IMG/VR virus record: IMGVR_UViG_3300035704_000007
Span: 1 to 64,000 of that record
DNA length: 64,000 bases
Reading direction: 5' to 3' (one strand)
DNA from: a virus
The notes under the pieces: model-generated
The model's database searches: none
What the model was told of the DNA's origin: nothing
What the model saw: only the letters and a program-made list of their open reading frames with translations
Part shown: one piece after another, positions 1 to 64,000 of the stretch
Layout of the letters: every line of letters begins with the position of its first letter
How positions within the stretch are numbered: position 1 is the stretch's first letter
Program-made: the position numbers and the translations under genes

Positions 1-550
1 CCCGCTTCCGCTCCTGCCAATAGCCCTGCCGGGCGTCTAGCACCGAGAAGGGCGGCACGCCGAACCGTTCCGCTAACGTCACCTTGGCAGCTTCCTGATC
101 GGGCGTGTTGCCGCTCCCCGGCTCCCCGCCTCCCTGCCCCATCTCCTCCAGCAGCGTCTCCAGGTCCTGCGCCTCCCACCCCGCCGGCAGCCCCGCCTCG
201 CTCGCCTGTAACTCTTGCAAGAGTTCAGCTAGCCGCTCGTCGTCTCGTTCAGCGAGCGAGCCTATGCGATCAAAGGAAGCAAGGATACGCTTCTCCTGCG
301 CTTCGGGCACGTCGATCACGCGGCAGGGAATGCGCTCATCACCGTTCTCCAGGGCCAACTCGACGCGGGCATGGCCGTCGAGGATGCGCCGGGTTTGCTT
401 ATTCCAGATCGGCGCTGCGAGCCAGCCATGCTGCTCAATCGATGCCTGCAGGGCGCTAGTTTGCACGGCCGGATGGCGCCGGAAGTTGAGCGGGTGAGGC
501 TGCAGCGATGCCGGGTCGAGGTATTCGATCACGAACTCAGGAGTAGTCAC
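1..550 (-). CDS. ParB-domain DNA methylase-like protein, N-terminal part (runs off left edge)
   Basis: About 183 residues are visible, starting at GTG 550 with GGAGG eight bases upstream. The first ~80 residues read as a ParB/sulfiredoxin-type domain (LQPHPLNFRRHP, then ILDGHARVELA). After an acidic linker comes LAERFGVPPFSVLDARQG, a block I associate with phage ParB-N/DNA modification methylase fusions. The catalytic methylase half would lie beyond the edge, so activity cannot be judged. The likely role is to protect phage DNA by adenine or cytosine methylation. It is the last gene of the leftward cluster and would be adjacent to the terminase region if the genome is circular. Confidence 0.75.
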   Translation of the reverse strand, partial: MTTPEFVIEYLDPASLQPHPLNFRRHPAVQTSALQASIEQHGWLAAPIWNKQTRRILDGHARVELALENGDERIPCRVIDVPEAQEKRILASFDRIGSLAERDDERLAELLQELQASEAGLPAGWEAQDLETLLEEMGQGGGEPGSGNTPDQEAAKVTLAERFGVPPFSVLDARQGYWQERKR

Positions 551-604
551 CGAGACAGCCTCCGGGGGAGACGGGTGCTGAGTAGAGTACAGCGAAACGG
601 GGAG

Positions 605-1108
605 GGCCTACCAGGAAAAATAGATTCCTCCCCTGTCTTTGGGTTCATCTCTGTTCGGCTCGCTCGGCGTCTCGCACTAGCATGAGGATCTGCTGCTCCT
701 GCACCCATTGTGCCTTCGCTTTGCGCTGTTCTTGCGCCAATGACAGGAGCCGCTTGCTGTCGGGATGCCGCTTCAGATGCTCCTCGATGGAGAGACATTC
801 GAGATTCTCGCGCCGGTTGTCCCAACGACAGCGGTTCTTGTGATGGACCTGCTGCCATGGTCCTGGCTTGGCAATCAGCCGGTGCAGGTAAAAGCGCTGG
901 ATCTTGCCGCCCTTTAGCCGGAAGTCGGCGCAGATGTATCCCTGGCTGTTCTGCCCCCACTTGAAGCCTTTCCAGGCTCGGTTGTCGTCATCGTCAACCA
1001 TGCTATACTGACCGGTGAAGCAATCCAGAAACTTCATGAATAGTCTCCCCTGTCAGTGATCTCCACTAACAGGGAATCCTTTTCGGCCTACCCTTCAGAG
1101 ATTCCTCC
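605..1108. repeat. Imperfect direct repeats flanking an HNH gene
   Basis: The paired words GGCCTACC and AGATTCCTCC occur at 605-612/622-631 and again at 1085-1092/1099-1108, on either side of the HNH gene. The spacing between the words is 9 and 6 bases. This looks like an old duplicated target around the inserted nuclease gene, but the copies are short and diverged. Confidence 0.4.
645..1037 (-). CDS. HNH homing endonuclease (130 aa)
   Basis: A compact HNH nuclease. The N-terminus (YSMVDDDDNRAWKGFKW) looks like the DNA-contacting strand region of phage HNH proteins. The core is LHRLIAKPG, then VHHKNRCRWDNRRENLECL, which holds the paired histidines and the asparagine of the HNH fold. A basic helix follows. 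It is a selfish gene expected to nick or cut at intron-less or variant alleles of its insertion site. It is collinear with its neighbours and flanked by short imperfect direct repeats, which fits insertion between the endolysin and methylase genes. Confidence 0.85.
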   Translation of the reverse strand: MKFLDCFTGQYSMVDDDDNRAWKGFKWGQNSQGYICADFRLKGGKIQRFYLHRLIAKPGPWQQVHHKNRCRWDNRRENLECLSIEEHLKRHPDSKRLLSLAQEQRKAKAQWVQEQQILMLVRDAERAEQR

Positions 1109-1126
1109 TTCATTTATTTTCAACGC

Positions 1127-1648
1127 TTACTCATCCGGCTCGCAATCGTCTGCTTCCTCGCCGTCTTCGCCGGGGACAGCGCCGGGCTGCGGGCGAGTAG
1201 GAATGGAAACGTGTAAGTGATTCGCATGGTTGACGCTCGTCTGGTTTAGCGTCGTGTTCGGGGGACCGAGCATCAGGCCAGGGAACGGGCCTCCCTCGTG
1301 AGTGCGCCAGCCGTTTTCGCGCAGGAAGGCCACGAGACGCAGAGCGTGCACGTTCTGCAGGGTGCTCCGGATCATGGGACCGTCCATGCTGCCGACCCGG
1401 TTGATGTCGGCGGCTCTGCCCGAGTAGTGGCGCGAGGTCGGGACGTGCTGGCCGGTGGTCAGGGAGTTGACGTTGATGGCAATTCGCAGGTGATCAACAC
1501 AGATTTTGAGGACGGCCCAGAGCGAGGCGTCACAGCCTTTCGGGTCGGGCTTCTCGACGGTGATCTGCCCTTGGGCTCGGTAGAGGCGGCCGCTCTCGTG
1601 GGCGTGGACGAGCTGTCCGGCAGCCCACAGGAAATCAGCGATTGGCAC
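1127..1648 (-). CDS. M15-family peptidoglycan peptidase (endolysin)
   Basis: 173 aa. Zinc-peptidase motifs of the M15/VanY type are visible: SRHYSGRAADI (H74, D81) and HANHLHVSI (H144, H146). It probably cuts the peptide stems of cell-wall peptidoglycan to release virions. No signal peptide is seen, so export would need a holin. The small membrane protein at 2711-3103 is the best local candidate. The C-terminal ~25 residues are acidic and Pro/Gly-rich. It overlaps the upstream gene by 14 bases, which suggests translational coupling. Confidence 0.85.
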   Translation of the reverse strand: MPIADFLWAAGQLVHAHESGRLYRAQGQITVEKPDPKGCDASLWAVLKICVDHLRIAINVNSLTTGQHVPTSRHYSGRAADINRVGSMDGPMIRSTLQNVHALRLVAFLRENGWRTHEGGPFPGLMLGPPNTTLNQTSVNHANHLHVSIPTRPQPGAVPGEDGEEADDCEPDE

Positions 1649-1913
1649 AATGCTCCTCCTCTTCCCGCCGGGTCAAGAGCGACATCTCGTCCATCAGCCC
1701 GGCCAGCCTTCGCCGGGTGCCGTCCAGGATCTTCCCCGCCGTCTGATAGCGGCCGTGAGCGCGCTGGTAGGCGATCTCCGCTAAGAGGAGACGCCGGCGC
1801 ACCTCGATCAGTGCGCCGGCGATCTCTTCGCGGGTAGCCACCAGATAGCGGGCTGCCTGATGGGTGGTCATGATCAACTGATCCGCGTCGCCGGGTGAGC
1901 GGGGATTTGCCAC
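1635..1913 (-). CDS. Small coiled-coil protein of unknown function
   Basis: 92 aa from GTG 1913, chosen because GAGGGGGAAC sits just upstream. An internal ATG at 1871 lacks a Shine-Dalgarno site. The middle is charged and helical (Arg/Glu/Leu-rich), with no recognised motif. It lies in the lysis region directly before the endolysin and overlaps genes on both sides, so it is probably part of the lysis operon. Confidence 0.5.
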   Translation of the reverse strand: MANPRSPGDADQLIMTTHQAARYLVATREEIAGALIEVRRRLLLAEIAYQRAHGRYQTAGKILDGTRRRLAGLMDEMSLLTRREEEEHCANR

Positions 1914-2071
1914 CGTTCCCCCTCGGCGTCGAAGATGATCTCCGGCACCGTCACCGTGCCGCCCGGCTCCGTTCCCTTGATCTGGGCGAAGACGGCCATC
2001 AGCTTCACGATCAGCCCTTCGTACTTCTCGACGAGATGGAGCAGATTGAGGACACTGAAGATGCTGCCCAT
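1874..2071 (-). CDS. Small hydrophobic-start protein in lysis region
   Basis: 65 aa. Start 2071 was chosen over an upstream in-frame ATG because AGGAGG precedes it at the normal distance. The N-terminus has an amphipathic, partly hydrophobic helix (IFSVLNLLHLVEKYEGL, then KLMAVFAQI), followed by a short polar tail. It could be a membrane-associated accessory of lysis. The family is not recognised. Confidence 0.55.
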   Translation of the reverse strand: MGSIFSVLNLLHLVEKYEGLIVKLMAVFAQIKGTEPGGTVTVPEIIFDAEGERWQIPAHPATRIS

Positions 2072-2084
2072 TATGGGCCTCCTG

Positions 2085-2456
2085 TCAGGGGGTGGGCGGG
2101 GTCGGTGGGACGGGTGCCACGTCGAGCCCCTGGACAGTTCCCGCCGCCGTAGCAATGTCGGAAGCCGCCTTCTGAACGCGGGCAACCTCAGCCGAGAGGT
2201 CGATGCTCGGACCGACCCGAGTCGCGATATCGTTCACCGCAGTCAGAATCTGCTGAATGCCGGTGTCCATTGCCGTGCCGAGGGAGTCCAATGCCGAATC
2301 GAGATCCGCTTGAGACTGTGCCATAGTGTTGATCAATGCCTCCAGCGCGTCAAAGCGCGCCTTGTCGGGGAGCTGTGATAGCTCCGTCTGCACGGCGCTC
2401 AACTGCGCCGCTATCTGTTCGATGAGGTGAGTTAAGTGTGCGATTCCGAAGGCCAC
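2085..2456 (-). CDS. Helical protein with Pro-rich tail, unknown function
   Basis: 123 aa, almost entirely predicted helix with heptad-like spacing (LIEQIAAQLSAVQTELSQL). It ends in a VPPTPPTP tail. No enzyme motif is seen. Proteins like this lie near lysis or tail-fibre genes in many phages, but I cannot assign a role. It is tightly packed between neighbouring minus-strand genes. Confidence 0.6.
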   Translation of the reverse strand: MAFGIAHLTHLIEQIAAQLSAVQTELSQLPDKARFDALEALINTMAQSQADLDSALDSLGTAMDTGIQQILTAVNDIATRVGPSIDLSAEVARVQKAASDIATAAGTVQGLDVAPVPPTPPTP

Positions 2457-2711
2457 CTACTCCCCTCCTTTCTTCTGCCGGCGTCCGGTCAGAAACTGTT
2501 CCAAAAACGTGAACCGCTCGTGCAGGAACAGGCGCCGGCAGTCCACTTCCTGCGGCACCCCCAAGCGGTCCAATTCTTCGTGGACCTCGGCCACCGGCAC
2601 CGTGCCGCAGGCGCGCTGCCGCAGCTCGTCGACTTCCGGCTGCGCTGCTTTCAGCTCGGTCTCCAGGGTGTCGAGCTGCGCTCTTCGGCGCACCGCTTCC
2701 GGGTTCGCCAT
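2457..2711 (-). CDS. Small charged coiled-coil protein, unknown function
   Basis: 84 aa. The N-terminal half is a charged helix (RRRAQLDTLETELKAAQPEV) and the C-terminus is basic (GRRQKKGGE). Its start codon overlaps the stop of the upstream membrane-protein gene by one base and its stop abuts the next gene, so it is clearly in the same transcript. No family is recognised. Confidence 0.55.
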   Translation of the reverse strand: MANPEAVRRRAQLDTLETELKAAQPEVDELRQRACGTVPVAEVHEELDRLGVPQEVDCRRLFLHERFTFLEQFLTGRRQKKGGE

Positions 2712-3103
2712 CAGTCGCCGGCCGCTTTCCGGGAGCGGGGCCGCTTCTCGTCGGCGAGCTGGCGCCGGATCTCCTCTAACTGCCGCTGCAGGTCGAGATT
2801 ACGGCTGGCGGCGTCCGCTTCCTTGCGCTCCAGCAGTGACACCGTGGCTGCCTGCGCTTCGAGGCGGATCATCAGCTCGTCGATCTGGCTCTCATACTGC
2901 TTGTGCTTCGCGCCGGCCTCTGCCACGTAGCGAGCGTGCTCCGTCTCCAGCACCGCGATCCGCTCGCCCCGCACTGCAGACAACTCCTTCAGCTCCTGCA
3001 GTGCGCCCTTGCGGACTTGGGCCACCACCGCCAGGCCGATCAGCGCGAGGGCGATCAGGTTGACCAGGCCGGCAGCGCCCGAGATCCACGGCGGCAGCGA
3101 CAT
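2711..3103 (-). CDS. Membrane protein with long coiled coil (holin or spanin-like candidate)
   Basis: 130 aa from ATG 3103, chosen for its GAGGAG site; a longer in-frame start at 3139 lacks one. One transmembrane segment spans roughly residues 8-28 (GLVNLIALALIGLAVVAQV). About 90 residues of coiled coil and a basic tail follow. A single-span protein next to an M15 endolysin suggests a lysis role (holin, spanin or regulator). It could equally be a structural membrane protein, since the coiled coil is long for a class III holin. Confidence 0.6.
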   Translation of the reverse strand: MSLPPWISGAAGLVNLIALALIGLAVVAQVRKGALQELKELSAVRGERIAVLETEHARYVAEAGAKHKQYESQIDELMIRLEAQAATVSLLERKEADAASRNLDLQRQLEEIRRQLADEKRPRSRKAAGD

Positions 3104-3141
3104 CGGCGCTCTCCTCGCCACGGCCAGAGTGGCTGACATCG

Positions 3142-4170
3142 CTAGATCGTCACCCGGCCGTTGGCGATCAGGCCCGAGGGCGTCGTCGCTTTCACCTCCA
3201 CGATGGTTCCGGGTGGAACGAACTGTCCCGTGGACATGTGAAGGCTCGCCAGCACCAGGCCGCCGTGATAGACGGCCGGTGCCGAAACCCCCAGGATCAG
3301 GCCCGGCTGCGGGAACGGCTGCGGCTGCGGCTGCGGGAACGGCTGCGGCTGCGGCTGCGGGAACGGCTGCGGTTGAGGCTGCGGCTGCGGAGTGGGCGTC
3401 GGGGCGGGAGTGTTCCCGGCGTCAATGGCTAGATAGGCAAACACATAGCCGTTTTGCATGTTTTGCTGCAAAATGTAGGACCAGAGCACTTTGCAGAAGC
3501 CGCCATTGCCGAAACTCGGCCCCCAGTTGTTGAGGATGATCGCATAGCCCTGGCCGTCCGGCGCCGCCTCATCCGCTGTCGATCCCACTAAAGTTTGCTG
3601 ATGATATCCCGTTGTGATCGATCCACGGCCGCAGACGGCGCCGAAATCGGACGGCAGCAGCATAGCGATGACACACGGATGGTTCGCCGCAACCGCTGCT
3701 TTCAGGGTGTCCTTAAACTGCTGCCCTACCTGCGGCGCGAACGAGTAAGAAGCGATCTTATTCCCATAGCCGCCCGCCAGGAGCGGCGTGCCCCGGCTCT
3801 GCAGCTCCTGCAGCGCGGCGCGGGAATCAATGCCGTTCGTTCCGTCACCACCGCAGTCTCGATAGAGCACGTGGCCGGCATACTCCGGTCCGCCGCCCCG
3901 ATCGATGCTGTCCTCCAGATCCTTCATCGCACAGGAACTGAAGGCCACACAACTGGGCTCGGCACCTTGATCGTACACCCGGCGAACAAATGAAGACAGG
4001 TCGCTGGCGGGTGGCGTTCCGGCTTGGAGAATGGCGCCGATCTCCGGAACTCGCTCCATGGACCGATCCCGCGCGTCCGGCTGCAGCCGGACTGCGCCAG
4101 TCCCCTTCCAGTCAGGATGAGGCTGTACCAGCGTATTCAGAAAAGCCAGGTGCTCAGGCGTGAGAATCAA
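3142..4170 (-). CDS. Papain-like (C1A) cysteine peptidase with QP-repeat linker
   Basis: 342 aa. Papain-family landmarks are in order and correctly spaced: QGAEPSCVAF (Q68 oxyanion, C74 nucleophile, six residues apart as in papain), GYHQQTLVG (H190) and LNNWGPSFGNGGF (N215, equivalent to the NSWG block). A Gln-Pro/Phe-Pro repeat linker (about residues 258-290) joins a C-terminal beta domain of ~50 residues. No signal peptide is apparent. Position beside lysis genes suggests a virion-associated or lysis-linked protease. Substrate unknown; papain-fold phage proteases are uncommon. Confidence 0.8.
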   Translation of the reverse strand: MILTPEHLAFLNTLVQPHPDWKGTGAVRLQPDARDRSMERVPEIGAILQAGTPPASDLSSFVRRVYDQGAEPSCVAFSSCAMKDLEDSIDRGGGPEYAGHVLYRDCGGDGTNGIDSRAALQELQSRGTPLLAGGYGNKIASYSFAPQVGQQFKDTLKAAVAANHPCVIAMLLPSDFGAVCGRGSITTGYHQQTLVGSTADEAAPDGQGYAIILNNWGPSFGNGGFCKVLWSYILQQNMQNGYVFAYLAIDAGNTPAPTPTPQPQPQPQPFPQPQPQPFPQPQPQPFPQPGLILGVSAPAVYHGGLVLASLHMSTGQFVPPGTIVEVKATTPSGLIANGRVTI

Positions 4171-4196
4171 GGATTACCCCCAGGAATTGACGAACG
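4171..4196 (+). promoter_or_regulatory. GGATT-N17-AACG leader element before HNH gene
   Basis: GGATT at 4171-4175, exactly 17 bases, then AACG at 4193-4196. The element belongs to the family described at 34309, 40859, 42631, 49520 and 51868. The HNH start lies only 7 bases downstream, so if this is a promoter the message would be almost leaderless. Confidence 0.45.
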
Positions 4197-4203
4197 AAAT
4201 AGT

Positions 4204-4806
4204 ATGAAATTCACCACCATCGAGCAAATATTGCAGCGCCTCGTCTCCCAGCCTCCGACGGTTCTTGAAACCGGCTGCATGGTCTGGCCAGGGGAGAGCG
4301 ATGGGGCCGGTTATGGTCGCGCCACGCTGAACGGCAGGCGGGCCCGCGTCCATATCCTTATCGTTGAATCTCTTGTCTGTTCCATTCCCCCCGGCCATCA
4401 TGTTCACCACCTGTGTAAGAACCGTGCCTGCGCTAACAGAGAACATCTCGAATTGGTCAATACCAAAGAACATGGTGAGCGCCACCGAAAGCTATTCTGC
4501 CCCAAGGGACATCCCTACGCCACGGAAGGCCGTCCGCACAATGGCTCTCGGGATTGTCTGACCTGTCATCGCGAGCGCGAATACCGTCGCTCCCAAAAAC
4601 AGAAGGAAACCCGTCAATATGTTCGAGGCCCCTATCAGATCAAGCAGCGACGGCGTCCCATGACACCCGAGAAGGTCCGCGAGGTTCGGCGCCTGGCGAG
4701 AACCGGGATGCGGTACACTGACGTTGGCCGCCTTCTCGATCTCTCGGTCAGCCATGTCAGTCAAATCGTCTCCCGTAAAAGTTGGGCTCATCTCAGCGAC
4801 GGCTAG
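4204..4806 (+). CDS. HNH homing endonuclease with zinc finger and C-terminal HTH
   Basis: 200 aa, on the strand opposite its neighbours. The order is an HNH core (HHVHHLCKNRACANREHLE), then a zinc-finger-like segment (CPKGHPY..., C..C), then a basic stretch, then a C-terminal helix-turn-helix (VGRLLDLSVSHVSQIVSRKSW). Start 4204 was chosen because the HNH domain begins there; upstream in-frame sequence is antisense to the protease gene. It is a typical free-standing mobile nuclease gene inserted between two phage genes. Confidence 0.88.
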   Translation: MKFTTIEQILQRLVSQPPTVLETGCMVWPGESDGAGYGRATLNGRRARVHILIVESLVCSIPPGHHVHHLCKNRACANREHLELVNTKEHGERHRKLFCPKGHPYATEGRPHNGSRDCLTCHREREYRRSQKQKETRQYVRGPYQIKQRRRPMTPEKVREVRRLARTGMRYTDVGRLLDLSVSHVSQIVSRKSWAHLSDG

Positions 4807-4833
4807 TTCTCTTCCCACCCCTCTCCAGGGGGT

Positions 4834-4869
4834 GCCGGCTGCCGGCGAAGGAGAACGCCGGCAGCCGGC
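4834..4869. terminator. Strong 14-bp hairpin between convergent genes
   Basis: Perfect GC-rich stem 4834-4847/4856-4869 with an 8-base loop, between the plus-strand HNH gene (ends 4806) and the minus-strand HTH gene (ends 4912). There is no T-run on either side, so it may be a two-way hairpin terminator or a processing site. Confidence 0.55.
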
Positions 4870-4911
4870 CGAGACGCGCCATCCAATCAGGGATTGCTAA
4901 TGAAACAGCGC

Positions 4912-5142
4912 CTAGATCGCCGTTCCGTTATCAGTGTGCCTGTTGATTACCCGTGTTGTCAAGTACCCGATCCCTGGATAGTGCTCTCGGGAAATGAGCT
5001 TTTGCATGGCACTATAGCTGCACCCTGCCTCCCGGGCGAGCGCCCTGATGGTGACACCCCCGGCGGCATAGCGCGCCCGGTACCGCTCCGCTTCCTCGGT
5101 GCCAAAGGAGGCGTTGGGAGCGTCCGCGCCGCACGGGTTCAC
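4912..5142 (-). CDS. Small helix-turn-helix protein
   Basis: 76 aa from GTG 5142, which overlaps the TGA of the upstream gene (GTGA). An ATG 12 bases earlier is an alternative. The core RARYAAGGVTIRALAREAGC and then YSAMQKLISREHYPGI reads as a helix-turn-helix of the kind found at the end of phage HNH proteins. It may be a small regulator or a remnant DNA-binding tail of a homing nuclease. No nuclease motif is present. Confidence 0.5.
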   Translation of the reverse strand: MNPCGADAPNASFGTEEAERYRARYAAGGVTIRALAREAGCSYSAMQKLISREHYPGIGYLTTRVINRHTDNGTAI

Positions 5143-5318
5143 CGCCAGCGCCGCCATTCGAGCGACAGCGGCCCCCAGTTGAAATCCCAGCCGTCCCGCC
5201 AGCGCGTTCGCTCCGTGAGCCAGTACAGCGGCGAGAACCAGATCACCAGCGTCAGCCCCCAGCGACCGCCGCTGACGTCTGCCGCCCACCAGCCGCGCCC
5301 GTGGTCATTGGCGATCAT
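5139..5318 (-). CDS. Trp-rich small membrane-associated protein
   Basis: 59 aa from ATG 5318 with AAAGGAG at good spacing. It overlaps the previous gene by 14 bases. It contains eleven tryptophans and a short hydrophobic stretch (LTLVIWFSPLYWL) between charged ends, so it is probably membrane-bound. No family is recognised. The coupling to both neighbours supports it as a real gene. Confidence 0.5.
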   Translation of the reverse strand: MIANDHGRGWWAADVSGGRWGLTLVIWFSPLYWLTERTRWRDGWDFNWGPLSLEWRRWR

Positions 5319-5502
5319 CGTTCTTCTCCTTTCGGCGTCGCATCTCGGCTCTGATTGCCGCTCGCCGCCGCCGCCGCCGCCGCAACTGCTGCCCGGAGAG
5401 CGGCCCGGTCGGGGCAGCCAGGGCCGCCAGCTCGTGGCGCAGGGCGTAATCCGATTTCTCGGTCAAGAGGTCGCGAGCCGTCCAGAGGCATTTTTGCGTC
5501 AT
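5305..5502 (-). CDS. Small basic protein, unknown function
   Basis: 65 aa with a long arginine tract in the C-terminal third (residues ~41-57), which suggests nucleic-acid or membrane contact. The start overlaps the stop of the methyltransferase gene by 4 bases (ATGA). No known family. Confidence 0.45.
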   Translation of the reverse strand: MTQKCLWTARDLLTEKSDYALRHELAALAAPTGPLSGQQLRRRRRRRAAIRAEMRRRKEKNDDRQ

Positions 5503-6290
5503 GGCGTCATTGCCTCACCAATGAAAAATGTGTAAGCAGGAGGAATCGCCTGAGCTAATTCGTCGCGGGTCATCCACGTAATATTCATTGCTCGCCGCCA
5601 GGCCGCAACCCCATCCTCGGGACGGCGGCGGATCAATTGCCCGTTAGTCCGGTCGCGAAGTCCGCTGTTACCCCCGCCCGCAACAGTCACGAAGCCGTCG
5701 CGGCCCACGCGCGCTCCTCTGGCCTGGCTTCGCTCTCCGTGTCCGTGAACGCTGACAAACCCTTCTTTGCCGATAACGGCGCCCCGCTCGGCCAGCGGTC
5801 TCCAGCAGCCTCCGGAGACGACGGTGCAGAACCCGTCGCTCCCCGCCTGATAATCGCCGTGCGCCAGATGAGGCGGCGCCAGGACCAGGCGGCTCGTCTC
5901 AAACAGCCGGTGCCGGAACACCTTGAGCCCGAACATCAACCCGCAGAGCATGACCGGGTTCTCCAGCGGCGCCCCGACGACGTTCTCGATCACCCAGGGG
6001 CAGCCGCTCGCCCGCAGCAGCGCCCGCACCGGCGCGACGAGATCGGGATACGTAAGACGCGCGGCGGCAGGCGTCGCGGCCGAAAACTTCTGACAGGGCG
6101 GTGAGCAGTGGATGAGATCGAAGTCGCCCGGCCTGACGGCCGCCAGAAACTCCAGGGCGTCCCCCTGCTGAAAACAGAATGGATAATTTCGCTGCGGGGC
6201 ATGATCGATGCCCAATATGTCAGTGAACCCGGCGCGATGGTACCCTACGGCGGCCCCTCCCGCGCCTGAAAAGCAATCAAGCAGTCTCAT
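5499..6290 (-). CDS. C5-cytosine DNA methyltransferase
   Basis: 263 aa. It transfers a methyl group from SAM to carbon 5 of cytosine in DNA. Visible motifs: I (LLDCFSGAGGAAVGY), IV with the catalytic cysteine (CSPPCQKF, C66), VI (WVIENV) and VIII-like (FRHRLFE). It is somewhat short, with a small target-recognition region. No restriction partner is adjacent, so self-protection against host restriction is likely. It is co-transcribed with the downstream small genes through 4-base overlaps. Confidence 0.92.
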   Translation of the reverse strand: MRLLDCFSGAGGAAVGYHRAGFTDILGIDHAPQRNYPFCFQQGDALEFLAAVRPGDFDLIHCSPPCQKFSAATPAAARLTYPDLVAPVRALLRASGCPWVIENVVGAPLENPVMLCGLMFGLKVFRHRLFETSRLVLAPPHLAHGDYQAGSDGFCTVVSGGCWRPLAERGAVIGKEGFVSVHGHGERSQARGARVGRDGFVTVAGGGNSGLRDRTNGQLIRRRPEDGVAAWRRAMNITWMTRDELAQAIPPAYTFFIGEAMTP

Positions 6291-7060
6291 AGCGCCACTC
6301 CCTCCCCCAAAAACCTCCGCAGGCGCCGGATGGCCTGTCGGTGATACTGGTGCGAGCGCGACTCCGAGCGGTCCAGCCGGCCGGCAATGGCTTTCAGCGT
6401 CAGCCCCTCCTCGTAATAGGCCCGAATGACCTCCCGCTCCGTCGCCGGCAGCCAGCGCACCGCCTGCCAGAGGATCTCGCTCTCGTTGTCCAAGAGGGCG
6501 ATCGCGTCGGGGCCGGGTGCCGGATCGGCCACCTGCTCGCCGACCCGCAAGGGGTCGAAGTCGGCATCCGGGTCGGCCTGGTTGATGAGCGCGTCGAGCG
6601 AGACCACGCTGCGACCCTTCGCCTGCCGCTGCAAAGCCTGGAGCGCCTCCAGGTCGAGCCCGAGGTGGGCGGCCGTCTCTGCGTCCTCGGGTTCCCTCCC
6701 GAGCGCGTGTACGAGGCTGTCAGCGGCTTGAGCGAGCACTTTCTGCTTCGTCCGCACCGAGCGGGGCGTCCAATCCTCCGCCCGTAAATATTCGAGCATC
6801 GCGCCCCGGATCATCGAGATACAAAAACTGCTGAACTTGACGCCCCGCGCCGGCTCGAACCTGTCGACCGCCCGGACGACGGCGATCATCCCTTCGGTCT
6901 GCAGGTCCTCCGGGTCGATGCGGACCGGCACGCGCGGGATCACGCGCGGGATCGTCAGGCGGACCAGGGGCAGGTGCGCCTCGATCAGCGTGGTGCGCGC
7001 CTGCTGGCAGTCGTGCGTTTTCAGGGCGTCCCAGAGGGGAGCGGTGTCAGCCGGTGTCAT
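6287..7060 (-). CDS. Phage sigma factor, sigma-70 family with regions 2, 3 and 4
   Basis: 257 aa from ATG 7060 (GAGG upstream; longer frames run into the previous gene). Region 2 lies at about residues 24-96 (DLQTEGMIAVVRAVDRFEP, VKFSSFCISMIRGAMLEYLR), region 3 at ~98-150 and region 4 at ~195-250 (LPATEREVIRAYYEEGLTLK, then AIAGRLDRSESRSHQYH). The arrangement resembles FliA/SigF/WhiG-type alternative sigma factors and lacks region 1.1. It would redirect host RNA polymerase to phage genes, perhaps the late virion operon. It overlaps the methyltransferase start by 4 bases. Confidence 0.88.
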   Translation of the reverse strand: MTPADTAPLWDALKTHDCQQARTTLIEAHLPLVRLTIPRVIPRVPVRIDPEDLQTEGMIAVVRAVDRFEPARGVKFSSFCISMIRGAMLEYLRAEDWTPRSVRTKQKVLAQAADSLVHALGREPEDAETAAHLGLDLEALQALQRQAKGRSVVSLDALINQADPDADFDPLRVGEQVADPAPGPDAIALLDNESEILWQAVRWLPATEREVIRAYYEEGLTLKAIAGRLDRSESRSHQYHRQAIRRLRRFLGEGVAL

Positions 7061-7292
7061 GATCCTCGAATTGCGAACACCATCTTCTGACGGTCGAAAG
7101 CGCGGCGCCATATTGCCGCGCTAGCTGCGCTTGCGTGCCTTCACCGAGCAGCCAGCGCAGGGCGACCTCCTGGCGCGTCTCCGCGGAGCGGGGCGGGGCC
7201 CAGTGCCGCGCCGCCCCCCCGGCCCGTCCCGCTTCCCGGTGCGAAAGGCCGCGCCTCCCTTTCGTCTGCCAGCGCCGGCCACCCTGCTGCAT
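7047..7292 (-). CDS. Small HTH protein upstream of the sigma gene
   Basis: 81 aa. The C-terminal half (LRWLLGEGTQAQLARQYGAA, then LSTVRRWCSQFE) is a homeodomain/transposase-like helix-turn-helix. The N-terminus is Arg/Gly-rich. Its 3' end overlaps the sigma gene by 14 bases. It could be a small transcription or packaging (TerS-like) DNA-binding protein; a TerS assignment is not supported by its position. Confidence 0.6.
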   Translation of the reverse strand: MQQGGRRWQTKGRRGLSHREAGRAGGAARHWAPPRSAETRQEVALRWLLGEGTQAQLARQYGAALSTVRRWCSQFEDHDTG

Positions 7293-7510
7293 CAGTCAGC
7301 CTCCTGCAGCGCCGCTTCCAGCGCTTTGATCGCTCGGCCGAGAACCGCGTCATTCTCGGCAACCTGTGCCTCCGTCATGTCGCGCCGCCGCCCGAAATCG
7401 CTGATAACATCCGCCATCCGCAGCCAGCCGAGCCATTCGAGCGCGTCCTCGGCGGCGTCCCGCAGCGCCTGGTCCGGACCGGTCCCAATGGCAGCTTCCG
7501 TCTCGGTCAT
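7292..7510 (-). CDS. Small helical protein, unknown function
   Basis: 72 aa. ATG 7510 was chosen because GGAGG lies 6 bases upstream. It is acidic and helical, with two tryptophans (LEWLGWLRMADVI) and an Ala-rich C-terminus. It shares one base with the next gene's start. No motif is recognised. Confidence 0.55.
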   Translation of the reverse strand: MTETEAAIGTGPDQALRDAAEDALEWLGWLRMADVISDFGRRRDMTEAQVAENDAVLGRAIKALEAALQEAD

Positions 7511-7520
7511 CACTTGCCTC

Positions 7521-7646
7521 CTAAATCCCACGCCAATCGTCCCCCTCCTCGTCTTCCTCCTCGTCCGCCAGCAGCCGGCCCAGCGCCGAGAGCAGCAGCG
7601 CCAGCACGATCAGCGCGAGGAGCGCGGCCAGGCAGAGGGTGGTCAA
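7521..7646 (-). CDS. 41-aa single-span membrane protein
   Basis: TTG start at 7646 with GGAGG and a further purine run upstream. The protein is a hydrophobic helix (residues ~4-26, rich in Leu/Ala) followed by a strongly acidic tail (DEEEDEEGDD). No other start fits. It is the kind of small phage membrane peptide usually missed by gene finders. Function unknown. Confidence 0.5.
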   Translation of the reverse strand: MTTLCLAALLALIVLALLLSALGRLLADEEEDEEGDDWRGI

Positions 7647-7702
7647 GGTTCTCCCTCCAGCGCCGCATAGCACCGGGCGCAGAGCGGCTGGGTAAAATTC
7701 AT
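7643..7702 (-). CDS. Possible 19-aa leader peptide
   Basis: ATG 7702 follows AAGGAG, and the stop overlaps the TTG start of the membrane peptide gene by 4 bases. The peptide contains one CxxC pair (CARC). It may be a translated leader that couples to the downstream gene, or a chance frame. Confidence 0.3.
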   Translation of the reverse strand: MNFTQPLCARCYAALEGEP

Positions 7703-7722
7703 TGCCTGCTCCTTATGTTTGC

Positions 7723-7992
7723 TCACTTATCGGCCAACCGCTCTCCCGCCGCGGCAATCCGCTCGCCCACCGCCGTCTGGGCTTCCACCGCCGCGGTCAG
7801 CTCCGCCAGCCCCGCCTCGATCCTCTGCTGCCCGGCCGCGAGCCGCTCACCCACCAGCGCCACTCGCTCCAGCACCCGCGCGATCTCCGGTAGCCCCTCG
7901 CCGTGCCAGGCGCCTTCCGCCGCGCTGGCGATGTCGGCGAGCGCCTCGGCGATCCACTCGGCGCCGCGCAGAGGGCGCTCTCGATCAGGCAC
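7723..7992 (-). CDS. Helical protein, unknown function
   Basis: 89 aa from GTG 7992, which overlaps the upstream stop. It is an Ala/Glu-rich amphipathic helix throughout, with repeats of the GERLAAGQQR and GERIAAAGERL type that suggest a coiled coil. No enzymatic motif. Confidence 0.5.
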   Translation of the reverse strand: MPDRERPLRGAEWIAEALADIASAAEGAWHGEGLPEIARVLERVALVGERLAAGQQRIEAGLAELTAAVEAQTAVGERIAAAGERLADK

Positions 7993-8245
7993 CGCTGCCT
8001 CGCTGGCGCTGCCGGATCTCGCCTTGCTCCGAGAGATGGAAGCGGGGCTCGCTGTCTCCCGCCGGCCAGCGGATCGCCAGGTCGCCCCGGTCGAACGCCT
8101 CGACCAGCCCGGCATCGATCCGCGCCTGGTGCAGCCAACCCGTGACGCGCTCGATTTCGTCCTCCTGCATCCCTTCCGGCGCACCGAGGATAACCTGATA
8201 AAGCAGTTCCTTGTGTTCGTCGTCGCTCATCCGTAGGGGTCTCAT
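7985..8245 (-). CDS. Small acidic protein, unknown function
   Basis: 86 aa. ATG 8245 is preceded by AAGGGA; an alternative ATG at 8230 (MSDDEHKELL) lacks a clear site. The sequence (APEGMQEDEIERVTGWLHQA) looks like a small helical domain. It is the first gene downstream of the iteron-like region on this strand. Confidence 0.5.
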   Translation of the reverse strand: MRPLRMSDDEHKELLYQVILGAPEGMQEDEIERVTGWLHQARIDAGLVEAFDRGDLAIRWPAGDSEPRFHLSEQGEIRQRQRGSGA

Positions 8246-8315
8246 GCTGGCTTCCCTTCTTCGTAATGCTTTAGATCGCCCCCAACCGGCCTACCGCCTC
8301 CCGGCTTCCCTTCAT

Positions 8316-8353
8316 GCGCGCGCGCGTACTTAGGCTCTACTATACGCGCGCGC
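8316..8353. repeat. Alternating CG inverted repeat (potential Z-DNA/cruciform)
   Basis: GCGCGCGCGTA at 8318-8328 and its complement at 8343-8353 make an 11-bp perfect stem with a 14-base loop. The arms are alternating purine-pyrimidine tracts. The repeat sits beside the iteron-like array, as expected of an easily melted or structured origin element. It could instead simply end transcription. Confidence 0.5.
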
Positions 8354-8370
8354 ACGTGCCACCCGAAAAC

Positions 8371-8500
8371 AGCGTACACAGCGTACACTCGTACACTCGT
8401 ACACGCAAAGCCCCCCCTGATTGCTTGAGTGTACGCTGTGTACGCTGTTCACGCTGTGTACGCTGTTCATCCTGTTGCTCCTGTTGACGCTGTGTACGCT
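8371..8500. repeat. Iteron-like array, candidate replication origin
   Basis: The right half is exactly eight tandem 9-mers (8429-8500): GTGTACGCT four times, plus GTTCACGCT, GTTCATCCT, GTTGCTCCT and GTTGACGCT. The left half (8371-8404) carries the inverse: AGCGTACAC twice, then TCGTACAC twice. A 24-base centre separates them. The array lies immediately past the 3' end of the RepA-like ATPase gene. Position and structure fit binding sites for a replication initiator. Confidence 0.6.
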
Positions 8501-8505
8501 TTTTC

Positions 8506-9771
8506 TCATTTCTCTCTCACCTCTCTCTCTTCTTCAGAGGGGAAAGCCAGATCGTAAGAGCCGTTCTTCCGCGTCAGGTCGCCGTCGCGGAACATTTTCA
8601 GCATGAGGCTGCGCGTCGTCCCGGCGTTCTTCTCCAGGATGTCGGCCACGTCTTTGGGCGGCAGGGCACCCTTGCGGGCAATCAGTTCGCGGATCTCGAA
8701 CCGCTCCGGGCTCCGCTGCGTGTCCTCGAACTCGCCCTCTAAAACCCAGATCATCGCCGCTTCGTCCCACTTCAGCGCCAGGTCGCAATCCTGTACGTCG
8801 CGCCCGGTTCCCCGCAGCCGCGCCTCAGAGGAACCCCGCGCCCGCTCAAAGAGCAGGGTCGCATCGGCCGCGCCCGTCAGTCCCACCGAACCGGAAACGC
8901 CGTGCGACCAATCGCCCCAGTCCTCTTTTTTATTGGTGTGGTGGGCGATCAGGAGAGAAATCTCGAAGTCAATGGCGATCCGCAGCAGTGAGCGGCCTAG
9001 CTCATAATCCTCCTGGTAGACGCCGCTGCTCTTTTGGCCCACCTGGCCACTACGGAACGCGGCGAGCGTGTCGATTGCCACGAGGCGCGTCCGCGGATGA
9101 TCTGTCAACCAGGCGCGCAGCTCCACCAGTCCACCCGCCGAGATTGAAGGCCATTCGGGGTAGATGTGCAGATCCTCCGGCGCCGGAGTGCCGCCGAGGA
9201 TTTCGAGAAGCCGCTGCTGCAGCCGCCGGTCGTTGTCTTCCAATGCCAGATACAGCGCCTCACCCTGCTCCACGCGGATCTTGCCGAGCGCCATGCCTCC
9301 CGACGCGACGGCGAGCGTCGTATCATAGAGGAACCGGGATTTGCCCTTCTTCTGGCCCCCAGCCAGGATCGTCAAGCCCTGCGGGACGATCCGGGGAACC
9401 GCCCATTTCTGCTCTGCGATCACCATCCGTTCCAGGTCCTTCGCCGTGTAGCCGCGTATCGCTGGCCGGAAAGCCTCTGACTCATCAGCTTTCCCGTTAC
9501 TCGGCGGCGGTGAGCGGGCCAGCGCTTTCGCTTGTGGTGCGGTGCTGTTAGGCGCCGCTCGTCCATTGCTGCCCAAAGCGATCCGCACCCCCTCACGGAT
9601 CGCTGCCTCACTGCAGTGGGCCGCGCAGATGGGCTCGAACGTGCTGCTCGTCAGGGGTTTCAGTTGCAGCGTCGGTCCGTGGCACGCGGGACAAGTGCCC
9701 CGCCATACCAACCCGTCGAAGTCCAGATCGTGAATAACGCTCTCGAATAGCGCGAGCTTGTCTGCCTTCAC
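8506..9771 (-). CDS. RepA-like hexameric AAA ATPase/helicase
   Basis: 421 aa. The N-terminal zinc-ribbon-like cluster (CPACHG ... ICAAHC, residues 27-53) resembles a primase-type metal site. The RecA-type ATPase core has Walker A GGQKKGKS (138-145), LALEDNDRRLQQRL and Walker B RLVAIDTLAAF (D234). The C-terminal ~100 residues look like a winged helix. Related to RSF1010 RepA-type replicative helicases found in phages and plasmids. It probably loads or unwinds at the adjacent iteron-like array. Confidence 0.82.
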   Translation of the reverse strand: MKADKLALFESVIHDLDFDGLVWRGTCPACHGPTLQLKPLTSSTFEPICAAHCSEAAIREGVRIALGSNGRAAPNSTAPQAKALARSPPPSNGKADESEAFRPAIRGYTAKDLERMVIAEQKWAVPRIVPQGLTILAGGQKKGKSRFLYDTTLAVASGGMALGKIRVEQGEALYLALEDNDRRLQQRLLEILGGTPAPEDLHIYPEWPSISAGGLVELRAWLTDHPRTRLVAIDTLAAFRSGQVGQKSSGVYQEDYELGRSLLRIAIDFEISLLIAHHTNKKEDWGDWSHGVSGSVGLTGAADATLLFERARGSSEARLRGTGRDVQDCDLALKWDEAAMIWVLEGEFEDTQRSPERFEIRELIARKGALPPKDVADILEKNAGTTRSLMLKMFRDGDLTRKNGSYDLAFPSEEEREVREK

Positions 9772-9773
9772 GC

Positions 9774-9977
9774 CTAATCACCCCCATCAGGCAACTCGCT
9801 CGCCGGCCGCGGCTTCGGACGGTGCGCCAGGAAGTTCATCAGCGCCGTCTTCGGGATCAACCACTTCCCCCTCACCTTCTTCCCCGGTATCTCCCCGGAA
9901 TGGAGCCAATCATAGACCGTCTGCACGTGGACTCCGAGCATCTCAGCGGCCTCGCTGGCGGTGAAAACCCATGGCAT
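9774..9977 (-). CDS. Excisionase-type MerR-like DNA-binding protein
   Basis: 67 aa from ATG 9977 with GGAGG nine bases upstream. FTASEAAEMLGVHVQTVYDW, then SGEIPGKKVRGKWLIPK, is the standard small excisionase/helix-turn-helix_17 pattern. It sits directly before the RepA-like gene, so it may regulate replication. It could also act with the serine integrase in excision. Confidence 0.8.
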   Translation of the reverse strand: MPWVFTASEAAEMLGVHVQTVYDWLHSGEIPGKKVRGKWLIPKTALMNFLAHRPKPRPASELPDGGD

Positions 9978-10226
9978 CGCGACCGGCCTCCGTGGCGAAA
10001 AAGGCTTGCTGATGAACCGTTCCCGAGGGGTAAATGGCAATTCCTCCTCGCGACTCGCGGCGACTCGGAACATCGATAAATCCCTGCAAATCCCTCAGTG
10101 TAAAAAAGATGGCTCGCTTGAGGAGGAAACGGGAGAGACGACGGCGAATGGCATCGCTGGCAACGATAAGCCGTCCCGCACGGCGCCCCGCCGGTTCCTC
10201 GCAAGACCCGGCGGGGCTTCCTCGCT
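9978..10226. other. 249-base intergenic region
   Basis: No convincing gene. It holds the hairpin at 10185-10217 and the leader of the excisionase-like gene. I see no clear -10/-35 pair on the minus strand. Confidence 0.4.
10185..10217 (-). terminator. Hairpin after the recombination gene
   Basis: Perfect 10-bp GC stem 10185-10194/10208-10217 with a 13-base loop, just past the stop of the minus-strand gene at 10227. No T-run follows, so efficiency is uncertain. Confidence 0.5.
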
Positions 10227-10844
10227 TTAGGCTTCGGCAGCCGCTTTCTCGCCGGCCATTCGGCCTTTCCCATCGGCCACGCACAAGACCACCCCGCCGA
10301 ACCTCTGGCGAGCGGCCGCCGCCACGCTCGCCGGCACCTCAAGCCCGCACTCCGCGCAGAACTGCGGCTCGGCCCCGTGCCCGGAGGCGGCGGCGTCACC
10401 GGGTGAGTCCGTGGTCCGCGCAACTCGTTCCTCGCGGTAGGTGTCGGCCTTGCCTTCGTGGCGGGCGAGGGGGCGAGCCGGCGACTCGTCGGCGTCAGGG
10501 CCGAGTTCATCGACCGAAGCCATCGCTACGTTTGTTGCAAAGCGTAGCATACGAGCGATCGCTCTAGTTTCCGCGTGACGGAGAAAAGCGCCCCGCATCT
10601 GGCTGTTGCTGGGGTTTGCATCTCCCACGGCGGAAAAGCACGCCATGCCGGCCTCGGTACAGAAAGTCCCCGTGGCCTGCACGACCCAGGACTGCTCCTT
10701 GGGATCACAGAACTCGGAGAGTATCTGCGTCTCGATCCCGTGCAGCCCCCGGTTGTGTCCGAGATCGAGTAGCCCGGCAAGTAGCACGAACTCCTTCGGG
10801 CCGTTTTTGGTGTTCAACTTGATGACAAAACGAGGATCGATCAC
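10227..10844 (-). CDS. Probable ssDNA-annealing/recombination protein
   Basis: 205 aa. FVLLAGLLDLGHNRGL, then a GDANPSN block, then RHAETRAIARMLRFATNVAM resembles a phage protein family with a conserved AETRA.AR.LR helix. That helix recalls Rad52/RedB-like annealing proteins; this is my inference, not an established match. A variable linker and a C-terminal CAEC...C motif follow. Its position among replication genes and upstream of RepA supports a DNA-metabolism role. Confidence 0.5.
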   Translation of the reverse strand: MIDPRFVIKLNTKNGPKEFVLLAGLLDLGHNRGLHGIETQILSEFCDPKEQSWVVQATGTFCTEAGMACFSAVGDANPSNSQMRGAFLRHAETRAIARMLRFATNVAMASVDELGPDADESPARPLARHEGKADTYREERVARTTDSPGDAAASGHGAEPQFCAECGLEVPASVAAAARQRFGGVVLCVADGKGRMAGEKAAAEA

Positions 10845-10870
10845 GATACTTCTCCTTGCTCTTCAGAAAT

Positions 10871-10905
10871 CGATTCTGACCGTGCAGAATCGCCCAACCT
10901 GGGCG
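10871..10905. promoter_or_regulatory. Twin inverted repeats in the leader of 10844
   Basis: CGATTCTG/CAGAATCG (10871-10878/10885-10892) and CGCCCA/TGGGCG (10891-10896/10900-10905) overlap by two bases, upstream of the minus-strand start at 10844. They could be an operator for the adjacent XRE repressor-like protein or an attenuator. Confidence 0.4.
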
Positions 10906-10965
10906 TTCAGGGCTCTCCCCGCGCTTTCGTGCCAACCCCGCCCAAAGCCCCGCTCATTCGGCGTC

Positions 10966-11259
10966 CTAGAACACCTCCGCCGAGAGCCAATCTGACAGTG
11001 ACTGCCACTGCTCCGCAGTCAGCCCGGAGAGCGCCGCCGGCACCGGGCGCCTGAGCCGCAGGAGCGTCACCGGATCGCAGGCCACCGCCCGCGCCAGCAG
11101 CACCACCGAGCGGCAGGAGGGCGGCTGCATCTCCCCGGTCTCCAATTTCGAGACGTAGCTGTGGCTCAAGCCGGCCGCGTCTCCGACAGCGCGCTGCGAC
11201 AGTCCCCGCGCGCGCCGCGCCTGGCGCAGCGCCGCTCCAAACCCCGTCGTCTCGCTCAT
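10966..11259 (-). CDS. XRE-family HTH regulator
   Basis: 97 aa from ATG 11259 with GAGGAG upstream. It has a classical XRE helix-turn-helix (LRQARRARGLSQRAVGDAAG, LSHSYVSKLETGEMQPP), then a short C-terminal helical tail. It is probably a repressor of early phage genes; the paired inverted repeats at 10871-10905 are a candidate binding site. It overlaps the upstream small zinc protein gene by 4 bases. Confidence 0.85.
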   Translation of the reverse strand: MSETTGFGAALRQARRARGLSQRAVGDAAGLSHSYVSKLETGEMQPPSCRSVVLLARAVACDPVTLLRLRRPVPAALSGLTAEQWQSLSDWLSAEVF

Positions 11260-11480
11260 CGCGCTCTCTCCTCGCTCTCGCGGACGGCGGCAATCGCCGC
11301 TGCCGCGGCCTCCAGGTATTCCGCCGAAGGGTCTTTGCGGATTTCCTGTCCGCGCCGGTAGGTGCGCCACACCTCGGCCTTCAGGGCCGCCGGCACGAGC
11401 CGCCAGTGGGCCAAACACATGAACATGCGCGCCGGGACCGGTTTCTGGCATCCGAGCGCGTGGCAGCGATGCTCGCTCAT
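11256..11480 (-). CDS. Small zinc-finger-like phage protein
   Basis: 74 aa. The cluster HRCHALGCQKPV ... MFMCLAHWRLVP (Cys/His at residues 4-25) looks metal-binding. RTYRRGQEIRKDPSAEYLEA follows. I recognise the overall pattern as a frequent small phage protein of unknown function, often next to early regulators. Operon overlaps of 4 bases on both sides. Confidence 0.75.
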   Translation of the reverse strand: MSEHRCHALGCQKPVPARMFMCLAHWRLVPAALKAEVWRTYRRGQEIRKDPSAEYLEAAAAAIAAVRESEERAR

Positions 11481-11695
11481 GGCTGTCTCTCCGGCGGCCG
11501 ATAGCCCAGCTCCTTGGCTCGCTCCTCGGTCAGCCCGAGCCAGCCGAGCCGCCGCTCCCAGTCCGCGGCCGCCCAGGCCCGCCGCCGCTCCCGGCCCTCC
11601 TCGGTCACCGGCGCTCCCGGTGGGCCGAAAGCGCGCAAGAAACCCCGCAAGAGCGCCAACTCACCCCGGTCGGCCGCCGATAACCCGCGCCTCAT
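11477..11695 (-). CDS. Small basic protein, unknown function
   Basis: 72 aa. ATG 11695 overlaps the upstream gene's stop by 4 bases (ATGA). It is Arg/Glu/Trp-rich and helical (RRRAWAAADWERRLGWLGLT). No known motif. Confidence 0.55.
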   Translation of the reverse strand: MRRGLSAADRGELALLRGFLRAFGPPGAPVTEEGRERRRAWAAADWERRLGWLGLTEERAKELGYRPPERQP

Positions 11696-11865
11696 CGGTT
11701 GTTCTCCTCGGCCGCCCGGTCGCGCTCCCGCCAATAGCCATCGATCTCCTGCAATTGCCGCACTCGCCGCAGCGCCTCATCAACGTCCGGCTCGAGCCCC
11801 GCCCGCCGCCGCCGCTCCTCGCTCGCGCGCTTCAACGCCGCGATCTCCGCCTGCTCTGTGGTCAT
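11692..11865 (-). CDS. Small charged helical protein
   Basis: 57 aa, too short for many gene callers. Start and stop both form 4-base ATGA overlaps with neighbours, which is strong evidence of coding. The sequence is charged and helical (ALRRVRQLQEIDGYWRERDR). Function unknown. Confidence 0.55.
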   Translation of the reverse strand: MTTEQAEIAALKRASEERRRRAGLEPDVDEALRRVRQLQEIDGYWRERDRAAEENNR

Positions 11866-11963
11866 CGTCGTTTCTCCTTCCGTTCGCTCGCCACCAGCAC
11901 CGCCGAGACCGCCGCGAACCAGAGGAAGAAGGCCAGGGCCAGCAGCCCGAGGAAGAGGGTCAT
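11862..11963 (-). CDS. 33-aa single-span membrane peptide
   Basis: ATG 11963 follows GGAGGAGGAGCG, and both ends overlap neighbours by 4 bases. A hydrophobic helix covers residues ~2-25 (LFLGLLALAFFLWFAAVSA), with a basic ERKEKRR tail on the cytoplasmic side. A small inner-membrane peptide of unknown role. Confidence 0.55.
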   Translation of the reverse strand: MTLFLGLLALAFFLWFAAVSAVLVASERKEKRR

Positions 11964-12136
11964 CGCTCCTCCTCCCGCACGAGCGCCAGCAGCTCCGACC
12001 GGGTGATCCGCAGGGCTTTGCCCTCCGGCGTCTCCCCCAGGTAGCTTGGATGCCGTGAGAGGAGGACCGCAGCCCGCAAGATGACGCGCTCCTCGCGTTC
12101 GCGGCGGGCCGCTTCTTTCAGGGATTGCTCTCTCAT
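11960..12136 (-). CDS. Small helical protein, unknown function
   Basis: 58 aa, with 4-base overlaps on both sides. Basic/acidic N-terminal helix, then SRHPSYLGETPEGKALRIT and a helical tail. It is coded in the same tight chain as its neighbours. Confidence 0.5.
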   Translation of the reverse strand: MREQSLKEAARREREERVILRAAVLLSRHPSYLGETPEGKALRITRSELLALVREEER

Positions 12137-12714
12137 GGCTTCACCAGATCGACGCTGAACCGGCCGAAGGGTCCGCTCTTGCTCGGTCGAAAGTCGCCGA
12201 CGCCGATAATGGCTCCCGCCAGGTCGAAGACCTGTTGGATCATCTCGGGGTTCAAGAGCATTGGTTCATATTGAAACTCAACCGTCGTCGCCCACTGCGG
12301 CAGCTTCGGACGGGATCGGCTGATCCCCTGGCGCTGCACGACGGCGCGGCGGATATCGATCTCATACTCCCGCAGCGGGTGCCCGGTTTCCGGGTGATAT
12401 AACGGCGCTGACTCCTCAATGGCGAACAGGGCTGCCGAGAGAATTAGCCGGGCAGCCTTCTTCTCGATCTTCTGCCCCGCCGCTGCCGCCAGGATCGCCG
12501 AGCGGAAATGCGTTGTCGGCAGATACAGTTGACCCGAGGGCAGCCGGTAGCAGCCTGCTTCCGCCTCCTCTTCCGGCGATGGAATGACCTTCGGACCGAT
12601 GCCGGTCTCTTTCCGCCGCGCCATTCCGGCGGGGTTGTGCATCAAGAGCCCCGCGCCGTGAACGCCCGTCACCTCGAACCGCACTAACCGCAGATCCCCA
12701 TAATGACTCGCCAT
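12133..12714 (-). CDS. Conserved phage protein of unknown function
   Basis: 193 aa. Distinct blocks: LLMHNPAGMARRK, VIPSPEEEAEAGCYRLPSG, QLYLPTTHFRSAILAAAAG, YEIDIRRAVVQRQGISRSRP and the C-terminal VGDFRPSKSGPFGRF. I recall similar proteins in other phage early regions but know no function. The beta-rich pattern and glycine-rich end are loosely reminiscent of RAMP/Cas7-like folds, which is speculation. It is the gene immediately downstream of the pentamer array on this strand. Confidence 0.65.
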   Translation of the reverse strand: MASHYGDLRLVRFEVTGVHGAGLLMHNPAGMARRKETGIGPKVIPSPEEEAEAGCYRLPSGQLYLPTTHFRSAILAAAAGQKIEKKAARLILSAALFAIEESAPLYHPETGHPLREYEIDIRRAVVQRQGISRSRPKLPQWATTVEFQYEPMLLNPEMIQQVFDLAGAIIGVGDFRPSKSGPFGRFSVDLVKP

Positions 12715-12745
12715 TGTTCACTCCTTGACTGGCTGAGAAGAAAAA

Positions 12746-13316
12746 GACCCTCACCTGACCTCGCCATGCCTCACCGCACCTCGCCATGCCGTAACCGACC
12801 TCGCCTGACCTCGCCTCACCAGACCCGGCCCCACCAGATGAAAGCGTTAGAAAGACCCTCACCCTGCCTCACCTTGCCGCGCCAGGCCCAGCCTCACCGG
12901 GCCTCGCCATGCCCGACCGAACCACACCTGACTAGAGCAAACCGGCGGCGGCCTCACCTCACCCTGCCTGGCCACACCCCGCCGGGCCTAACCGCACCCA
13001 ACCAAAGCAAGAAGCATGGAAAAAGAACCTCACCCTGCCTTGCCTCACCCGACCTGACCCGGCCCGACCAGGCAACGCCCCACCTGACCAGACCTCGCCC
13101 CGCCAGGCCTCACCCCACCGCGAGAAGTCGCTTGAAAGACCCTTACCTCACCGGACCAGACCGTACCCGGACTCACCATGCCACGCCTTGCCTTGCCCCG
13201 CCGTACCACAACAAAGCGGGAAAAAAGACCCTCACCCTACCGCGCCCCACCTGACCGCACCCGGCCATACCTGACCGCGCCTTGCCAGACCTCAGCTGGC
13301 CATCCCAAACCATGCC
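12746..13316. repeat. 99-unit pentanucleotide array in five blocks
   Basis: There is no gene between 12715 and 13320. Nearly every fifth position repeats NNNCC on the plus strand (GGNNN on the minus strand). Blocks by eye: 12746-12835 (18 units), 12854-13003 (30), 13025-13119 (19), 13138-13207 (14) and 13227-13316 (18). Common units are tcacc, tgacc, tcgcc, atgcc and agacc. Every block begins on the plus strand with GACCC or GAACC after an A-run, so on the minus strand each ends GGTRAGG(G/T)TCTTT. The spacers differ. A few units deviate (tgact, agagc, ggcgg, aggca, cggac, tcagc). Confidence 0.9.
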
Positions 13317-13320
13317 TTTA

Positions 13321-14013
13321 TCAAACTGCCGGTTCGAGCCGCTCGTCCAGCACCCGGTTGAGCACCTCGCGCAGCGTCTCCAGGCGGCCGACGAGCGCCT
13401 CGTTCCGCCAGTCCAGCAGATCCCCGCTGATCGCGTTCAGGACCTGATTGACGGAGAAGAGGACGGACATTCCGGAAGCCCGGTCGTTCGCTCGAAACTG
13501 CTCGCCGGTCAGTTCCCGGCCCGCCAGCGATGCCGCCGTGAACTTCAGGGGGACCAGGGCGGCCTCCGGTCCAATCGCCGTGCGCGTAAGGATGAGGCGC
13601 TCGACCGTCTCTACGGTGATTTGCAGCCGCGCCGCGGTTTCGATATCGGGGATGCCCAACTGCCGCGCCAGCGCGATGCAGCGCACCCGGTCATAGGTCG
13701 CCAGCACCTGCCCATGCCGCGAGTTCAGCAGCATCGCGTCGGCAAACAGCGCCGCGTCGGAAGGATAGTCGCGCCACTCCACGGAAATCAGCGCCTCCTC
13801 GCCCGCTTCCCGCAGTTCCGCCGCGATCCGATGGAACCCGTCCACCACCCGGTTCGTGTGCCGCTGTACGACGACAGGCGGCAGATCGATACCGGCTCGT
13901 CGCGCTTCCGCTAGTTGCCGAACGTGCGTATCGTCGATCCCATGGCGCGGATAGATCGATTCATCCAACACCAGATCCACCGCCCTGACCCGCTCGCCGT
14001 GTTCTCGTTTCAT
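13321..14013 (-). CDS. ParB/sulfiredoxin-domain DNA-binding protein
   Basis: 230 aa. The ParB N-terminal fold is visible: HVRQLAEARRAGIDLPPVVV, then VVDGFHRIAAELREAG, followed by a helical middle (LARQLGIPDIETAARLQITV) that resembles a ParB HTH. No ParA partner is seen. It may be a partition/centromere protein, a transcription regulator or a nuclease-like ParB. The pentamer array starts 5 bases after its stop, so the array could be its binding locus. Upstream gene overlap is 53 bases. Confidence 0.7.
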   Translation of the reverse strand: MKREHGERVRAVDLVLDESIYPRHGIDDTHVRQLAEARRAGIDLPPVVVQRHTNRVVDGFHRIAAELREAGEEALISVEWRDYPSDAALFADAMLLNSRHGQVLATYDRVRCIALARQLGIPDIETAARLQITVETVERLILTRTAIGPEAALVPLKFTAASLAGRELTGEQFRANDRASGMSVLFSVNQVLNAISGDLLDWRNEALVGRLETLREVLNRVLDERLEPAV

Positions 14014-14221
14014 CGTTTGCTCCTTGTGACAGCCCTTGCCGTCCGTGGTATACTAGAGACGGTTCGGTCTCTTGCTCGGCGGGCGCAGTGTGTCCCTCTA
14101 CGCTCGACCTTTTTTGTGCCTGCTCCTTGTCCCGCTGCCGCTGGCGCAGGTGCTCCAGCCAGGCGGCAAGCGGGGGCAGCGCCTCGGCAGGGATGGCGGG
14201 GCGGCTCGATTTGGGCTCCAT
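13961..14221 (-). CDS. Small Pro/Gln-rich protein, tentative
   Basis: 86 aa from ATG 14221. The N-terminal part (EALPPLAAWLEHLRQRQRDK) looks like a real helix; the C-terminus overlaps the ParB-like gene by 53 bases and is low complexity. No family. Possibly a true gene with a long overlap. Confidence 0.35.
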   Translation of the reverse strand: MEPKSSRPAIPAEALPPLAAWLEHLRQRQRDKEQAQKRSSVEGHTAPAEQETEPSLVYHGRQGLSQGANDETRTRRAGQGGGSGVG

Positions 14222-14234
14222 GGCGACGCTCTCC

Positions 14235-14570
14235 TCAGGCGAAGATGGCCAGTAACTCGGCATTGGTGAGCGGCGCTTCCGGCTCACGAAGGCCGCTCCT
14301 TGAACACAGGGCGCAGGGAATTGGCTCCATATTCGGGTAGCAGCAGCGCGGCTTCAGGAACCCCTCTCCGTGGCACAGGGCGCACTCTTTTTGTTCGTCC
14401 AAATACCGAGCGAGGGCTTCTCCATGACGGCAAAGGCTTCCTGGCTTATTAGCCAGGCGATAGGCGTAGTGGAGACAGTCACACTGCCCGGTCTCGGCGG
14501 AAACCAGATGCTCGTCGCCCGTCAGCCGCACCCGGTACATTCCCGGCTGACCTTCTACCGGCTCGATCAT
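14235..14570 (-). CDS. SWIM zinc-finger protein
   Basis: 111 aa from ATG 14570, overlapping the upstream HTH gene by 4 bases. The SWIM pattern CxC...CxH is clear (C30, C32, C47, H49: QCDCLHYA ... LCRHGEAL). Two further Cys pairs (CALCHGEG, CALCSRSG) form a probable DnaJ-type zinc site. SWIM domains bind DNA or proteins and occur in recombination factors. Confidence 0.75.
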   Translation of the reverse strand: MIEPVEGQPGMYRVRLTGDEHLVSAETGQCDCLHYAYRLANKPGSLCRHGEALARYLDEQKECALCHGEGFLKPRCCYPNMEPIPCALCSRSGLREPEAPLTNAELLAIFA

Positions 14571-14788
14571 ATCCGTGCTTTCAGGTAGTCCTCGGAGCGA
14601 AAATGGATCGTCCGCCGCACCTCGCCGCCCATTCGCAGCGTCCAGTTGAAAAGCGTGCCGCGCGTGACGCCCAGGTGCGCGGCCACCTCTTCCCAGTCCT
14701 TGCCCGACTCGATCAACTCGCGAATGAGGATCTCCAGGCACTTGCCGTGGGCGACTTCGATCTCCCGCATTTGCTTGGTCTTCTTCAT
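14567..14788 (-). CDS. Small HTH protein at the head of the leftward early operon
   Basis: 73 aa. The sequence DWEEVAAHLGVTRGTLFNWT is a helix-turn-helix, with a Cys-containing helix before it. It is the first gene after the minus-strand promoter at 14830-14859, so it may be a Cro-like early regulator facing the divergent XRE/integrase module. Confidence 0.7.
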   Translation of the reverse strand: MKKTKQMREIEVAHGKCLEILIRELIESGKDWEEVAAHLGVTRGTLFNWTLRMGGEVRRTIHFRSEDYLKARI

Positions 14789-14829
14789 CTCTCCCCAGCC
14801 CTTCCCGGCTCTTACACGCGTTATAGGTT

Positions 14830-14859
14830 ATTCTACACGATATGGGATGCAATAGTCAA
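14830..14859 (-). promoter_or_regulatory. Sigma-70-type promoter for the leftward early genes
   Basis: On the minus strand: TTGACT at 14859-14854, 18-base spacer, TAGAAT at 14835-14830. It drives the HTH gene starting at 14788. It overlaps the possible rightward promoter, as expected of a lysogeny switch. Confidence 0.65.
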
Positions 14860-14895
14860 TACAAACGTCTATACTGGGTGTGCGATTACCCCAGT
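14847..14895 (+). promoter_or_regulatory. Possible rightward promoter and operator of the integration module
   Basis: TATACT at 14870-14875 with a weak -35 (ATGCAA, 14847-14852) at 17 bases. It is followed by the inverted repeat ACTGGG/CCCAGT (14873-14878/14890-14895), a possible operator. The downstream gene is the XRE regulator at 14922. Confidence 0.4.
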
Positions 14896-14921
14896 CGTGG
14901 ATGGGAGGAAGAAGGGCTGTA

Positions 14922-15290
14922 ATGTCGCTGGAGTTCAAGGTCGAGTTAGGGCGGCGGTTGCGGACAGCCCGCGAGCGCGCCGGTCTTTCCGTCAAGGACA
15001 TGGCGCAAACCCTGGAGGTGGCGCTCAACACCGTCTACGCCTATGAGAACGGCCAGAACCAGGCTCCGACCGATGTGGTAGTGGCTTATGCTCGCGCGAC
15101 GGGTGAGAGCATGGGGCGGTTGGGCGGCCTCGAGCCGGACCCCAAGGAAACGATCAACTTGATTGCTGCGGCTGCGGAAGAGGTGGTAGCGCCGCCGCGC
15201 GATCTGTCCGGCCTTTCCGACCGCACTCTTTCCGCTTTGATCGTCAAGGCCGGCATCGAAGTCCATAAGCGGTTGCGCCGGCCCGAGTGA
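14922..15290 (+). CDS. XRE-family repressor-like regulator next to the integrase
   Basis: 122 aa from ATG 14922 (GGGAGGAAGAAGGG upstream). N-terminal XRE helix-turn-helix: RLRTARERAGLSVKDMAQTL, ALNTVYAYENGQNQAPTD. The C-terminal ~50 residues are helical (LSDRTLSALIVKAGIEVHKR) and may mediate dimerisation. It lies one base before the recombinase gene, divergent from the leftward early operon: a classic immunity-repressor position. Confidence 0.8.
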   Translation: MSLEFKVELGRRLRTARERAGLSVKDMAQTLEVALNTVYAYENGQNQAPTDVVVAYARATGESMGRLGGLEPDPKETINLIAAAAEEVVAPPRDLSGLSDRTLSALIVKAGIEVHKRLRRPE

Positions 15291-15291
15291 C

Positions 15292-16821
15292 GTGGAGGAA
15301 CGCGCCTGGCTGCACGTACGCAAGAGTCGTCATCTGGCCGATCCTGACGACCCGAAGCTCCTCGCCGCCCACAAGGAAACTCTCCTCCGTCTTGCCTTAG
15401 CCGATGGCGTCCCCATTCCCCCCGAGCACATCATCGCCGAAGTCGAGTCCGGCGAATTCCTCAGTCAACGTTCCGCCTTCCGCGCCTGGTTGGAAGAGAT
15501 CGAGCGCCTCCCCGAGGGCTCCGGCGGCATCCTCTATACCATCGCCGTGGATCGCCTCAGTCGCGGCCCGCTCTCCGAGCGCGCCCGCATTCAGGAGGCC
15601 CTCCAGCGCGCCGCCATCCTCATCCGCACTCCCGCCGGCACGACCGACCTCTCCGACCCGGATGAGGAATTGCTGGCCGAGGTGCGCGGCTCGCTCGCGC
15701 GGCAGGAGCTGCGCCGCTTCAAGGCCCGCCTGGCCCTGAAGCGCGTCGACAAGCTGCGCCGCGGCGAGATCCTCACCGGCGGCGTCCCTTACGGGTATCG
15801 GTGGAGCAAGGACACGGGCCAGCCCGAGCCGCGGCCGGACCAGTTTCCCATTCTGCAAGCCTGGTGCCGGGAGGTGCTCACCACCTCGGCCCAGCGGTTG
15901 AGCCGCCGCTACGGGGTCTCCGGCTCCATCGTCCTGCGCGCCCTCCACAGCCCGGTCCTTTGCGGCTGGAGCGCCCGGCGTTATGTCATGGGCGAGAACA
16001 GCGCCGGCAAGCGGGTCGCCCGCCTCCTCCCCCGCTCGCAGTGGGTATGGGCCGAGCAGCCGGGCGGCTGGGCCCCGGCCTGCACGCGGGCGGAGTGGGA
16101 GGCCATTCAGGCGGTGCTGGCGGCGCGGGACAGTCGCCCGGAATGGACGCGCGCGACGGAAGATGGCTGGTGTCGGGACGTGCTGCAGTTTCAGGGTGCG
16201 CCGGCCGGCGCCTGGGTGCGCCTGGAGACCGGCGGCGGAGGTCCGGTCTATGCCGGCGTCGATCCGGTCACGCGCAGGCGGTTCGCCTACGTGCCGCGCG
16301 AACAGGTCCACCGGGCGGCGACCGCGGCGCTGGGCCCTCTGATCGCCCGTCCTGACTTCCTGGCCGCAGTGGCGGCGGCGGTCCAGGAGCAGCAGCAGCA
16401 GGTCGCCGCGGCGCCGACCGCTCCCGATCTCCTGGCCCGGATCGCGGCGCTGCGAACGCAGTTGGAACGGGCCGTGCGCGACGGGCTGCAGGCCGCAGGT
16501 GAGGAGACCCGTCTGGCTCATCAGCGCGTTCAGCGGGAATTAGAGCAGGAGATCCAGTCCCTACGCCGCCAACTCGGCAGCGCGAACGGCGCCCGGACCG
16601 CCGATCTGGCGCCCCTCTTGCGCGAGGCCGCGGTCCTGCTCGGCGACTTCCCCGCCGGTTGGGAGACGCTCCCCGGCACCTTCAAGCGGGCCCTGGTGCG
16701 GGCGCTTCTGGTGGCCCTCCCCGTGGTCATCGAACCCGCCCCGGCCTACCATCCGCGCCGCCGGGAAGTCCTCGCTCCCGTCTGGCAGCCGTGGGTTCCG
16801 CAGTGGCTCGACACCTCGTAA
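15292..16821 (+). CDS. int: Large serine recombinase (phage integrase)
   Basis: 509 aa from GTG 15292. The resolvase domain has WLHVRKSR with the probable nucleophile S12, VESGEFLS, and YTIAVDRLSRG (D87, R88, R91). A recombinase domain follows (~150-280: RRGEILTGGVPYGYRW, RRYGVSGSIVLRALHSPVLC). A C-terminal coiled coil (~360-440) precedes the end. The usual cysteine zinc ribbon is not evident. It mediates attP x attB integration; attP is expected close by, either in the 38-base gap after its stop or upstream of the XRE gene. Confidence 0.88.
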   Translation: MEERAWLHVRKSRHLADPDDPKLLAAHKETLLRLALADGVPIPPEHIIAEVESGEFLSQRSAFRAWLEEIERLPEGSGGILYTIAVDRLSRGPLSERARIQEALQRAAILIRTPAGTTDLSDPDEELLAEVRGSLARQELRRFKARLALKRVDKLRRGEILTGGVPYGYRWSKDTGQPEPRPDQFPILQAWCREVLTTSAQRLSRRYGVSGSIVLRALHSPVLCGWSARRYVMGENSAGKRVARLLPRSQWVWAEQPGGWAPACTRAEWEAIQAVLAARDSRPEWTRATEDGWCRDVLQFQGAPAGAWVRLETGGGGPVYAGVDPVTRRRFAYVPREQVHRAATAALGPLIARPDFLAAVAAAVQEQQQQVAAAPTAPDLLARIAALRTQLERAVRDGLQAAGEETRLAHQRVQRELEQEIQSLRRQLGSANGARTADLAPLLREAAVLLGDFPAGWETLPGTFKRALVRALLVALPVVIEPAPAYHPRRREVLAPVWQPWVPQWLDTS

Positions 16822-16859
16822 ATCAACCCTGCCTATCAACACCCAGGAGTAATTTCGCT

Positions 16860-17315
16860 TCAACGGCGGCGGCAGCCCATCAGCGGCAGATCGCCATTCC
16901 TCGCCACACGGCCAGAGATACCCTTGAGGGCGATGCGGTCCCCGGCGTGCAGCCGCAGCAGGGACGCTTCCCGCTGCGGGCAGAAATAGCAGGCGACATC
17001 GTGCAAGCCGTCCTCGCTGCCGATCAGGGTCACACAGGCCACGCCGTCCCGGTCCCGGTCCAGGCTGCGGATGATCCCGTTCATCCGGAGGATCTTGCCG
17101 CAGACGATGGCCTCGACCGCCAGCGCGTTGTTCTCCAGGCCACGCCCGACCTCGGCGGCTTGCAGAACGATGGGCAGTAGATGGGCAGCGCCTACTCGCC
17201 GGTCCTGCTCCTGGTGCCGCCGCGCCACGTCGGGGGAAAGCGACGCCGACGCCGGCGGCGTCAGGGCCGGTGCCAACAACCCGAGAACGATCCACCCCAT
17301 CAATGCTCGATTCAT
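16860..17315 (-). CDS. Secreted OB-fold (tRNA_anti-like) protein, accessory
   Basis: 151 aa. The N-terminal signal peptide ends near PPASA (residue ~24). The second half (GVACVTLIGSEDGLHDVACY, then LHAGDRIALKGISG) has the strand pattern of the small OB-fold tRNA_anti-like family. It would be exported to the envelope. An accessory lysogenic-conversion or superinfection-exclusion role is possible. It has its own ECF-like promoter at 17356-17381. Confidence 0.6.
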   Translation of the reverse strand: MNRALMGWIVLGLLAPALTPPASASLSPDVARRHQEQDRRVGAAHLLPIVLQAAEVGRGLENNALAVEAIVCGKILRMNGIIRSLDRDRDGVACVTLIGSEDGLHDVACYFCPQREASLLRLHAGDRIALKGISGRVARNGDLPLMGCRRR

Positions 17316-17355
17316 CTATCTCCTCCCTACCGATCGCCTGTTTACTGATTACTGA

Positions 17356-17381
17356 GACGCCGGCCTTCCACGCCTCGTTCC
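17356..17381 (-). promoter_or_regulatory. GGAAC-N17-CGTC promoter-like element
   Basis: On the minus strand: GGAAC at 17381-17377, 17 bases, CGTC at 17359-17356, ahead of the secreted-protein gene (start 17315). It lies in a ~47-base segment repeated nearly unchanged at 17641-17697. Confidence 0.6.
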
Positions 17382-17404
17382 CTACCGACCGGGTGATTAT
17401 CCGC

Positions 17405-17617
17405 TCATCCCCAGGCAGCGATTTCGCTTGAGAACCCCGTTATGTCTTCCGGCAGGGGCTCGACCTGAGATCCCGAGCTGCGGCGCCGCTCCAGCGCGTG
17501 CGCCAGGCAGAGCGGGACCCGGCGATAGCCCGCTTCCGAGGGAGTGATCCCCGGAACGCTCGCATCCACGATACAGCCGGTGTGCGTCGCCTCATTCGGG
17601 CAATATTCGCAGCGCAC
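17405..17617 (-). CDS. Small zinc-binding protein
   Basis: 70 aa from GTG 17617 with AAGGAG upstream. MRCEYCPNEATH and PLCLAHAL give a CxxC...CxxH metal site; the tail is acidic. A single gene under its own promoter-like element. Function unknown. Confidence 0.6.
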   Translation of the reverse strand: MRCEYCPNEATHTGCIVDASVPGITPSEAGYRRVPLCLAHALERRRSSGSQVEPLPEDITGFSSEIAAWG

Positions 17618-17640
17618 CTTCCTTCTCCTTTGCTCTCTTT

Positions 17641-17666
17641 GACGCCGGTCTTCCGCGCCTCGTTCC
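17641..17666 (-). promoter_or_regulatory. GGAAC-N17-CGTC promoter-like element
   Basis: On the minus strand: GGAAC at 17666-17662, 17 bases, CGTC at 17644-17641, 24 bases before the GTG start at 17617. Near-duplicate of the element at 17356, including the adjacent words GGTGATTATCCGCTCATCCC. Confidence 0.62.
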
Positions 17667-17790
17667 CCATCGAGCGGGTGATTATCCGCTCATCCCCTCG
17701 CGTTTGCTACCGGAAAACAGCGGAGGAGAGCGCCGTTGGAATGGCGAACTGCGGCTCATTGCCCCTAAAGCGACCAGGGAGGCGTTAAGT

Positions 17791-17952
17791 ATGCCCGTGG
17801 GCCAGTGCCCGAACTGCCGGAAGCTCTACTTGTGGGAGGCGCGCTGCCGGCATCAGCGGCGCTGCCGGGAGTGCCGGCGGCGGCTGGAGGCGGTCTCGCG
17901 TGAGGAGATGTTGGCGCGGGTGCGGGCGCTGCGAGAGGAGAAGGCGGCTTAG
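17791..17952 (+). CDS. Small zinc-ribbon protein
   Basis: 53 aa from ATG 17791 (GGGAGG eight bases upstream; the longer in-frame start lacks a site). Two Cys pairs (CPNCRKLYLW, CRHQRRCREC) give a compact zinc ribbon, then a basic helix. It stands alone on the plus strand and its stop overlaps the opposing gene's stop by 4 bases. Confidence 0.6.
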   Translation: MPVGQCPNCRKLYLWEARCRHQRRCRECRRRLEAVSREEMLARVRALREEKAA

Positions 17953-18167
17953 GAGGAAGGAGCCTCGCTGTTGTCTGCCGCCGGCGCTGCGGGAGACTCG
18001 CCGGGACGCTCCCGGTCTACCAGGGTCGTCGAGCGCCAGTCATCCGCACGCAGTTCGACGATGGTGGCGAGGAAACGGCCGCGCGTAAAGCGGACGACGC
18101 GCTTCCCTTCCTCGTAAAGAGCCCACCCGTTGCTAAGGTAACACTCGCGCAACTCCTGCTCGGTCAC
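17949..18167 (-). CDS. Small protein, unknown function
   Basis: 72 aa from GTG 18167 (GGAGAGG upstream). LRECYLSNGWALYEEGKRVV followed by a beta-like segment. It shares an almost identical leader (CGTCTGATTGA...) with the next two genes, so the three are probably regulated alike. Confidence 0.55.
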   Translation of the reverse strand: MTEQELRECYLSNGWALYEEGKRVVRFTRGRFLATIVELRADDWRSTTLVDRERPGESPAAPAADNSEAPSS

Positions 18168-18221
18168 GTCCTCTCCTTCTCGCTTGCTTCTCTGCTCACC
18201 AATCAATCAGACGGCGGGCGA

Positions 18222-18560
18222 TTATTCGCTGTCCATGTCCACGATCGCCGGGTTCAGCGCGATAGCGAGCGCCTCCCGCACGTAATCATAACGGCTGGCG
18301 GCAACGCCGAGATGCGAGCCCGAGAGCACCAATTCTTGTTCGGCGCCGGAGAAAAGCACGCGCCAGAGTTCGCCATTGTTGGGCGCCAGCGCGATGAGGA
18401 CCGGCTTCAGGTGCAGCCGCACGCCCTCCAGCGCCCGCCGCGCCTCCTCCTGCGCGTCGCCGCGCTGTTTCGGCGCCCGCTCGCGCGCCCGCTCGATCAG
18501 CGCCGCCGCGCTCGCCAGGGAACGCGTTATCTGCTCGCGGTCGAGGATCTCTCGCTCCAT
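18222..18560 (-). CDS. Helical protein, unknown function
   Basis: 112 aa from ATG 18560 with AAGGAGGAAGC upstream. The N-terminal half is a long charged helix; the C-terminus is mixed. Its leader repeats CGTCTGATTGACAGG, but a matching GGAAC at 17 bases is not present here. Confidence 0.55.
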   Translation of the reverse strand: MEREILDREQITRSLASAAALIERARERAPKQRGDAQEEARRALEGVRLHLKPVLIALAPNNGELWRVLFSGAEQELVLSGSHLGVAASRYDYVREALAIALNPAIVDMDSE

Positions 18561-18620
18561 CCTTGCTTCCTCCTTCTCGCTTGATTCTCTGCTCACCTGT
18601 CAATCAGACGACTGGCGGGG

Positions 18621-18956
18621 CTAGTCCACAGCGGCGACGTTGGCCTCCCACCGCTCGACGGCCGCTCGCAGCGTGCTGCCCACCCCAATGGGCGCAAACC
18701 GCTCATAGTCCAGGCGCTCGCCAATGGCCGGCTGGTAATCGAGGCCCGGCAGGAGCGCCCAATTGCCGTTGTGCGTCAGCACGGCGCGGATCTGCAGCGG
18801 TTGATCGTCCCAGTTGATCGTTTGCACGAGGCGCTCGGCGACGATGACATGGACCGCCGCTTCTTCGCTGCAGCGGCCCTGGTAGTCCAACGTCTCGGCC
18901 CGTGTCGGCTCGCGGTGGACGCTCGCCATCAGCCCCTCTATCGTCAGTTCTTCCAT
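18621..18956 (-). CDS. Small protein, unknown function
   Basis: 111 aa. The second of two adjacent ATGs was chosen (18956), given GAGAAGGAG upstream. Alternating beta-like segments (VHVIVAERLVQTINWDDQPL, RAVLTHNGNWALLPG). No family recognised. A perfect GGAAC-N17-CGTC element precedes it. Confidence 0.55.
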   Translation of the reverse strand: MEELTIEGLMASVHREPTRAETLDYQGRCSEEAAVHVIVAERLVQTINWDDQPLQIRAVLTHNGNWALLPGLDYQPAIGERLDYERFAPIGVGSTLRAAVERWEANVAAVD

Positions 18957-18999
18957 CATCTTCTCCTTCTCGCTTGCTTCTCTTATTACCAATCAATCA

Positions 19000-19025
19000 G
19001 ACGGCTGGCTGGGCGACGGTGTTCC
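19000..19025 (-). promoter_or_regulatory. GGAAC-N17-CGTC promoter-like element
   Basis: On the minus strand: GGAAC at 19025-19021, 17 bases, CGTC at 19003-19000, then TGATTGATTGG. It heads the 18956 gene. Confidence 0.6.
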
Positions 19026-19042
19026 TTGTATTTCCTCAAGGA

Positions 19043-19861
19043 TTAGTTCTCTGCCTTCCGTCTGCGGTCCTGTATCTGCCGGTCCCGGTCAACATCCCAG
19101 GCGTCCAGATCCCGCTTGTAGACGAGCCGTGCGGCCTTCTCATCGCCGGCCCTCAGGAAAGGCAGGTGCCCGGCCTCGATGCGCTGATAGACTGCCTGGA
19201 CGCTGACGCCCTTATATTTAGCGGCATTGCGGATCGAGAATAGCTCTTCGTTCTTCAACTCGCGTGGCTTCTTCGCTGCTGGCATTCGCTTCCGTTCACT
19301 CACTGGCTTGGGTTCACTGATCCTGACCTGTTTAGGCTCTCTGATCTTGACTTGATTGCCCGTCGCTAACATGTTGCGCCTCCTTGTCTCCAACCCCTTA
19401 GCGGTCGCGGCAGGAGACCTGGGCCGCCGCATTTTGGCTTTTGACTCCTCCGTATGCTTCTTTCCTTTTCGGAATGCGGACAGCTTTGCTTTAGCTTGTT
19501 CCGTCAGGGTTTGTCCCTGCCGCGCGGCGGCGATCCTCGCCCGCGTCTCATCAGCGTGCATGAAACCCAGCGACCCCTCTCCTCCTGCTGTCAGATTGGT
19601 CAGCGGGGCTCCTCTATCGCGATAATGTTTGATCCAAAACTGCTCTCTCTGCAGAACCTCATCTGTCTCTTCGAGAATGGCCAGCACCGGTTCTAAGCCC
19701 AATCCAAACAGTACGCGTAGCCAGCATGATAGGTGCAGCCTGCTGCCCCGTGCGGCGGCGTGATAATGGTCTGAAAGCCGCTCATGGCCTCCTCTGTTGG
19801 TTTGTCCGATGTACCGAGTATCGCCGGTCCTGGGGTCGAGTAGAGCATAGACGATCCCCAT
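19043..19861 (-). CDS. GIY-YIG homing endonuclease with NUMOD and HTH modules
   Basis: 272 aa. The N-terminal GIY-YIG nuclease begins GIVYALLDPRTGDTRYIGQT, with downstream R and E-containing helices. In the middle are NUMOD3-like repeats (HADETRARIAAARQG, then HTEESKAKMRR). The C-terminal helix-turn-helix (IRNAAKYKGVSVQAVYQRIE, AGHLPFLRAG) is of excisionase type. A selfish phage endonuclease of the seg type. No split gene is visible next to it. Confidence 0.88.
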   Translation of the reverse strand: MGIVYALLDPRTGDTRYIGQTNRGGHERLSDHYHAAARGSRLHLSCWLRVLFGLGLEPVLAILEETDEVLQREQFWIKHYRDRGAPLTNLTAGGEGSLGFMHADETRARIAAARQGQTLTEQAKAKLSAFRKGKKHTEESKAKMRRPRSPAATAKGLETRRRNMLATGNQVKIREPKQVRISEPKPVSERKRMPAAKKPRELKNEELFSIRNAAKYKGVSVQAVYQRIEAGHLPFLRAGDEKAARLVYKRDLDAWDVDRDRQIQDRRRKAEN

Positions 19862-20205
19862 CTCTTACCTCCTCCTCCTTTCTCGTCGGTTCCTTCTTCT
19901 CGTTGAAATAGACGAACGTGCCAAGGAAGAAGTTTCCTCTTCCTTGGCTCTTGACCTTCCTCGCCCTAAACCGCTTGTAAAGCGACGTTAATCCGGTTCG
20001 GGAGGCTCTTAACGTTAGAGTCGTGAACGCTGCAACAAAGTTGCTCTTAAAGGCGGTAAGTCTTACCGGCTCAGTCTGAGACAATCGTTGAATATCGTCT
20101 ACGGCTAGCTACTGTTACTCAGACTGAGACTCTGGCGGACAAATGGAGCAACCTAGCCACCGTAAGCTGAGAAACAGAAGACTGCTAGTCGTTTAAGAAA
20201 AACAA
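19862..20205. other. 344-base regulatory gap with palindromes
   Basis: No credible gene. It holds a 10-bp hairpin (19921-19930/19938-19947) and the perfect palindrome CGGTAAG-T-CTTACCG (20054-20068). It also holds two copies of CTCAG(T/A)CTGAG at 20070-20080 and 20118-20128. It separates the leftward GIY-YIG gene from the rightward operon, so the palindromes are candidate operators. Confidence 0.45.
19911..19936 (-). promoter_or_regulatory. GAAAC-N17-CGTC element before the GIY-YIG gene
   Basis: On the minus strand: GAAAC at 19936-19932, 17 bases, CGTC at 19914-19911, followed by TATTTC. It matches the element family in spacing and -10-like word and lies 50 bases before the start at 19861. 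Confidence 0.45.
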
Positions 20206-20231
20206 GGAACACTTCCCTATCATCTAGCGTC
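20206..20231 (+). promoter_or_regulatory. GGAAC-N17-CGTC promoter-like element of the rightward operon
   Basis: GGAAC 20206-20210, 17 bases, CGTC 20228-20231, then TATAAG. It is the first of five such plus-strand elements in 20.2-23.3 kb. The segment downstream (GGAAGCAGACAAGAAGCCTC) recurs after the element at 21909. Confidence 0.65.
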
Positions 20232-20280
20232 TATAAGATGGAAGCAGACAAGAAGCCTCCCCCAACCCGAAGGAGAAGCC

Positions 20281-20700
20281 ATGAGCACCGCGACCCGCAC
20301 CCAGACTGACCGAGAGTTTGTGATCAGCCACGTCGATTACCGGCTGCCGGCGAGCGAGCAGAAGCTGACGGCCGCGCAGGAGCGCACGCTCTACTACATG
20401 GCAGACGGGTTCGGGAAGCGGACGCCAGCCGAGCTAGAGAGGATCAACGGCGGCTATGACTGGAGCCACTTCCGCGACAGCAGCGACGCGGCGTTCCGCG
20501 AGATGGCGGTAATGATCCGCTGCTGGCAGAATGACCGGGCCGTTGAAGCCATCCGCTTCCAAACGCTCGCTGAAGTGCGAGCCCAGGCAACCCGGAAGCT
20601 GCAGAACGCCCAGACCCGCTTTTATGACAACCCTTCGGCCGAGAACTTCATCCTCTGCCAGAAGGAAATGCTCGCTTACCAGGAACTGATCAAAGGCTGA
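20281..20700 (+). CDS. First gene of the rightward operon, unknown function
   Basis: 139 aa, with AAGGAGAAGCC before the ATG. Mainly helical, with a conserved-looking LTAAQERTLYYMADGFGKRT segment and a YDWSHFRDSSDAAF motif. No domain recognised. Probably expressed early or constitutively from the ECF-like element upstream. Confidence 0.65.
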   Translation: MSTATRTQTDREFVISHVDYRLPASEQKLTAAQERTLYYMADGFGKRTPAELERINGGYDWSHFRDSSDAAFREMAVMIRCWQNDRAVEAIRFQTLAEVRAQATRKLQNAQTRFYDNPSAENFILCQKEMLAYQELIKG

Positions 20701-20759
20701 AAACAGCCGCTAGAGAGTAAAGGGCGTCCCCCTTCCCTGACTTCAGGAGAACCGAAACG

Positions 20760-21860
20760 ATGACCGCTGCAATGATCCCGCTCGACGATCAGAAGACAGA
20801 AACCGAATCGCTCGCTGACCGCCGCCCGGCGCACCTTCCCTGGAACGACTGGGAAGCCCTGGAAGTGCAGCCGGTCGATCTGGCGCTCCTGCGCCTCCGC
20901 TGCCTGGACAACCAACTCGTCCTCGAGCTGCCCGGCGCCGCGCCTTACCGGGTCGCGCCTTCGTTTCTCGAAGGGCTCGGCGGCGAGACGACATTTCCGC
21001 CCGAGTTCGTCGGCAAGCTCTCACCGGGGCTGCAGGCGCAGATCCTCAACGAGCGGCTCGACCAGACCCCGCCCCGGATGATGAGCGTCGTCATGAGCGG
21101 CGAGACCTGCGTCCGCTTCCTGCCGGGCGACCGGGCGGTACTGGCTGCGCCCGCCGTCGCCGACCGGATCTATGACCGCCTCCTGACCCGCTACGGCGGC
21201 GTGGAGATTGACGAAGCAAAAGCGTACAACGGCGAGCACTGGCTGCGGCTGACGACCCCCTTCAAAAAGACCCTGACCGGAGAAGTCGTGACGGTCGAGC
21301 GCAGCCGGCACGAGATGCTCCAAGAGGACGTGCTGGCGCTCGGAGTGCAGGTGCGGCACGAGTTCCGCGAGGGGCTGCAAGTGGAACTGCACGTCAAGCG
21401 GCTGCTCTGCTACAACTCGGCGACGACGGCGGCGCACCGCTACTCCTGGCGGCTCAAAGAGGACCGGGGCGAAGCCGCGCAGCTCGCCTGGTTGGACGAC
21501 GTGCTGGAGCAGCTTCCCGACGAGTTTGACCGCTTCTTAGCCGGCGGGCGGCTGATGCAGGCCGAGAAGTTTGAAGGCCATCCCCGCACCGCCCTGCAGG
21601 CGGCCGCTAAAGCGATGAAGCTGCCGAAGCGCCTGCTGCCGGGACTGTTCGCCGCCTTCGATCAGGAACCGGGCGACAACCACTGGGCCATCGAGAACGC
21701 TATCACGCGCATGGCCACGCACGGCGACAACCTCTCTCCGGCGCTGCGGCGGGAATTGTCGAGAACTGCCGGAGAGTGGTGCCTGGATTTTGAAATGGTG
21801 AACTGCCGGCTGCCGCGCCCGCTGGCCACCGCCGCAGGGGCGCAGATCCTGGCTGACTGA
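20760..21860 (+). CDS. DUF932-like phage/plasmid protein (tentative)
   Basis: 366 aa with ATG 20760 after TTCAGGAG. Mixed alpha/beta, with TPFKKTLTGEVVTVERSRHE, LLCYNSATTAAHRYSW and a C-terminal HWAIENAITRMATHGDN block. The last two recall the DUF932 (phage/plasmid-like) family, but I am not certain. It is the largest gene of the operon and is followed by a strong terminator. Function unknown. Confidence 0.55.
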   Translation: MTAAMIPLDDQKTETESLADRRPAHLPWNDWEALEVQPVDLALLRLRCLDNQLVLELPGAAPYRVAPSFLEGLGGETTFPPEFVGKLSPGLQAQILNERLDQTPPRMMSVVMSGETCVRFLPGDRAVLAAPAVADRIYDRLLTRYGGVEIDEAKAYNGEHWLRLTTPFKKTLTGEVVTVERSRHEMLQEDVLALGVQVRHEFREGLQVELHVKRLLCYNSATTAAHRYSWRLKEDRGEAAQLAWLDDVLEQLPDEFDRFLAGGRLMQAEKFEGHPRTALQAAAKAMKLPKRLLPGLFAAFDQEPGDNHWAIENAITRMATHGDNLSPALRRELSRTAGEWCLDFEMVNCRLPRPLATAAGAQILAD

Positions 21861-21869
21861 CCGAGAGCG

Positions 21870-21896
21870 AAAGCGGGGAGAAATCCTCCCCGCTTT
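21870..21896 (+). terminator. Hairpin terminator after the 21860 gene
   Basis: Stem AAAGCGGGGA/TCCCCGCTTT (21870-21879/21887-21896), 7-base loop, extended by GACCG/CGGTC further out. It ends in CTTTCCC rather than a long T-run. Confidence 0.7.
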
Positions 21897-21908
21897 CCCG
21901 GTCAGCAA

Positions 21909-21934
21909 GGAACAAAACGCCTTCTTGGTTGGTC
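21909..21934 (+). promoter_or_regulatory. GGAAC-N17-GGTC promoter-like element
   Basis: GGAAC 21909-21913, 17 bases, GGTC 21931-21934, then TATTAC. The spacer core ACGCCTTCTTGG resembles the spacers at 22762 and 42631. Confidence 0.6.
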
Positions 21935-21986
21935 TATTACATGGAAGCAGACAAGAAGCCTCCCCCCAGCCGGAAAGGAAACGACG

Positions 21987-22175
21987 GTGCACGCAAACCA
22001 GAAGATCCGGATCGCTGAAGAACTGGGCGCTCGGGCCTTCACTTCCGGCGCTTCCGCCATCCCCGCCCTCGACAAAGCCCTGATCGCGCTGTTCGAGGGG
22101 CTCGCAACCGGGGAAGCAGCCTCGATTATTACCGCATGGCAGCGCGGGTTCATCAACGCGCCGCTGCCTGAATAG
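21987..22175 (+). CDS. Small helical protein, unknown function
   Basis: 62 aa from GTG 21987 (AAAGGAAACGACG upstream). Ala-rich helices (ASAIPALDKALIALFEGLAT). No motif. Own promoter-like element and leader. Confidence 0.55.
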   Translation: MHANQKIRIAEELGARAFTSGASAIPALDKALIALFEGLATGEAASIITAWQRGFINAPLPE

Positions 22176-22184
22176 GCAGCGAGC

Positions 22185-22210
22185 GGAACAAGGCGCCCGT
22201 CCGCTTCGTC
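22185..22210 (+). promoter_or_regulatory. GGAAC-N17-CGTC promoter-like element
   Basis: GGAAC 22185-22189, 17 bases, CGTC 22207-22210, then CTACTAG. It precedes the 22248 gene by 37 bases. Confidence 0.62.
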
Positions 22211-22247
22211 CTACTAGTAAGCAACCGAGTAAGCAAGGAGAAACGAA

Positions 22248-22445
22248 ATGAAGCAGATCATCATCCACGAGCGGAAAGACGAGCAGGGATGGCACGCCTG
22301 GGTGGAGCAGGCGAAGGGCAAGCAGGTGTTTCGGCTCACTGATATCTGCGCCGGCGCCAGCCGGGCCGAGGCCGCTGGCAAGCTGCTCCTGGGCTATCCC
22401 GAGATAACGGGGCTCACCGTGGGAACGATCTACCTGGACCGCTGA
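22248..22445 (+). CDS. Small alpha/beta protein, unknown function
   Basis: 65 aa with AAGGAGAAACGAA before the ATG. MKQIIIHERKDEQGWHAWVE followed by a helix and a final strand; a compact beta-alpha-beta fold is likely (HicB-like in outline, not provable). Confidence 0.6.
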   Translation: MKQIIIHERKDEQGWHAWVEQAKGKQVFRLTDICAGASRAEAAGKLLLGYPEITGLTVGTIYLDR

Positions 22446-22452
22446 AGAAAGC

Positions 22453-22470
22453 GGGGCTGGCAAGAGCCCC
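22453..22470 (+). terminator. Short hairpin between 22445 and 22500 genes
   Basis: GGGGCT/AGCCCC (22453-22458/22465-22470) with a 6-base loop GGCAAG, then TTC. A near-copy occurs at 23542-23559. Weak terminator or attenuator. Confidence 0.45.
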
Positions 22471-22499
22471 TTCACTCAAACAAGCAAGGAGAAACGAAG

Positions 22500-22761
22500 A
22501 TGAAGCTGACTCTGGCGACCGACGCGCTCCCTTGCCGAAGCATATGCCGAGTGGAAGCGCCACGGACAGCAGCGAGGCGCTCGGATCGTGCGGACGCCCA
22601 CTGGGAGTTACCTCGTGGCCGAGAGCACCCGCGCCCCGGCACTGCAGCAGCGCGCTGGATGGCAGATCGTCTGGCCAACCTGCAAGCGGTGCAACGACCC
22701 CCACGATGACGAGATGCTGGAATACTGCGCTGATTGCCGCACCTTGGAACCCGGCTATTAA
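22500..22761 (+). pseudogene. Zinc-finger gene with an apparent +1 frameshift
   Basis: ATG 22500 has a textbook AAGGAGAAACGAAG site, but its frame degenerates after ~10 codons. From about 22531 a different frame (+1) reads cleanly to TAA 22759-22761: SLAEAYAEWKRHGQQ, then CKRCNDPHDDEM and YCADCRTLEPGY, a CxxC...CxxC zinc finger of ~76 residues. That frame has no good start. Joined, the protein would be ~86 aa. The shift point is the run CTCCCTTGCC at ~22527-22536. It may be a real indel, a sequencing error, or programmed +1 frameshifting. Confidence 0.6.
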
Positions 22762-22787
22762 GGAACAAAGCGCCTGGTTGCTTCGTC
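22762..22787 (+). promoter_or_regulatory. GGAAC-N17-CGTC promoter-like element
   Basis: GGAAC 22762-22766, 17 bases, CGTC 22784-22787, then TATCAG. It begins one base after the stop of the frameshifted gene and precedes the 22829 gene. Confidence 0.65.
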
Positions 22788-22828
22788 TATCAGATAGAAC
22801 TGAGCGATTGGAAAGTAAGGAGAGCAAG

Positions 22829-23062
22829 ATGAGCACCCGAACCGAGACCAAAGCCCAGAAAGAACTGATGCGGATGACGCGCTGCTTCGTGGAAACACCC
22901 ACCGACTACTGGAAGCAAGAAGTGCTGCGGGCGGTTGGCGCGGTCGAAGAGGAGGCCCGGCTGGCATCCCAGGAGCGCGAAGCCCGATACATCGCCGCCC
23001 AGGCTGCCGAGCCGCTCTGGTGGGATGACGCGAGTTATGCCGCCTATCAGGCGCGGTCATGA
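22829..23062 (+). CDS. Small helical protein, unknown function
   Basis: 77 aa, with TAAGGAGAGCAAG before the ATG. Charged helix (YWKQEVLRAVGAVEEEARLA) and a Trp-containing tail (LWWDDASYAAYQA). Stop overlaps the next start by 4 bases. No family. Confidence 0.6.
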   Translation: MSTRTETKAQKELMRMTRCFVETPTDYWKQEVLRAVGAVEEEARLASQEREARYIAAQAAEPLWWDDASYAAYQARS

Positions 23063-23244
23063 GCGAAGAACAGGAGCCGAAGGAGGGACAGCCACTCAAG
23101 GCGGCCCGCTTCACGGTTTGCCTCCCCTTCGCCGATTGGGTCAACGCGACGGCGCTGGCCCGACGCCTCCGCCGGGAACACTACTGGGTCGAGGTGTGGG
23201 AAGGCGACCGGCTCGTCTCCCGGCGCGAATGGGGAGCCGACTAG
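23059..23244 (+). CDS. Small alpha/beta protein, unknown function
   Basis: 61 aa. FTVCLPFADWVNATALARRL, then HYWVEVWEGDRLVSRREW: beta-alpha-beta, reminiscent of a small peptide-binding or regulatory domain. Translationally coupled to the upstream gene (ATGA). Confidence 0.6.
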   Translation: MSEEQEPKEGQPLKAARFTVCLPFADWVNATALARRLRREHYWVEVWEGDRLVSRREWGAD

Positions 23245-23245
23245 C

Positions 23246-23271
23246 GGAACAAAGCGCCTTCTCGGTTCGTC
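23246..23271 (+). promoter_or_regulatory. GGAAC-N17-CGTC promoter-like element
   Basis: GGAAC 23246-23250, 17 bases, CGTC 23268-23271, then ATAATAAG. Spacer AAAGCGCCTTCTCGGTT is nearly that of 22762. Confidence 0.65.
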
Positions 23272-23315
23272 ATAATAAGCAAGCAACCTAGTTCTTGTAA
23301 GTAAGGAGAAAGACA

Positions 23316-23537
23316 ATGCGGATGAGCGCCAGCGTTTACACTGTCATTCTTAACGGCCAGCGGTTGGCCGACCACGACAGCCGAGCGGCGGCCGAGGCCC
23401 AGGCGGCGGCGATCGGGGGCACGGTGCGGCTGCTGGACCGGCGGGCGGTGAAGCAGGAGGTCAAGCGGCCGGTGGGTTACTCGGTCAAGCTGAGTGGGCC
23501 GCGAACGGACGCTGAGGCGCTGGCTTTCTTTGTCTAG
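23316..23537 (+). CDS. Small alpha/beta protein, unknown function
   Basis: 73 aa with AAGGAGAAAGACA upstream. SVYTVILNGQRLADHDSRAA and a second strand-helix unit (YSVKLSGPRTDAEALAFFV): two similar halves. No family. Confidence 0.6.
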   Translation: MRMSASVYTVILNGQRLADHDSRAAAEAQAAAIGGTVRLLDRRAVKQEVKRPVGYSVKLSGPRTDAEALAFFV

Positions 23538-23541
23538 CCAG

Positions 23542-23559
23542 GGGGCTGGCAACGGCCCC
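23542..23559 (+). terminator. Short hairpin, copy of the 22453 element
   Basis: GGGGC/GCCCC (23542-23546/23555-23559) with a TGGCAACG loop, then TTCC. Weak terminator or attenuator before the 23580 gene. Confidence 0.4.
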
Positions 23560-23579
23560 TTCCTTGAAAGGAGAAACCG

Positions 23580-23831
23580 ATGCGCGACGAGGACCTGGTA
23601 TTCATCGACGGCGAAGCCTGGCGTGCAGAGGCGTGCGAAGACGGCTATCTCTGCGAGGGTGGGCCCTTTCCCGACGAGTGTCCCGAGTGGGCGACTTTCT
23701 ACCTGCGCTCGGCCGAAGGAGAGGGAAGACGTTTCCTGTGCGACCATCATTTTGCGGCAGCGCGCGCTATCGGGGAGAAGCGCGGTTGCCGCGGTCAGAA
23801 GCTCGTCGTCAAGGGAGATCGGAAGCTATGA
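23580..23831 (+). CDS. Small Cys-rich protein, unknown function
   Basis: 83 aa, with GAAAGGAGAAACCG before the ATG. Five cysteines and a CDHHF motif suggest metal binding (CEDGYLCEGG ... FLCDHHFAAA). Overlaps the next gene by 4 bases; the next protein shares the pattern. Confidence 0.6.
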   Translation: MRDEDLVFIDGEAWRAEACEDGYLCEGGPFPDECPEWATFYLRSAEGEGRRFLCDHHFAAARAIGEKRGCRGQKLVVKGDRKL

Positions 23832-24076
23832 GCCAACTGACTGATCTTAAAGACATCAAGATCATCGAGCGCCACCCGGAGGCGAAGGTAGGCCCGGATT
23901 ATCAGCGCGCTATTGACGCGAACGGCGCTTGGTGGCATCGAGTCGTTGGCCATCCGGATTTTCCCCGACGTTGCCACCTCTGCGGCGAATCCGTGCCGCG
24001 CGGTTGGGCGCCGGAGGCCGGAGCGGTTACGGCCCTCGATTTCATCTGCGATAATCACTTTCTCGGCAGGGAATAA
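23828..24076 (+). CDS. Small zinc-binding protein
   Basis: 82 aa from ATG 23828 (ATGA overlap). WWHRVVGHPDFPRRCHLCGE and DFICDNHF give a C..C...C..H site like that of the preceding protein, so the two may be diverged duplicates. Confidence 0.6.
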   Translation: MSQLTDLKDIKIIERHPEAKVGPDYQRAIDANGAWWHRVVGHPDFPRRCHLCGESVPRGWAPEAGAVTALDFICDNHFLGRE

Positions 24077-24077
24077 C

Positions 24078-24563
24078 ATGGACATGGAAGAGCGACTGGA
24101 GCGCATTGCCACCGGTCATGCGGATGCGGCGGCGGCGGATCGCAGCGGCGAGACCGTCAGCGATCAGTGGGCAGAGGCGATGGGCTTCGAGGGGGACGAC
24201 TTCTTCTTCGAGGCAGAAAGCGCCGAGGAAGCACGCGCTAGAATGTCTCCCGAAGACGCGGAGGCAGACCGCCACTATTGCGCGAAGCTGGAGCGCGAGG
24301 CGGACGCGGAGCAGAGCCGGGAGGAGTGGCGCGCTGTGAAGCAGTGGCGCCACTATGTGGTTCTCGTGCCGGGCCTCGGCGGCTTCTGGATGCCCGACCG
24401 GGATCTCGGCTCCCAGGACCGCTACGAGACCCAAGAGGCCGCCCTGGAGCGGGCGGCCTGGCTCTATCACGAGCGGGCGGTTTCCGCCGTGCAGGTCCAT
24501 GAGAAGACCGATGCGATTATCGCGGTCTGGCCGGAAGAGGAGAAAGAGCGATGCAGCGATTGA
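24078..24563 (+). CDS. Acidic protein, unknown function
   Basis: 161 aa. Very acidic N-terminal two-thirds (EGDDFFFEAESAEEARARMS). The C-terminal domain contains HYVVLVPGLGGFWMPDRDLG and a helix-strand end. Could be a DNA mimic or protein-binding factor, given the charge; unproven. Overlaps the next gene by 13 bases. Confidence 0.6.
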   Translation: MDMEERLERIATGHADAAAADRSGETVSDQWAEAMGFEGDDFFFEAESAEEARARMSPEDAEADRHYCAKLEREADAEQSREEWRAVKQWRHYVVLVPGLGGFWMPDRDLGSQDRYETQEAALERAAWLYHERAVSAVQVHEKTDAIIAVWPEEEKERCSD

Positions 24564-24961
24564 AACCGGGAGGCAACCCTGACAACCCGCAGGACTGGGA
24601 GGCGTTCGATTACGTGCAGTTTGCGGCGGACCAGGCCGCGAACGCGAGCAAACGTGAAACGCTCACCGACACCCTGACGAACGAGCCCGTTCAGCCCTTG
24701 ACGGTGCGCCGTCTCTCCTGGCAAGAGTTTTGGCACCGTCGCCCGACGAAGATCCATCTCGTTGCCCTCACCATGCGCGGCTGGGACCTGGCCGACCGGG
24801 CGCTCTGCGGTCAGGTGGTTAACCACGAGGAGGCCCGAGAAGACACCGGAACGGGGACGCACTGGGTCTGCAAGCGGTGCCTGATTGCCTATGCGAAGCG
24901 ACAACTGGCTGAGCCGTCGACAGCGCCGCTTGATGATCCCTTTCTCGCGGCTCCCCGCTAA
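24551..24961 (+). CDS. Last gene of the rightward operon, unknown function
   Basis: 136 aa. WQEFWHRRPTKIHLVALTMR and an ALCGQVV ... HWVCKRCLIA Cys cluster suggest a small zinc site. It converges with the sigma-like gene; the two stop codons overlap, and no terminator separates them. Confidence 0.6.
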   Translation: MQRLKPGGNPDNPQDWEAFDYVQFAADQAANASKRETLTDTLTNEPVQPLTVRRLSWQEFWHRRPTKIHLVALTMRGWDLADRALCGQVVNHEEAREDTGTGTHWVCKRCLIAYAKRQLAEPSTAPLDDPFLAAPR

Positions 24962-25620
24962 CGGGCCGGGGCTTGCCGCGCCACCGCCGTCTTCCGCCGG
25001 TGCCAGCTCTCCCGGTGCTGGCGCCGGACACAGATGCGGCAAGCCCGCTTGCCGTTGGGGCGGTGATAGGTATTCTCTTCCGTCAGCCGATGCCCCTGCG
25101 GGCAGCAGCCATCGGTGCCGCGCGGCTGGCTCTTCTGGCCCGCGCCGCGGGCGCGCTGCCGGACGCGCTGGAGGGCGTGGCGGACCGTCGATGCGGGGAT
25201 CCGCAATTGCTCGCTGGCGGCGGCGCTGGAGAGCCCGGCGCCATAGACGGCGGCGAGGCAGCGGCGCTCCAGCCGGCTGCTGCCGGCCCAGACCGCCGCC
25301 CAGAGCCGCTCCGCTTCCCACTGATCGAGTAAGGGCCCGGTCCAGTCGTCGCTGACCCCCTCCTGCTCCAACGGCTCTTCGCGCGCCCGCCAGCGGCGGG
25401 CCCGGCGCAGATAGTCGCGCGCGGCCCAGCGGGCCGCCCGCATCGCCCACTGGTCTCGCCCGCAGCCCGTCGCCTCGCTCCAGGTGGACAGGCTCTCCCA
25501 CATCCGCAGGTAGCCCTCGGCCAGCATATCGTCCGCCTCCGCCGGGAACGCCTGGAGATCCGGCCAAAGCGCGCTCCGTACCCGCCGCATCAGCCGGCGC
25601 ACTTCGGCCTCCTCGATCAT
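24958..25620 (-). CDS. ECF-like sigma protein with C-terminal zinc-finger/HNH-like module
   Basis: 220 aa from ATG 25620, overlapping the upstream stop by 4 bases. Residues ~25-80 read as sigma region 2 (AEADDMLAEGYLRMWESLST, AARDYLRRARRWR). Residues ~115-160 read as region 4 (LERRCLAAVYGAGLSSAAAS, then LRIPASTVRHALQRV). Residues 172-205 form CCPQGHRLTEENTY ... CRICVRRQHRE, the same zinc-finger block found in the HNH protein at 4204. A fusion of a group IV sigma-like core to a DNA-binding finger is unusual. It might recognise the GGAAC-type elements. Confidence 0.65.
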   Translation of the reverse strand: MIEEAEVRRLMRRVRSALWPDLQAFPAEADDMLAEGYLRMWESLSTWSEATGCGRDQWAMRAARWAARDYLRRARRWRAREEPLEQEGVSDDWTGPLLDQWEAERLWAAVWAGSSRLERRCLAAVYGAGLSSAAASEQLRIPASTVRHALQRVRQRARGAGQKSQPRGTDGCCPQGHRLTEENTYHRPNGKRACRICVRRQHRESWHRRKTAVARQAPAR

Positions 25621-26900
25621 CGGGGGACGACCGAGAAGCCCCGGAAGACCACTGAAACGCCATCGGCCCGCGTTAGCGTCACCGGGAGCAGTGCGGGCAG
25701 CGGCGGCGGCGCCGGCACCGTGAACGCAATCTCGGTATCGCTCCACGCCAGGACGGGAAGCGGCGCTGCTCCGAGCAGCAATTGCCCCGGCGCCGCGCCA
25801 AAACAGGTTCCCTCCGCAAAGGCTGTTTGACCGCCCGCCAGATCCCAGTCCGGGCCGCTGCCTAACTGCCGCGCCGCGTTGAGGAAATTGGCCAGGAGCG
25901 GCAGCCGGCAGGGCACGAAGACCCCCGGCGCCGGTGGGGTCGGCGTTCCGTCAATCGTGAAATCTGCCGCCGCCGTGAGGAACGTCGTCGCTCCTGGCAG
26001 CGTGACCTGAACCGTCTCGTGGACGCGGGGCCCATCGCCCGGATCAGGCACCGTTCCGCTGATCTGCGTCGCCGTCCACTGACCGATCTTCGCGGGCCCG
26101 GTCGGATCGAACGCGACCTGTCCCGCCACGGTGCCCAGGCCGCTCCCGCGGATCACGAAGGACGCTCCGGGTAGAGCGTGCGCCAGCGGCGTTGCACCGT
26201 CTGCCGCGAACAGGCCGCTGATGGTGGCGCTCTGGCTGCCGCTGGTGATCGGGATCGGCGGCGCCACCATGACGAGCGGCTGCGGGGCGCCGCTGTTGCC
26301 CGCCTGCAGATAGAGCCGCACCGGATCGAGGCCCGCCGCGACCGGCTGCACGACGGCGGTGATCCGGGTATCCGTCCAGGTGAGCACTTTGGCGTCCCCG
26401 TCATTGATGATGAGGCGGCCGAAAGTGGGCGGGAGGGGCGTCGTAAAGCCAGTGCCCAGCACTGTGATCGTGTCGCCCGGCTTCGCGCTCGTCAGGGGCG
26501 CTCCCGCCGCGGACTGATAGCCGGTGATCGCGGCCGGGACCGGGACGGGGGCCGGGGTCGTCGCCGGCTCCAGGGTGATCTGCTGCAGCCGCGTCACGCC
26601 GGCCAGCGTGGCCCGGATCGTCAGGAAGCGGCGAGCTGTCGGGCTCTTTGTCTGCACCGCGAAACGGGCGAAGCTCTGCCCGGCGGGCACGAGGACCGTC
26701 CCCGGCAGCGTCGCCGTGGGATCGTCGGTGGAGAGCGCCACTGGCGTATCGACGGTCACGGCCGCAGTCAGGACCAGCTTGACCAGGACGAGCGTACCGC
26801 CGGGAACGCCGAGCTGGAGGGCCGACAGGCCGGGCGCCGTCGCGTGCGGGCGGCGGACGGCGGGTGGTGGCTTCGGAAGCGGCTGCGGCTGCCCAAACAT
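25617..26900 (-). CDS. IPT/TIG-domain virion or adhesin protein
   Basis: 427 aa. At least three Ig-like IPT/TIG repeats are visible (AITGYQSAAGAPLTSAKPGD, then TITVLGTGF; SFVIRGSGLGTVAGQVAFD; QLLLGAAPLPVLAWSDTEIA). The N-terminus is Pro-rich. Such domains decorate tails or bind host surface sugars. It lies at the distal end of the tail cluster, so a tail-fibre/adhesin role fits. Confidence 0.7.
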   Translation of the reverse strand: MFGQPQPLPKPPPAVRRPHATAPGLSALQLGVPGGTLVLVKLVLTAAVTVDTPVALSTDDPTATLPGTVLVPAGQSFARFAVQTKSPTARRFLTIRATLAGVTRLQQITLEPATTPAPVPVPAAITGYQSAAGAPLTSAKPGDTITVLGTGFTTPLPPTFGRLIINDGDAKVLTWTDTRITAVVQPVAAGLDPVRLYLQAGNSGAPQPLVMVAPPIPITSGSQSATISGLFAADGATPLAHALPGASFVIRGSGLGTVAGQVAFDPTGPAKIGQWTATQISGTVPDPGDGPRVHETVQVTLPGATTFLTAAADFTIDGTPTPPAPGVFVPCRLPLLANFLNAARQLGSGPDWDLAGGQTAFAEGTCFGAAPGQLLLGAAPLPVLAWSDTEIAFTVPAPPPLPALLPVTLTRADGVSVVFRGFSVVPR

Positions 26901-27728
26901 CTAGCTGGCCCTCCAGTGGAGCATGTTGAGATAGACCGGCGCCGTCACCGTGCCCCCGCCGTTCGAATTCGCGTAGATGCCGATCCGGGTGGGCGTGATG
27001 AACGTATTGCGGGCGACTGAGAACAGGGTCACGAAATTGACGCCGTCATTGCTGGCGTTGAACGTCCAGTTGGTATTGTCATCGTGGATCTGCAGCCAGA
27101 GCAGGCCGCTCGCCATATAGGGAGAGGCCGGCTGCGGGCTCGCGATCAGGACGAACTCGGCCGAGAAGGCGCTCGGGGAGGTCCATTTACTCACCGCCAT
27201 GGAGAGGCCGCTCCCCAGAAACGCGGTACGGGCGACCACGTCGAAGGTGATGACCCCGCCGCCGCTGCTGTCCCGCAGGCACATTCCTGCCGCTAAGAAG
27301 TTGGCGAACAGGACGGTGGGCAGCAGTCCCGCCGTCACCGTGTAGGGCGGCGTCGGCAGCGCCACGTCGAGGATGCGGAGCTGGTCGGTACTCGAGGAGG
27401 GCGCCGTCAACAGCACCGCGCCGTTCGTGGTGCTCATTGTCGCACCGCCCTGGTTGGTGAAGGCGAAAGCGGGAATGGTCGGGTCGGTCAGCGGGAAGAG
27501 CGGGCCGAACCTTGCGAAAGCGGAGCCGGAGTCACGCTGCAAGCTGTACCCGTCTGTGGGCAGGAAGAGGCGCCCGTTCCAACCCGCGGCGGGGCGAGTG
27601 GCGAAGGCGCCGCTGACGACCGTGGAGGCGGGCATCGCGTCAATGAGATCCAGGCTTTGATCGATAGGAGTTTCGGGCTGCGATTGTCCGCTGACGACAT
27701 ACGGCAGGCCCAGATGGGTGGTTGGCAT
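26901..27728 (-). CDS. Tail fibre-like protein with lectin-type domain
   Basis: 275 aa. The N-terminus (MPTTHLGLPYVVSGQSQPET) is typical of short phage fibre proteins that attach to a baseplate. The C-terminal ~180 residues (SGLLWLQIHDDNTNWTFNAS, NDGVNFVTLFSVARN) resemble a concanavalin-like or DUF1349-type sandwich. Probably a receptor-binding protein. Sits between the tail-tip protein and the TIG protein. Confidence 0.68.
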   Translation of the reverse strand: MPTTHLGLPYVVSGQSQPETPIDQSLDLIDAMPASTVVSGAFATRPAAGWNGRLFLPTDGYSLQRDSGSAFARFGPLFPLTDPTIPAFAFTNQGGATMSTTNGAVLLTAPSSSTDQLRILDVALPTPPYTVTAGLLPTVLFANFLAAGMCLRDSSGGGVITFDVVARTAFLGSGLSMAVSKWTSPSAFSAEFVLIASPQPASPYMASGLLWLQIHDDNTNWTFNASNDGVNFVTLFSVARNTFITPTRIGIYANSNGGGTVTAPVYLNMLHWRAS

Positions 27729-27738
27729 GAATGATCCT

Positions 27739-30700
27739 CTAGCCGACGAAGAAAGCGGGATAGCCGGCGCTCAGTGCTCCGGTCTGGGTAATGATGAAGC
27801 GAACGGAAGACTGCGGACTACCGAAGTCGGTGGTCTGCGCGCTGGCGAGATAGACCTGACTGGGGCTGGTCGGCGTGAAAGTGCGGAGCACCCGCTCGGC
27901 CGTTCCCCCGCTGACGTAGGCCGGCAAGAGATAGAGCGTGCTCACGTCGGACAAGGAAAAACTGTTGCTCAGTGCATTGCTCACCGTGCCGATCAGGCCA
28001 TTGACGCCCACGAGACCGATTACCCCCGTCAGATAGACCTTCTGCCCGTTGCTGAACCCGTGCGCGGTCGAGTTGAAGGTGGGAACGGACGCCGTCATGA
28101 TGGCGGTGATCGTTTTCGGCGCTCCCGAGAGCACGGACACGGCATACGCTTCCGTGGTCTCGCCGAGCGGTACCGTCGCGCCGGAAGGCAGCCCCGCCCC
28201 CGTCCGCGAGCGCCTGGTCCACGTTAAGGTGATGTCGCCGGCAAGCCGCGTGGCCGCCAAGTGGCACGGTGCATACGGCTTCGCCTCCTCGCCGCGGATC
28301 GACAGGGGCACGGGGGTTGCCGCCGCGATGGCGGTTCCCGAGGTGACCGCTTTGAGGATCACCTGCGAGGAGAAGGCACCGCCGCCGAGCACTTCGCGCA
28401 CCGCCGAGGCGTCCAACAAAGCGAACCGCTCGCCGACACGATGCTCAGACCATCTCCCGTCCGTGCCGCGCCGGCCGCGCAGGAGCCGCGAGAGGCGATA
28501 GGTAGTGCCGGTCAACGGCGTGACGGTGGCGAACTGGATCACCTCATCCCCGAGGATGGCCAGGTTCGCCCCCGCAGTCACGTCGGCATCGGAGGTCGAA
28601 GTGGGCGCGTCGCCGGCGATCAATGAAATATCGACTGTGTTCGTGGTGTCGAACGGCCCCGGCTCCGTTCCGGCGGCGAGCGCCGAGAGCGCCGTGCCGA
28701 TGGCTGGCCCGCTGTTGATGCTCCCGATCAACTGGTAGCTGGCGCCGGCGTCGAGGCTGAGATAGAGCGCGGCCCCCGGCCAGTACCCGGAGGCGCCGGC
28801 ATTGGCGACGGCATAGAAGCCGATGGAAGCGGCGTCGGCATCTCTCAAGGCGTTGCCGCTCCATGCCACCAGCGTGGTGGTCAGCGTGTCCATCACCGCG
28901 GCCGGCGGCGTCGTCAGCGCCCCACCCGCAGCGCTCTGCACCAACACGGCGGCGTCGTCCAGCACCCCGGTAATCCGGATCGGTCCCGGCAGCGCCAGGT
29001 CCATCTGCTGGATCCGCACCGACAGGCTGCCGGCGGGGGTTGGCAGTAGGACCGTATCACCAGGAGCGAGATAGAGGTAGCGCGGCCCCAGTACGATTTG
29101 CGGCGTCTCGCGCTCCAGCCAGCGCCGATAGAGGATCTTCTCCACGATCTGCCGCGCGTGGTCGTCGCTCAAAACGAGCGGCACTGTCACTGTCACCACC
29201 TGCTGGAGCCAGGTCTTCGTGACCCGGCTCGCTCCCTGCATCGATTGCAGGTAGTTGCGCGCCGGCAGCCCGTAGTACGTGAGTTCAGCGCGGAACGGCA
29301 AGTCGAGCTCCGAGAGGCGCGGAATGGTCAAGGTCAGCGGCGGGTCGCTCTCCGGCCCGTCCACCAACCGCGCCGCCAGGTCTCCCGCCGGGATCGTCGC
29401 CACACTGCCCGCGCCCCGCTTCAAGGCGAAAATCTTGCCGTCGACCTCCGTCAGGTAGGTATCGTACGCCTGGAGCAGCGGGTCGATCACGGAGCGGGCG
29501 TCAGAACGGTCGGCGATAATGAAGCCGTCCACCTTATCCACCGCTGCGCTGACATCGAACTGCCCGGCCGTCAGGCCCGCTTGCGTGAACAGGTCGGTCA
29601 GGATGGTGGAGAGAGCCACCTGGGTCGCCACCAGCAGCCCGGCCGAGAAATCATCGATCCGGTTGGTCGAGGCGCAGGAGAAGCCGTAGGAGGTCGCTGT
29701 CTGGTTGAAACTGTCGCTGGCCGTGCAGACCTGAAGGCCGTTGACATACCCCGTCACGGTCGCCCCGTTGAACGTGAGCTTCAGCACGTCTCCGGCGAGG
29801 GCCGGCTGCGTGGAGGTCGTGACAATGGTAAACGCGCCGGCGACCCGCTTGCCCAATTCGTAATTGCTCGAGTCGAAGGCCGATTGCCCGAACCACCAGT
29901 AATTGTCCTTGTCCGAGAGCCGCCCCAGTACGAAGCCGGCGCCGAGCCCGGAGCCGGTCCCGGTCGTCACGGTGAGCTGCGCGAAGGTGGCATCGCTGAC
30001 GCTGCAATCGATCCAGGTCGGATGGTCATTGCTGCCGGTCGTGTTCGCCTGGTTACTGACGACCTGCCCCGCCACGGTGCCGAACTGCCAGGTCTGCCCG
30101 CTGTCCGCCGTGATCAGGGTGCCATCCGCCCGGTTGAAGCTGTCGGAGGCCAGCAGGCCGCTGTCCGCTTTCACCACGTCGAAGCTCAGGGGGTTGGGAA
30201 AGGCGTTGTTGAAATCGACCAGGGGCAGGTCCTGAAAGACGACGTAGGCATCTCCTCGGTAGGCCGGCGTGGTCGCTCCCGCGGAAGCGACGATCAGCGG
30301 GTCCGGCATCTGCACCTCGTCGCCGAGGTAGATGCGGATCGTATAGGAGCTTTGCGGGCTGGCGTTGACATCGTAGATCACCCGGTCCCCGGCCCGGATC
30401 TTGCTCACCTGGGTGATCGGTCCCCGGCACAACAAGCAAGCAAACGACATGGTGAAGCTCGTGGTCGGGGGTGCGAAATCGGTGAAGTTGGCGATGTCGA
30501 AAGGCACCTGCGTCTTGGTCGTGATCGGGTTGCGCGGGTCGGCCCAGATGACGGTCCCATTTAACCTCATTGACCCCCAGACCTGGCTTATCGGCGTCCC
30601 GTAGGCCGAGCCCGTAATTCGCAAATCCGGCAACCTGGCTTGGTTGGGCTGCGGCTTATTAGCCGCGTCAAGCGCACCGCCTACAGCCACCCCGACGCTG

Positions 30701-30771
30701 TACCCCAGGAGCGGATTCCCAAAAGCCAGACCGATGGCCCCACCAACCAAGCCTAAGGCTATCGTAGCCAC
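27739..30771 (-). CDS. Tail-tip/baseplate hub protein (J/GTA-type) with inserted lectin domain
   Basis: 1010 aa from GTG 30771. The Gly/Ala-rich membrane-like N-terminus plus PDLRITGSAYGTPISQVWGS and VIWADPRN is the hallmark of long tail-tip proteins of the lambda J/GTA type. A concanavalin-like insert lies at about 205-390 (DSFNRADGTLITADSG ... YWWFGQSAFDSSNYELG). Fibronectin-like and SGTA-type repeats follow to the C-terminus, which contacts the host. Follows NlpC/P60, as in other siphophages. Confidence 0.82.
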   Translation of the reverse strand: MATIALGLVGGAIGLAFGNPLLGYSVGVAVGGALDAANKPQPNQARLPDLRITGSAYGTPISQVWGSMRLNGTVIWADPRNPITTKTQVPFDIANFTDFAPPTTSFTMSFACLLCRGPITQVSKIRAGDRVIYDVNASPQSSYTIRIYLGDEVQMPDPLIVASAGATTPAYRGDAYVVFQDLPLVDFNNAFPNPLSFDVVKADSGLLASDSFNRADGTLITADSGQTWQFGTVAGQVVSNQANTTGSNDHPTWIDCSVSDATFAQLTVTTGTGSGLGAGFVLGRLSDKDNYWWFGQSAFDSSNYELGKRVAGAFTIVTTSTQPALAGDVLKLTFNGATVTGYVNGLQVCTASDSFNQTATSYGFSCASTNRIDDFSAGLLVATQVALSTILTDLFTQAGLTAGQFDVSAAVDKVDGFIIADRSDARSVIDPLLQAYDTYLTEVDGKIFALKRGAGSVATIPAGDLAARLVDGPESDPPLTLTIPRLSELDLPFRAELTYYGLPARNYLQSMQGASRVTKTWLQQVVTVTVPLVLSDDHARQIVEKILYRRWLERETPQIVLGPRYLYLAPGDTVLLPTPAGSLSVRIQQMDLALPGPIRITGVLDDAAVLVQSAAGGALTTPPAAVMDTLTTTLVAWSGNALRDADAASIGFYAVANAGASGYWPGAALYLSLDAGASYQLIGSINSGPAIGTALSALAAGTEPGPFDTTNTVDISLIAGDAPTSTSDADVTAGANLAILGDEVIQFATVTPLTGTTYRLSRLLRGRRGTDGRWSEHRVGERFALLDASAVREVLGGGAFSSQVILKAVTSGTAIAAATPVPLSIRGEEAKPYAPCHLAATRLAGDITLTWTRRSRTGAGLPSGATVPLGETTEAYAVSVLSGAPKTITAIMTASVPTFNSTAHGFSNGQKVYLTGVIGLVGVNGLIGTVSNALSNSFSLSDVSTLYLLPAYVSGGTAERVLRTFTPTSPSQVYLASAQTTDFGSPQSSVRFIITQTGALSAGYPAFFVG

Positions 30772-30778
30772 GAGCGAC

Positions 30779-30862
30779 TTACCCCTTGCCTCTCGCGATA
30801 ATGATCAGCACAATCGCTATCGCCAGCGCGCACCATGTCAATTCGAGCGCATATTTACTCAC
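30779..30862 (-). CDS. 27-aa membrane peptide between NlpC/P60 and tail-tip genes
   Basis: GTG 30862 overlaps the TAG of the NlpC gene by one base, with GGGGG upstream. It has a single hydrophobic helix (WCALAIAIVLIII) and an RGKG tail. Small, but well placed and translationally coupled. Confidence 0.5.
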   Translation of the reverse strand: MSKYALELTWCALAIAIVLIIIARGKG

Positions 30863-31269
30863 TAATAGAGCCCCCGCCACCTATAGACGGCCGCCGTGTG
30901 CTCCTGCCAAAAAGCGTCGTAAGCGTGCTCGACCACGCAGCCGGCTCGCTCCCAGCTATGAATGAGTGTCCCTTCAGCCGTCGTCAAGCCCAGGTGAATA
31001 GCCTGCCCGGAGAACTGCAGCAGGACGACATCGCCGGCGTACGCCTCCCCGCAGACATGCTCCAGATGCTGCTGCAGATAAGCGAACACCTGTTCCGGGT
31101 GCACCGGCTGCGAGTAGCGCGGCATCGCGCCATCGGAGAGACCCACCGCCTGCGCGCAGGCCAGCAGTAAGCCGGCACAGTCGCAGCCGAGGCCCTTGAC
31201 CGGGACGCACTTCCTGAACGGCGTTCCCAGCCAGCTTCTCGCTTCGTCCACCAGATCCTGGCCGGTCAT
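30862..31269 (-). CDS. NlpC/P60-family tail assembly peptidase
   Basis: 135 aa. Catalytic motif GCDCAGLLLACAQ (C31), then QAIHLGL (H92) and LIHSWERAG (H104). In siphophages this protein acts at the tail tip, cutting cell-wall peptides or aiding tip assembly. Its first 17 codons have a diverged second copy at 32194-32244, on the far side of a plus-strand island, showing that the island entered at the 5' end of this gene. Confidence 0.87.
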   Translation of the reverse strand: MTGQDLVDEARSWLGTPFRKCVPVKGLGCDCAGLLLACAQAVGLSDGAMPRYSQPVHPEQVFAYLQQHLEHVCGEAYAGDVVLLQFSGQAIHLGLTTAEGTLIHSWERAGCVVEHAYDAFWQEHTAAVYRWRGLY

Positions 31270-31283
31270 CGACGAATCCCTAC

Positions 31284-31312
31284 TTGACGCGGCTGAATAT
31301 TTACGCTATAAT
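31284..31312 (+). promoter_or_regulatory. Consensus sigma-70 promoter of the plus-strand island
   Basis: TTGACG at 31284-31289, 17-base spacer, TATAAT at 31307-31312. This is the best host-type promoter in the window. It would transcribe the two island genes independently of the phage programme. Confidence 0.85.
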
Positions 31313-31352
31313 TCCCCTGTAAGCAGTGAGTAGTCAGCCAAGGAGAGAACCG

Positions 31353-31706
31353 ATGAGCGAGCATCTTTTGACCAGCCGGAGCCGGAACCTGGGCTATGGA
31401 TGGAGTAACCAGCCCTCGGGTAATGGCCCTCTGGCGATCTGCAAGCCGGCCGCGCCCGACGCAAGCGGCGGACTGCGCGCGGTCGAGAATGAGATCACGC
31501 GGGCGACGCGGTTCAACTCGGGCAACTTCCGGAGCGGCCAACTGTTTGTCGCTGGCAAGCCGGTCATCGCTCGCTGGGGCGCCTATGAGGATCAGACAGG
31601 CTGGCATCAGGGTTGGGTCTCGCTGGATCGCGGCTTTCTCGTCAATGAGTTGCTCGCCGAATTGCGCGACGGCGGCGCCGTGCGCGTGCGAACCAGAGAC
31701 GATTGA
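31353..31706 (+). CDS. Island protein of unknown function (anti-CRISPR-position candidate)
   Basis: 117 aa from ATG 31353 with AAGGAGAGAACCG upstream. No recognised domain; the middle has TRFNSGNFRSGQLFVAGKPV and WHQGWVSLDRGFLVNELLAE. Opposite in strand to all virion genes, it is driven by a host-type promoter and followed by a ribbon-helix-helix gene. This resembles the layout of phage morons and anti-CRISPR operons; function is inference only. Confidence 0.6.
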   Translation: MSEHLLTSRSRNLGYGWSNQPSGNGPLAICKPAAPDASGGLRAVENEITRATRFNSGNFRSGQLFVAGKPVIARWGAYEDQTGWHQGWVSLDRGFLVNELLAELRDGGAVRVRTRDD

Positions 31707-31707
31707 G

Positions 31708-32121
31708 ATGAAATTCCTTCCCTGGTTCCGCAAGGACCTGGAGGCGGCGCTGACGATCATCCAGGCTCGCGCTCCCGGTCGGGCGCATGAGATCCAACAG
31801 TTCCGCAAGGCGCTCGCGAATGAGAGCGGCATCCTGCCCAAGCGGTTCGAGGTGCTGCTTGGCAACGCGATGGGTGGCCATGAGCGACACGCCTTCACCG
31901 AGGAGGAGAAGCGCGAACTGGGACAAACGCTCGTTCGTCTCGAAGAATACTGCCGCGACGGTCGCCCCGGTCCCAAGGTGCGCGGCAATGAATATCGGCT
32001 CATGGTCTATCTCACGAAGGCAGAGAATGAGGCACTGGTAGAATACTGCGACCGCCAGAATACGACGCGCTCCGCGACGGTCCGCGCCGCTCTGCGCTGC
32101 CTGCTGGAGCGTGATCCTTGA
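31708..32121 (+). CDS. Protein with C-terminal ribbon-helix-helix (Aca-like position)
   Basis: 137 aa, starting one base after the upstream stop. The C-terminal ~45 residues (YRLMVYLTKAENEALVEYCD, then RQNTTRSATVRAALRCLLE) fit a ribbon-helix-helix DNA-binding domain. The N-terminal half is helical (KRFEVLLGNAMGGHERHAFT). Probably an autoregulator of the island; it could instead be the antitoxin half of a pair. Confidence 0.65.
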   Translation: MKFLPWFRKDLEAALTIIQARAPGRAHEIQQFRKALANESGILPKRFEVLLGNAMGGHERHAFTEEEKRELGQTLVRLEEYCRDGRPGPKVRGNEYRLMVYLTKAENEALVEYCDRQNTTRSATVRAALRCLLERDP

Positions 32122-32127
32122 GCCTTT

Positions 32128-32205
32128 CCCTTCCCCACCGCCGTGGGGGTGAACCGACCGTGCTCCCGATCCCGCTTCCTTCCCCACAACAGTGGGGTCG
32201 CCGAT
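32128..32205 (+). CRISPR. Two solitary CRISPR-repeat-like hairpins at the island end
   Basis: Unit 1 (32128-32156): TTCCCCAC-CGCC-GTGGGGG followed by TGAACCG, matching the shape and 3' end of type I-E repeats (C-run, stem, G-run, TGAACCG). Unit 2 (about 32177-32205): TTCCCCAC-AACA-GTGGGG, then a degenerate end. The period is 49 bases, too short for a normal I-E repeat-spacer, and there are no cas genes. They follow the island's last stop by a few bases and may also act as terminators. Confidence 0.45.
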
Positions 32206-32244
32206 CCATCGCCGCGCTTCGTCAACCAGATCCTGTCCGGTCAT
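32194..32244 (-). pseudogene. Displaced 5' end of an NlpC/P60 gene
   Basis: Starting at ATG 32244, which overlaps the upstream stop (ATGA), 17 codons read MTGQDLVDEARRWIGDP. They match the first residues of the intact NlpC/P60 protein (MTGQDLVDEARSWLGTP); about 38 of the first 50 bases agree by eye. The frame then runs into the CRISPR-like hairpins. It marks the original gene start before the island was inserted. Confidence 0.75.
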
Positions 32245-32738
32245 CTCCGGCCCCTGGCGCGCCGCACCGCCTGCCCCACCGCCGGCGCGGAGCGCCCCAG
32301 CGCCCGCGCGCACTCCGCCTGCGTCTCCTGCCGGTAGGCCAACCGCCGCAGAACCTGTCGCTGCAGCGGCGACAGCCCCGCCAGCAGCGCCTCTGCCTCC
32401 AGCCGGTCCAAGAGTGCCGCTTCAAACGACGGCGCGGCCGGCTCGAACGGCTCGGCCTCGTCGCCATCCTCCCTGCGACTCCCGATCTGCGAGAACGGGA
32501 TCGCCGCCGGCCGCGCCTCGCCCTGCCGGTACGCCTGCCCGAGCCAGCGGCGGAACCATTCCGTGGGCGCCCGCTCGGCGGCGAGCCACGCGCCGTGCAG
32601 GCCCGCGCGCTGGTAGCCACGCCACGCCTCCAGGTGGGCTTGGGATCTGATATCCTGCCATTCCGGGTGAGCACTCCAGCGCGGGCCGAGACAGGCCAGC
32701 ACCAGGTTCATGAGACGCGGCCCCGGATCCGCAGACAT
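32241..32738 (-). CDS. ECF-like sigma/region-4 protein
   Basis: 165 aa from ATG 32738 (TGATG overlap). WQDIRSQAHLEAWRGYQRAG resembles sigma region 2. LSPLQRQVLRRLAYRQETQA, then ECARALGRSAPAVGQAVRRA, is a clear region-4-type HTH. The linker is acidic. It lies within the tail cluster, just upstream of NlpC/P60. A second possible reader of the GGAAC-type elements; it could instead be a structural-region regulator. Confidence 0.6.
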   Translation of the reverse strand: MSADPGPRLMNLVLACLGPRWSAHPEWQDIRSQAHLEAWRGYQRAGLHGAWLAAERAPTEWFRRWLGQAYRQGEARPAAIPFSQIGSRREDGDEAEPFEPAAPSFEAALLDRLEAEALLAGLSPLQRQVLRRLAYRQETQAECARALGRSAPAVGQAVRRARGRR

Positions 32739-33172
32739 CAGAGACCCCGGTAGAAGCGCAGGAAGCCGGCATCGAAGCCGGGCGGCGGCGGGCGAGGAGC
32801 TTTGTGCCGGGCAGCCCCCGGCAGCGCCCGTACGGTCACGCTGACCAGCTTGACGCGGAAGGCCGAGAGGCAGTGCGTCCCATCTGCCGGCAGCACCACG
32901 AGCGGCGCTTCCCCGCTCTCCATCCCCGGTGAGACTTGACCCGCCACCGCATCGATGCGCGTGTCCGACCACTGCAGCACGCCGTCCCTGCCCCAGCAGT
33001 GGGTGACGCTGCCCACGGTCGAGCCGAAGCCGGATCCCAGGATCGCAAAGTGATCGCCTTCGTGCAGAGAGCGGACGGGCACGCCGCTGCTGTTGATACA
33101 CTCCGTCACGTTGAAGTTCCAGCCCACCGGCAGGGTCGCCAGGGAGAGCGCGAGGAATAAGGAAGCGAGCAT
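32738..33172 (-). CDS. Small secreted TIG-like protein
   Basis: 144 aa. The N-terminus is a signal-peptide-like helix (MLASLFLALSLATLPVGW). One IPT/TIG-like domain follows (HFAILGSGFGSTVGSVTHCW, WSDTRIDAVAGQVSPG), similar in style to the 25617 protein. Odd for a tail operon; possibly an exported envelope or virion-attached protein. Confidence 0.55.
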   Translation of the reverse strand: MLASLFLALSLATLPVGWNFNVTECINSSGVPVRSLHEGDHFAILGSGFGSTVGSVTHCWGRDGVLQWSDTRIDAVAGQVSPGMESGEAPLVVLPADGTHCLSAFRVKLVSVTVRALPGAARHKAPRPPPPGFDAGFLRFYRGL

Positions 33173-33186
33173 TATTAGCCTTCTTT

Positions 33187-34293
33187 CTAGCCACGGCCTC
33201 TTAAAAATATACTGTCAAGACCTGGAATTAAATTCTCCGCTCTATAATTTATGCTGTTGGCAAACCTGCTATCACACACCCCCAGAGTGCGGTCACAGCC
33301 GGCCGTCAGGAGCGCCGTGTCGCCCGGCGCGCAGGCAAACGGAAACGCCTCCTGCAGGTCGAGGGTCGCCTGGCCAAAGATCGGGACCGTGTGCGCCTTC
33401 ACCTCACGCGAGATGCCGGCATTGAGGCCGCTCGTGAAGCTGACGGTCCCGTAGGAGTAGAATCCTGGGGGCGTAATGTCGCTGTTGAAGACGAGCCGCT
33501 GCGAGGTCGAGCCGGGCGTCAGACCGGCGCTCAAGAGCGGGCGCGTGAACTGGTAGCCGATGAACCCCGCCCCGCCAAACACCGGGTAGGCGCTCGTGTC
33601 GATCTGCACCGCAAAGGTGGTGCTGGTCGGCGCGGGAGACGCCAGCACGGGCTGCACCTGCCCATTCAGCAGCACCATTCCGGTCACGTCGGTAAAGAAC
33701 GCCCCGTCTCCTGCTATCCGTCCGTGTGCCGTCGCGGTGGTGATGACCGCCGGGTTGGTCTGGGTGATGGCCGAGATGGCTACCGCCGTCAGCTTCACTT
33801 TGCATCTGGTGTCACCGAGTGCAAAGACGCGACAGGTGCCCGATGTCTGCTCGCCGATCTGCTGGGTGAGCCGGCTGGAGAGCGCGCGGATCTCGGCGGT
33901 GTAGCCGCCGTCGCTGTATTGAAGATTGCCAATGTAGCCCGTGCAGAGAAGAATTCTGCTGACCAGCGGGCTTTCAGCCCAATTCACCTGAAACAATTCG
34001 ACGCTCGCCTGGTCATAGAGGCCCGCCAAAAGATCGGCGTCCCGAATGAACGAGCTGCTCAACGTGCCGTCGATACTCAAATTGTCCACGCCCGACCCTT
34101 GTGACACGCGAAGCGCCGTCGCGTCGATGCCGTCCAGGGTGTGATAGACCGTGCCCGCGAAGGTCAGATCCCGGTCAAAGGTCGTCAGGCCCAACACCAC
34201 GCCCGCGTTCGTGGTGATCTTCATGCAAGTGGCTAGGGTGAGCACACTACCGCCGATGTGCGTCAGTAACGGGGAGGGGATTGTCCTGCTCAT
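33187..34293 (-). CDS. DUF2163/BR0599-family tail protein
   Basis: 368 aa. The N-terminus (RTIPSPLLTHIGGSVLTLAT, CMKITTNAGVVLGLTTFDRD) is diagnostic of phage tail proteins with DUF2163, and the C-terminus (CDRTLGVCDSRFANSINYRA) of the BR0599 family. An inserted segment lies at ~175-235. In GTA-like and siphophage tails this protein sits between the distal tail protein and NlpC/P60. Confidence 0.85.
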   Translation of the reverse strand: MSRTIPSPLLTHIGGSVLTLATCMKITTNAGVVLGLTTFDRDLTFAGTVYHTLDGIDATALRVSQGSGVDNLSIDGTLSSSFIRDADLLAGLYDQASVELFQVNWAESPLVSRILLCTGYIGNLQYSDGGYTAEIRALSSRLTQQIGEQTSGTCRVFALGDTRCKVKLTAVAISAITQTNPAVITTATAHGRIAGDGAFFTDVTGMVLLNGQVQPVLASPAPTSTTFAVQIDTSAYPVFGGAGFIGYQFTRPLLSAGLTPGSTSQRLVFNSDITPPGFYSYGTVSFTSGLNAGISREVKAHTVPIFGQATLDLQEAFPFACAPGDTALLTAGCDRTLGVCDSRFANSINYRAENLIPGLDSIFLRGRG

Positions 34294-34308
34294 GCCGTCC
34301 CCCAGGAA

Positions 34309-34334
34309 GGAAAAGCGCGGCTGCTTGGAGAACT
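34309..34334 (+). promoter_or_regulatory. GGAAA-N17-AACT leader element before an HNH gene
   Basis: GGAAA 34309-34313, 17 bases ending CTGCTTGGAG, AACT 34331-34334. The HNH start is 18 bases further on. Shares CTGCTTGG with 42631. Confidence 0.5.
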
Positions 34335-34352
34335 AGTCAGCGGGGGAAGTTG

Positions 34353-35252
34353 ATGAGAACACTGTCTGAGACGCATGTCGCCCGCTTCTGGTCTCGCGTT
34401 GATATTCATTGCCCGAACGGCTGCTGGCTCTGGACTGCCGGGAAAACGGTCGACGGGCATGGACGCTTCTTTGACGGTGTGAGTGAGCGCATGTCCCATC
34501 GCATAGCATGGGAGATGATGCGCGGGGAGATTGAGCCGGGACTTCTTGTTTGTCACGACTGTCCAGGTGGAGACGTGCCTGCCTGTGTAAACCCGTCTCA
34601 CATGTTCTTGGGCACGATATCGGAAAATACCATGGACCGCTGCCGCAAAGGAAGGACAGCACGAGGAGACCGCAACGGCTCTCATCAGGCGGCGGTCAGG
34701 CGCAGGCTGGGGCTGCCACCACAGCCGCCAGGGCGCGGACGCGGATGGAACCGAAAGCTGGCTCCTACGGAGGCTGACGTTCAACGCTTTTGGGAGAAGG
34801 TGGCCGTCGGGGATGTTGATGATTGCTGGCAATGGCAACCTGTGACAGACAGCGACGGCTACGGACGGATGCGCTGGGATGGCCATTACGTTCGAGCGAA
34901 CCGAATCGCGTGGATGATTGCCAGAGGCGCCATTCCTACCGGTCTCTGGGTCTTGCACCGCTGTGATAATCCCCCCTGCTGTAATCCGTCGCACCTCTTT
35001 CTTGGCACGTCTCAAGATAACGTCGCCGACAAAATGTCTAAGCATCGCCAATCGCGAGGTGAACGGCACCGTTCGAGTTTTAGACCGGGTCATAACCAGG
35101 GCGAGCGGAATGGAAGAGCCAAGCTCACGCCTGAAGACGTAGCGAATATTAGGTGTCTGGCCAACCTGCTGAGTGCGCCAGAGGTCGGCAGGATCTACGG
35201 AATTGCCAAGCCGAATGTCTATCGGATCTGGGATGGCAGTGGTTGGAAATAA
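34353..35252 (+). CDS. Double-domain His-Me finger (HNH_3) homing endonuclease
   Basis: 299 aa from ATG 34353 (GGGGGAAG upstream). Two tandem HNH_3/zinc-bound homing domains: LVCHDCPGGDVPACVNPSHM, then FLGTISENTMDRCRKGR (first copy); VLHRCDNPPCCNPSHLFLGT, then SQDNVADKMSKHRQSRG (second copy). A C-terminal helix-turn-helix follows (LTPEDVANIRCLANLLSAPE, VGRIYGIAKPNVYRIW). The tandem form suggests internal duplication. It is antisense to the flanking tail genes. Confidence 0.88.
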   Translation: MRTLSETHVARFWSRVDIHCPNGCWLWTAGKTVDGHGRFFDGVSERMSHRIAWEMMRGEIEPGLLVCHDCPGGDVPACVNPSHMFLGTISENTMDRCRKGRTARGDRNGSHQAAVRRRLGLPPQPPGRGRGWNRKLAPTEADVQRFWEKVAVGDVDDCWQWQPVTDSDGYGRMRWDGHYVRANRIAWMIARGAIPTGLWVLHRCDNPPCCNPSHLFLGTSQDNVADKMSKHRQSRGERHRSSFRPGHNQGERNGRAKLTPEDVANIRCLANLLSAPEVGRIYGIAKPNVYRIWDGSGWK

Positions 35253-35254
35253 CA

Positions 35255-36118
35255 TCATCCCTTCAACTCGATTATCCTGACCGAACTCATACTTCTGATG
35301 GCCACGTCCTCAAGAGTAAATCCGCTCAGGTCCTGGTCGAAGCGCACGGGAATATCAAACTGAAAAGAGGCATCGGTGGCGTCCGTGCTGGCCAGATACT
35401 TGGTTGCCGCGCCGCCGCTGACGTAGGCCGAGAAAGTCGACGTGTTCAGGCTGGTAGTGACTGAAGAACCGCCCACGGAAGTTACCTGCGCGACCAGTCC
35501 ATTAGCCGCCGTCATTCCGCTGATGCCGGTGAGGAATAGCAGATCGTTGGTCGCGAAGACCGGCGTCGTGCCAAACTGGATCGTTGCTGTGGCCGAGACG
35601 TTGATCCCGGTAATCGCCTGCGTCGAGACCGCATTGAGCGTGACAATCCCCGTCGTCGTGTCGATGCTGCTATAAGGCAGGTTGCTGCCGTTCTTCCGCA
35701 GAGTGACGGCGGGACTGGCACTGAGCGGTTTATAGATGTTCCGAATGTAGGTATTGCCAGCATCACCATAACCGCGGACCAATTGAGCCGTCGCGCTGCC
35801 CTTGACTGGATTGAGAGGGCTCTGTGCCGCCGGATAGAGCGGTTCATTGGTCGCCACGTAATCGGACCAGTCTTTGAACCGGAAGCCCCGTGCGCGGCCG
35901 CTGCGGGCGTACCAGAAGGCAAGGAGTGCGGTGAAGCCGGCCGTATCGCGCTGATCGAGAGAGATGGTCCATTCCGCGCGCGGGTCGGCCCACTGCTGAA
36001 CGCGCTGCTCCTGGCCGCCGGCAGTGGCGACTACCACGGTACGCCAGGACGGCCCACCTTGCGCTCCGCGCGAGATAAGCGGGCTCATCTGGATCTCGTC
36101 TATGGAGGGAGCAGCCAT
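35255..36118 (-). CDS. DUF2460-family distal tail protein
   Basis: 287 aa. The N-terminus (MSPLISRGAQGGPSWRTVVV) and WADPRAEWTISLDQRDTAGF, then FWYARSGRARGFRFKDWSDY, match DUF2460 phage tail proteins. An inserted Ig-like segment lies at about 160-245. Coupled to the tape measure gene by one-base overlap. Probably the distal tail/hub ring protein. Confidence 0.82.
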   Translation of the reverse strand: MAAPSIDEIQMSPLISRGAQGGPSWRTVVVATAGGQEQRVQQWADPRAEWTISLDQRDTAGFTALLAFWYARSGRARGFRFKDWSDYVATNEPLYPAAQSPLNPVKGSATAQLVRGYGDAGNTYIRNIYKPLSASPAVTLRKNGSNLPYSSIDTTTGIVTLNAVSTQAITGINVSATATIQFGTTPVFATNDLLFLTGISGMTAANGLVAQVTSVGGSSVTTSLNTSTFSAYVSGGAATKYLASTDATDASFQFDIPVRFDQDLSGFTLEDVAIRSMSSVRIIELKG

Positions 36119-39100
36119 CAGCTTCCCCTCCGTGCTGCTAGCATCGCCGAACGATTTGCGTCAGCCAGTATTTGGCCCTGTGATTGCCTGAATGCCTGGG
36201 GATTAGGCGTCTGGATAATGAACGTCTGGTGCACCGTGGTTCCCATCCCCTGCGTCGTCGCTCCGTGCGGCAGGATCATCCCCGGCGTCGGCGGGATGAA
36301 CGTCTCGCTCCCCCCTTCGCCCACGGTGATCGGCACGCCGGCCTGGACGTAGCCCCCGGAGGCGAAGTGACTGCCGTAGGAGTTGTCATAAGAGCCGCCG
36401 CCTCCTGCGGAACTGCCCCCGCCTAAAGCACCGACTCCGAGATTGATGAGTTCGCCCACCAGCCCGGCGCTGCTGCCACTACTGCTGCCGCCTGGCGTCG
36501 GGGTCAGCGCATCGGTGATCTTCTTCCGGATCGCCGAGCGGATGATCTCCAGCGCAATCGATTGGAACAGGTTTTTGAAGCCGTCGATGATGTTCGCGAA
36601 GAACCCTTTGAAGCCGTGCTGCCAGATATTATTCAGCGTATTGGAGAGGACATCGGCGGTGCCGGTAGCCACGCTCTCGATCAGTTTCTTCTGCTGAGCG
36701 ACGTTCTTCGCCAGGGTATCATTGGCTTTAGTCGCCGCCTCCACTCCCTCCAGATACATGATCAGCGCGTCATCGCCCTCGACGAAGGCCTGGTTCAGCG
36801 CTGCCTGCACTTCCGTCAATACCTTTGTCGTGCCGGTCAATTCCGCGTGCCGCTGTCCCTGCGCCACCGCTAGCTTTCCCGCGTCATCCCACAACTTATT
36901 GTTCGCCTCCATGGCAGCCTGGGCGTCCTTCTGGCTCTGTGCTAGTTTTTCGTTGGCTTTGGTGGCGTCTTCCAGCCCCTGCGCCCAGAGGATCAGCAGC
37001 GGGTTGCCCGTATTGTAGGCGTCGTTCAGCAGCGTCTGTGCCTCGGTGAGCGTCTTACTCGTGCCGGTCAGCTTCGCGTGCTCGGTCCCTACCTCTTTGG
37101 CACCTTCCGCTAGCCGGTGCAGGAGGTCTTCCTGCGCTTTGGCATCCGCTTTCGTGGCCGCTGCCGCCGCCTCGCGGATGGCTTTCTCGGCATTGTTGGT
37201 CTGCACCAGGGCAGCGAGTCGCGCTTTCAGCGCGATCTGCAGCGCGTCGGTGGTCGGCTGGTTCTTGTCCTCGCCCCGCCCGGCGCGGATCTGGCCCTCG
37301 ACGGTGGCGATCTGCTGCCGCAGGCTCTGCACGGCATGGAGACGAGCCGCGGTCGCCGCTTCTTCGGTCGCCGCAGCCACGGCGCTGGCACGCGGGCCGG
37401 GGTCCGCGCCCGCAAACTGGGCCGACACCTGCTCGGCCGCGCTTTTAGGCGCTCCGCGGATCTGGGCGTTCATCTCGGCGATCTTCGCCCGCAGTTGCTC
37501 GGTGGTCTGCGTGGCGCGCTCGTTGGCGCTGTTCTTTTTCTCCAGCGCCTTGTCCGCGGTCGTGAGGTCGATCAACTCCTGAACGCGGGCATCATGGAGC
37601 AGATGGAAGCGGCCGGCGACCTGGGCCGCGACGTTGCCTTCCCCGGCGATCAGTTGGGTGTGCCGCTCGCGCTCCGCGTCCAGGGCAGCATCCAGCGACT
37701 TGCTTTCCTGCTGTGCGGGCGTGAGCTTTGCGGCGCCCGCCCCCGCTTTCGCGAGCTTATCGCGGATGTCGGCATCGCTCTCGCCCGTGCCGCCGCCCTT
37801 GGAGGTGAGCGAGTTCAGGCGGGCCAGCGTCGTCTTGTAGTCAGCCAACACCTTATCGAGGGCGCTTTCGGCGGCGCCCTTCGGCTTCGTCGCGCCCGGC
37901 TGCTGGAAGTAGGACGGCCCGAGCTGCTTGTCGAGCGCGCGCTCGTCGCCCGCGGCCTCACCCAGGGCCTGCTGGTAAGCGCCGCCGAGGCCCACGCGTG
38001 GCGCTCCCGGCTTGAAGAGGTCGAACACCTTGCCCGGCAGCTTCTCGGCGGCGCCGCCGAGGATGCGCGTGCCCCGCACGGCATCATCGGTGATCCCGTG
38101 CCAGTTCGTCTGAAAGGCTGCCGCCGCGATGCCCATGGCGGCGAACACGCCCACCCAGAGCGCCCCGAGCGCGATGGCCGCGAAGCCGATCTTTGCTAGA
38201 CCGCCCACCACCCCACCGGCACCCGTGCCCGTGGCTACCTGCGTCACGACTGACAACTCCAGCGCCGCTTTCTTCATGTCGATGACGGTCTTGACGAACT
38301 CGCCCATCTTGACGGCCGCCGGGCCGAGAAGCGCGGCAGCGGCGGCAATCCCGAGGATGGCCTCCTGGCCGCCCGTCGAAAGCTGGGAAAACCAGTCGAT
38401 CCCGTCCTTCACGAGGTCCAAAAGTGGTTTCAGGCCGTCCAGGATCTGCGCCGCCACCTTCAGCAGGATCAAGCCCAGCGGCGCCAATGCCACCTCAACC
38501 TGATTACGGAACTCGCCGAAGACGACCCCGAACGTGCGGGTCTGCGCCGCTGCTTTGGCGATGGTGTCCGAGCCGTCCGTGAGCGCCTTCTCCAGCCCTT
38601 CCAGGCTGAGCTTGCCGCTGCGGATGTCCTGCACCAGGTCATTCCCGACGCGCGCCCCAAAGAGCCGCGTCGCTTCCTTCAGCGCGTCCATCGGCGTCTT
38701 CGCGTGCTCGATGTCGGCAACGATGATCTGGAACGCCCGGTGAGCATCCGTCACGCCCGCTTTGGCCAGCTTCGACATCTCCTGGGTGAGGCCGCGCATG
38801 ACTACCGTGGGCGGGATGCCGGCCTTCTCAAACGAGGCCAGCAGTGCCACGGAATCGACGATGCCGAGGTTCATCGTGTGGAACACCGGGCTAAAGCGCG
38901 TTAGCTCTTCAGCGAGCTTCTGGGCGCTGACGCCGGTCTTCTCGTGCGCCCGGTTCAACAGGTCGAGCACGGGGATCTGATCGCGGGCGCTGATCCCCCA
39001 GGCGGTGAACAGTTGCGTGGTCGCTTTGATGAGCGGGGCGACCTGCGAGTCGGTGATCCGCGCGAAGTCGAGCTCCGTCTTCGTCAGGTCTTCCAGCGCC

Positions 39101-39753
39101 TTGCCGGTCAACCCGGTGCGCGCCGCCACGTCGCCGATGGCTTCGCCCACCGTCTTCATGCTCTGCGGCACGCTGACGGCAACTTTTTTGAGGCTCTCGT
39201 CCAGGCCGGTGAGTTGGCTGCCCTGCGCGCCGGTGCGAGTGCGGATCTCCGCTTCTGCCCCCTGCACGTCATAGCCGGAAGCAGCGGCGGCCGCGCCGAG
39301 ACCCAGGAGCGGCACCGAGACGGCCGAGGTGAGACCGCTGCCCACCGTCTGCAGGTTGCGCGCCGCGTTCCGCTTCGCCACGGCCAGCGCCTCATAAGCG
39401 GCCGCCTGCTGCTTGACTTCGACCAGCTCGGCCCGGCGCGCGTTGGAAAGCCCGCTGTAACGAGCGCCGACCTGGGCGACCAGCTTATCTTCCCCCGCCA
39501 GCATCTCGGAGAGCTTCGCCCGCGCCGCCGTCAGCTCCCGGTCGAGGGCGATCTCCTGCCGCTTCACCGTGGCGCTGCGGGCGGCTGAAGCCGTGGCTTC
39601 CGCTTCCACCTTCAGGTGCGCGGCCAGGCCCGCCGCCATCTTCTGCGTCTCGGTGGTGGCCGCTTTCATCGCCGTGATCGACTCGGCCAGGGAGGCTTTG
39701 AACTGCGTGGTGTCCAAAGCGAGGACCGAGCGCAGGCTAGATACGTCTATCAT
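36118..39753 (-). CDS. Tape measure protein
   Basis: 1211 aa, by far the longest gene. A TP901-type core (about 160-480: VQGAEAEIRTRTGAQGSQLT, VGEAIGDVAARTGLTGKALE) is followed by two hydrophobic stretches (AAALLGPAAVKMGEFV; IGFAAIALGALWVGVFAAMG) and long coiled coils. Near the C-terminus are near-repeats of an LTGTxKxLTEAQ segment. It sets tail length, roughly 180 nm at ~0.15 nm per residue. Ends in a Gly/Ser-rich region. Confidence 0.9.
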   Translation of the reverse strand: MIDVSSLRSVLALDTTQFKASLAESITAMKAATTETQKMAAGLAAHLKVEAEATASAARSATVKRQEIALDRELTAARAKLSEMLAGEDKLVAQVGARYSGLSNARRAELVEVKQQAAAYEALAVAKRNAARNLQTVGSGLTSAVSVPLLGLGAAAAASGYDVQGAEAEIRTRTGAQGSQLTGLDESLKKVAVSVPQSMKTVGEAIGDVAARTGLTGKALEDLTKTELDFARITDSQVAPLIKATTQLFTAWGISARDQIPVLDLLNRAHEKTGVSAQKLAEELTRFSPVFHTMNLGIVDSVALLASFEKAGIPPTVVMRGLTQEMSKLAKAGVTDAHRAFQIIVADIEHAKTPMDALKEATRLFGARVGNDLVQDIRSGKLSLEGLEKALTDGSDTIAKAAAQTRTFGVVFGEFRNQVEVALAPLGLILLKVAAQILDGLKPLLDLVKDGIDWFSQLSTGGQEAILGIAAAAALLGPAAVKMGEFVKTVIDMKKAALELSVVTQVATGTGAGGVVGGLAKIGFAAIALGALWVGVFAAMGIAAAAFQTNWHGITDDAVRGTRILGGAAEKLPGKVFDLFKPGAPRVGLGGAYQQALGEAAGDERALDKQLGPSYFQQPGATKPKGAAESALDKVLADYKTTLARLNSLTSKGGGTGESDADIRDKLAKAGAGAAKLTPAQQESKSLDAALDAERERHTQLIAGEGNVAAQVAGRFHLLHDARVQELIDLTTADKALEKKNSANERATQTTEQLRAKIAEMNAQIRGAPKSAAEQVSAQFAGADPGPRASAVAAATEEAATAARLHAVQSLRQQIATVEGQIRAGRGEDKNQPTTDALQIALKARLAALVQTNNAEKAIREAAAAATKADAKAQEDLLHRLAEGAKEVGTEHAKLTGTSKTLTEAQTLLNDAYNTGNPLLILWAQGLEDATKANEKLAQSQKDAQAAMEANNKLWDDAGKLAVAQGQRHAELTGTTKVLTEVQAALNQAFVEGDDALIMYLEGVEAATKANDTLAKNVAQQKKLIESVATGTADVLSNTLNNIWQHGFKGFFANIIDGFKNLFQSIALEIIRSAIRKKITDALTPTPGGSSSGSSAGLVGELINLGVGALGGGSSAGGGGSYDNSYGSHFASGGYVQAGVPITVGEGGSETFIPPTPGMILPHGATTQGMGTTVHQTFIIQTPNPQAFRQSQGQILADANRSAMLAARRGS

Positions 39754-39939
39754 TTAGCTTTTCTTCGCTCGCTGCATCGCTTCGTTTTCCGCCCAGTTCT
39801 CAGCAGAGATCGCCACGAGGGCGCGGTCTCTCCAATACGCCGGCAGTTCCTCCAGATCCAGTACGCTCACGCCGAGCCAAACCGCTGCCTTCTGGTCGAG
39901 GAACCATTCCGGGCATTCCCCCCGCACGCCGCCAGACAC
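39754..39939 (-). CDS. Tail assembly chaperone, second part
   Basis: 61 aa from GTG 39939, overlapping the upstream TAG by one base (TAGTG). CPEWFLDQKAAVWLGVSVLD and LEELPAYWRDRALVAIS are typical of the small Trp-rich C-terminal half of tail chaperone pairs between tube and tape measure genes. Made by re-initiation; a -1 frameshift product is possible, but no slippery heptamer is obvious. Confidence 0.7.
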   Translation of the reverse strand: MSGGVRGECPEWFLDQKAAVWLGVSVLDLEELPAYWRDRALVAISAENWAENEAMQRAKKS

Positions 39940-40298
39940 TAGGTAAAGCTTGAGCTGGCGGCCGGTGCTTCCGGGGATTGGCTCGGGAACAGATCGGCGA
40001 CTATCTCCTTCACCACCGCATTGAGGAACTGCGGCGGCAATTCATCGAGCGCCTCTTTGGTAAGTGGATACGGCTCCTTTCCGTCTAAAACATCCCACTT
40101 CACGATAATGCGTGAGAGGACGGCGACTGAGAACTCATCATCGACCGTCTCGCCCTCGCCCTTGCTGCGGCTGCGGATCTCGCGCCATTCCCGAGTGCTC
40201 AAAGCGTTCTGGTTGTAGGTGACGCCCGCTTTCTCGTCGCCATAGCTGACGGTGACGGAGCTTTGCTTGTCGCGGACCCTATTGACGTGAATGGGCAT
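39939..40298 (-). CDS. Tail assembly chaperone, first part
   Basis: 119 aa. Acidic alpha/beta protein with VKWDVLDGKEPYPLTKEALD and LPPQFLNAVVKEIVADLF, the usual signature of the first tail assembly chaperone, which coats the tape measure protein during tube assembly. Ends in an Ala/Ser tail just before the overlapping downstream frame. Confidence 0.78.
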   Translation of the reverse strand: MPIHVNRVRDKQSSVTVSYGDEKAGVTYNQNALSTREWREIRSRSKGEGETVDDEFSVAVLSRIIVKWDVLDGKEPYPLTKEALDELPPQFLNAVVKEIVADLFPSQSPEAPAASSSFT

Positions 40299-40330
40299 GG
40301 GTTCTTTCTAAAGAGCCGTGACAGCGCAAC

Positions 40331-40837
40331 TTATGGGGGCCATGTTTCAGCCCGGATTATCCGACAAATAGATGAGACTGTTACGCCGTAGCGAACGGCT
40401 AACTGGCCCCGTGATGCATCGCCAGCCGCATGGCATCGGCGTATTTCAGCGGCCAATTCATGGTTGAGCTTGCTTGTCGGTGTATGACGCAGCCTGTCTC
40501 CTTTGGCCTGGCGCCCCTTACGATTTCTGTCCTGGTTGTTCTGGGCTCGGGTGCCCAAGAAGAGATGATCCGGCCGACAGCAAAGACGATTGTCGCACGT
40601 GTGGCACACGTCGAGATGAGCAGGAAGAAAAGAATGTGTGAGTTTCCATACAACCCGGCTCGCCTTTGTGCCCCGCTTTCCCGCCCACGTTGTCAGCCCG
40701 TAACCGCCGCTCGTACCTGCCGTCCAGTTCCAGCAGCCGCCGCCGAAAGTAACGTCAATATGACGCCAGAAACGCTGTTCCTCGCTGGCTGTCCGCCGCC
40801 GATAGGGTCGTTTGACGCCTGGATTTCCCTTTGGCAT
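40331..40837 (-). CDS. HNH_3 homing endonuclease
   Basis: 168 aa, preceded by AGGAGG. Single His-Me finger domain (VCHTCDNRLCCRPDHLFLGT, then RAQNNQDRNRKGRQAKG) and a C-terminal helix-turn-helix (LAVRYGVTVSSICRIIRAET). Unlike most of the others it lies on the same strand as the tail genes, between tube and chaperone genes. The DNA-binding ends of this protein and those at 34353 and 49576 are similar. Confidence 0.88.
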   Translation of the reverse strand: MPKGNPGVKRPYRRRTASEEQRFWRHIDVTFGGGCWNWTAGTSGGYGLTTWAGKRGTKASRVVWKLTHSFLPAHLDVCHTCDNRLCCRPDHLFLGTRAQNNQDRNRKGRQAKGDRLRHTPTSKLNHELAAEIRRCHAAGDASRGQLAVRYGVTVSSICRIIRAETWPP

Positions 40838-40858
40838 GATGAATACCTCCTGTAAGAT

Positions 40859-40884
40859 AGTTCATCAAGTAGCCTTCCGTATCC
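40859..40884 (-). promoter_or_regulatory. GGATA-N17-AACT leader element before an HNH gene
   Basis: On the minus strand: GGATA at 40884-40880, 17 bases ending TTGATG, AACT at 40862-40859. It is in the same orientation as the HNH gene it precedes (start 40837), which shows the element follows the nuclease gene, not the host operon direction. Confidence 0.5.
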
Positions 40885-40885
40885 T

Positions 40886-42154
40886 TCACAGAGCGGTTAT
40901 TCCACAACTTACGTCCGCCTGCATGAAGCCGGCAAAAGTTGGATCGTAGATGGCTGCCAGCGTGTAAGTCGAGGAGTAGACCCCGGCGGCGTCCGCGCGC
41001 GTATTCGTAATGTATTTGAAGGGGAAGGTGAGCGAGAAGCGGTTCGGGAACCCGGCTTCCACTGCTGGCCCCCGGCAGAGGATGCGGCAGTAGCGCGTGT
41101 TCCGGGCCCGCAGGTCAGCCATCAGTGCCGCCGCGGCCGAGTCATGCTCAAGGATCATCGTCGCGCGCGGCTCGACCGCTTTTGGGATAACGTAGCTAAA
41201 GGACGGGTCCGCATCGTTCAGGGTCATCGGGAACACGTACCGCTCCGGCATCGCGAACTCAAAGGAGGAGACACGGGAGAGCTTCGTCAGCCCGCCCGGT
41301 GTGGTCGTGGTGATCGTCGGCGGGCCGCCGGTGAACCCGGAGACCACCAGCGTGGAGGCGTCGATGCCGGCCAGGTCGCCGGTAAAGGTGATGACATAGT
41401 TCGTGCCGGCGACGCCGGTCACGGTGGCATTATTAGTGCCGACGGTCGAGAGCCCCTGAAGAGCGGTCTGCAGGTTGGCCGTCGTGACCGCTACCGCCTG
41501 CGCCGCCGTCGACTGGCCTTCGTACGTGAGCACGAAGGTTCCGGTCGCGCCGTTGATCAAGAGCGTCTGCACCTCATTGACCGAGGTGCTGCTCCCGACG
41601 TAGACCGAGGCCGATTTCGGGTCTACCGGCAGCGCGGCAATGTCCGTTGGCGTCGGCGTGATCGTAATGCTCTCGCTTAACACCTGCCCCTGAATGGTGC
41701 CCGTCAGGCTGGCTTCGACATCCGTCCAGCGCATCGTCAGCGCGTTCACCACCGCATAGACCAACTGCTCTGCCTGCGCCGCCGTGCCCTTCTGGAGGGT
41801 GTAGGTCTGGAAGGCGTCGATGGCCCCGACCGAGGGCTTGAACGACCACAGCCGCGTCAGCGAAGCGCCGGCGGGCGTCGTCGGCGAGGTCGTCTTTAGC
41901 AGGGAGGAGAGCAAGTAAGGGAGGTCATTAAAACATATAGTGCTATTAGATATCGACGCGGTACTCGATTCTTTCCCCTGAACAGCCGTCGTCGGGGCAA
42001 GAAACCCGATGGGGGTATAAGGAGTCGTAGGAATCACCGGCGACGGGTCAAACCCGGTGCATAAAAGTCTGCGGTTACATGGGACAGCAACGCCTGGCGT
42101 GCTTTCCACACCCCACTGCCCCACATTAAGTGCGCTTGGTCTCTCTCCGGCCAT
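40886..42154 (-). CDS. Major tail tube protein
   Basis: 422 aa. Its position between the tail terminator and chaperones identifies it. The N-terminus (NVGQWGVESTPGVAVPCNRR) and the SFEFAMPERYVFPMTLNDAD region fit siphophage tube proteins. A beta-rich insert at ~190-300 (TTANLQTALQGLSTVGTNNA) looks like an added Ig-like surface domain. The C-terminus (ISLTF-type strands, YTLAAIYDPTFAGFMQADVS) closes the tube fold. Confidence 0.8.
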   Translation of the reverse strand: MAGERPSALNVGQWGVESTPGVAVPCNRRLLCTGFDPSPVIPTTPYTPIGFLAPTTAVQGKESSTASISNSTICFNDLPYLLSSLLKTTSPTTPAGASLTRLWSFKPSVGAIDAFQTYTLQKGTAAQAEQLVYAVVNALTMRWTDVEASLTGTIQGQVLSESITITPTPTDIAALPVDPKSASVYVGSSTSVNEVQTLLINGATGTFVLTYEGQSTAAQAVAVTTANLQTALQGLSTVGTNNATVTGVAGTNYVITFTGDLAGIDASTLVVSGFTGGPPTITTTTPGGLTKLSRVSSFEFAMPERYVFPMTLNDADPSFSYVIPKAVEPRATMILEHDSAAAALMADLRARNTRYCRILCRGPAVEAGFPNRFSLTFPFKYITNTRADAAGVYSSTYTLAAIYDPTFAGFMQADVSCGITAL

Positions 42155-42171
42155 CTATATGCTCGCTTTCT

Positions 42172-42621
42172 TTAACTAATCGCCGTGCAGAAACCGCGAT
42201 AGCGACCACCGAGGTGGTTGTATCTGATGCCGCTGGCGTCGACTTCTACGTAACGGATGGGCTCCTCACGGAACATTCCCATCACCTGCAAGTTGGCGCT
42301 CGGGATAGAGCCGCTCGCGCCCATCAAAAGTTGGTCGATCCGGTCGGCGATAGGGGCGGCGGAAGCAAAAGAGTTCGTCTTGGTAATCGCTCGGCAACTA
42401 AACAAGATTCTGGTGAAGGCTCGCCGGTCCCCGCCAATCACGTTCACGTCCGGTGAAGAGATAAATGCCCAGACAACTACGGGCTCGATAGCACCCTCGG
42501 GTGCCTGCTCGGGATAGCACTTTGTGCCCCCTAGCAAGCTAAGCATCGTCGCATCGGTAGACAACCGCTGGAAAATGAATTGGTCGAAAGCTTGTAGCTC
42601 ATTCCCGGTCATGTCAGGCAC
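42172..42621 (-). CDS. Tail terminator/completion protein
   Basis: 149 aa from GTG 42621. FDQFIFQRLSTDATMLSLLG, PVVVWAFISSPDVNVIGGDR and ADRIDQLLMGASGSI are typical of the DUF3168-like tail terminator group, which caps the tail before joining to the head. Gene order supports this. Its 5' leader is shared with the divergent nuclease cassette. Confidence 0.75.
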   Translation of the reverse strand: MPDMTGNELQAFDQFIFQRLSTDATMLSLLGGTKCYPEQAPEGAIEPVVVWAFISSPDVNVIGGDRRAFTRILFSCRAITKTNSFASAAPIADRIDQLLMGASGSIPSANLQVMGMFREEPIRYVEVDASGIRYNHLGGRYRGFCTAIS

Positions 42622-42630
42622 AATCCTGAA

Positions 42631-42656
42631 GGAAAATCGCGCCTGCTTGGCGAACT
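42631..42656 (+). promoter_or_regulatory. GGAAA-N17-AACT leader element before the Vsr-like nuclease
   Basis: GGAAA 42631-42635, 17 bases containing GCGCCTGCTTGG, AACT 42653-42656. Gene start at 42680. The spacer core matches that at 22762 and 21909, linking this nuclease set to the accessory-operon set. Confidence 0.55.
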
Positions 42657-42679
42657 TTCAGGTAAGGAGTAAGCGTGCA

Positions 42680-43582
42680 ATGGGAAGGCCAAAGGGCTCT
42701 AAGAATGGGGTGCTTACGCTCGTTTGGATTGACTGCGAACGGTGCGGCACGCCGTTCAGTCGCCGTCCCGGTCACGCCCCAGGAGCAAAGTATTGCTCTC
42801 GCAAGTGCTATCGGCCCCCACGCCCGGACTATGTTTGCGAGACGTGCGGCAAAAGCTATCCGTACCATGCTTCCGTGCGGGGCCGCTTTTGCTCTTCGCT
42901 GTGCAAGCGGAACCGGGTGCAGAAATGCTGCCCCGAGTGTGGAAAGACTTTCGAGCCAACCGTGAGCAAAGCGGCAAAGTTCAATTACTGTTCGATTGGC
43001 TGCCGTCGCATCGCCGCAGAACGCGCTCGGGTGAAGATCACTTGCGAGACATGCGGAAAGCATTTCGAGCGGGTTCCGTCGCAGCCTGTCACAGGGAGGT
43101 ATTGCTCCAACGAATGCCTGTATGCCAGAGGTCGGGCGACAATCGTCTGTGCCTACTGCGGCAAAGAGCGGACGGTCAAGAAATATCGCGCCGAGGAGGG
43201 GCAGCGATGCTGTTCCAACCGCTGTGCAACGCTCTTGCGGATGCGAGATGGGTTTGAGCCCGGCGACTTCGGGAACAAGCGCCGGTCGGGTTATCGCACG
43301 GACATCGAGCGGTTGACGGAGGCCGTGCTGCTTGAACTCAACATCATCTATCTCTTCGAGCACAAGGTTAGTCGCTATTCGGTCGACTTTGCTTTGCCGC
43401 TTCACGGCATCGCGCTGGAATGTGACGGCTGGCAGCATTTGACCCTGGAGGGCCGCGAGCATGACAAAACCCGTGACGCATTTCTTGAGTCGCAAGGCTG
43501 GAGGGTCGTCCATGTGCTTGACCGCGAGATCCGCACGGATGCCGGAACAGCGATCCGGCGGGCTCTGGGAATCAAGAAGTAG
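42680..43582 (+). CDS. Five-zinc-finger protein fused to a Vsr-like PD-(D/E)xK nuclease
   Basis: 300 aa from ATG 42680 (AAGGAG ten bases upstream). Residues 15-185 hold five CxxC...CxxxC fingers (C19/22/39/43; 53/56/71/75; 84/87/104/108; 122/125/142/146; 157/160/178/182). Residues ~205-300 form a Vsr/DUF559-type nuclease (YSVDFALPLHGIALECDGWQ, D236, E247, D249, H253; SQGWRVVHVLDREI). The antisense insertion between tail terminator and HK97-gp10 genes suggests a homing endonuclease with modular DNA recognition. Confidence 0.82.
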   Translation: MGRPKGSKNGVLTLVWIDCERCGTPFSRRPGHAPGAKYCSRKCYRPPRPDYVCETCGKSYPYHASVRGRFCSSLCKRNRVQKCCPECGKTFEPTVSKAAKFNYCSIGCRRIAAERARVKITCETCGKHFERVPSQPVTGRYCSNECLYARGRATIVCAYCGKERTVKKYRAEEGQRCCSNRCATLLRMRDGFEPGDFGNKRRSGYRTDIERLTEAVLLELNIIYLFEHKVSRYSVDFALPLHGIALECDGWQHLTLEGREHDKTRDAFLESQGWRVVHVLDREIRTDAGTAIRRALGIKK

Positions 43583-43587
43583 GTGAG

Positions 43588-43992
43588 TCATGGTGCGGGT
43601 GGTTCCTTCGGCTGCCCCTTGCCGCCCGATGCCGACGCTACTCGTTCCACGGCGGAGGCTACTACGCCCGGCAACCGTCCTTCGGCAGCGTCGATAGCAG
43701 CGCCTAAAAATGGCCGGCCAGCGCGACCACGGGCACCCTCGTGAACGTACTGGCCGTATTCGACCCCATCATGGAGCGTCACTTCTAACGGCCCGGTTTC
43801 GGTAGCAGCGAGCGAGTCGCGCAGAGTGCCCGGCGGGTTGCCGTGGCTGCCATCCTGCGAGACAGGGCAGCGCGTCTTCGCGTCATCAATGACCGCCTGT
43901 CCGTAGGCCAGCAGCGCCTCTTCCAGCCCGGCATCCACCGCCAGCCCGAGCTTCTCCAGCACACTGACATCGAGGGTCACACTGCTCGGCAT
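43588..43992 (-). CDS. HK97 gp10-like head-tail/tail completion protein
   Basis: 134 aa. AVIDDAKTRCPVSQDGSHGN, then a GTLRDSL block and EYGQYVHEGARGRAGRPFLG, are the standard landmarks of the HK97 gp10 family. Joins the capsid connector to the tail. Overlaps the upstream gene by one base. Confidence 0.85.
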   Translation of the reverse strand: MPSSVTLDVSVLEKLGLAVDAGLEEALLAYGQAVIDDAKTRCPVSQDGSHGNPPGTLRDSLAATETGPLEVTLHDGVEYGQYVHEGARGRAGRPFLGAAIDAAEGRLPGVVASAVERVASASGGKGQPKEPPAP

Positions 43993-44387
43993 CAGACCGC
44001 CCCTCCGTAGACGCTGGGCAAGATGGTGAGAAACCCGCGCGCGAGCGTCCAGATATCGCCGCTGCCATCCTTGCCGCGCAGATCGCAGAAGAGTTTCAGC
44101 GGCACGTTGGCGAGCGCGCTGGTATCTGCCTCGGCGATAGACACCTGCAGCAGCCCGGAGAGGGGCGTCGTCTTCGTGATGCCGGCACTGCCCCCGGTCA
44201 GCGTCTTCTGGAACACCGCCGCGCTGTCCGGATCCCCGACCCGCTTCTTCGCCGTGAACCAGAACTGCGTCCAGGCCGTGACATCCGTCGCCACGCCGTC
44301 GATCTTGACCGTCACTGCCAGTAAGAACCTGTCGCCGTGTGAGAAGGTCGATGAAAAATCAGAAAAGGGACCTGCGGCTGCCATCAA
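43992..44387 (-). CDS. Beta-sandwich virion protein, BppU-N-like
   Basis: 131 aa (or 130 from the second ATG). VKIDGVATDVTAWTQFWFTA and then QVSIAEADTSALANVPLKLF resemble the small Ig-like module seen in phage baseplate/head proteins. Probably structural; exact role unknown. Confidence 0.6.
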   Translation of the reverse strand: MMAAAGPFSDFSSTFSHGDRFLLAVTVKIDGVATDVTAWTQFWFTAKKRVGDPDSAAVFQKTLTGGSAGITKTTPLSGLLQVSIAEADTSALANVPLKLFCDLRGKDGSGDIWTLARGFLTILPSVYGGAV

Positions 44388-44665
44388 CTCTCCACCACCG
44401 TTCCCGTCCGCACCCCAGCCGTGCCCACAGAACCGCCTCTCGCGCCCGGAGGCGCTTCCGAGCCGCTGCGATGGCCTGCCGCCCCAATGCCGCCCAATCG
44501 CACGCCCAGGGCCGCCTCCGTGCCCGCGTGGACCGAGAGCGCCAGCACCGTGCCGCGCGGGTTGCCCAGTGCCGCGGCCAGCGCGAACCGCTCCAGCCGC
44601 ACCACGAACGGTGGCCCGAGTTGCTTGCCCGTCCGCAGGGCCGGAGCGTGATAGCGCCAGGGCAT
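44384..44665 (-). CDS. Small Gly/Arg-rich protein, tentative
   Basis: 93 aa. It shares 4 bases with the next gene and 1 with the previous. PFVVRLERFALAAALGNPRG looks coding, while the C-terminal third is low complexity. Possibly a minor virion protein. Confidence 0.4.
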   Translation of the reverse strand: MPWRYHAPALRTGKQLGPPFVVRLERFALAAALGNPRGTVLALSVHAGTEAALGVRLGGIGAAGHRSGSEAPPGARGGSVGTAGVRTGTVVES

Positions 44666-45447
44666 TAGCTGACTCTCGCGACGGAGCTAGTCAGAAGGTT
44701 GCCGCTCCCATCGAAGGTATTAGTCACGTCGTACCGGTGCAGGACACCCGTCGCCCCATCATTCGTCTGAGCATGAAGCAGGCTATCGTAAAGAAAAAGA
44801 GAATAGCTGGCCAGCCCGCCGCCGCTGTACACGGTATTCCGCAGGCCCGAGTTTTGGCCGAGCAGCCCGTGCACCTCGGTCAACTCCAGCGCCGCGCTGC
44901 CAATCGTCGCGTTGTCCGGCGCCGTGTAACTCACCGCCGCCAGCCGGGTCGAGGTCGCCGCGTCGACGTTCGTCTTCACCTGCAGCCCGATACTGGACGC
45001 GGCCGAGACCGACGCGGCCAGCACGTCCCAAACCGCCTGACCGAGCGCCGTGGAGAAGGCCGTCAGCGTGCGGCTGGCGCTCGTCCACACCTTATCCGCC
45101 GCGCTCTGGAGAATGTCGACCGTGAAAGCAAAGGCAGTGAGGGTACGGGTGGGCACTGTCCAGACCGAGGCCGGCACCGCGGACGTGCGAGAATCAGCGT
45201 TCTCCGACTCGGCTGCATTCAGCGCCGCGACCGCCTTGACCACTCCCGAGGCCGAAAACACCACGCAGCCCTGCTGCCCGTCAATGATGCTGCCGGTCCA
45301 CTCGTAACAGCCGCCGCCCAACTCCACGAAGCCACTGGTGACGGCGGCCCCGACGTTCGTGCCGCTCACATCTTTGGTCTGTGCGGCCAGCGTCAGGCTC
45401 GTATTGCTGGCACCGAGAGCCAGCGCGAAGGTGAGAGAGTGAGCGAT
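44665..45447 (-). CDS. Virion protein, apparent ATC start
   Basis: 260 aa if started at ATC 45447, 234 aa from GTG 45369. Frame and composition continue upstream of the GTG (AHSLTFALALGASNTSLTLA, a natural protein start). GGGGAG lies 7 bases before the ATC, but no ATG/GTG/TTG exists there. Repeated SRTLTAF/TRTLTAF motifs and a YSLFLYDSLL tail suggest a fibre-like or decoration protein. Confidence 0.6.
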   Translation of the reverse strand: MAHSLTFALALGASNTSLTLAAQTKDVSGTNVGAAVTSGFVELGGGCYEWTGSIIDGQQGCVVFSASGVVKAVAALNAAESENADSRTSAVPASVWTVPTRTLTAFAFTVDILQSAADKVWTSASRTLTAFSTALGQAVWDVLAASVSAASSIGLQVKTNVDAATSTRLAAVSYTAPDNATIGSAALELTEVHGLLGQNSGLRNTVYSGGGLASYSLFLYDSLLHAQTNDGATGVLHRYDVTNTFDGSGNLLTSSVARVS

Positions 45448-45477
45448 GGCTTTGCTCCCCGGAGGTGGGGCGTGGAC

Positions 45478-46371
45478 TCACGCCGTCGCGGCCAGCAGCC
45501 CGTTCGCCGCTAACGACGCCCGGATAACGGTCAGCGCCGCCTTCACTGCGACCATATCGGCCTGGGCATAGGCGGCGCCCGCCGCGATGCCGGAGACGCC
45601 AGCCGCCGAAGCGTTGGCCTGGCGGACGACGGGGTCAACGCCGAAGAAGCTCACCTTATCCGGCTGAAAGTCCATCAGCGTGACACTGGACCCATTGACT
45701 CTGATCTGCAAATCCTGCCCGGACAGCGCGCCGGTGTCGTCTACCAATGCGAGGCCGATGATGTCGGCGATCAGCCCTACTCTGCTGCCGACTGGCGCTG
45801 CGGCGTTCAGGGTGAAGTACTGCAGAAACCCCCCCGCTCGGCTGGCCCCGTCAACCTGTAACCCCACAAAATCCATGTTGCCGCCGGTGGGGGTGATGGT
45901 AACAATAGCGTCGAAACTGTCGCCCCAGTCCGCGGAGAAGGCTTCATATTGCTCGGCCGTCGTCCCAGCCAGTCCGATGAGCCGGTTGGCGAACAAGTCG
46001 CCATTCGGCCGGCTGTAGACGAGATCCGCGCTGCCGGCAGCGTTCTGCTGCAGGAGCACCGGGCTCGCCTGCGCGTCGGAGAATGGCTTGAGAGTCAGAT
46101 CCGCGGCGTCCGCCGTCGCCTCGATGACGTTGGTCGTCGAAAGCGCCGGCGCCAGCGACACAAAGGCCCCGCCGCCCCCGGAAGGCGTCTCCCACGTCGG
46201 ATCAACCCCCGGCCCGTGAGTAGTCAGTACCTTGCCGTCCGTGTCCGGCGGCAGGGCGGTCCAGAACGTCGCCGATTTGTAGAAGACGGCTCCTTGCGCG
46301 GGTGTGGCGCCGACGTTCACATCAGCGGCCAGATCATTGAGCCCGGCTGGTACGAACACTGCCAATGGCAT
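45478..46371 (-). CDS. Virion protein with fibre-like N-terminus
   Basis: 297 aa. Short N-terminal attachment-like segment, then a Gly-rich hinge (PSGGGGAFVSLAPALSTT) and a mixed beta region (YSRPNGDLFANRLIGLAGTT). The C-terminal Ala-rich helix is probably a trimerisation segment. Unusual position inside the head-connector block, as are its neighbours. Role unknown. Confidence 0.6.
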   Translation of the reverse strand: MPLAVFVPAGLNDLAADVNVGATPAQGAVFYKSATFWTALPPDTDGKVLTTHGPGVDPTWETPSGGGGAFVSLAPALSTTNVIEATADAADLTLKPFSDAQASPVLLQQNAAGSADLVYSRPNGDLFANRLIGLAGTTAEQYEAFSADWGDSFDAIVTITPTGGNMDFVGLQVDGASRAGGFLQYFTLNAAAPVGSRVGLIADIIGLALVDDTGALSGQDLQIRVNGSSVTLMDFQPDKVSFFGVDPVVRQANASAAGVSGIAAGAAYAQADMVAVKAALTVIRASLAANGLLAATA

Positions 46372-46539
46372 TTAGTCCTTCTCTTCCTCGGCGTCATCCA
46401 ACGCCGCTAACGCCGCTTTGGCCTGCCGATAATCCAGCCACGCCGAGTGCACCCGCGCCGCCGCCTGCACCCGCGCCTGCTGCTGCAAACTCGCCTGCTG
46501 TTCCGGGGTCAGGTGCTTCAAGTGAGTTTCTTTGGCCAT
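46372..46539 (-). CDS. Small helical protein, unknown function
   Basis: 55 aa from ATG 46539. Its TAA is followed directly by the ATG of the next gene. Gln/Ala-rich helix (TPEQQASLQQQARVQAAARV). No motif; convincing because of the tight packing. Confidence 0.5.
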   Translation of the reverse strand: MAKETHLKHLTPEQQASLQQQARVQAAARVHSAWLDYRQAKAALAALDDAEEEKD

Positions 46540-46541
46540 GA

Positions 46542-46904
46542 TTAGTGGATCAACCGCAGGGAGACCCGGAGGCTGGCACCGTCCGTGCTGGCATCCGAGT
46601 GCTCCACCACCTCGAAGACAAAATTATTGATCGTCAGGGTATCGGTCGGCAGCACGCTGGTGCCGTGCGGCAGATAGGCGGTCCACGTCGTCTGCGCCAC
46701 CACGCGCCCGCCCTCGACGCGCTCCGTCGACGTGAAGGGCCGGCCCTCCAGCCGCACCGGATACGGCCCGAAGGTCTCGAAGCTGTCCGACTCACCGCCC
46801 GAGCTATCCTGGCCGTGGGTGGTGCGCGTGAGCAGGGCTTGATCCGTCATCAGCCGAAGCTGGCGGCTGGTCAGGAGCCCCAGGCGGCGCGTTGCCGTGG
46901 CCAT
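46542..46904 (-). CDS. Head closure / head-tail adaptor protein
   Basis: 120 aa from ATG 46904 (one-base overlap with the upstream stop). PYPVRLEGRPFTSTERVEGG, VAQTTWTAYLPHGTSVLPTD and INNFVFEVVEH fit the stopper/head-closure family (SPP1 gp16/HK97 gp9-like). Expected between connector and tail genes. Confidence 0.72.
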   Translation of the reverse strand: MATATRRLGLLTSRQLRLMTDQALLTRTTHGQDSSGGESDSFETFGPYPVRLEGRPFTSTERVEGGRVVAQTTWTAYLPHGTSVLPTDTLTINNFVFEVVEHSDASTDGASLRVSLRLIH

Positions 46905-47362
46905 CAGCGAGCGCGTCCCCCGCCCCGCGCCAGCCACACGGAGGGCAGGGGCGTCACCGTGCCGCGCAGGTTGATGGCGTCGTTCAGGTAGGCGCTCAAC
47001 TCCCGGTTGGCCATGCTTCTTAGAGTGGCAGACCTTTGTAGCAAGTCCGGTGCCTTCAGAGACAAGTGATAATCACCGAGCGCCTCACTGACTAGATTAG
47101 GAAGCGCCGGGCAGATCCTGGCTGCGGTCAACAGAATGACTGCCCGCGTTACGAACGCCCAGCGCACCGGGTCGGTCGCCTCATAGGTCAGCGCCAGCGG
47201 GTCGCGGGACAGCACTTCACTCTCGGCAGCGGGCCCGTAGACGACGCTCTCGATGATGCTATCAGGCAAGCTATTGCTATCCAGGGAAGAATCAATCGCA
47301 GACCTGATCTGATCGTAATAGACCGGCTCTAAGATTTGGAGGAGCAGGCTGGCGGCTGGCAT
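46904..47362 (-). CDS. Head-tail connector (adaptor) protein
   Basis: 152 aa from ATG 47362. All-helical, with ALTYEATDPVRWAFVTRAVI and ALGDYHLSLKAPDLLQRSAT. Place in the order suggests the gp6/gp15-type adaptor ring below the portal. The motif match is weak. Confidence 0.55.
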   Translation of the reverse strand: MPAASLLLQILEPVYYDQIRSAIDSSLDSNSLPDSIIESVVYGPAAESEVLSRDPLALTYEATDPVRWAFVTRAVILLTAARICPALPNLVSEALGDYHLSLKAPDLLQRSATLRSMANRELSAYLNDAINLRGTVTPLPSVWLARGGGRAR

Positions 47363-47673
47363 CAGGCGCCCTGCAATGACAGCATGTCCAAGAGGGCGCT
47401 CGTGGCCGATTCTATTTGTGCATCGGTGGCGGCAGCGAGGGTCGTCTGCGCCGCTACGGTGGCATCCACGGCGACCAGCACGGCGCACCGCTGTGCGTAG
47501 CCGCTCGGGTTGGCCAGGATGCGGCCCACGAGCAGGAGCCGCACCGCGTGGTTCGTGGTGCCCGCTGCCTCATTCTGGATGGCCGGACATGCCTTCAAAA
47601 GAGCCGCCTTCACCCTCGCCACGTGCAGCGCGTCCGTGTCCGACTGGCCGGCGGTCAGATCATTAGTTGCCAT
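47362..47673 (-). CDS. Small helical connector-region protein
   Basis: 103 aa. Ala-rich helices (ALHVARVKAALLKACPAIQN; VDATVAAQTTLAAATDAQIE). One-base overlap with the next gene. No confident family; virion assembly likely from position. Confidence 0.5.
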   Translation of the reverse strand: MATNDLTAGQSDTDALHVARVKAALLKACPAIQNEAAGTTNHAVRLLLVGRILANPSGYAQRCAVLVAVDATVAAQTTLAAATDAQIESATSALLDMLSLQGA

Positions 47674-47675
47674 CG

Positions 47676-48719
47676 CTACTTTAGCTCCGAAACATCGAGA
47701 CGGTAGGTGAAGCTGGGAGTGGTGCCGCCGAGCGTGGAAACGAGCCGATAACTGCGGGGGAGTTGACCGTTATATTGCTTGCCGGTCGTGGTCAGCTTCT
47801 CGACGATGCCGGGGCAAATCTTCAGGGTATCACTGCCAGTCGTAGTCTTCTGCGCGAAGGCGACGGCATTCCCGGCTGAGTCGGTGAGATCAAAGAACGT
47901 GCCCGCGCCGTCCGCGATCTGGACTTTGACATCGAGGGTCGGCGTCGTGCCGGAGGCGGCGGTGATGTTCAATGTCAGGATGGCGCCGGCGTTGTTGTAG
48001 TTGGTTTGCGGGGTGTGGTTGGTGGCGCCGACCGTCGTGTTCGTGCCATTAAACTGGTTGGTGGTGACGTTGTTCCGCACCCGGTCCCAGGTCGTGCCGT
48101 TATAGGAGCCGCCATAGGTCGCGACCTGCAATGCGGCAAAAGTGGTGGCGGCCGCGTCGCTGCTTCCCTGGATACCCGCACCGATCAGGTTCACGCCGCT
48201 GTACAGGGAGGTGCGGAGGTTCGGGGTGGCGGCGGACTGCACCTGTAGACTGTTCACGGTCGTGCCACCCGCCGGATCGACGCCGCCGTTCAGGATGGGA
48301 TTTCCCGCCGGGACGGCGCCCGCTGCCGCCGTTCCCTGCACGTTCAGCGTGGCCGCCTCCACCAGCCCCTGTCCCGCGCGCAAAGTCGCGGTGATCGGTC
48401 CCGAGGTAAAGGCCGTGCAGCGCACCCGCACCCGCGCCAGGCCCGCCCCCGAGACGAACCGCCGCCCCGCCGCCGAAAGCGTCGCCGTCGCCACGGTCAG
48501 CGAAGCGTTGAGCGCCACTGGCGTGAACCAGTCCGCCCCCGCCGGCCCGGCCTCCGCTATCGCCTCGATGACCAGGGTGGCCGTAAACGCGCCTTCCAGG
48601 TCCAGCGAGACGGCCGGATGGTCCTCGACGCCGATGTCGAGAAACGAGCCGGCCGGCGGATTGACGCCGCCGGTGCCGTCGACCAGGGTAATGCTGCCGC
48701 TGTTGACGAGATCAGGCAT
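47676..48719 (-). CDS. Large beta-rich virion (decoration) protein
   Basis: 347 aa. Repeated Ig-like strands; the C-terminal domain (LDVKVQIADGAGTFFDLTDS, then AGNAVAFAQKTTTGSDTLKI) is common in capsid-proximal phage proteins. Probably a capsid or neck decoration. Confidence 0.58.
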   Translation of the reverse strand: MPDLVNSGSITLVDGTGGVNPPAGSFLDIGVEDHPAVSLDLEGAFTATLVIEAIAEAGPAGADWFTPVALNASLTVATATLSAAGRRFVSGAGLARVRVRCTAFTSGPITATLRAGQGLVEAATLNVQGTAAAGAVPAGNPILNGGVDPAGGTTVNSLQVQSAATPNLRTSLYSGVNLIGAGIQGSSDAAATTFAALQVATYGGSYNGTTWDRVRNNVTTNQFNGTNTTVGATNHTPQTNYNNAGAILTLNITAASGTTPTLDVKVQIADGAGTFFDLTDSAGNAVAFAQKTTTGSDTLKICPGIVEKLTTTGKQYNGQLPRSYRLVSTLGGTTPSFTYRLDVSELK

Positions 48720-48731
48720 CGCTGGCTTTCT

Positions 48732-49196
48732 TTAGCTGGGCGTGAACGTCAAAATGGCCACCGGCTCGGTGACGGTGTTGGCCAGGGTGCCGGTCGCGCT
48801 GGTCTGAAAGGTAATGACATCCCCGAGCGCCACGACCAGGTTGGCCGGCGTAGCGGACAGCGCCAGCACGCGGCGCCCGTAGGCCGCGAGCGCCGCGCCC
48901 CCCGTCACCTGGGTTGTCTGGCCGGTCGCCGCCAGCATCACCGCGTTGCTGTTGCTTTTATTGGTCACGGTGAAGGTCAGGAAGTTGGTGTCACTGGCCG
49001 CCAGCGCGTCCTTCGCCGCGAGCGCCGCCCCGGCGAGCGTGCCGGCGCAGGGGGCGACGAAGAGGATCTCCTGGCTGCCCGTCGTGGCAATCGTCGCCAT
49101 CAGGTGCGAGCGCGAGGTCGCCAGCGCGTTGCTGCTGAGGTTCGCGGCCGTGATCGGCGTCGTCACCTGAATTTGATCTAAGTTGGTGACCCCCAT
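48732..49196 (-). CDS. Beta-rich virion protein, unknown function
   Basis: 154 aa from ATG 49196 (overlap with the upstream stop; an alternative GTG lies 9 bases earlier). Ser/Thr/Ala-rich strands (LMATIATTGSQEILFVAPCA, NLVVALGDVITFQTSATGT). Likely a capsid decoration protein. Confidence 0.55.
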   Translation of the reverse strand: MGVTNLDQIQVTTPITAANLSSNALATSRSHLMATIATTGSQEILFVAPCAGTLAGAALAAKDALAASDTNFLTFTVTNKSNSNAVMLAATGQTTQVTGGAALAAYGRRVLALSATPANLVVALGDVITFQTSATGTLANTVTEPVAILTFTPS

Positions 49197-49501
49197 CAGT
49201 CCCACGCACCTTTGGCCGGGGCGGTGGCCACCGCCCCGAGCTGAGCCTCGCGCTTACTGATCTCCTCGGGCGTGGCCTCGCGCAGTTCGCCCATCCGCAG
49301 CTTGGCGTTCACCTCCGAGGTCAGCGCTGCTTTAGACGGCACCTTGCCGTTGAGGTAGAGATCGGTGTCAGGGTGGTCGGTGTCGCGCTCCCACCAGCCG
49401 CGGTCATCCGAGCGGGTCAAAACCACCCAGACCGTTTTGGGCTTCGAGGCCGGCGCTTCCTGGCCCTGCGCGTCGGTTTTCGTTGTCGTCGGATCGGGCA
49501 T
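49196..49501 (-). CDS. Small capsid-region protein, unknown function
   Basis: 101 aa. TVWVVLTRSDDRGWWERDTD followed by a charged helical tail. First gene downstream of the HNH insertion after the major capsid gene. No family. Confidence 0.55.
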   Translation of the reverse strand: MPDPTTTKTDAQGQEAPASKPKTVWVVLTRSDDRGWWERDTDHPDTDLYLNGKVPSKAALTSEVNAKLRMGELREATPEEISKREAQLGAVATAPAKGAWD

Positions 49502-49519
49502 TGTTAGCCTCCCTCAAAA

Positions 49520-49545
49520 GGAACAACCGGTCGCTTGGTCGAATC
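49520..49545 (+). promoter_or_regulatory. GGAAC-N17-AATC leader element before an HNH gene
   Basis: GGAAC 49520-49524, 17 bases ending CTTGGTCG, AATC 49542-49545. HNH start at 49576. It has the -35-like word of the accessory set and a -10-like word between the two sets. Confidence 0.5.
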
Positions 49546-49575
49546 TAATTACGTGTGTGCGAGAGGAGAAACAAG

Positions 49576-50565
49576 ATGGCATCTAGGGCGCGACGATCGC
49601 TCGAAGAGCGGTTTTGGGAGAAGGTTGAGATTGCCGGCCCGGATGACTGTTGGGAATGGATGGCGTGCCGCGATTTCCGTGGCTATGGCCGGCTCGGCTT
49701 TGGCGGCCACAATGGTGGCGTCGGGTGGGCTTATCGGATCGCCTACCAACTGACCAAAGGACCGATCCCCAAGGGCTATGATGTCCGTCACTTTGTTTGC
49801 CACCATCCCCCGTGCTGCAATCCGAAGCACCTGATCCTGGGAACCAGAGTCGATAACGTCAGTGACATGGTGGCGGCTGGTCGCTGGAAGAACGCGCCGG
49901 TCGCGCCGCCTGATCCGAACCGGGAGCGCTGGGAGCGTCCGCCCGACCCCGAGTACGTCTGTCACACTTGCGGGTTGATCTTCTCCCGGTCCTTCGGCCG
50001 CACTCAAATCGGCAAGCACACCTATTGCTGCCGGGAGCACTACTTCGCCGCTAAGGAGTTTCGGCTGGCAGAGCGTTTCTGGGAGAAGGTCGACAAACGC
50101 GGGCCTGATGAATGCTGGCCGTGGTTGGCGGCGCTTGGGCCGAATGGCTATGGTGTGATTGGGAAGCCCGGCGGCGGCGGTCTCCAGGCTCACCGGGTCG
50201 CCTGGGAGTTGGCTCACGGATCTATTCCCGCCGGGCTGATCGTGCGTCATTACGTCTGCGATAACCGCCCCTGCTGCAACGTCGCGCATATGAAGTTGGG
50301 CACCCGGCGACAGAACAGCGAGGACATGGTTCGAAAGGGACGCCAAGCTACCGGCGACCAAAGCCCGCGCAACCTTCACCCGGAAAGCTATGCCGTGGGC
50401 GAGGCGCATGCCAACTCCAAGCTGGTGCCGGAACAGGTGCGAGCGATTCGGCAGGAGTATGCCCGAGGAGGCATCTCCTTCAGATCGCTCGCCCTGCGGT
50501 ATGGCGTCTGCGCTGGCGTGATTGATCGGATCGTGCATCGCGAAACCTGGAAGCATATCGAGTAG
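49576..50565 (+). CDS. Double-domain HNH_3 homing endonuclease with zinc finger
   Basis: 329 aa from ATG 49576 (GAGAGGAGAAACAAG upstream). Two His-Me finger domains: VRHFVCHHPPCCNPKHLILG, then TRVDNVSDMVAAGR; and VRHYVCDNRPCCNVAHMKLG, then TRRQNSEDMVRKGR. Between them is a CHTCGLIFSR zinc finger, and at the end an HTH (RSLALRYGVCAGVIDRIVHR). Antisense cassette beside the major capsid gene. Confidence 0.88.
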   Translation: MASRARRSLEERFWEKVEIAGPDDCWEWMACRDFRGYGRLGFGGHNGGVGWAYRIAYQLTKGPIPKGYDVRHFVCHHPPCCNPKHLILGTRVDNVSDMVAAGRWKNAPVAPPDPNRERWERPPDPEYVCHTCGLIFSRSFGRTQIGKHTYCCREHYFAAKEFRLAERFWEKVDKRGPDECWPWLAALGPNGYGVIGKPGGGGLQAHRVAWELAHGSIPAGLIVRHYVCDNRPCCNVAHMKLGTRRQNSEDMVRKGRQATGDQSPRNLHPESYAVGEAHANSKLVPEQVRAIRQEYARGGISFRSLALRYGVCAGVIDRIVHRETWKHIE

Positions 50566-50575
50566 AAAGCAAACT

Positions 50576-51844
50576 TCAGGCAGAAAGATTGAGGACACGG
50601 CAAGCAAGCTGATCGAAGACGATAAAACCATCCTCGTACGACATAAAAATTGTCGAAGCCTGGCGTTCCATGAAGCGTTCCATTTCCTGGATCTCGGAGC
50701 CGATCTCGGTGACGTGCTCAATGGCGAAGCGCGAGTCGAAGCCGACGATGCGGGAGGCGGGCGCGTCGCTCGTGAGCCCGACAGTGACGCCTTCTCCGAG
50801 TTGCGGCTGTTGCAGGTTGAGTTGACCGAGGCCCGAGGCGGCGTTGATAGCGACCATGGGAATGTTCGCGGAACCCAGGTTCAGCAGTTCGAGCTGGACC
50901 ACTGGCCCCGATTGAGCAAGGACATGGTCGAGGCGGTAAGGGTTAACGAACAAGGCTTTGAACGACAACCAGGCTTTGGCCGTCAGGGTGCCCACCGTCG
51001 CCGCCGGATCGAGGGTGGTCAGGTTAGAGACCGTCGCGGCCGTGTTGGCGTTGCCGTCGCCGTTGACGAATACATCGATGGCGGCGGCAACCTTATCGAT
51101 TTCCGTCTGCACCTGCATCCGCGCCAGGTGCAGGCCGATCAGATCGATCCGCGCCCGGCGCAGGATCTCGTAAGTCATGTCGAGACCTTTGCCGTATTTG
51201 TGCAGCCTCACCGTCCGGTCCGCGCCCAGGAGCTTCGCACGAGGGATCTCAGCGCCTTGCGCCACGCGGTTGAACCGCTGGCTCGGCGCGTCGTTGACCA
51301 GGTAGAAGGCGCGGTAGGCGTCACCCTGGATCGGCGTCGTCATGGCGACCAGGTCCGCTAGCATGATCGCCGGGGCAATCTGCGGATAACGCGCCTGGGC
51401 GGCGTTCGCGAACGGCTCGATGACCGAGCCGACTGGCTGATCGGTCGAGGCGTAGAGGGCGCGGGTGTTCGGGTTGCGCCCGGAGGCGCGCTTGCAGACG
51501 CGCATCGCCCACTCGTAACCCAGCGCCCGCGTGTTCACGTCGCGGTCGAATGCCTCCCAGCTATCCGAACAATAACCGGTGTCCGCGTCCGACATGACGG
51601 AAATACCGGCGACCTGAAGCTGTCGCTGGAAGGCATCGAAGCCATCCCGATACTGCGAGGAGGGGTCGTGCACCTCCAGGTAGGCCGACAGCCCCATCCC
51701 GCGCTCGCCCGCCTCGCGGATGAACTGGTGGCTGTTGAGCGTGCGGAACAGTTCCGCCGGTCCCGGTCGCTGGCCGTGCGTCACGGCGCGCGGATCGGGA
51801 GGAAGCCCTGGGTTCGGGGGTGCAACGGGTGCGGCGGCTGCCAT
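50576..51844 (-). CDS. Major capsid protein (HK97 fold)
   Basis: 422 aa. LARMQVQTEIDKVAAAIDVF, GDAYRAFYLVNDAPSQRFNR, MTYEILRRARIDLIGLH and the C-terminal SEIQEMERFMERQASTIFMS, then EDGFIVFD, fit HK97-type capsid proteins. An extended acidic/proline N-terminus (~70 residues) may be a delta-like segment. Located after decoration and protease/scaffold genes, as expected. Confidence 0.85.
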   Translation of the reverse strand: MAAAAPVAPPNPGLPPDPRAVTHGQRPGPAELFRTLNSHQFIREAGERGMGLSAYLEVHDPSSQYRDGFDAFQRQLQVAGISVMSDADTGYCSDSWEAFDRDVNTRALGYEWAMRVCKRASGRNPNTRALYASTDQPVGSVIEPFANAAQARYPQIAPAIMLADLVAMTTPIQGDAYRAFYLVNDAPSQRFNRVAQGAEIPRAKLLGADRTVRLHKYGKGLDMTYEILRRARIDLIGLHLARMQVQTEIDKVAAAIDVFVNGDGNANTAATVSNLTTLDPAATVGTLTAKAWLSFKALFVNPYRLDHVLAQSGPVVQLELLNLGSANIPMVAINAASGLGQLNLQQPQLGEGVTVGLTSDAPASRIVGFDSRFAIEHVTEIGSEIQEMERFMERQASTIFMSYEDGFIVFDQLACRVLNLSA

Positions 51845-51867
51845 ATTAAAACCTCACTTGGATCGAA

Positions 51868-51893
51868 GGAAAACGTCTCTTGTTTGGTGAACT
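51868..51893 (+). promoter_or_regulatory. GGAAA-N17-AACT element before an ORF-less RNA-like region
   Basis: GGAAA 51868-51872, 17 bases ending TTTGGTG, AACT 51890-51893. No gene follows on this strand; the structured non-coding element does. Confidence 0.45.
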
Positions 51894-52200
51894 TACAGTC
51901 AGCGGTCTGCAACCAACGGCGCCTTCGGGATGCCTCTGCACCGGACCGCTGTTTCTTGTCCGGTGAGGCATGGTGTTCCGCAAGGGACCGTGCGGGTTGA
52001 GGGACCTACCGTACCCCTCGCCGGGCAGGCTGATAAGACAAGCCCAGAGGCTTGCGCCCCTTGGTCGGGGGCAATCACCCAGCCCAACGCGCTGCGGCGG
52101 TCCGCAAGTAATGCGTCGGGAGTGGTTCTCATGGAACGGAACCTGTCTTCTCCTGGGCGCAAGCCCCCAGGCTAAAGCCTTCGGGTAGGTGATATTCGTC
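51894..52200 (+). ncRNA. Orphan omega-RNA-like element (possible IS200/IS605-type remnant)
   Basis: No gene on either strand fits 51845-52202. The region is dense in short inverted repeats. It ends in a hairpin with a C-run, 4-bp stem, TAAA loop, 4-bp stem and G-run (52164-52185: CCCCC-AGGC-TAAA-GCCT-TCGGG). The same plan is seen at the right end of the TnpB element (56446-56468) and at 62463-62483. This suggests a non-autonomous TnpB-type element or a solo guide-RNA scaffold between capsid genes. GTGA words lie at both edges. Confidence 0.5.
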
Positions 52201-52202
52201 TC

Positions 52203-52637
52203 CTATTTGCGGACCACGACGGCTGTCGGGTCGGATGCGTCCCAAATCTGACCGCTGCCCTTGACCAGCTCAGCGGCGGTGCCGGAGGCCGTGGTGCGGA
52301 TGAACCCTTTGGCGGAGGCCGCTCCCAGCGCCCCGACGATGGTCGTGCCGTCAGTCAGCGTCGCCGACGCGCCGCCCGGCAGGCTCATACACCCGCCGAC
52401 CTGAACTGTGGCTTTGTTGTCCTGCTCCACCAGCACCAGCTTGCCGACGATGGCCTCGCCGTCCGAGGCAAGCTGAATGGTTTTGTCCGTCGACAGCGAG
52501 ACCGCTTTATTGAGGGTTGCCGCTGCCGTGCCGCCGGCCAACGTCGAGTCAAAAACAATCGTGACGTTATCGATGATGAAGGTAGTAAATACCTCATCGA
52601 TGCCTTCAAACCCGATGACGTTACGGGGGTCAGCCAT
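52203..52637 (-). CDS. Head decoration protein
   Basis: 144 aa. Beta-rich with NKAVSLSTDKTIQLASDGEA, IVGKLVLVEQDNKATVQVGG and CMSLPGGASATLTDGTTI, the pattern of DUF2190-like capsid decoration proteins. Sits directly before the protease/scaffold gene product in the head operon. Confidence 0.72.
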   Translation of the reverse strand: MADPRNVIGFEGIDEVFTTFIIDNVTIVFDSTLAGGTAAATLNKAVSLSTDKTIQLASDGEAIVGKLVLVEQDNKATVQVGGCMSLPGGASATLTDGTTIVGALGAASAKGFIRTTASGTAAELVKGSGQIWDASDPTAVVVRK

Positions 52638-52651
52638 AATTGCTTACTCCT

Positions 52652-53119
52652 CTATCCAGCGTAGGCGCCTTTGGGCGTCCAGTCATTCTTGCCCACGACC
52701 GGCGCCGCATTCGGGTCCGGCTCGCCTTTATCCGCCGAGACGCGCCCGCCGGCCAGGGCCGCCTGCGCCTGCTGCTCGTAAGCCGCTTTCAGCGTTTTGA
52801 GCTGATCGAGCGTGGCATTGGCGAGTAAGGCCCGCTGCGTCTCCAGCGGAAAGCCGTTTCCCTGCGCCCGCACGCCCTCGGCCAGGGTCGCCTCCAGCAG
52901 ATCGACGTGATACTGCCGGCCCATATCAGCCAGCGGCGTCAGGCGCTTCACCTCGTCGGCCAGGGGCAGCAGCTGGTCGCGCTCGGCCCGCAGCGTCGTC
53001 ACCTCGCGGATCTGGGGCGCCATCTCCAGCACGTGAGCGACCGGATCGATGGAGGGGTCCTGCATCTCCAGCAGCCGGCGCAGATCGCGGCGCACGTCGT
53101 CCAGGGTCATTTCTGGCAT
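52652..53119 (-). CDS. Possible nested in-frame scaffold protein
   Basis: An internal ATG at 53119 with AAGGAAACC upstream would yield the C-terminal 155 residues as a separate scaffold, as in lambda C/Nu3. It begins exactly at the domain junction (MPEMTLDDVRRDLRRLLE). Inference only. Confidence 0.35.
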   Translation of the reverse strand: MPEMTLDDVRRDLRRLLEMQDPSIDPVAHVLEMAPQIREVTTLRAERDQLLPLADEVKRLTPLADMGRQYHVDLLEATLAEGVRAQGNGFPLETQRALLANATLDQLKTLKAAYEQQAQAALAGGRVSADKGEPDPNAAPVVGKNDWTPKGAYAG

Positions 53120-54361
53120 AGTGGTTTCCTTGTCGGGTATGAAGCCGTCAGCATAACGGGCGCGCTCGCACTCTTCAAGAGTGTCCAGGGCGAGTTGACG
53201 GGCGTTCTCCAGCGATAGGCTGCTGACGCTGTTGCTACCTTTGAGGTCCGCGCCGCTCCAGGCGCGATGGGAAGCAGGTAAAGCGATCCGATATTGAGCT
53301 TCGAGCAGCCGCGCCGTCTGCGGTTCTAGCAGCCCCGCTTCGCTAGCGCGCTGAGCTTTCAGGACGCCAGCGCCCGGCGTCGCGCCATCATAGACCGCGC
53401 TCAGTTCGCCCATGTGCGCGCCGTCGATGCCAGCGGTCGCCATCACCGGCTCTTTGCGGCCTTCCACGGGATAGCGAATGCCGGGGAAGTGATTGCACTC
53501 GTTCAGGTCCCGGTTGCAGATGTCGCAGATATACCGGCCGTCCGTGCCCAGGTAAAACCCAACCGAGTTGTCATTAATTAAGCCGGATCGGATGCCCCGG
53601 ATCAGATCATCCGTCGGCACGCCATTCAGGTTGAGACCCGGCAAGGTATAGAAGTCGCCTTCAGCGCGCGCGACCCCGTTGCCGCCGCCGCCCACGAACC
53701 GGCCGTCGAGGCTGTGCCCAAAGCCCAACTCGTCCGTCTTATGGCTGTTCTGGAAGTTGACGCCCGCCTGCATATCGGCCGCGAAGTTCCGCAGCGTCGA
53801 AGGCAGCATGTGCGTCATGTAGGCGTCCATGCGCGAGGAGGAGGCTTCAGAAGACCAGAAGAAGGGCGGCGTCTCGTCGAAGATTGAGGGATCGGCGGCG
53901 GCGGCGCGGACCTTGGTCAGCAGCGCTGCCGTGTCCCGAGCCCGGACGACACGCATAGGGAAAGCGAAGGGTGCCGTGCGTCCCTTGTCGTCGGCATCCG
54001 GTTCACTACCCGGATCGGGATTGATCTTGTCGAAATAGGTATCGAGGACGGCGCGCGCTTGAGCCCGCACATCGTCGGGGAGTCCATCTTTTTGTGGGAG
54101 GCGACTCGCGGCTGCCCGCAGGCCGGAAGCCAGTGCAGTCAGCTTGCCCTCTTTCACCGCTGCGAACGGCAGGGAATACGAGCCCTTGAGATCCGCCGCG
54201 CTGCTGTCGTAGCAGAGAAACGCGCGTTTGGCCTGATCGGGCTTCGGGTTGTCCGGCCAGCCGTAGGCGCTGAACACACTGTCCTGGGCGGCGGCACCAT
54301 CCCATGCTGACTCTTTGTCGAGCGGCAAAGAGTCGGACGCGGCACAAGTCCAATCAGCCAT
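52652..54361 (-). CDS. Capsid maturation protease-scaffold fusion
   Basis: 569 aa. The N-terminal ~120 residues (SLPLDKESAWDGAAAQDSVF) form a domain seen in phage prohead proteins. Residues ~125-400 include an apparent protease region with a Cys/His block (RYICDICNRDLNECNHFPG). The C-terminal ~150 residues are helical scaffold (DDVRRDLRRLLEMQDPSIDP, ETQRALLANATLDQLKTLKA). It would assemble and then process the prohead. Catalytic residues not assigned. Confidence 0.7.
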   Translation of the reverse strand: MADWTCAASDSLPLDKESAWDGAAAQDSVFSAYGWPDNPKPDQAKRAFLCYDSSAADLKGSYSLPFAAVKEGKLTALASGLRAAASRLPQKDGLPDDVRAQARAVLDTYFDKINPDPGSEPDADDKGRTAPFAFPMRVVRARDTAALLTKVRAAAADPSIFDETPPFFWSSEASSSRMDAYMTHMLPSTLRNFAADMQAGVNFQNSHKTDELGFGHSLDGRFVGGGGNGVARAEGDFYTLPGLNLNGVPTDDLIRGIRSGLINDNSVGFYLGTDGRYICDICNRDLNECNHFPGIRYPVEGRKEPVMATAGIDGAHMGELSAVYDGATPGAGVLKAQRASEAGLLEPQTARLLEAQYRIALPASHRAWSGADLKGSNSVSSLSLENARQLALDTLEECERARYADGFIPDKETTMPEMTLDDVRRDLRRLLEMQDPSIDPVAHVLEMAPQIREVTTLRAERDQLLPLADEVKRLTPLADMGRQYHVDLLEATLAEGVRAQGNGFPLETQRALLANATLDQLKTLKAAYEQQAQAALAGGRVSADKGEPDPNAAPVVGKNDWTPKGAYAG

Positions 54362-54382
54362 AAGGTTTCTAGCGAACCAACT

Positions 54383-54453
54383 AAAAAAGCAAAGAGCCCC
54401 GGCGGGCCAACCACGGATCAGATGATCCTGGCGGGCTCGTCGGGGCTCTTTGC
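54383..54453 (-). terminator. Intrinsic terminator inside the morphogenesis cluster
   Basis: 13-bp stem (54389-54401/54441-54453) with an inner GGATCA/TGATCC stem. On the minus strand it is followed by six T residues (54388-54383). It lies just upstream of the protease/scaffold gene, so it should cut transcription between packaging/accessory genes and capsid genes unless antiterminated. Confidence 0.8.
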
Positions 54454-54516
54454 CAGTAAGGAAGGAACTATTCAGTTATGAAACACGCACAGCGAGAGGT
54501 ATTCTCGCCCATCAGT

Positions 54517-54756
54517 TTAGCGCAAGTTTGCAAAAGTCGCAACTGCGCCATCTACTGGTTCCTGCCCCAGGCACAGGCGCAGCCGCTCCATGTGCGCCCA
54601 GGAGACGGTATGCTCGCTGCGGCACATTGAGCACCAAACGTGCAGACCGTAGACCGTAAAGCGAGCGAGTAAGCGATGGTCATAGCGGCCATCCACACAG
54701 CAGCAAACCCGAGCTTCGCTGTCCGGCGCGACCAGGGAAACGCGGGCCTCGGTCAA
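54517..54756 (-). CDS. Small Cys-rich protein, unknown function
   Basis: 79 aa from TTG 54756, which overlaps the upstream TGA (TTGA). Cys pairs in VCCCVDG and WCSMCRSEHTV suggest metal binding. Last gene before the terminator at 54383. Confidence 0.5.
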   Translation of the reverse strand: MTEARVSLVAPDSEARVCCCVDGRYDHRLLARFTVYGLHVWCSMCRSEHTVSWAHMERLRLCLGQEPVDGAVATFANLR

Positions 54757-54986
54757 GGAGCGGGCTCTTCCCTGCGCCGTCCCGTTCCCGCGCAATCCGG
54801 GCAGAGGATCGGCTTGACGATGCCCAGGCGCACGGCGACAGCGGAGGCTTCCGGCAGCGCTTCCCAGACACGCCACGGCTCACCGGCCTCGCTATTGGCG
54901 ATCCGGCCGCAGCCGTCGCAGCGCGGGCAGGGTTCGCGAATGACGGCATCGCCGAAACCCGTTTCGGCGTTGATGCTGTGTTTCAT
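54753..54986 (-). CDS. DnaJ-type zinc-finger protein
   Basis: 77 aa from ATG 54986 (ATGA overlap). CPRCDGCGRI and CPDCAGTGRR are two halves of a DnaJ-like CxxCxGxG zinc site. Small accessory protein in the packaging-to-capsid interval. Confidence 0.6.
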   Translation of the reverse strand: MKHSINAETGFGDAVIREPCPRCDGCGRIANSEAGEPWRVWEALPEASAVAVRLGIVKPILCPDCAGTGRRREEPAP

Positions 54987-55204
54987 CCCTCGAGTACCTC
55001 CTCGACTTTGGCCTCCGGCAGTGACAGCAGCCGGCTGCAGACCGGGCAGCGCTTCAGGAGCGCGGCCGGCGGAGCAGGCGGGCCGCTCTGCACGCCCACC
55101 AGCGAGGCGCGGCCGTGGATGTCGCTGACGATCCAGCCGTTGCCGGTCCAGGACCAACGGCAGCCACACCCGCAAGCGCCCGAGGGCAAGAGATGTTCAG
55201 GCAT
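54983..55204 (-). CDS. Small Cys-rich protein, unknown function
   Basis: 73 aa. CGCGCRWSWTG near the start and RCPVCSRLL near the end form a possible zinc site. Its Shine-Dalgarno lies inside the remnant gene end upstream (GAGGAGAAATAG). Confidence 0.55.
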   Translation of the reverse strand: MPEHLLPSGACGCGCRWSWTGNGWIVSDIHGRASLVGVQSGPPAPPAALLKRCPVCSRLLSLPEAKVEEVLEG

Positions 55205-55206
55205 TG

Positions 55207-55263
55207 CTATTTCTCCTCACCCATCAGCGGCGATCCATCGCGCGGAACCCACGCCAATTCATT
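55207..55263 (-). pseudogene. Separated 3' end of the gene interrupted by the TnpB element
   Basis: On the minus strand the frame ELAWVPRDGSPLMGEEK ends at TAG 55207-55209, where a downstream gene's ribosome site overlaps it, a normal gene-end arrangement. No start exists. It probably was the C-terminus of the protein now starting at 56737, cut off by the insertion. Confidence 0.5.
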
Positions 55264-55283
55264 GGCAGTGGAGGAGCGCGATA

Positions 55284-55313
55284 CCTGCTTGTCTGAAGGA
55301 TTGGTGCTATAAT
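55284..55313 (+). promoter_or_regulatory. Extended -10 promoter of tnpB
   Basis: TGCTATAAT with TATAAT at 55308-55313, ten bases before the ATG at 55323; a poor -35 is compensated by the TGN extension. The message would be near-leaderless. Confidence 0.6.
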
Positions 55314-55322
55314 AATGGTGGT

Positions 55323-56459
55323 ATGACGAAAACACTGGTGGTCTCCTTGCGGCCTACTGAGCAGCAGTTACCGGATTTATTCCTGGCAATGGAAGCGTTC
55401 AACGCTGCCTGTAATTGCGTCTCAGCGATTGCCTGGGAGACGCAGGAGTTCAATAACTATCGGCTCCGTCGGCTCGCCTATCGAACGATCCGCGAGCAGT
55501 TTGGACTGCCGGCACAACTGGCGCAGCAGGCCATCGCTAAAGTCGCCAATGCCTACAAGGTCGCGAAGCATCGGCGCGCCGAGTTCGAGCCGCATGGCGC
55601 TGTCACCTATGACTGCCGCGTGTTCCGGCTGTTGGGTGTTTCTGCCGTCTCCATGACGCTGCTCTCCGGTCGCGCTAAAATCGCTCTCTCGCTGGGCGGC
55701 TATCAGGCAGAGCGTCTGCGAGGGGCGAAGGTGGGTGAGGTCGATCTGTGCTATCTTCCCGAGAAGCATCGTTTCCGGCTGCACCTCTCGCTCAAAACCG
55801 AGACGCCGCCGGTCGCCGAGACGGAAGAGTTTCTCGGCATCGACATGGGCATCAAGAACATCGCCGCCGACAGCGACGGCACCCTCTACGCGGGCGGCAA
55901 GCTGCGCCGGCTGCGAAAGGTGGCCCGGCGGGTGCGCCGCCGTCTGCAAAAGCTCGGCACTCGCGGCGCTCGTCGCCTGCTTGTTAAACGACGCCGCAAG
56001 GAACAGCGGCGGGTTGCCCATATCAATCACTGCATCTCCAAACAGATCGTTCAGGCTGCCAAAGGCACCGGGCGTGGGGTCGCGGTCGAAGACCTGACCC
56101 ACATCCACGACCGGATAACGGTTCGCCGGGCAGACCGGGCTGAGCATTCGGGCTGGGCTTTCCACCAACTGCGCTCCTTTATCGAATACAAGTGTGTCAA
56201 CGCCGGCATTGCCTGCATCGCCGTCGATCCCCGGAACACCTCCCGCACCTGCCCCCGCTGTGGGTGCGTCGATAAGCGGAACCGCCCATCCCAGTCCGAA
56301 TTCCGCTGTGTCAAATGTGGAGAGACCGGTCATGCGGATCTCTTCGCCGCGCGAGAAATTGCGCTCAGGGGCCGCTCGCTAAGCCGGCCAAACTGCTCGG
56401 AGGGGAATGCCGCTGAAACCGGCTCCGCTGTCCTTCAGGGCAAAGCCACACCCCTTTAG
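55323..56459 (+). CDS. tnpB: TnpB RNA-guided nuclease
   Basis: 378 aa. The RuvC triad appears intact: GIDMGIKN (D174), VEDLTHI (E256) and GHADLFAA (D339). The zinc ribbon CPRCG...CVKCG (C310, C313, C329, C332) is intact too. N-terminal recognition domain at ~1-165. TnpB cuts DNA next to a short motif, guided by an omega RNA transcribed from its own 3' end. The stop codon lies within the terminal hairpin, as in active elements. Probably functional. Confidence 0.92.
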   Translation: MTKTLVVSLRPTEQQLPDLFLAMEAFNAACNCVSAIAWETQEFNNYRLRRLAYRTIREQFGLPAQLAQQAIAKVANAYKVAKHRRAEFEPHGAVTYDCRVFRLLGVSAVSMTLLSGRAKIALSLGGYQAERLRGAKVGEVDLCYLPEKHRFRLHLSLKTETPPVAETEEFLGIDMGIKNIAADSDGTLYAGGKLRRLRKVARRVRRRLQKLGTRGARRLLVKRRRKEQRRVAHINHCISKQIVQAAKGTGRGVAVEDLTHIHDRITVRRADRAEHSGWAFHQLRSFIEYKCVNAGIACIAVDPRNTSRTCPRCGCVDKRNRPSQSEFRCVKCGETGHADLFAAREIALRGRSLSRPNCSEGNAAETGSAVLQGKATPL

Positions 56460-56476
56460 GGGCTGTGGTCGCTTAC
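56446..56476 (+). ncRNA. 3' end of the TnpB omega RNA (scaffold end)
   Basis: Hairpin CCACA-CCCC-TTTA-GGGG-C-TGTGG (56446-56468) followed by GCTTAC. The guide would begin at ~56477 and run into the interrupted phage gene. The RNA's 5' extent inside the ORF cannot be set by eye. Confidence 0.55.
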
Positions 56477-56737
56477 AATCTTGATCGCCATCTCTTGTAT
56501 ATCAATGCCTATCCGCTGTCCGGCTTTCCTGGACAATTCCTCTGTGAGGAGTTGACGCGGCGTCTTCGGTTTCGCTTTAGCGATCTCCCACTGCTCGGTC
56601 AGCAACTCACCCCACGCCTTCAGCCCCTTGTCCCACCAGTCAGGCGGATCGATCCAGGGACAGTCGCAGGGGATCGTCGCGGTCTCGCCATACTGCTTGA
56701 GCCGGATCGAAGCGATAGACTCCGTGGCTTCAGGCAT
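56456..56737 (-). CDS. Small protein truncated by the TnpB element
   Basis: 93 aa. CDCPWIDPPDWWDKGLKAWG in the middle. The last residues and stop (TAA 56456-56458) come from the element's right-end hairpin, so the natural C-terminus is lost or replaced. Unknown function. Confidence 0.6.
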   Translation of the reverse strand: MPEATESIASIRLKQYGETATIPCDCPWIDPPDWWDKGLKAWGELLTEQWEIAKAKPKTPRQLLTEELSRKAGQRIGIDIQEMAIKIVSDHSP

Positions 56738-56739
56738 CG

Positions 56740-56802
56740 CTACTCCTCAATCTCGCCGCCGGCCGTCTGTTTGAAAATACGAATGCGGTCTACCAGCGCC
56801 AT
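56740..56802 (-). CDS. 20-aa peptide, tentative
   Basis: ATG 56802 with GGAGG six bases upstream; ends two bases before the next start. MALVDRIRIFKQTAGGEIEE. Possibly a leader peptide. Confidence 0.35.
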   Translation of the reverse strand: MALVDRIRIFKQTAGGEIEE

Positions 56803-56804
56803 TG

Positions 56805-57017
56805 TCAGCCTCCGTGCTTCCGGCGCCGCTCCTGCTCCGCCGCCGTGAACTTTAGCCTTGGATCGCGCCGCCTGGCCTTGACGGTCGGCTGCTGCGTGTC
56901 CGAGCCGCAGGATGGGCAAAAAGCTGGGATCGTCATCGCTCCCGGCGGCGCGAGGTTCTTGCCACAAACGGGACAGGTGGGCGCTTCGGTAAAGCTCTTG
57001 TCATCGACCGGCATCAA
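56805..57017 (-). CDS. Small zinc-ribbon protein
   Basis: 70 aa. CPVCGKNLAPPG and CPSCGSDTQQ form a rubredoxin-like zinc ribbon; basic C-terminal helix. ATGA overlap with the upstream gene. Confidence 0.65.
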   Translation of the reverse strand: MMPVDDKSFTEAPTCPVCGKNLAPPGAMTIPAFCPSCGSDTQQPTVKARRRDPRLKFTAAEQERRRKHGG

Positions 57018-57322
57018 CCCTTCCCCACTTTCGCCGCCGCGCGGAGGAAGAGGCGCAGCGCGTCGCGCTTGCGGCGGCCCGGCGCATCATTGTAGAGCCC
57101 GAGCGTCACGTACGGCGCCGGTAGGCCACTCTCCACGAGGCGGCGCAGCGCGATCCACGTCGCGTCGTCCTGCAACCGGGATCGCTCCAAGAACGCCCGT
57201 TTCAGAGCGGTGATGGCGCACTCCGCATGTCCTTTCGCCGGCAACAGGCCGTGGAACCAGGGCGCTCCATCCAGCAGTGCGTAGGCCAGCGCCAGCACAT
57301 CGAGCGTTTGCGCTTCGTTCAT
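57014..57322 (-). CDS. Helical protein, unknown function
   Basis: 102 aa from ATG 57322. LDVLALAYALLDGAPWFHGL and CAITALKRAFLERSRLQDDA: helical, no motif. Overlaps both neighbours by 4 bases. Confidence 0.55.
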   Translation of the reverse strand: MNEAQTLDVLALAYALLDGAPWFHGLLPAKGHAECAITALKRAFLERSRLQDDATWIALRRLVESGLPAPYVTLGLYNDAPGRRKRDALRLFLRAAAKVGKG

Positions 57323-57540
57323 GGTCGTTTCTCCTCCAGTGGCCAGCCCACTGTCTTCCTCGTCTCCTCCACGGACCGGACCTGCGCCGCCATCAGCCAG
57401 CGCAAGAGCGGCTCGCGGAACGCCGTGATGATGAAGCCGCCCTGGCCGTCCTCGTGCGCCAGGGAAAGGCCGTGCATCCGGCAAAGGCTGTCCAGATCCG
57501 AGAGAAAGCAGGCCGCTTGTTCTGGCGTCGGTTGGCTCAA
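57319..57540 (-). CDS. Small helical protein, unknown function
   Basis: 73 aa from TTG 57540 with AAGGGG upstream; no ATG/GTG alternative begins the coding-looking region. PTPEQAACFLSDLDSLCRMH then GGFIITAFREPLLRWLM. Directly downstream of thyX. Confidence 0.5.
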   Translation of the reverse strand: MSQPTPEQAACFLSDLDSLCRMHGLSLAHEDGQGGFIITAFREPLLRWLMAAQVRSVEETRKTVGWPLEEKRP

Positions 57541-57553
57541 GGAAGTTTTCCCC

Positions 57554-58303
57554 TTAATACGGATACCGGCTCGTCGCCGCCTCGGAGCCGTCCGGCAGCG
57601 AGGCGATCGCGTAGTCGCCGAAGACGGCCGGCGCTTCCCGCTGCAGCTCGCGCAGGAGGGCAATCGCCAGAGCGCGGATCTCGCGGTCGGCGTGCTCGCT
57701 GCCCCGCATGTGGATAAACCAGCGCCAGGCCCGGAAGTTGCCGGTCACGACAATCTTCGTCTCGGTGGCGTTCGGCATCACACTCCGCGCCGCCTGCCGG
57801 GCCAGCTTGCGCCGCAGAGTCCGGTCCTCTACGTCCGCGTACCGTGCCGTGAGCTTCTCCAAAAGCTTATCGTACGCCGCCTGACACGTCTGCACTGTCT
57901 CCAGGAACAGCGCGTGCAGCTCCGGGCCCGCCGCGATCGGCTCCGGCTCGATGAAGCTGGCGTCGGTCTCGGGGACATAGCGCTGGCTCTGCTGGGAAAA
58001 ACTCAAATGCCTGTGCCTGACCAATTCGTGGGTTAGCGAGCGGGAGACGCCGGAGATGAAGAAGGTCGCGTTGGCGTGCTCGATCACGCTTAGGTGTCCG
58101 TGGTCGAGCATGTTGGCAATGTATTCGGCGTTGGTCCGCCCCGCCGGATTGGACCAGCTCTGATAGCACGTCCGGCCGGCGAACTCGATCAGGAGCTGGC
58201 TCTGAATCTCCGTGTCGCTGGTCCACTGCGCCGCGACAGCGGGCGGCGCGGCAAACCGGGTGAGCGCCACGAGGGCAACACGCGGGGCGGTGATGATCTC
58301 CAT
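57554..58303 (-). CDS. thyX: Flavin-dependent thymidylate synthase
   Basis: 249 aa. It methylates dUMP to dTMP with FAD and methylenetetrahydrofolate. The ThyX signature [14 protein letters not shown] is intact (residues 96-109), with GRTCYQS near 43 and [20 protein letters not shown] near the end. A usual phage nucleotide-metabolism gene; host ThyA status unknown. Confidence 0.95.
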
Positions 58304-58312
58304 CGTTTCTCC

Positions 58313-58513
58313 TTAACCGAGCGAGCAGCCATTCCGCTCCCGGAGCCAGTAGTCGCCCGGCCGCAGCACCACGCGATCCAGGCTGTCCGCCAGCGTGAAC
58401 ACCGCTTCGATCTCGCGGTCGGCCAGCTTCGAGGCCGCTTCCACGGTCACCGGCAGATCGCCGTGAATGGCACGCAGGCTCTCCAGGCGGCGGCAGAGGT
58501 CGCTGATGGTCAT
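58313..58513 (-). CDS. Small protein, unknown function
   Basis: 66 aa from ATG 58513 (ATGA overlap). [20 protein letters not shown] then [15 protein letters not shown]; alpha/beta, resembling a small DUF seen beside phage metabolism genes. Not assigned. Confidence 0.55.
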
Positions 58514-58878
58514 GGAATTGCCGCCCCCTCGCTGGATGGCCAGCGCCCGGTCCAGCGGCTGACCCACGGGTTGTGCCCCGCGCAGTCGTCGGTCAGCCGC
58601 TGCCCGCCGCAGACCGAGCAGCGCTCCACGTCGCAGCCGACCTCGTGCGGCTCGCCCACGGGCACGTTGCAGTCAGGACAGCGCGGCATCACCGGCTGCG
58701 GCTCGGCGGCGTAAAGCAGCAGGGCGCTCATGTTCGCCTCGGTGCAGTGCGAGACCGCCATGAACAGGTGCAGGGCCACCCGGGCCCACTCCTGCCGCTG
58801 GATGGCCAGGGCGGCGTCTAGGAGCGCCTGCTGAGCGTGGGCGTGATACCGCTGCAGCGTATCGAGGGCTTCGCTCAA
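58510..58878 (-). CDS. Helical protein with C-terminal zinc finger
   Basis: 122 aa from TTG 58878, overlapping the upstream TGA. N-terminal Ala-rich helices, then [36 protein letters not shown], a four-Cys/His metal site widespread in small phage proteins. Function unknown. Confidence 0.6.
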
Positions 58879-59087
58879 GGCCCTGACTTCGCTTTCTCGC
58901 CGCGATGAATGACCACCTCGCCCGCCGATTCGCCAGCGCCGCGCGGTGAACGCCATTCAAAGACACCCAACAGCCGCTCGAACGCCGCATCCAGGGTGAG
59001 AAACACCTCCGTCCACCCGTCGGTGCTCGATGTCTCGGTGACAATATAGCCATTGTTCGCTTGCTCGATCTCCAGCCGGCGGTTCAA
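58875..59087 (-). CDS. Small protein, unknown function
   Basis: 70 aa from TTG 59087. [20 protein letters not shown] and [20 protein letters not shown]: compact alpha/beta. Coupled to the next gene. Confidence 0.5.
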
Positions 59088-59100
59088 GGCGCTTTGCCCA

Positions 59101-59325
59101 TCAGCGCCACCCCTCCAACCGGATCTTCTGCCGCGTCGGTTGCCACGTCGCCCCGCCGTCGGTCGAATACTCCGAACACTCCTTCCGCGCTCCCCGCGCC
59201 GGGCCGCCGGCGATGGCCCGCGCCAGTCCCTGATACGCCTGCCACTCCTCGGCGGTGAGCGTGCCCGGTATCTCGGGAGAAGGCGGCGGCTCCGGCTTCG
59301 GACGCCGGCCAAAGAAGAGGCTCAT
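59101..59325 (-). CDS. Small protein, unknown function
   Basis: 74 aa. Pro-rich N-terminus then TAEEWQAYQGLARAIAGGPA. ATGA overlap upstream. No family. Confidence 0.5.
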   Translation of the reverse strand: MSLFFGRRPKPEPPPSPEIPGTLTAEEWQAYQGLARAIAGGPARGARKECSEYSTDGGATWQPTRQKIRLEGWR

Positions 59326-59510
59326 CCCTTGTTCCTCGTTTCCTTCTGCCAGTGCAGGAGCCGGGCCAGCTCAGCCTGTTCCGCGCGCCCGAGGAAGATG
59401 ACGAACTTCTGGCCTTCGCGCGTGAATCGCAGGTGAATGCCTGCTTCGCCTGAGGGGGCGGTGGCCGCATAGAGATCGAGAGTCCAATCTTTCTCTGCAC
59501 CCACCTTCAT
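59322..59510 (-). CDS. Small beta-rich protein, unknown function
   Basis: 62 aa. GIHLRFTREGQKFVIFLGRA then a C-terminal helix. Overlaps both neighbours by 4 bases. Confidence 0.5.
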   Translation of the reverse strand: MKVGAEKDWTLDLYAATAPSGEAGIHLRFTREGQKFVIFLGRAEQAELARLLHWQKETRNKG

Positions 59511-59701
59511 TCTGCAGCCCTCGGCTCATCGTCGGCAACGACGATGAGCCAATCCACCAGGTAGCGGCAGAGCGCCAGCCAGTCGTCCCGCTCGGCCGCC
59601 GTCCAGCTCTCTCCGGGACCGGGGAGCAGTATCATCAGCCCCGCGAAGAAGTGACGCTGCGCCTGGTTCGTGATGACCCGGGTCTTCGCAAAGCGGCTCA
59701 T
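59507..59701 (-). CDS. Small helical protein, unknown function
   Basis: 64 aa. Trp-containing helix DDWLALCRYLVDWLIVVADD. Overlaps both neighbours by 4 bases. No family. Confidence 0.5.
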   Translation of the reverse strand: MSRFAKTRVITNQAQRHFFAGLMILLPGPGESWTAAERDDWLALCRYLVDWLIVVADDEPRAAE

Positions 59702-59919
59702 CCCTCACCCCTGGGCTCGCACCAGCGCTCATCCACCGCCAGCACCGCCTCCCGGTCGCGGGCATCGGTATCGGCTACCCGCGCCCGCGTGCGGATCAGC
59801 CGGCAGAGTTCCTCGGCCTCGGCTTCGGTGATCACCACCGCGCCGACCAGATTCCAGAGGCGGCGCTTCACCTGGGCAAAAAGCTCGGCGTGAATCTGAG
59901 CGTAGAGGTCCCCCGCCAT
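59698..59919 (-). CDS. Small helical protein, unknown function
   Basis: 73 aa. LFAQVKRRLWNLVGAVVITE, AEAEELCRLIRTRARV. First gene after the portal remnant; its start overlaps the remnant's stop by one base (TGATG). Confidence 0.5.
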   Translation of the reverse strand: MAGDLYAQIHAELFAQVKRRLWNLVGAVVITEAEAEELCRLIRTRARVADTDARDREAVLAVDERWCEPRGEG

Positions 59920-60063
59920 CAGCCCTCACCCCTCCCGTTCCCGTTGCGCGTCCCGGCCAGCGGCATTCCCTTGTTGCTCCCCGGTTCTGGTTGCACGGCA
60001 GGATTGTCAGCCACAAACGGCGAACTAAAGAGTGCGGGGCGCAGCGTCACCTGCCCCCGCTTC
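59919..60063 (-). pseudogene. Displaced portal C-terminus
   Basis: The minus-strand frame ends PEPGSNKGMPLAGTRNGNGR, closely echoing the end of the current portal (PEPGQNKAGPLTVPGNGKGG). It has no start and abuts the HNH cassette. It is probably the portal's old 3' end, left downstream when the HNH gene entered with a substitute terminus. The right limit is approximate. Confidence 0.55.
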
Positions 60064-60092
60064 GGCACCGAGAAAGGACCTGGTGTTCCCCG

Positions 60093-60677
60093 ATGCAACT
60101 TGATTCTATCGAAGTCTGGATGCCCGTGCCCGGCTATGAAGGGCTGTACTGTGTCTCCAGCCTGGGGAGGGTCCGCACCAACGCGTCCTCGCCCCGCATA
60201 TCTCCCGACCGCATTCTGCGGAGCCACCCAACCGGCACTGGCGGCTATTTGACTGTTTGGCTCCAGGGAAACGGCGCTCCCAAGAATCGCATGATCCACA
60301 TTCTGGTTGCGGCGGCTTTCATCGGGCCCAAGCCACCGGAAATGAGCGTCAACCACATCGATGGGGTAAAGACGAACAACCGTGCTTCCAATCTTGAATA
60401 TCTGACGCGCGAGGGACAGATGCGACACGCTCAGGACATGGGGCTGACTCGACGCCGGTCCGAACTGCAACCCCCTGCGCGTCGGCCCTATCCCGCGCAG
60501 TCGGTCCGCAAGGGAGCGGCGCACCACAACGCGAAGTTGACTGATGCGCAGATCGAAGAGATCAGGCGCCGCCGCGTCGCTGGCGAAACCGGCGTTGCCC
60601 TGGCCCACGAGTTCGGTATTCATCCTCGCCATCTGCGAGCGATTGTCAATGGAGGACGTTGGGATCATCGGGAGTGA
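60093..60677 (+). CDS. NUMOD4-HNH homing endonuclease
   Basis: 194 aa. NUMOD4 motif VWMPVPGYEGLYCVSSLGRV at the start; HNH core SVNHIDGVKTNNRASNLEYL; C-terminal HTH (LAHEFGIHPRHLRAIVNGGR). The 3' end overlaps the portal stop by 13 bases on the other strand. A typical free-standing cassette; GGACC-N16-AACT overlaps its start, so the leader element is doubtful here. Confidence 0.9.
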   Translation: MQLDSIEVWMPVPGYEGLYCVSSLGRVRTNASSPRISPDRILRSHPTGTGGYLTVWLQGNGAPKNRMIHILVAAAFIGPKPPEMSVNHIDGVKTNNRASNLEYLTREGQMRHAQDMGLTRRRSELQPPARRPYPAQSVRKGAAHHNAKLTDAQIEEIRRRRVAGETGVALAHEFGIHPRHLRAIVNGGRWDHRE

Positions 60678-62191
60678 AGTCCTCCCTTGCCATTTCCCGG
60701 CACAGTGAGCGGACCTGCTTTGTTTTGCCCAGGTTCCGGATTCGTTGTCCCAGGCTCCTCGATCTTCGAGCCGGTAATAGAGATCGGCTGCGTCGGCGTC
60801 CGCGGTTCCGGCACGTCGGCGCGATCCTTGCCGGTCGCATAGAGCGCCGCCTCGTCCTGGCTGATATACCCGGCGGAGTAGTTGAACAACGCCGTCTGCG
60901 CGCGCAGCGATTCTACCTGCGCGTCGCGCAAAAGCTCGGCGGCCCGGGCCTCCCCGAAGCGAAACTCGGTGCGCGCCTGCAGCCCTTGCGCCTGAAGAGC
61001 CAGGGTCAGGAGGTGTTCCAGCATCCCCTCGCAGAGGTGCTGAAGGCTCTTGACCCCTTGTATATATTGCTCGTACTGCCTGTTTGCTTGCGTCTCGTTA
61101 CTTGAGCCTGCTAACCCCATCAGTAAGGGGTTGCTTTTCAGCGCTCTTTGGAGCATCCTTTCGAGTGCTTCAATCAAGCCGCCAATGCCCGACAGGCTGC
61201 TGGCATCGGCTGTCCCGATGGGCCGGTTCAACTTGACTACATCTGTATGCACATAGCTGTCTTCCGGGCTCAGAGCCGCGAAACTTGCGCCAACTTCCCT
61301 TACTACCTCATTCAGCCACTGGTTCATTGACACCGGATCGGCCGCCAGATCCGGCGGCATGCTCTTCACTAACTCCTCCAGCGACACTTCCACGTCGATC
61401 CGCGGGTAGCCCTGCTGCGCCACCACCCTGGCCAGGTCGTGCAGCAGCCGCAAGGTGAACAGCGCCGTGAACAACGCGGGCGTCGCCATCGGCCGGCCAT
61501 ACGGAGACGCCGGCAGCGGGTCCACCGGCACGTAGCGGATGGTCGGCACCATCAGCGAAACGGCGAGCCCGCGCTGAAACTGATACGGCTCCCAGATCGG
61601 CCCTACCTGCGGATCGAGATAGATCCTGAAGTAGGTCCACACGGCGTCAGGAACCGCGATATCCAAGGGCATCCGCCCGGCGTTGTCCAGCACCAGTTCG
61701 GCCATAAAGGCGCCGCGCAGGAAGGCCAAGACGAAGAGGCGATTGATCACCACATCCGCACTGCCGTGGCGCTCTTTCAGCACGTCGAAGAAGGCATCCA
61801 AGGCCGCCTGCGCCCGCGTGTCCGGCACGTCGTCCCCGGTGAGGCTGTATGCCTTGCACTCCCAGCCGGGATTGCCGAGCCGCAGGAGGTTCCAGAGCGC
61901 GAGGCTGATCTCCGGCGACAGATCGGCCAGCAGCTCCATCAGTTGCGGCGTGCCGATCTTGTCGAGGGTCAGCTCGTCCAGATCGAGACCGCGGAAGCGC
62001 CTTTCCGGGTCGAAGGGGGCGAGCAAGGTCAGGCCCTGGAGGTAGGAAATGTTCGGATTGTCGCTGCTGATCCTCAACCTTTTGCCGGCGGCGGCGTGCG
62101 TGGGTGGGCGCAGGCCGGCGGGGCTTTTCGGGCTGGCGGGTGGGGCGGGCTGGATGCCGAGCCAGCTTCTCGCTCTGTCTTTGAGGGTCAA
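60665..62191 (-). CDS. Portal protein
   Basis: 508 aa from TTG 62191 with GGAGGAACGG upstream; the ATG-started frame further upstream is antisense/other-frame to the previous gene. ELLADLSPEISLALWNLLRL, RGAFMAELVLDN, YQFQRGLAVSLMVPTIRYVP and LLMGLAGSSNETQANRQYEQ fit HK97/DUF935-like portals. It forms the dodecameric DNA channel at the capsid vertex. The C-terminal tail appears to have been exchanged by the adjacent HNH insertion. Confidence 0.82.
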   Translation of the reverse strand: MTLKDRARSWLGIQPAPPASPKSPAGLRPPTHAAAGKRLRISSDNPNISYLQGLTLLAPFDPERRFRGLDLDELTLDKIGTPQLMELLADLSPEISLALWNLLRLGNPGWECKAYSLTGDDVPDTRAQAALDAFFDVLKERHGSADVVINRLFVLAFLRGAFMAELVLDNAGRMPLDIAVPDAVWTYFRIYLDPQVGPIWEPYQFQRGLAVSLMVPTIRYVPVDPLPASPYGRPMATPALFTALFTLRLLHDLARVVAQQGYPRIDVEVSLEELVKSMPPDLAADPVSMNQWLNEVVREVGASFAALSPEDSYVHTDVVKLNRPIGTADASSLSGIGGLIEALERMLQRALKSNPLLMGLAGSSNETQANRQYEQYIQGVKSLQHLCEGMLEHLLTLALQAQGLQARTEFRFGEARAAELLRDAQVESLRAQTALFNYSAGYISQDEAALYATGKDRADVPEPRTPTQPISITGSKIEEPGTTNPEPGQNKAGPLTVPGNGKGGLHSR

Positions 62192-62192
62192 C

Positions 62193-62369
62193 TTACCGTT
62201 CCTCCTCCTGGGATCGCAGGAAGGCTTCAATCGCGGGAGCGAGAGGGCGCGGGCCCTCATACTTCTCGGGGTGGCAGCGGGGGCAGGGCCGCGTCCAGCC
62301 GCCGGGCGCGAGCAGCCCGGTCCCGCCGCACCACTCGCACGGGGGCGGGTAGACCTGTTTCAGAGACAT
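62193..62369 (-). CDS. Small zinc-finger protein
   Basis: 58 aa from ATG 62369. CEWCGGTGLLAPGGWTRPCP, RCHPE: a CxxC...CxxC site of DnaJ type. TAA lies one base before the portal TTG start. Confidence 0.6.
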   Translation of the reverse strand: MSLKQVYPPPCEWCGGTGLLAPGGWTRPCPRCHPEKYEGPRPLAPAIEAFLRSQEEER

Positions 62370-62392
62370 TCCATTCTCCTCCTGCCTCTCAC

Positions 62393-62490
62393 GGAAAACC
62401 CTTTCTTGTTCGTCGTCAGTGGGTTCCGCAAGTCCCCAGACCCTGCGCAGGCGGGCTCAATGCCCCCTGCTTTAGCAGCGGGGATAGCTT
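62393..62490 (+). ncRNA. Second ORF-less omega-RNA-like end
   Basis: About 120 bases without a gene. A GGAAA...CGTC leader-like start (62393-62417, spacing 13 or 16) is followed by the hairpin CCCC-CTGC-TTTA-GCAG-C-GGGG (62463-62483) and AGCTTAC. Same loop and stem plan as the TnpB right end. A short remnant or solo guide scaffold on the strand opposite the operon. Confidence 0.4.
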
Positions 62491-62491
62491 A

Positions 62492-62734
62492 CTACTTGCC
62501 TGCTTTCTTCGCGTCTCGCTGCGCCCGCAAGGTGAGCGCGTTCACCGCGTTCGCCAGCTCATGGACCCGCTCTTCCAGCTTCGCCAGGTCGCTCCCCATC
62601 ACCTGCCGCTCAGCCTCGCCGTGGTGGCAGAAAGGGCACACCAGCGCCACCACGGGCGCTGTCTGCCCGCTGTAGTCCATCCGCGCGTGGAAGAGCCCGC
62701 AGGCCAGGCAGCGATAGGAGGGCGGGAGGGTCAC
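62492..62734 (-). CDS. Zinc-finger/coiled-coil protein
   Basis: 80 aa. RCLACGLFHA and VCPFCHHGEAE give a four-ligand zinc site; the C-terminal half is coiled coil (LAKLEERVHELANAVNALTL). Between terminase and portal. Confidence 0.6.
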   Translation of the reverse strand: MTLPPSYRCLACGLFHARMDYSGQTAPVVALVCPFCHHGEAERQVMGSDLAKLEERVHELANAVNALTLRAQRDAKKAGK

Positions 62735-63159
62735 GCTGCTTCCGGCGTCTCGGGCCGTCCCAGCCAGTCATGCTCCTCCCCGTCGCGCGCGTAATGCTTG
62801 TTCCAGATATAATCACTGACCTCTTGCCGCAGATCGTGATAATACTCCCGCGCCCGGGCTCGCGCTTCGTCCCGCTCCCGCACTGCCCGGGCGTAATCCT
62901 CCCGCCAACGATGCTCGGTTCCGTAGCTGCCGTGGAGAGCGTCGGCGAGCAGGTTCGCTCGCTCTGCCTCGGCCCGCTGCGAAGCCCGCGCCTCATCCCG
63001 CTCCTGCCGCGCTTCATCGCGCTCCTGCCGCGCTTCATCGCGCTCCCGCGTCAGCGCGGCGATGACGCCGTGCGCTACCGCGCTCACGCCGGGATCGCGC
63101 GCCGGCCGCGCTCCCGGCGGCGGGTCGGTTTCTGCCGCATAGCCCTGCCTTCCTTTCAC
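62731..63159 (-). CDS. Coiled-coil protein with RQERDEA repeats
   Basis: 142 aa from GTG 63159 (GTGA overlap). A 21-base repeat encodes tandem RERDEARQERDEA units at ~48-70, giving a continuous coiled coil; the C-terminus is mixed (YYHDLRQEVSDYIWNKHYAR). Possible scaffold or packaging accessory. Confidence 0.55.
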   Translation of the reverse strand: MKGRQGYAAETDPPPGARPARDPGVSAVAHGVIAALTRERDEARQERDEARQERDEARASQRAEAERANLLADALHGSYGTEHRWREDYARAVRERDEARARAREYYHDLRQEVSDYIWNKHYARDGEEHDWLGRPETPEAA

Positions 63160-63329
63160 CCGCTCGCCGCGCCCTTCTCGGCCGCCCCGTCCGCCTGCAG
63201 GAGCAGATGCCGCGCCAGCCGCCGCGCCGCCCGGGGCGAGAGGCGCAGGCGCACCTGATCGACGTAACTCTGCCACGTCAGCTCGCCCGGCGCGGCGTCC
63301 AACACCACTTCAATCAACGGCTCCCGCAC
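63156..63329 (-). CDS. Small helical protein, unknown function
   Basis: 57 aa from GTG 63329 (GGGGAGG upstream). LTWQSYVDQVRLRLSPRAAR, RLARHLLLQADGA. Coupled to the downstream coiled-coil gene. Confidence 0.5.
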   Translation of the reverse strand: MREPLIEVVLDAAPGELTWQSYVDQVRLRLSPRAARRLARHLLLQADGAAEKGAASG

Positions 63330-63385
63330 CCGCTCGCCTCCCCGCCCGCCGGCTCTTCGTGACACTCGCCGCAGTAATCCAGCAT
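63314..63385 (-). CDS. 23-aa Cys-containing peptide after terL
   Basis: ATG overlaps the terL stop (TGATG), and the frame ends inside the next gene's start region. CGECHEEPAGG could bind metal. Small but well placed. Confidence 0.35.
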   Translation of the reverse strand: MLDYCGECHEEPAGGEASGCGSR

Positions 63386-63912
63386 CACCAACCTCTCGCT
63401 TTCGCGTGCGCCACGATGCCGGCCAGAGGGTTGACCGGTTGCTCTGACAGCACCAGGAAAGCAGACGAACAGGCGTCAACAATGTCGTCATGGATGCCTG
63501 CTGACGGGAAGCTGCACATCTCGTCCACCAGCTTTTGGTTCCACGCTCCCTGAACAAGCAGCACGTTGCCTGCCTCCATCTGCGAAGCCAGCGGCCCGGC
63601 GCGCGTGATCTTGTCGCCGGTGGAGCGCCGCCCCGAGACGCGGTAGCCGGCGAGCATCGCCACGAGTTGCGCCACCTGGGCGACGCCGGCCGAGCCGGGC
63701 TCCTGTTCGATGACCACCTCCACGGCGCGGCCGTCCACTTGGGCCGTCTGCAGGATGATGTCATTCCTTGGACCAGGCGACCAGCGGCCGTGGACCAGAT
63801 CCTCTATGTAGAACTTCGTGCCATCGCGGGACATCTTGACGCCGGCACTCGCGTCTGCGTCCGGCGTTGCTGTGGCGGCGAGGTCCCAAAACCTTACTCG
63901 TCTGCAGGGCAT
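63385..63912 (-). CDS. terL: Terminase large subunit, C-terminal nuclease part
   Basis: 175 aa visible. RVRFWDLAATATPDADASAG is the start of the terminase RNase-H-like nuclease; VEVVIEQEPGSAGVAQVAQL, KITRAGPLASQMEAGNVLLV and the C-terminal HDDIVDACSSAFLVL complete it. The ATPase half is absent: the same frame has an in-frame TAG 15 bases before the ATG at 63912. The gene is therefore interrupted (intron, intein-less insertion or true split) rather than simply cut by the window edge. Confidence 0.82.
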   Translation of the reverse strand: MPCRRVRFWDLAATATPDADASAGVKMSRDGTKFYIEDLVHGRWSPGPRNDIILQTAQVDGRAVEVVIEQEPGSAGVAQVAQLVAMLAGYRVSGRRSTGDKITRAGPLASQMEAGNVLLVQGAWNQKLVDEMCSFPSAGIHDDIVDACSSAFLVLSEQPVNPLAGIVAHAKARGW

Positions 63913-63934
63913 TCCTGATACCGTCGCCTACCGG

Positions 63935-64000
63935 TCACCGATTTGCCTCGTCAGCAATGCAGCGCCTCTGATGCTCAAGCATGCACGCTTCGCCCGCTTT
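63935..64000 (-). CDS. 3' end of an ORF entering from the right edge
   Basis: A frame (KAGEACMLEHQRRCIADEAN) runs in from the edge to TGA 63935-63937, only 23 bases before the terL fragment. It may be the end of an endonuclease inserted into terL. Too short to identify. Confidence 0.35.
   Translation of the reverse strand, partial: KAGEACMLEHQRRCIADEANR

Follow-up and report, generated by a model that had tools for sequence, protein, structure and literature searches.

A candidate ECF-type promoter at the edges of homing endonuclease and RNA cassettes in a temperate phage

The window analysed here (64,000 nucleotides, positions 1 to 64,000 of IMG/VR record IMGVR_UViG_3300035704_000007) covers most of the 66,945-bp record of a temperate bacterial virus, in which genes with HNH_3, GIY-YIG and DUF559 domains sit between host genes, as expected of homing endonuclease cassettes. 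Short bipartite leaders lie at the upstream edges of several of these cassettes. Leader A (AAGGAAA-N17-AACT(A), 34307..34336, plus strand) precedes an HNH homing endonuclease gene with two HNH_3 domains (34353..35252, plus) that lies antisense in the structural gene block, its stop adjoining that of 35255-36118 (minus). Leader B (AAGGATA-N17-AACT(A), 40857..40886, minus) starts at the 40886-42154 stop codon and precedes an HNH homing endonuclease gene with one HNH_3 domain (40331..40837, minus), co-directional with the structural block. Leader C (AAGGAAA-N17-AACT(T), 42629..42658, plus) stands before a nuclease gene (42680..43582, plus) labelled Vsr-like in the original prediction and here resolved as zinc-finger-like repeats followed by a C-terminal DUF559/MTES_1575 (Vsr-like) domain. 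Leader D, a variant between the two promoter sets of this phage in form (AAGGAAC-N17-AATC(TA), 49518..49547, plus), precedes another HNH homing endonuclease gene with two HNH_3 domains (49576..50565, plus), which adjoins the capsid gene (50576-51844, minus). Leader E (AAGGAAA-N17-AACT(T), 51866..51895, plus) is followed by an ORF-less, folded, RNA-like element (51899..52195, plus) that fills the gap between the capsid gene and 52203-52637 (minus). Two weaker leaders lie elsewhere: leader F (AAGGATT-N17-AACG, 4169..4198, plus), with an ATG 7 bases on, before an HNH endonuclease gene with a CPxGH..CxxC zinc ribbon (4204..4806, plus), and leader G (60001..60026, plus), a strict GGATT-N17-AACT lacking AAGG and CTTGG, with an ATG 66 bases on, before an HNH endonuclease gene that the original prediction had overlooked (60093..60677, plus).

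The six elements originally quoted, leaders A to F, were all found in place, each following the orientation of the nuclease and keeping precisely 17 bases between GGAWN and the second half. The strict form GGAWN-N17-AACT occurs seven times in the 66,945-bp record. Four of these matches are the leaders at 34309, 40859 (minus), 42631 and 51868, the fifth is leader G at 60001, and those at 13474 and 64968 (minus) are probably chance. When the spacing was varied from 10 to 25 bases, 17 gave seven matches, 21 gave nine and all others between none and four. A looser form (GGAWN-N17-AAYB), somewhat wider than the pattern first proposed, was only mildly enriched, with 22 occurrences in the window versus 13.9 ± 3.3 in shuffled sequence, a count reached by 1 of 100 shuffles. 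Leave-one-out matrices placed the leaders at 34309 and 42631 at rank 4 and those at 51868 and 40859 at rank 5 among 133,832 positions, with 4171 at rank 9 and 49520 at rank 81; these ranks make the first four certain, while sequence by itself leaves the last two weak. One family comprises the leaders at 34309, 40859 (minus), 42631 and 51868, and the proposal that a single element precedes the nuclease genes stands for these AACT leaders, that of 49576 being a related variant (AATC) and that of 4204 weak. Over 29 nt, leader A shares 90% identity with leader C, and the spacer motif CTTGG, unchanged in register in both, has one altered base at 51868 (TTTGG) and at 40859 (CTTGA), is off by one base at 49520 and is missing at 4171. 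That unrelated families (HNH_3, DUF559 and an RNA) carry one promoter-like leader was likewise borne out.

Strict matches are concentrated at mobile genes. Of 9 mobile genes, counted without the RNA cassette, 4 had such a match within 100 bp, compared with one of the 101 others (p = 1.1e-4 by Fisher test and 3e-8 by random placement). The gene map of the phage came from a home-made codon-score finder, which overlooked several of the nuclease genes. The five mobile genes lacking a strict match were 4204, 49576, 645-1037, the GIY-YIG gene and TnpB.

Besides the leaders, the phage has another set of related promoters, in keeping with the original suggestion. The sequence GGAAC-N17-[CG]GTC occurs at nine sites, eight of them directly upstream of accessory genes, and these eight have the form of textbook ECF promoters. 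Five lie on the plus strand: 20206..20231, 22185..22210, 22762..22787 and 23246..23271, all with CGTC, and 21909..21934, with GGTC and CTTGG. Three lie on the minus strand, all with CGTC: 17356..17381 (upstream of 16860-17315), 17641..17666 (upstream of 17405-17617) and 19000..19025 (upstream of 18621-18959). The CGTC/GGTC -10 is confined to this accessory set. Kinship with the leaders is visible in that the best other site of the nuclease-trained matrix is the accessory ECF site at 21907. In addition, the spacers of five nuclease sites and the five plus-strand accessory sites agreed in register at 7.6 of 17 bases versus 4.3 ± 0.5 when shuffled (0 of 5000), a similarity that is partly compositional, since a shift of 3 bases still gave 7.0. 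The three minus-strand accessory sites, which stood outside this comparison, ranked from 4749 to 14158 of 133,832 under the nuclease matrix. CTTGG had been described as common to both kinds of spacer; it is intact at 34309 and 42631, and among the five plus-strand accessory sites it is exact only at 21909.

Taken on sequence, the leader is best explained as a phage-specific ECF-type promoter at the edges of nuclease and RNA cassettes that gives each its own transcript, a reading to which we assign a probability of about 0.6. The promoter would pair a -35 of AAGGAAMA with a -10 of AACT(A/T) across a 17-base spacer, the start codon or the beginning of the RNA following 7 to about 35 bases further on (66 for 60093). 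On this view, homing endonuclease cassettes and one RNA cassette came to lie among the structural genes, for the most part antisense to them, and the leader at the upstream edge of each would provide the transcript that the block itself could not. The leaders would then form a sister class to the GGAAC-N17-CGTC/GGTC accessory promoters, allowing selfish genes to plug into the regulatory class of the phage itself. The -35 sequences (GGAAA, GGATA and GGAAC) and the constant 17-base spacer agree with the GGAA(C) -35 and 16-17 base spacer of ECF promoters (GGAAC-N16/17-CGTC type). Unlike these, the leaders have conserved spacer bases and a -10 that is not CGTC-like, being AACT in four and AATC in one nuclease leader. 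An ACTA-type -10 has phage precedent: the late promoters of phage 7-11 are described as GTAAtg-(16)-aCTA and as read by a phage sigma, SaPh711_gp47 (PMC8948821). As described there, these are also bipartite promoters with an aCTA -10 spread across one phage genome that encodes the sigma, but they differ at the -35 and precede late phage genes, whereas the leaders here precede mobile cassettes.

Promoter spacers are not normally conserved, and their conservation in the leaders suggests that something besides a sigma factor may bind. The conserved part could instead be an operator, laid over ordinary promoters and bound by a common regulator such as a phage repressor or a nuclease autorepressor, as with I-TevI in phage T4, an explanation we consider unlikely though the most probable of the alternatives. 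It would account for the bases around GCGCCTnCTTGG being kept more than a sigma would need, and proven or putative operators are described over the promoters of T4 intron nucleases (PMC2988022). However, the leader spans a whole -35/spacer/-10 architecture with spacing fixed at 17, no other promoter is evident within the 18-30 bases upstream of 34353, 40331, 42680 or 49576, and the RNA cassette has no nuclease able to autorepress. The same T4 account supplies a close parallel to a promoter role: I-TevI, I-TevII and I-TevIII have their own middle or late promoters, one is predicted for segB, and RNA hairpins cover ribosome sites (PMC2988022). It also reports seven free-standing nuclease genes as promoter-less, and antisense segD without an identified promoter. 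By contrast, free-standing antisense nuclease genes here have one leader in common, and one phage promoter shared by unrelated nucleases and an RNA would depart from the mostly promoter-less state reported for free-standing homing nucleases in T4.

Comparison with other viruses bears on where the leader belongs. The leader was found at 0 of 82 related nuclease loci in other viruses, so the nuclease family does not bring it along; this agrees with a phage signal that each cassette adopted, in line with the co-option originally suggested. Similarly, 20 HNH upstream regions from six other multi-HNH phage records, chosen among 19 other records and covering two of three HNH hits in one of them, had no common leader above chance. 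A search of viral contigs for the leader returned 27 stretches, near the chance count by our own estimate for 16 fixed bases, whose sequence and composition gave no sign of such leaders. Searches with the capsid and ECF sigma found no close phage relatives in viral contigs, and the tail protein, searched in genome and viral contigs, found relatives only at 31-40%. The leader might alternatively belong to the structural block or the insertion target, with cassettes inserted beside it. The plus-strand leaders in the structural block, except that at 60001, do lie about 7-22 bases from a neighbouring structural start codon, so close that flank and cassette are inseparable without relatives; but leader direction tracks the cassette even on the minus strand, and high-scoring nuclease-matrix sites, except 64966 and 35250, lie at cassettes and accessory genes, which makes this account improbable. 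Recent copying within one cassette family, without special function, would explain the 90% identity of leaders A and C but is very improbable, as blastp at E 1 showed no resemblance between the proteins behind these two, and leaders B and E retain the -35, spacing and -10 despite divergence elsewhere, which points to selection.

The RNA-like element behind leader E had no Rfam match. A suspected identity as HEARO, the omega RNA of IscB, was rejected: there was no RF02033 match up to E 10, DNA scans of viral and genome contigs for the core sequence gave none, and four matches to another piece of the core were chance hits inside unrelated sequence. The consensus of a positive-control HEARO beside an IscB-like (RRXRR) gene was unlike the element, and two likenesses of 29-32 nt among 200 Pseudomonadota genomes were judged chance. 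Separately, the HNH gene at 645-1037, also overlooked in the original prediction, has no leader element.

The phage encodes two sigma factors, again in keeping with the original suggestion. One is ECF-like (24958..25620, minus; its start overlaps the stop of the tail-block gene 25617-26900, minus), which has regions 2 and 4 but lacks region 3, and carries a C-terminal HNH-type zinc ribbon. It scored 46.1 bits against TIGR02937 (sigma70-ECF; cut-off 42.9), 28.7 bits against Sigma70_r2 and 22.1 bits against r4_2, under the 25.7 cut-off; an AlphaFold model made without an alignment (mean pLDDT 61) was set aside. It has a DXXR motif, DYLR at residue 69, which we place in region 2.4 on our own reading. 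In T. tengcongensis RpoE1 this motif is reported to read the G of CGTC (PMC3397946). A CGTC-linked DXXR in the phage protein counts against the ECF reading of the leaders, whose AACT differs from CGTC at every position. This sigma is nevertheless a tentative candidate for reading the leader, and a host ECF sigma a somewhat less probable one; the leaders would offer a ready-made ECF-type promoter set on which to test a phage sigma. More speculatively, and in our view doubtful, the phage sigma may have captured the DNA-binding zinc ribbon of an HNH homing endonuclease, its holoenzyme reading a three-part promoter (-35 GGAA, conserved spacer GCGCCTnCTTGG and relaxed -10) on which nuclease and RNA cassettes converged, escaping late-block transcription; a mobile-nuclease domain would then have been recruited into transcription. 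The other sigma factor (6287..7111, minus) has regions 2, 3 and 4 and is FliA/WhiG-like. Promoters of the FliA/WhiG class have a -35 of TAAA and a -10 of GCCGATAA, unlike the leader, and this protein does not support the suggestion that the leaders are read by a second sigma-like protein preferring another -10. No FliA-type promoter was found in any leader and no convincing site was seen; the only exact intergenic GCCGATAA lies at 11676-11683 on the plus strand.

All six elements that the original prediction placed before homing endonuclease genes and one ORF-less element were found as described. The loose pattern (GGAWN-N17-AAYB) occurred 22 times versus 13.9 ± 3.3 in shuffled sequence, scarcely above chance, and the case therefore rests on the strict form (GGAWN-N17-AACT) and its position. 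The strict form has seven matches in the whole record, five of which (34309, 42631, 51868, 60001 and, on the minus strand, 40859) precede mobile cassettes, and a match lies within 100 bp of 4/9 mobile genes (nuclease or TnpB-type) versus 1/101 other genes. When scored by a leader-trained position matrix with each leader left out in turn, four leaders held the top ranks among 133,832 positions, with the variants 4171 (AACG) and 49520 (AATC) ranking 9 and 81. However, a spacing of 21 gives nine strict matches, exceeding the spacing of 17, and the strict form is absent from five mobile genes. The core observation of a shared leader stands for four leaders and is less sure for 49520, 4171 and 60001. 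The leader is best read as a phage-specific ECF-like promoter, with a probability of roughly 0.6.

Pfam assigned the cassette genes starting at 4204, 34353, 40331 (minus strand) and 49576 to HNH_3 and that at 42680 to DUF559/MTES_1575, while an HNH_3 search of the record recovered two further HNH genes (60093-60677, plus strand; 645-1037, minus strand). The four HNH_3 proteins compared (4204, 34353, 40331 and 49576) are mutually related, and the 42680 protein has a 13-residue patch in common with 49576 and nothing more. The leaders at 34309 and 42631 are 90% identical over 29 nt, though the genes downstream are unrelated. Within the structural block, each plus-strand cassette except 60093 has its leader beginning approximately 7-22 bases from the adjacent minus-strand gene's start codon, and the three coding ones (34353, 42680 and 49576) finish about 10 bases or less from the next stop codon on the minus strand, so each cassette is little more than leader and gene. 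The minus-strand cassette (40331) begins at the stop codon of 40886-42154. A TnpB/Cas12f-like gene (55323-56459, plus strand), antisense within the structural block, has a sigma-70-like site just upstream rather than the leader. The ribosome site of the 645-1037 HNH gene lies within a very stable hairpin (1030-1085, minus strand; -26.4 kcal/mol, z -6.1), resembling those over T4 homing nuclease genes.

Among related nuclease loci of other viruses, with upstream regions measured from protein-match starts rather than mapped gene starts, 0/82 had a leader that outscored random windows drawn from those loci (top score 6.5, against a 99th percentile of 7.9) and 0/82 matched the simple pattern. Similarly, the best pair among 20 HNH upstream regions from six other multi-HNH records matched at 18/26 positions, inside the shuffled range (up to 20), versus 23/26 in this phage, indicating that the leader characterises this phage rather than the nuclease family. 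In T4, intron nucleases are reported to have middle or late promoters of their own, seven free-standing nucleases to lack promoters, and antisense segD to have none identified (PMC2988022). Our literature search, which left most subscription journals outside its reach, turned up no description of one ECF-type leader shared by several nuclease genes of a phage.

A second promoter set, GGAAC-N17-[CG]GTC, has nine sites in the record, eight directly before small accessory genes, and matches the nuclease set in register at the -35, the spacing and part of the spacer. In-register spacer identity between the sets was 7.6/17 versus 4.3 shuffled, to be read with caution as a shift of -3 scores 7.0. 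A matrix built from the nuclease leaders only picked 21907, an accessory site, as its next site. Upstream of a GIY-YIG gene (19043-19861, minus strand) lies GGAAA-N18-CGTC with CTTGG in between, as counted by hand.

The phage has genes for two sigma factors, one FliA/WhiG-like (6287-7111) and one ECF-like (24958-25620, minus strand). The latter's start codon overlaps the stop codon of a tail-block gene on the minus strand, placing it at the structural block's downstream end, a position that suggests late expression. Its DYLR matches the DXXR motif which, in another ECF sigma, reads the G of CGTC (PMC3397946); this fits the accessory set and speaks against AACT. Against this argument, promoters of the phage 7-11 sigma have aCTA at their end (PMC8948821). 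The ECF sigma also carries a C-terminal zinc ribbon (CPQGH...CRIC, residues about 172-212) like that of HNH endonucleases, resembling that of HNH protein 4204 from the same phage (blastp E 0.006; compare 4498-4566, plus strand) and, weakly, those of HNH endonucleases from phages of Gordonia and Mycobacterium (37 records with a best E of 0.01, the best 25 all annotated as HNH endonuclease).

The ORF-less element (51899-52195, plus strand) sits in the gap separating the capsid gene from the gene next to it and folds more stably than shuffled sequence (z of -2.6 over 51895-52200; parts -2.7 and -2.9). Rfam gave no match for the element, which is possibly a new structured RNA, and our working guess is a putative trans-acting RNA made from the leader. 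A possible small protein (51930-52175) is not favoured, having an unsupportive codon score and no Pfam match, and comparison with HEARO ruled out that identity.

The record (66,945 bp, approximately 64% G+C, the window being bases 1-64000) is a temperate tailed phage with an integrase-like recombinase and portal, capsid, tape measure and tail genes, nearly all genes from about 25 to 64 kb being on the minus strand. The phage collection held no near match to bases 1-25000, and protein searches found distant relatives only, or none. A near-perfect sigma-70 promoter (TTGACG-N17-TATAAT, 31284-31312, plus strand) lies inside the minus-strand block, and a strong inverted repeat (54389-54453; 25-nt arms, 84%) marks the upstream end of gene 52652-54361 (minus strand). 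An imperfect array of CCTCACC/CCTCGCC-rich units (12741-13302) lies between minus-strand genes and adjoins a ParB-like gene, and a perfect 23-nt inverted repeat, AACAGCGTACACAGCGTACACTC, occurs at 8368-8449 with 36 bases separating its arms.

Follow-up and report, generated by a model that had tools for sequence, protein, structure and literature searches.

A GGYNN pentanucleotide array in a phage genome is very probably the guide-RNA array of a VIPR system, with a ParB-like gene as candidate accessory

Herein, we analysed a 64,000-nucleotide stretch of viral DNA (the window; positions 1 to 64,000 of IMG/VR record IMGVR_UViG_3300035704_000007) whose minus strand carries, at 12751-13316, about 93 GGYNN units (Y = C/T) in five or six blocks. 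This array is very probably the vrRNA array of a phage-encoded VIPR (Viral Interference Programmable Repeat) system, with about five guide-RNA genes. VIPR was described in a 2026 preprint as a CRISPR-like system used by phages against rival phages and prophages (PMC13142463). As reported there, Vipr is a RAMP, called ancestral; the vrRNAs, made of 9-16 YNNGG repeats and an invariable tail, lie beside vipr and co-purify with Vipr; and GGY is held by the protein, with the NN pairs reading double-stranded DNA and one base skipped between pairs (PMC13142463). For the VIPR systems of SUSP1 and P. fulva, the preprint reports that the vrRNAs are expressed and bound by Vipr, that targets are read by the 1-nt skip rule, and that they are repressed (PMC13142463). 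We assign the window to VIPR because its array, tail, Vipr and location fit this description: the locus holds Vipr, the ancestral RAMP; the YNNGG repeats are tandem with hypervariable NN, in tracts of 11-18 units whose upper end is slightly above the published 9-16; an invariable 3' tail follows the tract in five of six cases; and the locus is minimal and phage-borne, in a virus record that encodes a serine integrase, capsid and tail genes. The identity of the array as VIPR rests on the array itself, the homology and fold of Vipr, their linkage, their shared strand and the tails. For vrRNA expression, target choice and function in the window's phage, we infer by analogy with the published systems.

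The register starts with the unit GGCAT at 13316 on the minus strand, 4 nt past the stop codon of the ParB-like gene, and the final unit finishes at 12751 (Table 1). The initial annotation had seen GG at every fifth base of this strand, which holds, and had counted 99 units in five blocks; our recount gives about 93, a total that takes in a handful of degenerate units (GGGAT, GCTGA, GTCCG, TGCCT, GCTCT, AGTCA, GTTAC), and the block number stands in part. Its 30-unit block corresponds to tracts 4a and 4b, the former continuing into the latter via a GC-rich stretch that has no tail; tract 4a is perhaps a fused or decayed guide. The motif GGTRAGG(G/T)TCTTT had been assigned to the end of every block and closes five of the six tracts, tract 4a being the exception; the tail GGTRAGGKTCTTT is likewise present behind five of six, and the phase is reset after each of these five, as claimed. 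Most units are perfect. The variable bases had been called non-random, but the near-constant pyrimidine at the third base (109 of 112 parsed units) had been missed. There is no second array in the whole 66,945-base virus record.

Table 1. Features of the putative VIPR locus, listed 5' to 3' on the minus strand.
Feature	Position	Strand	Description
ParB-like gene	13321..14013	-	230 aa, phrog_1033, candidate VIPR accessory (vap)
vrRNA 1 repeat tract	13232..13316	-	17 units, two degenerate (GGGAT, GCTGA)
vrRNA 1 tail	13208..13231	-	GGGTCTTTTTTCCCGC...; weak hairpin with last units of tract
vrRNA 2 repeat tract	13143..13207	-	13 units, one degenerate (GTCCG)
vrRNA 2 tail	13120..13142	-	GGGTCTTTCAAGC...
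vrRNA 3 repeat tract	13030..13119	-	18 units, one degenerate (TGCCT)
vrRNA 3 tail	13004..13029	-	GGTTCTTTTTCC...
vrRNA 4a repeat tract	12949..13003	-	11 units, without tail
vrRNA 4b repeat tract	12859..12943	-	17 units, two degenerate close to start
vrRNA 4b tail	12836..12858	-	GGGTCTTTCTAACGC...
vrRNA 5 repeat tract	12751..12835	-	17 units, one degenerate (GTTAC)
vrRNA 5 tail	12715..12750	-	GGGTCTTTTTCTTC..., merges into vipr leader
vipr gene	12133..12714	-	193 aa, phrog_4652, RAMP/Cas7-like predicted guide-binding protein

Up to 18 of 20 successive pentamers in the array start with GG in phase, and perfect GGY units follow one another in runs of up to 14. The remainder of the window's minus strand reached at most 9 of 20 and a run of 4 units, second-order Markov simulations of the whole window (n = 100) at most 11 of 20 and 4 units, and simulations with the array's own composition (n = 1000) at most 14 of 20 and 9 units. 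Within the array, no sigma-70-like promoter or terminator was found on the minus strand, and the Rfam matches at E<=1 included neither a hammerhead nor any other credible RNA. The folding of the putative vrRNAs was no better than that of shuffles in four of five cases.

IMG/VR was scanned for ten perfect GGYNN units, a pattern blind to the protein, and at least 120 stretches matched. Among the 120 matches listed, nearly all were heterogeneous arrays, built from several to more than 20 different units and often divided into tracts about 8-16 units long; short conserved spacers separate the tracts in some loci (GGCAC-cgca in L061, GGCGT-tcag in L035, GGCTA-atg in L107). Plain microsatellites among the matches listed were L121, L128, L129 and L114 (four units). 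The similar GG-rich pentamers in other phages that the initial annotation had mentioned are borne out by arrays across dozens of phage contigs, and the search for such arrays and their neighbours that it had proposed finds them widespread and tied to one protein family. When the neighbouring proteins were compared all-against-all, one family dominated, and it contains the window's 12133-12714 product (phrog_4652). A six-frame HMM search found a Vipr homologue encoded in 87 of the 120 listed array contigs versus 0 of 106 control stretches, which had been retrieved with unrelated patterns; many of the array contigs that lacked one are cut at contig ends or are the plain microsatellites named above. 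Across the 56 loci that were measured, one of them the window, the arrays always shared their strand with the Vipr gene (56/56). The distance between the two was often 0-40 nt, and arrays could precede or follow the gene, often in several blocks. The same layout is present in the named isolates E. coli Alf5, P. aeruginosa LESphi2, Mycobacterium Quico and DSL-LC04. A single-protein search of IMG/VR found no close relatives of the window's Vipr. In Pseudomonas Medea1 (L146), Mycobacterium LittleE (L148) and Gordonia ODay (L149), the Vipr genes are moron-like inserts within or beside tail genes; HTH regulators adjoin them in Medea1 and ODay, and Medea1 also has a Rha-type antirepressor.

The conserved phage gene that had been noted next to the array belongs to this Vipr family. 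The family profile (46 sequences) matched the PDB entry 36pp_D, 'SUSP1 Vipr protein', at E=3.4e-34, the second-best match being at E=0.34. An AlphaFold model built from the window and locus sequences had a mean pLDDT of 91.3, and the Foldseek matches listed for it were overwhelmingly Csm3/Cas7-type RAMP subunits with probability 1.0. The vipr frame is intact, and the invariant family residues are all present (W141, G167, G171, R176, G184). Judged by its homology and predicted fold, the 12133-12714 product is Vipr, and the earlier guess of an RNA bound by a GG-recognising protein proves essentially right, with the predicted Vipr as that protein.

In the proposed mechanism, the minus strand would be read in the order ParB-like gene, array and vipr, and the array would yield about five vrRNAs of about 90-115 nt, each with 11-18 GGYNN units and a short 3' tail. 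Vipr copies would line up along the tract, with GGY as the constant protein-held motif and NN free for DNA pairing; read in succession, the NN pairs would define a target in double-stranded DNA, passing over one base from each pair to the next. Once bound, the complex would stop the target from being transcribed, the target most likely belonging to a competing phage or prophage, and the ParB-like protein would be an accessory DNA-binding protein of this system. To represent the guides, one exact 8-unit, 1-skip pattern was taken from each of tracts 1, 2, 3, 4b and 5, giving five IMG/VR scans. No DNA target was found in IMG/VR, as the matches did not extend beyond chance into the remaining units; no self-target was found in the phage, and no guide was clearly shared with another compared array. 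The skip-1 E-values for guides 2, 3 and 5 are circular, since many of the compared loci had been fetched with the same patterns. A match of vrRNA 2 to a conserved phage motif, GNKVIERT, in many contigs was rejected, as it fell mostly in one gene family and had no extension beyond chance. Skips of 0-3 compared on about 1.2 Mb of sequence were not told apart, the sample being too small. The NN frequencies of 378 tracts from all loci correlated with codon positions 1-2 (r=0.60, bootstrap 0.47-0.69), versus r about 0 for positions 2-3 or 3-1; log-odds of NN versus codon positions gave no discrimination over the same 378 tracts. The likeness to codon positions 1-2 is suggestive and fits the published wobble-skipping; composition alone could explain it.

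The predicted fold of the ParB-like protein matches ParB, Noc and KorB, and its homologues carry an invariant DGFHR, which we take to sit at ParB's GERR box. The profile of the window's gene found homologues in six array loci (the window, L122, L088, L078, L104 and L141) and in no control; L141 had been fetched by the ParB-like protein and the other four by the array pattern. Among 131 loci, 6 carried a ParB-like gene versus 97 with Vipr. When 84,980 bacterial and archaeal genomes were searched by the ParB-like family alone, 39 loci were obtained. All four near-full-length matches (>180 bits) were at VIPR loci: with Vipr and arrays in a Thermotogales MAG (L257), with Vipr and a variant array in a Planctomycetota MAG (L258), and with arrays in two Deltaproteobacteria (L259, L260), on whose short contigs Vipr was not detected. 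The weaker matches, mostly ParB_N-only, had Vipr or an array in 0/35 cases. The ParB-like gene thus stands beside VIPR in at least ten loci, in viruses and bacteria. In the seven loci with a GGYNN array downstream of this gene, the array starts 9-44 nt past the stop codon in 7/7, with its first perfect run taken as the start (for the window, 4 nt when degenerate units count as well). In the Vipr tree, the window clusters with L141 and L122 (support 99/91), and the ParB-bearing loci fall in four separate places, L104 being on a long branch; such scatter is as expected of an exchangeable accessory. No relatives of the ParB-like protein were found in the phage collection, and only distant relatives of the integrase in the plasmid collection.

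On these sequence associations, the ParB-like gene is a strong candidate for a dedicated VIPR accessory (vap). The vap genes of VIPR types II, VI and VII encode predicted DNA-binding proteins; ParB is absent from the main text of the preprint (PMC13142463), relative to which the ParB-like neighbour is a new point. A tentative and rather doubtful idea is that the Vipr-vrRNA complex loads the ParB-like protein at guide-chosen DNA, where it would spread or clamp like ParB or KorB and bring about long-range silencing of a rival phage. If so, this would be an RNA-programmed ParB-type clamp that turns a local block into a long-range one.

Several ParB-bearing loci have features of their own. At 3650-3945 of L258 (JAJVHW010000047.1), an array with CGCNN grammar instead of GGYNN lies between Vipr and the ParB-like gene and reaches 12 units in phase, versus a maximum of 7 in 500 simulations. 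The ParB-like gene of L141 (5992-6680) is split over two overlapping frames, by frameshift or sequencing error, on a contig that otherwise retains arrays and Vipr. In L259 (2639-4556) and L260 (1379-3296), no Vipr was detectable between the arrays and the ParB-like gene, where only terminase-like and HTH-like genes were recognised by eye; Vipr may lie outside the contig, have diverged strongly or be provided in trans.

The initial annotation had also considered a centromere and a recombination site. Nothing points to recombination. A parS-like centromere or spreading platform for the ParB-like protein would account for a ParB-fold gene directly upstream and for the start of the arrays 9-44 nt behind such genes, and the link between gene and array is real, as that of a recurrent accessory gene; a ParB-binding role for the array is nevertheless very unlikely. 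The array is strand-asymmetric with variable NN, arrays share the strand of Vipr in every locus measured, Vipr without a ParB-like gene nearby is the usual state of array loci, and no ParA-type match was found among the neighbouring proteins scanned. CRISPR-Cas had already been dismissed, correctly: the units are of 5 bases, and there are no conserved repeats of 20 or more bases separated by unique spacers. RNA bound by TRAP resembles the array in its 5-nt period, with about 11-18 units per block, and the array precedes vipr in the window, so that a ring protein on period-5 RNA could be imagined to regulate vipr as an attenuator or to titrate a host regulator as a sponge. We consider this highly improbable, given that Vipr is a RAMP and not a TRAP by Foldseek, that arrays elsewhere lie upstream or downstream of vipr and often in several blocks, that a sponge leaves the hypervariable NN unexplained, and that a DNA target rule has been published (PMC13142463).

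Microsatellite slippage, a G-quadruplex tract or an assembly artefact would fit a G-rich sequence with a five-base period. With 45 distinct pentamers among the 112 parsed units, and composition-matched simulations falling well short, the array is no simple microsatellite, as the initial annotation had held. Artefact or slippage, which it had allowed for, is unlikely in the extreme because the same grammar, with other NN series and tied to one gene family, recurs in dozens of other phage contigs. It is also improbable, though less so, that this is an inactive VIPR array whose former guiding ability has been lost. About seven degenerate units, the fusion of the tail-less tract 4a to 4b and the lack of a detectable target speak for such decay, and part of the array may indeed be decaying; five intact tails, a vipr frame with every invariant residue and the predominance of perfect units speak against it. 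We thus retain the reading of a vrRNA array of a phage VIPR system.

Elsewhere in the window, the phage carries, alongside the VIPR system, a TnpB/IS605 OrfB gene with a Cas12f1-like TNB domain (Pfam PF07282, PF01385) at 54978-56459 (+), either an RNA-guided nuclease or the relic of a transposon. Nine-base tandem repeats (GTGTACGCT) at 8429-8500, immediately beyond the point where an AAA_25 (RepA-like) gene (8506-9771) ends, could be iterons; weak miRNA-family matches below the gathering score fall on this repeat. An HNH (HNH_3) endonuclease gene at 34281-35252 (+) runs against the late genes around it, and another ORF, at 49555-50565 (+), has a similar make-up; both are possible homing endonucleases.

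This analysis independently re-found, from raw sequence, the guide-RNA system of the 2026 preprint (PMC13142463), and the protein-blind scan ties GGYNN arrays, widespread in viral contigs, to one RAMP family. A further addition is the candidate accessory gene with a ParB fold, whose product, should it work at DNA sites chosen by the guides, would give VIPR an effector that spreads or clamps. The window's protein shares its predicted fold with ParB, Noc and KorB and differs in going with VIPR arrays, not with parS/ParA, and in its length of only about 230 aa. As in the VIPR of Escherichia phage SUSP1, a phage Vipr homologue adjoins multi-guide GGY/NN arrays with a common 3' tail on the gene's strand; the window differs in its short tail (GGTRAGGKTCTTT...), in blocks that nearly abut, in tracts of up to 18 units versus the 9-16 quoted, and in a ParB-like gene instead of vap1 (phrog_5926), whose profile had no match in the window. 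TIGR-Tas is also a phage-borne tandem guide array with an RNA-binding partner, but its protein and array grammar are unrelated. With the class 1 CRISPR RAMPs Cas7 and Csm3, Vipr shares a predicted RRM/RAMP fold, and the published analogy lies in oligomers on a guide RNA whose pairing is disrupted by thumbs (PMC13142463). Unlike class 1 CRISPR, the array has no CRISPR repeats or spacers, and no cas genes were seen beside it; of each five RNA bases in a VIPR guide, two are read.
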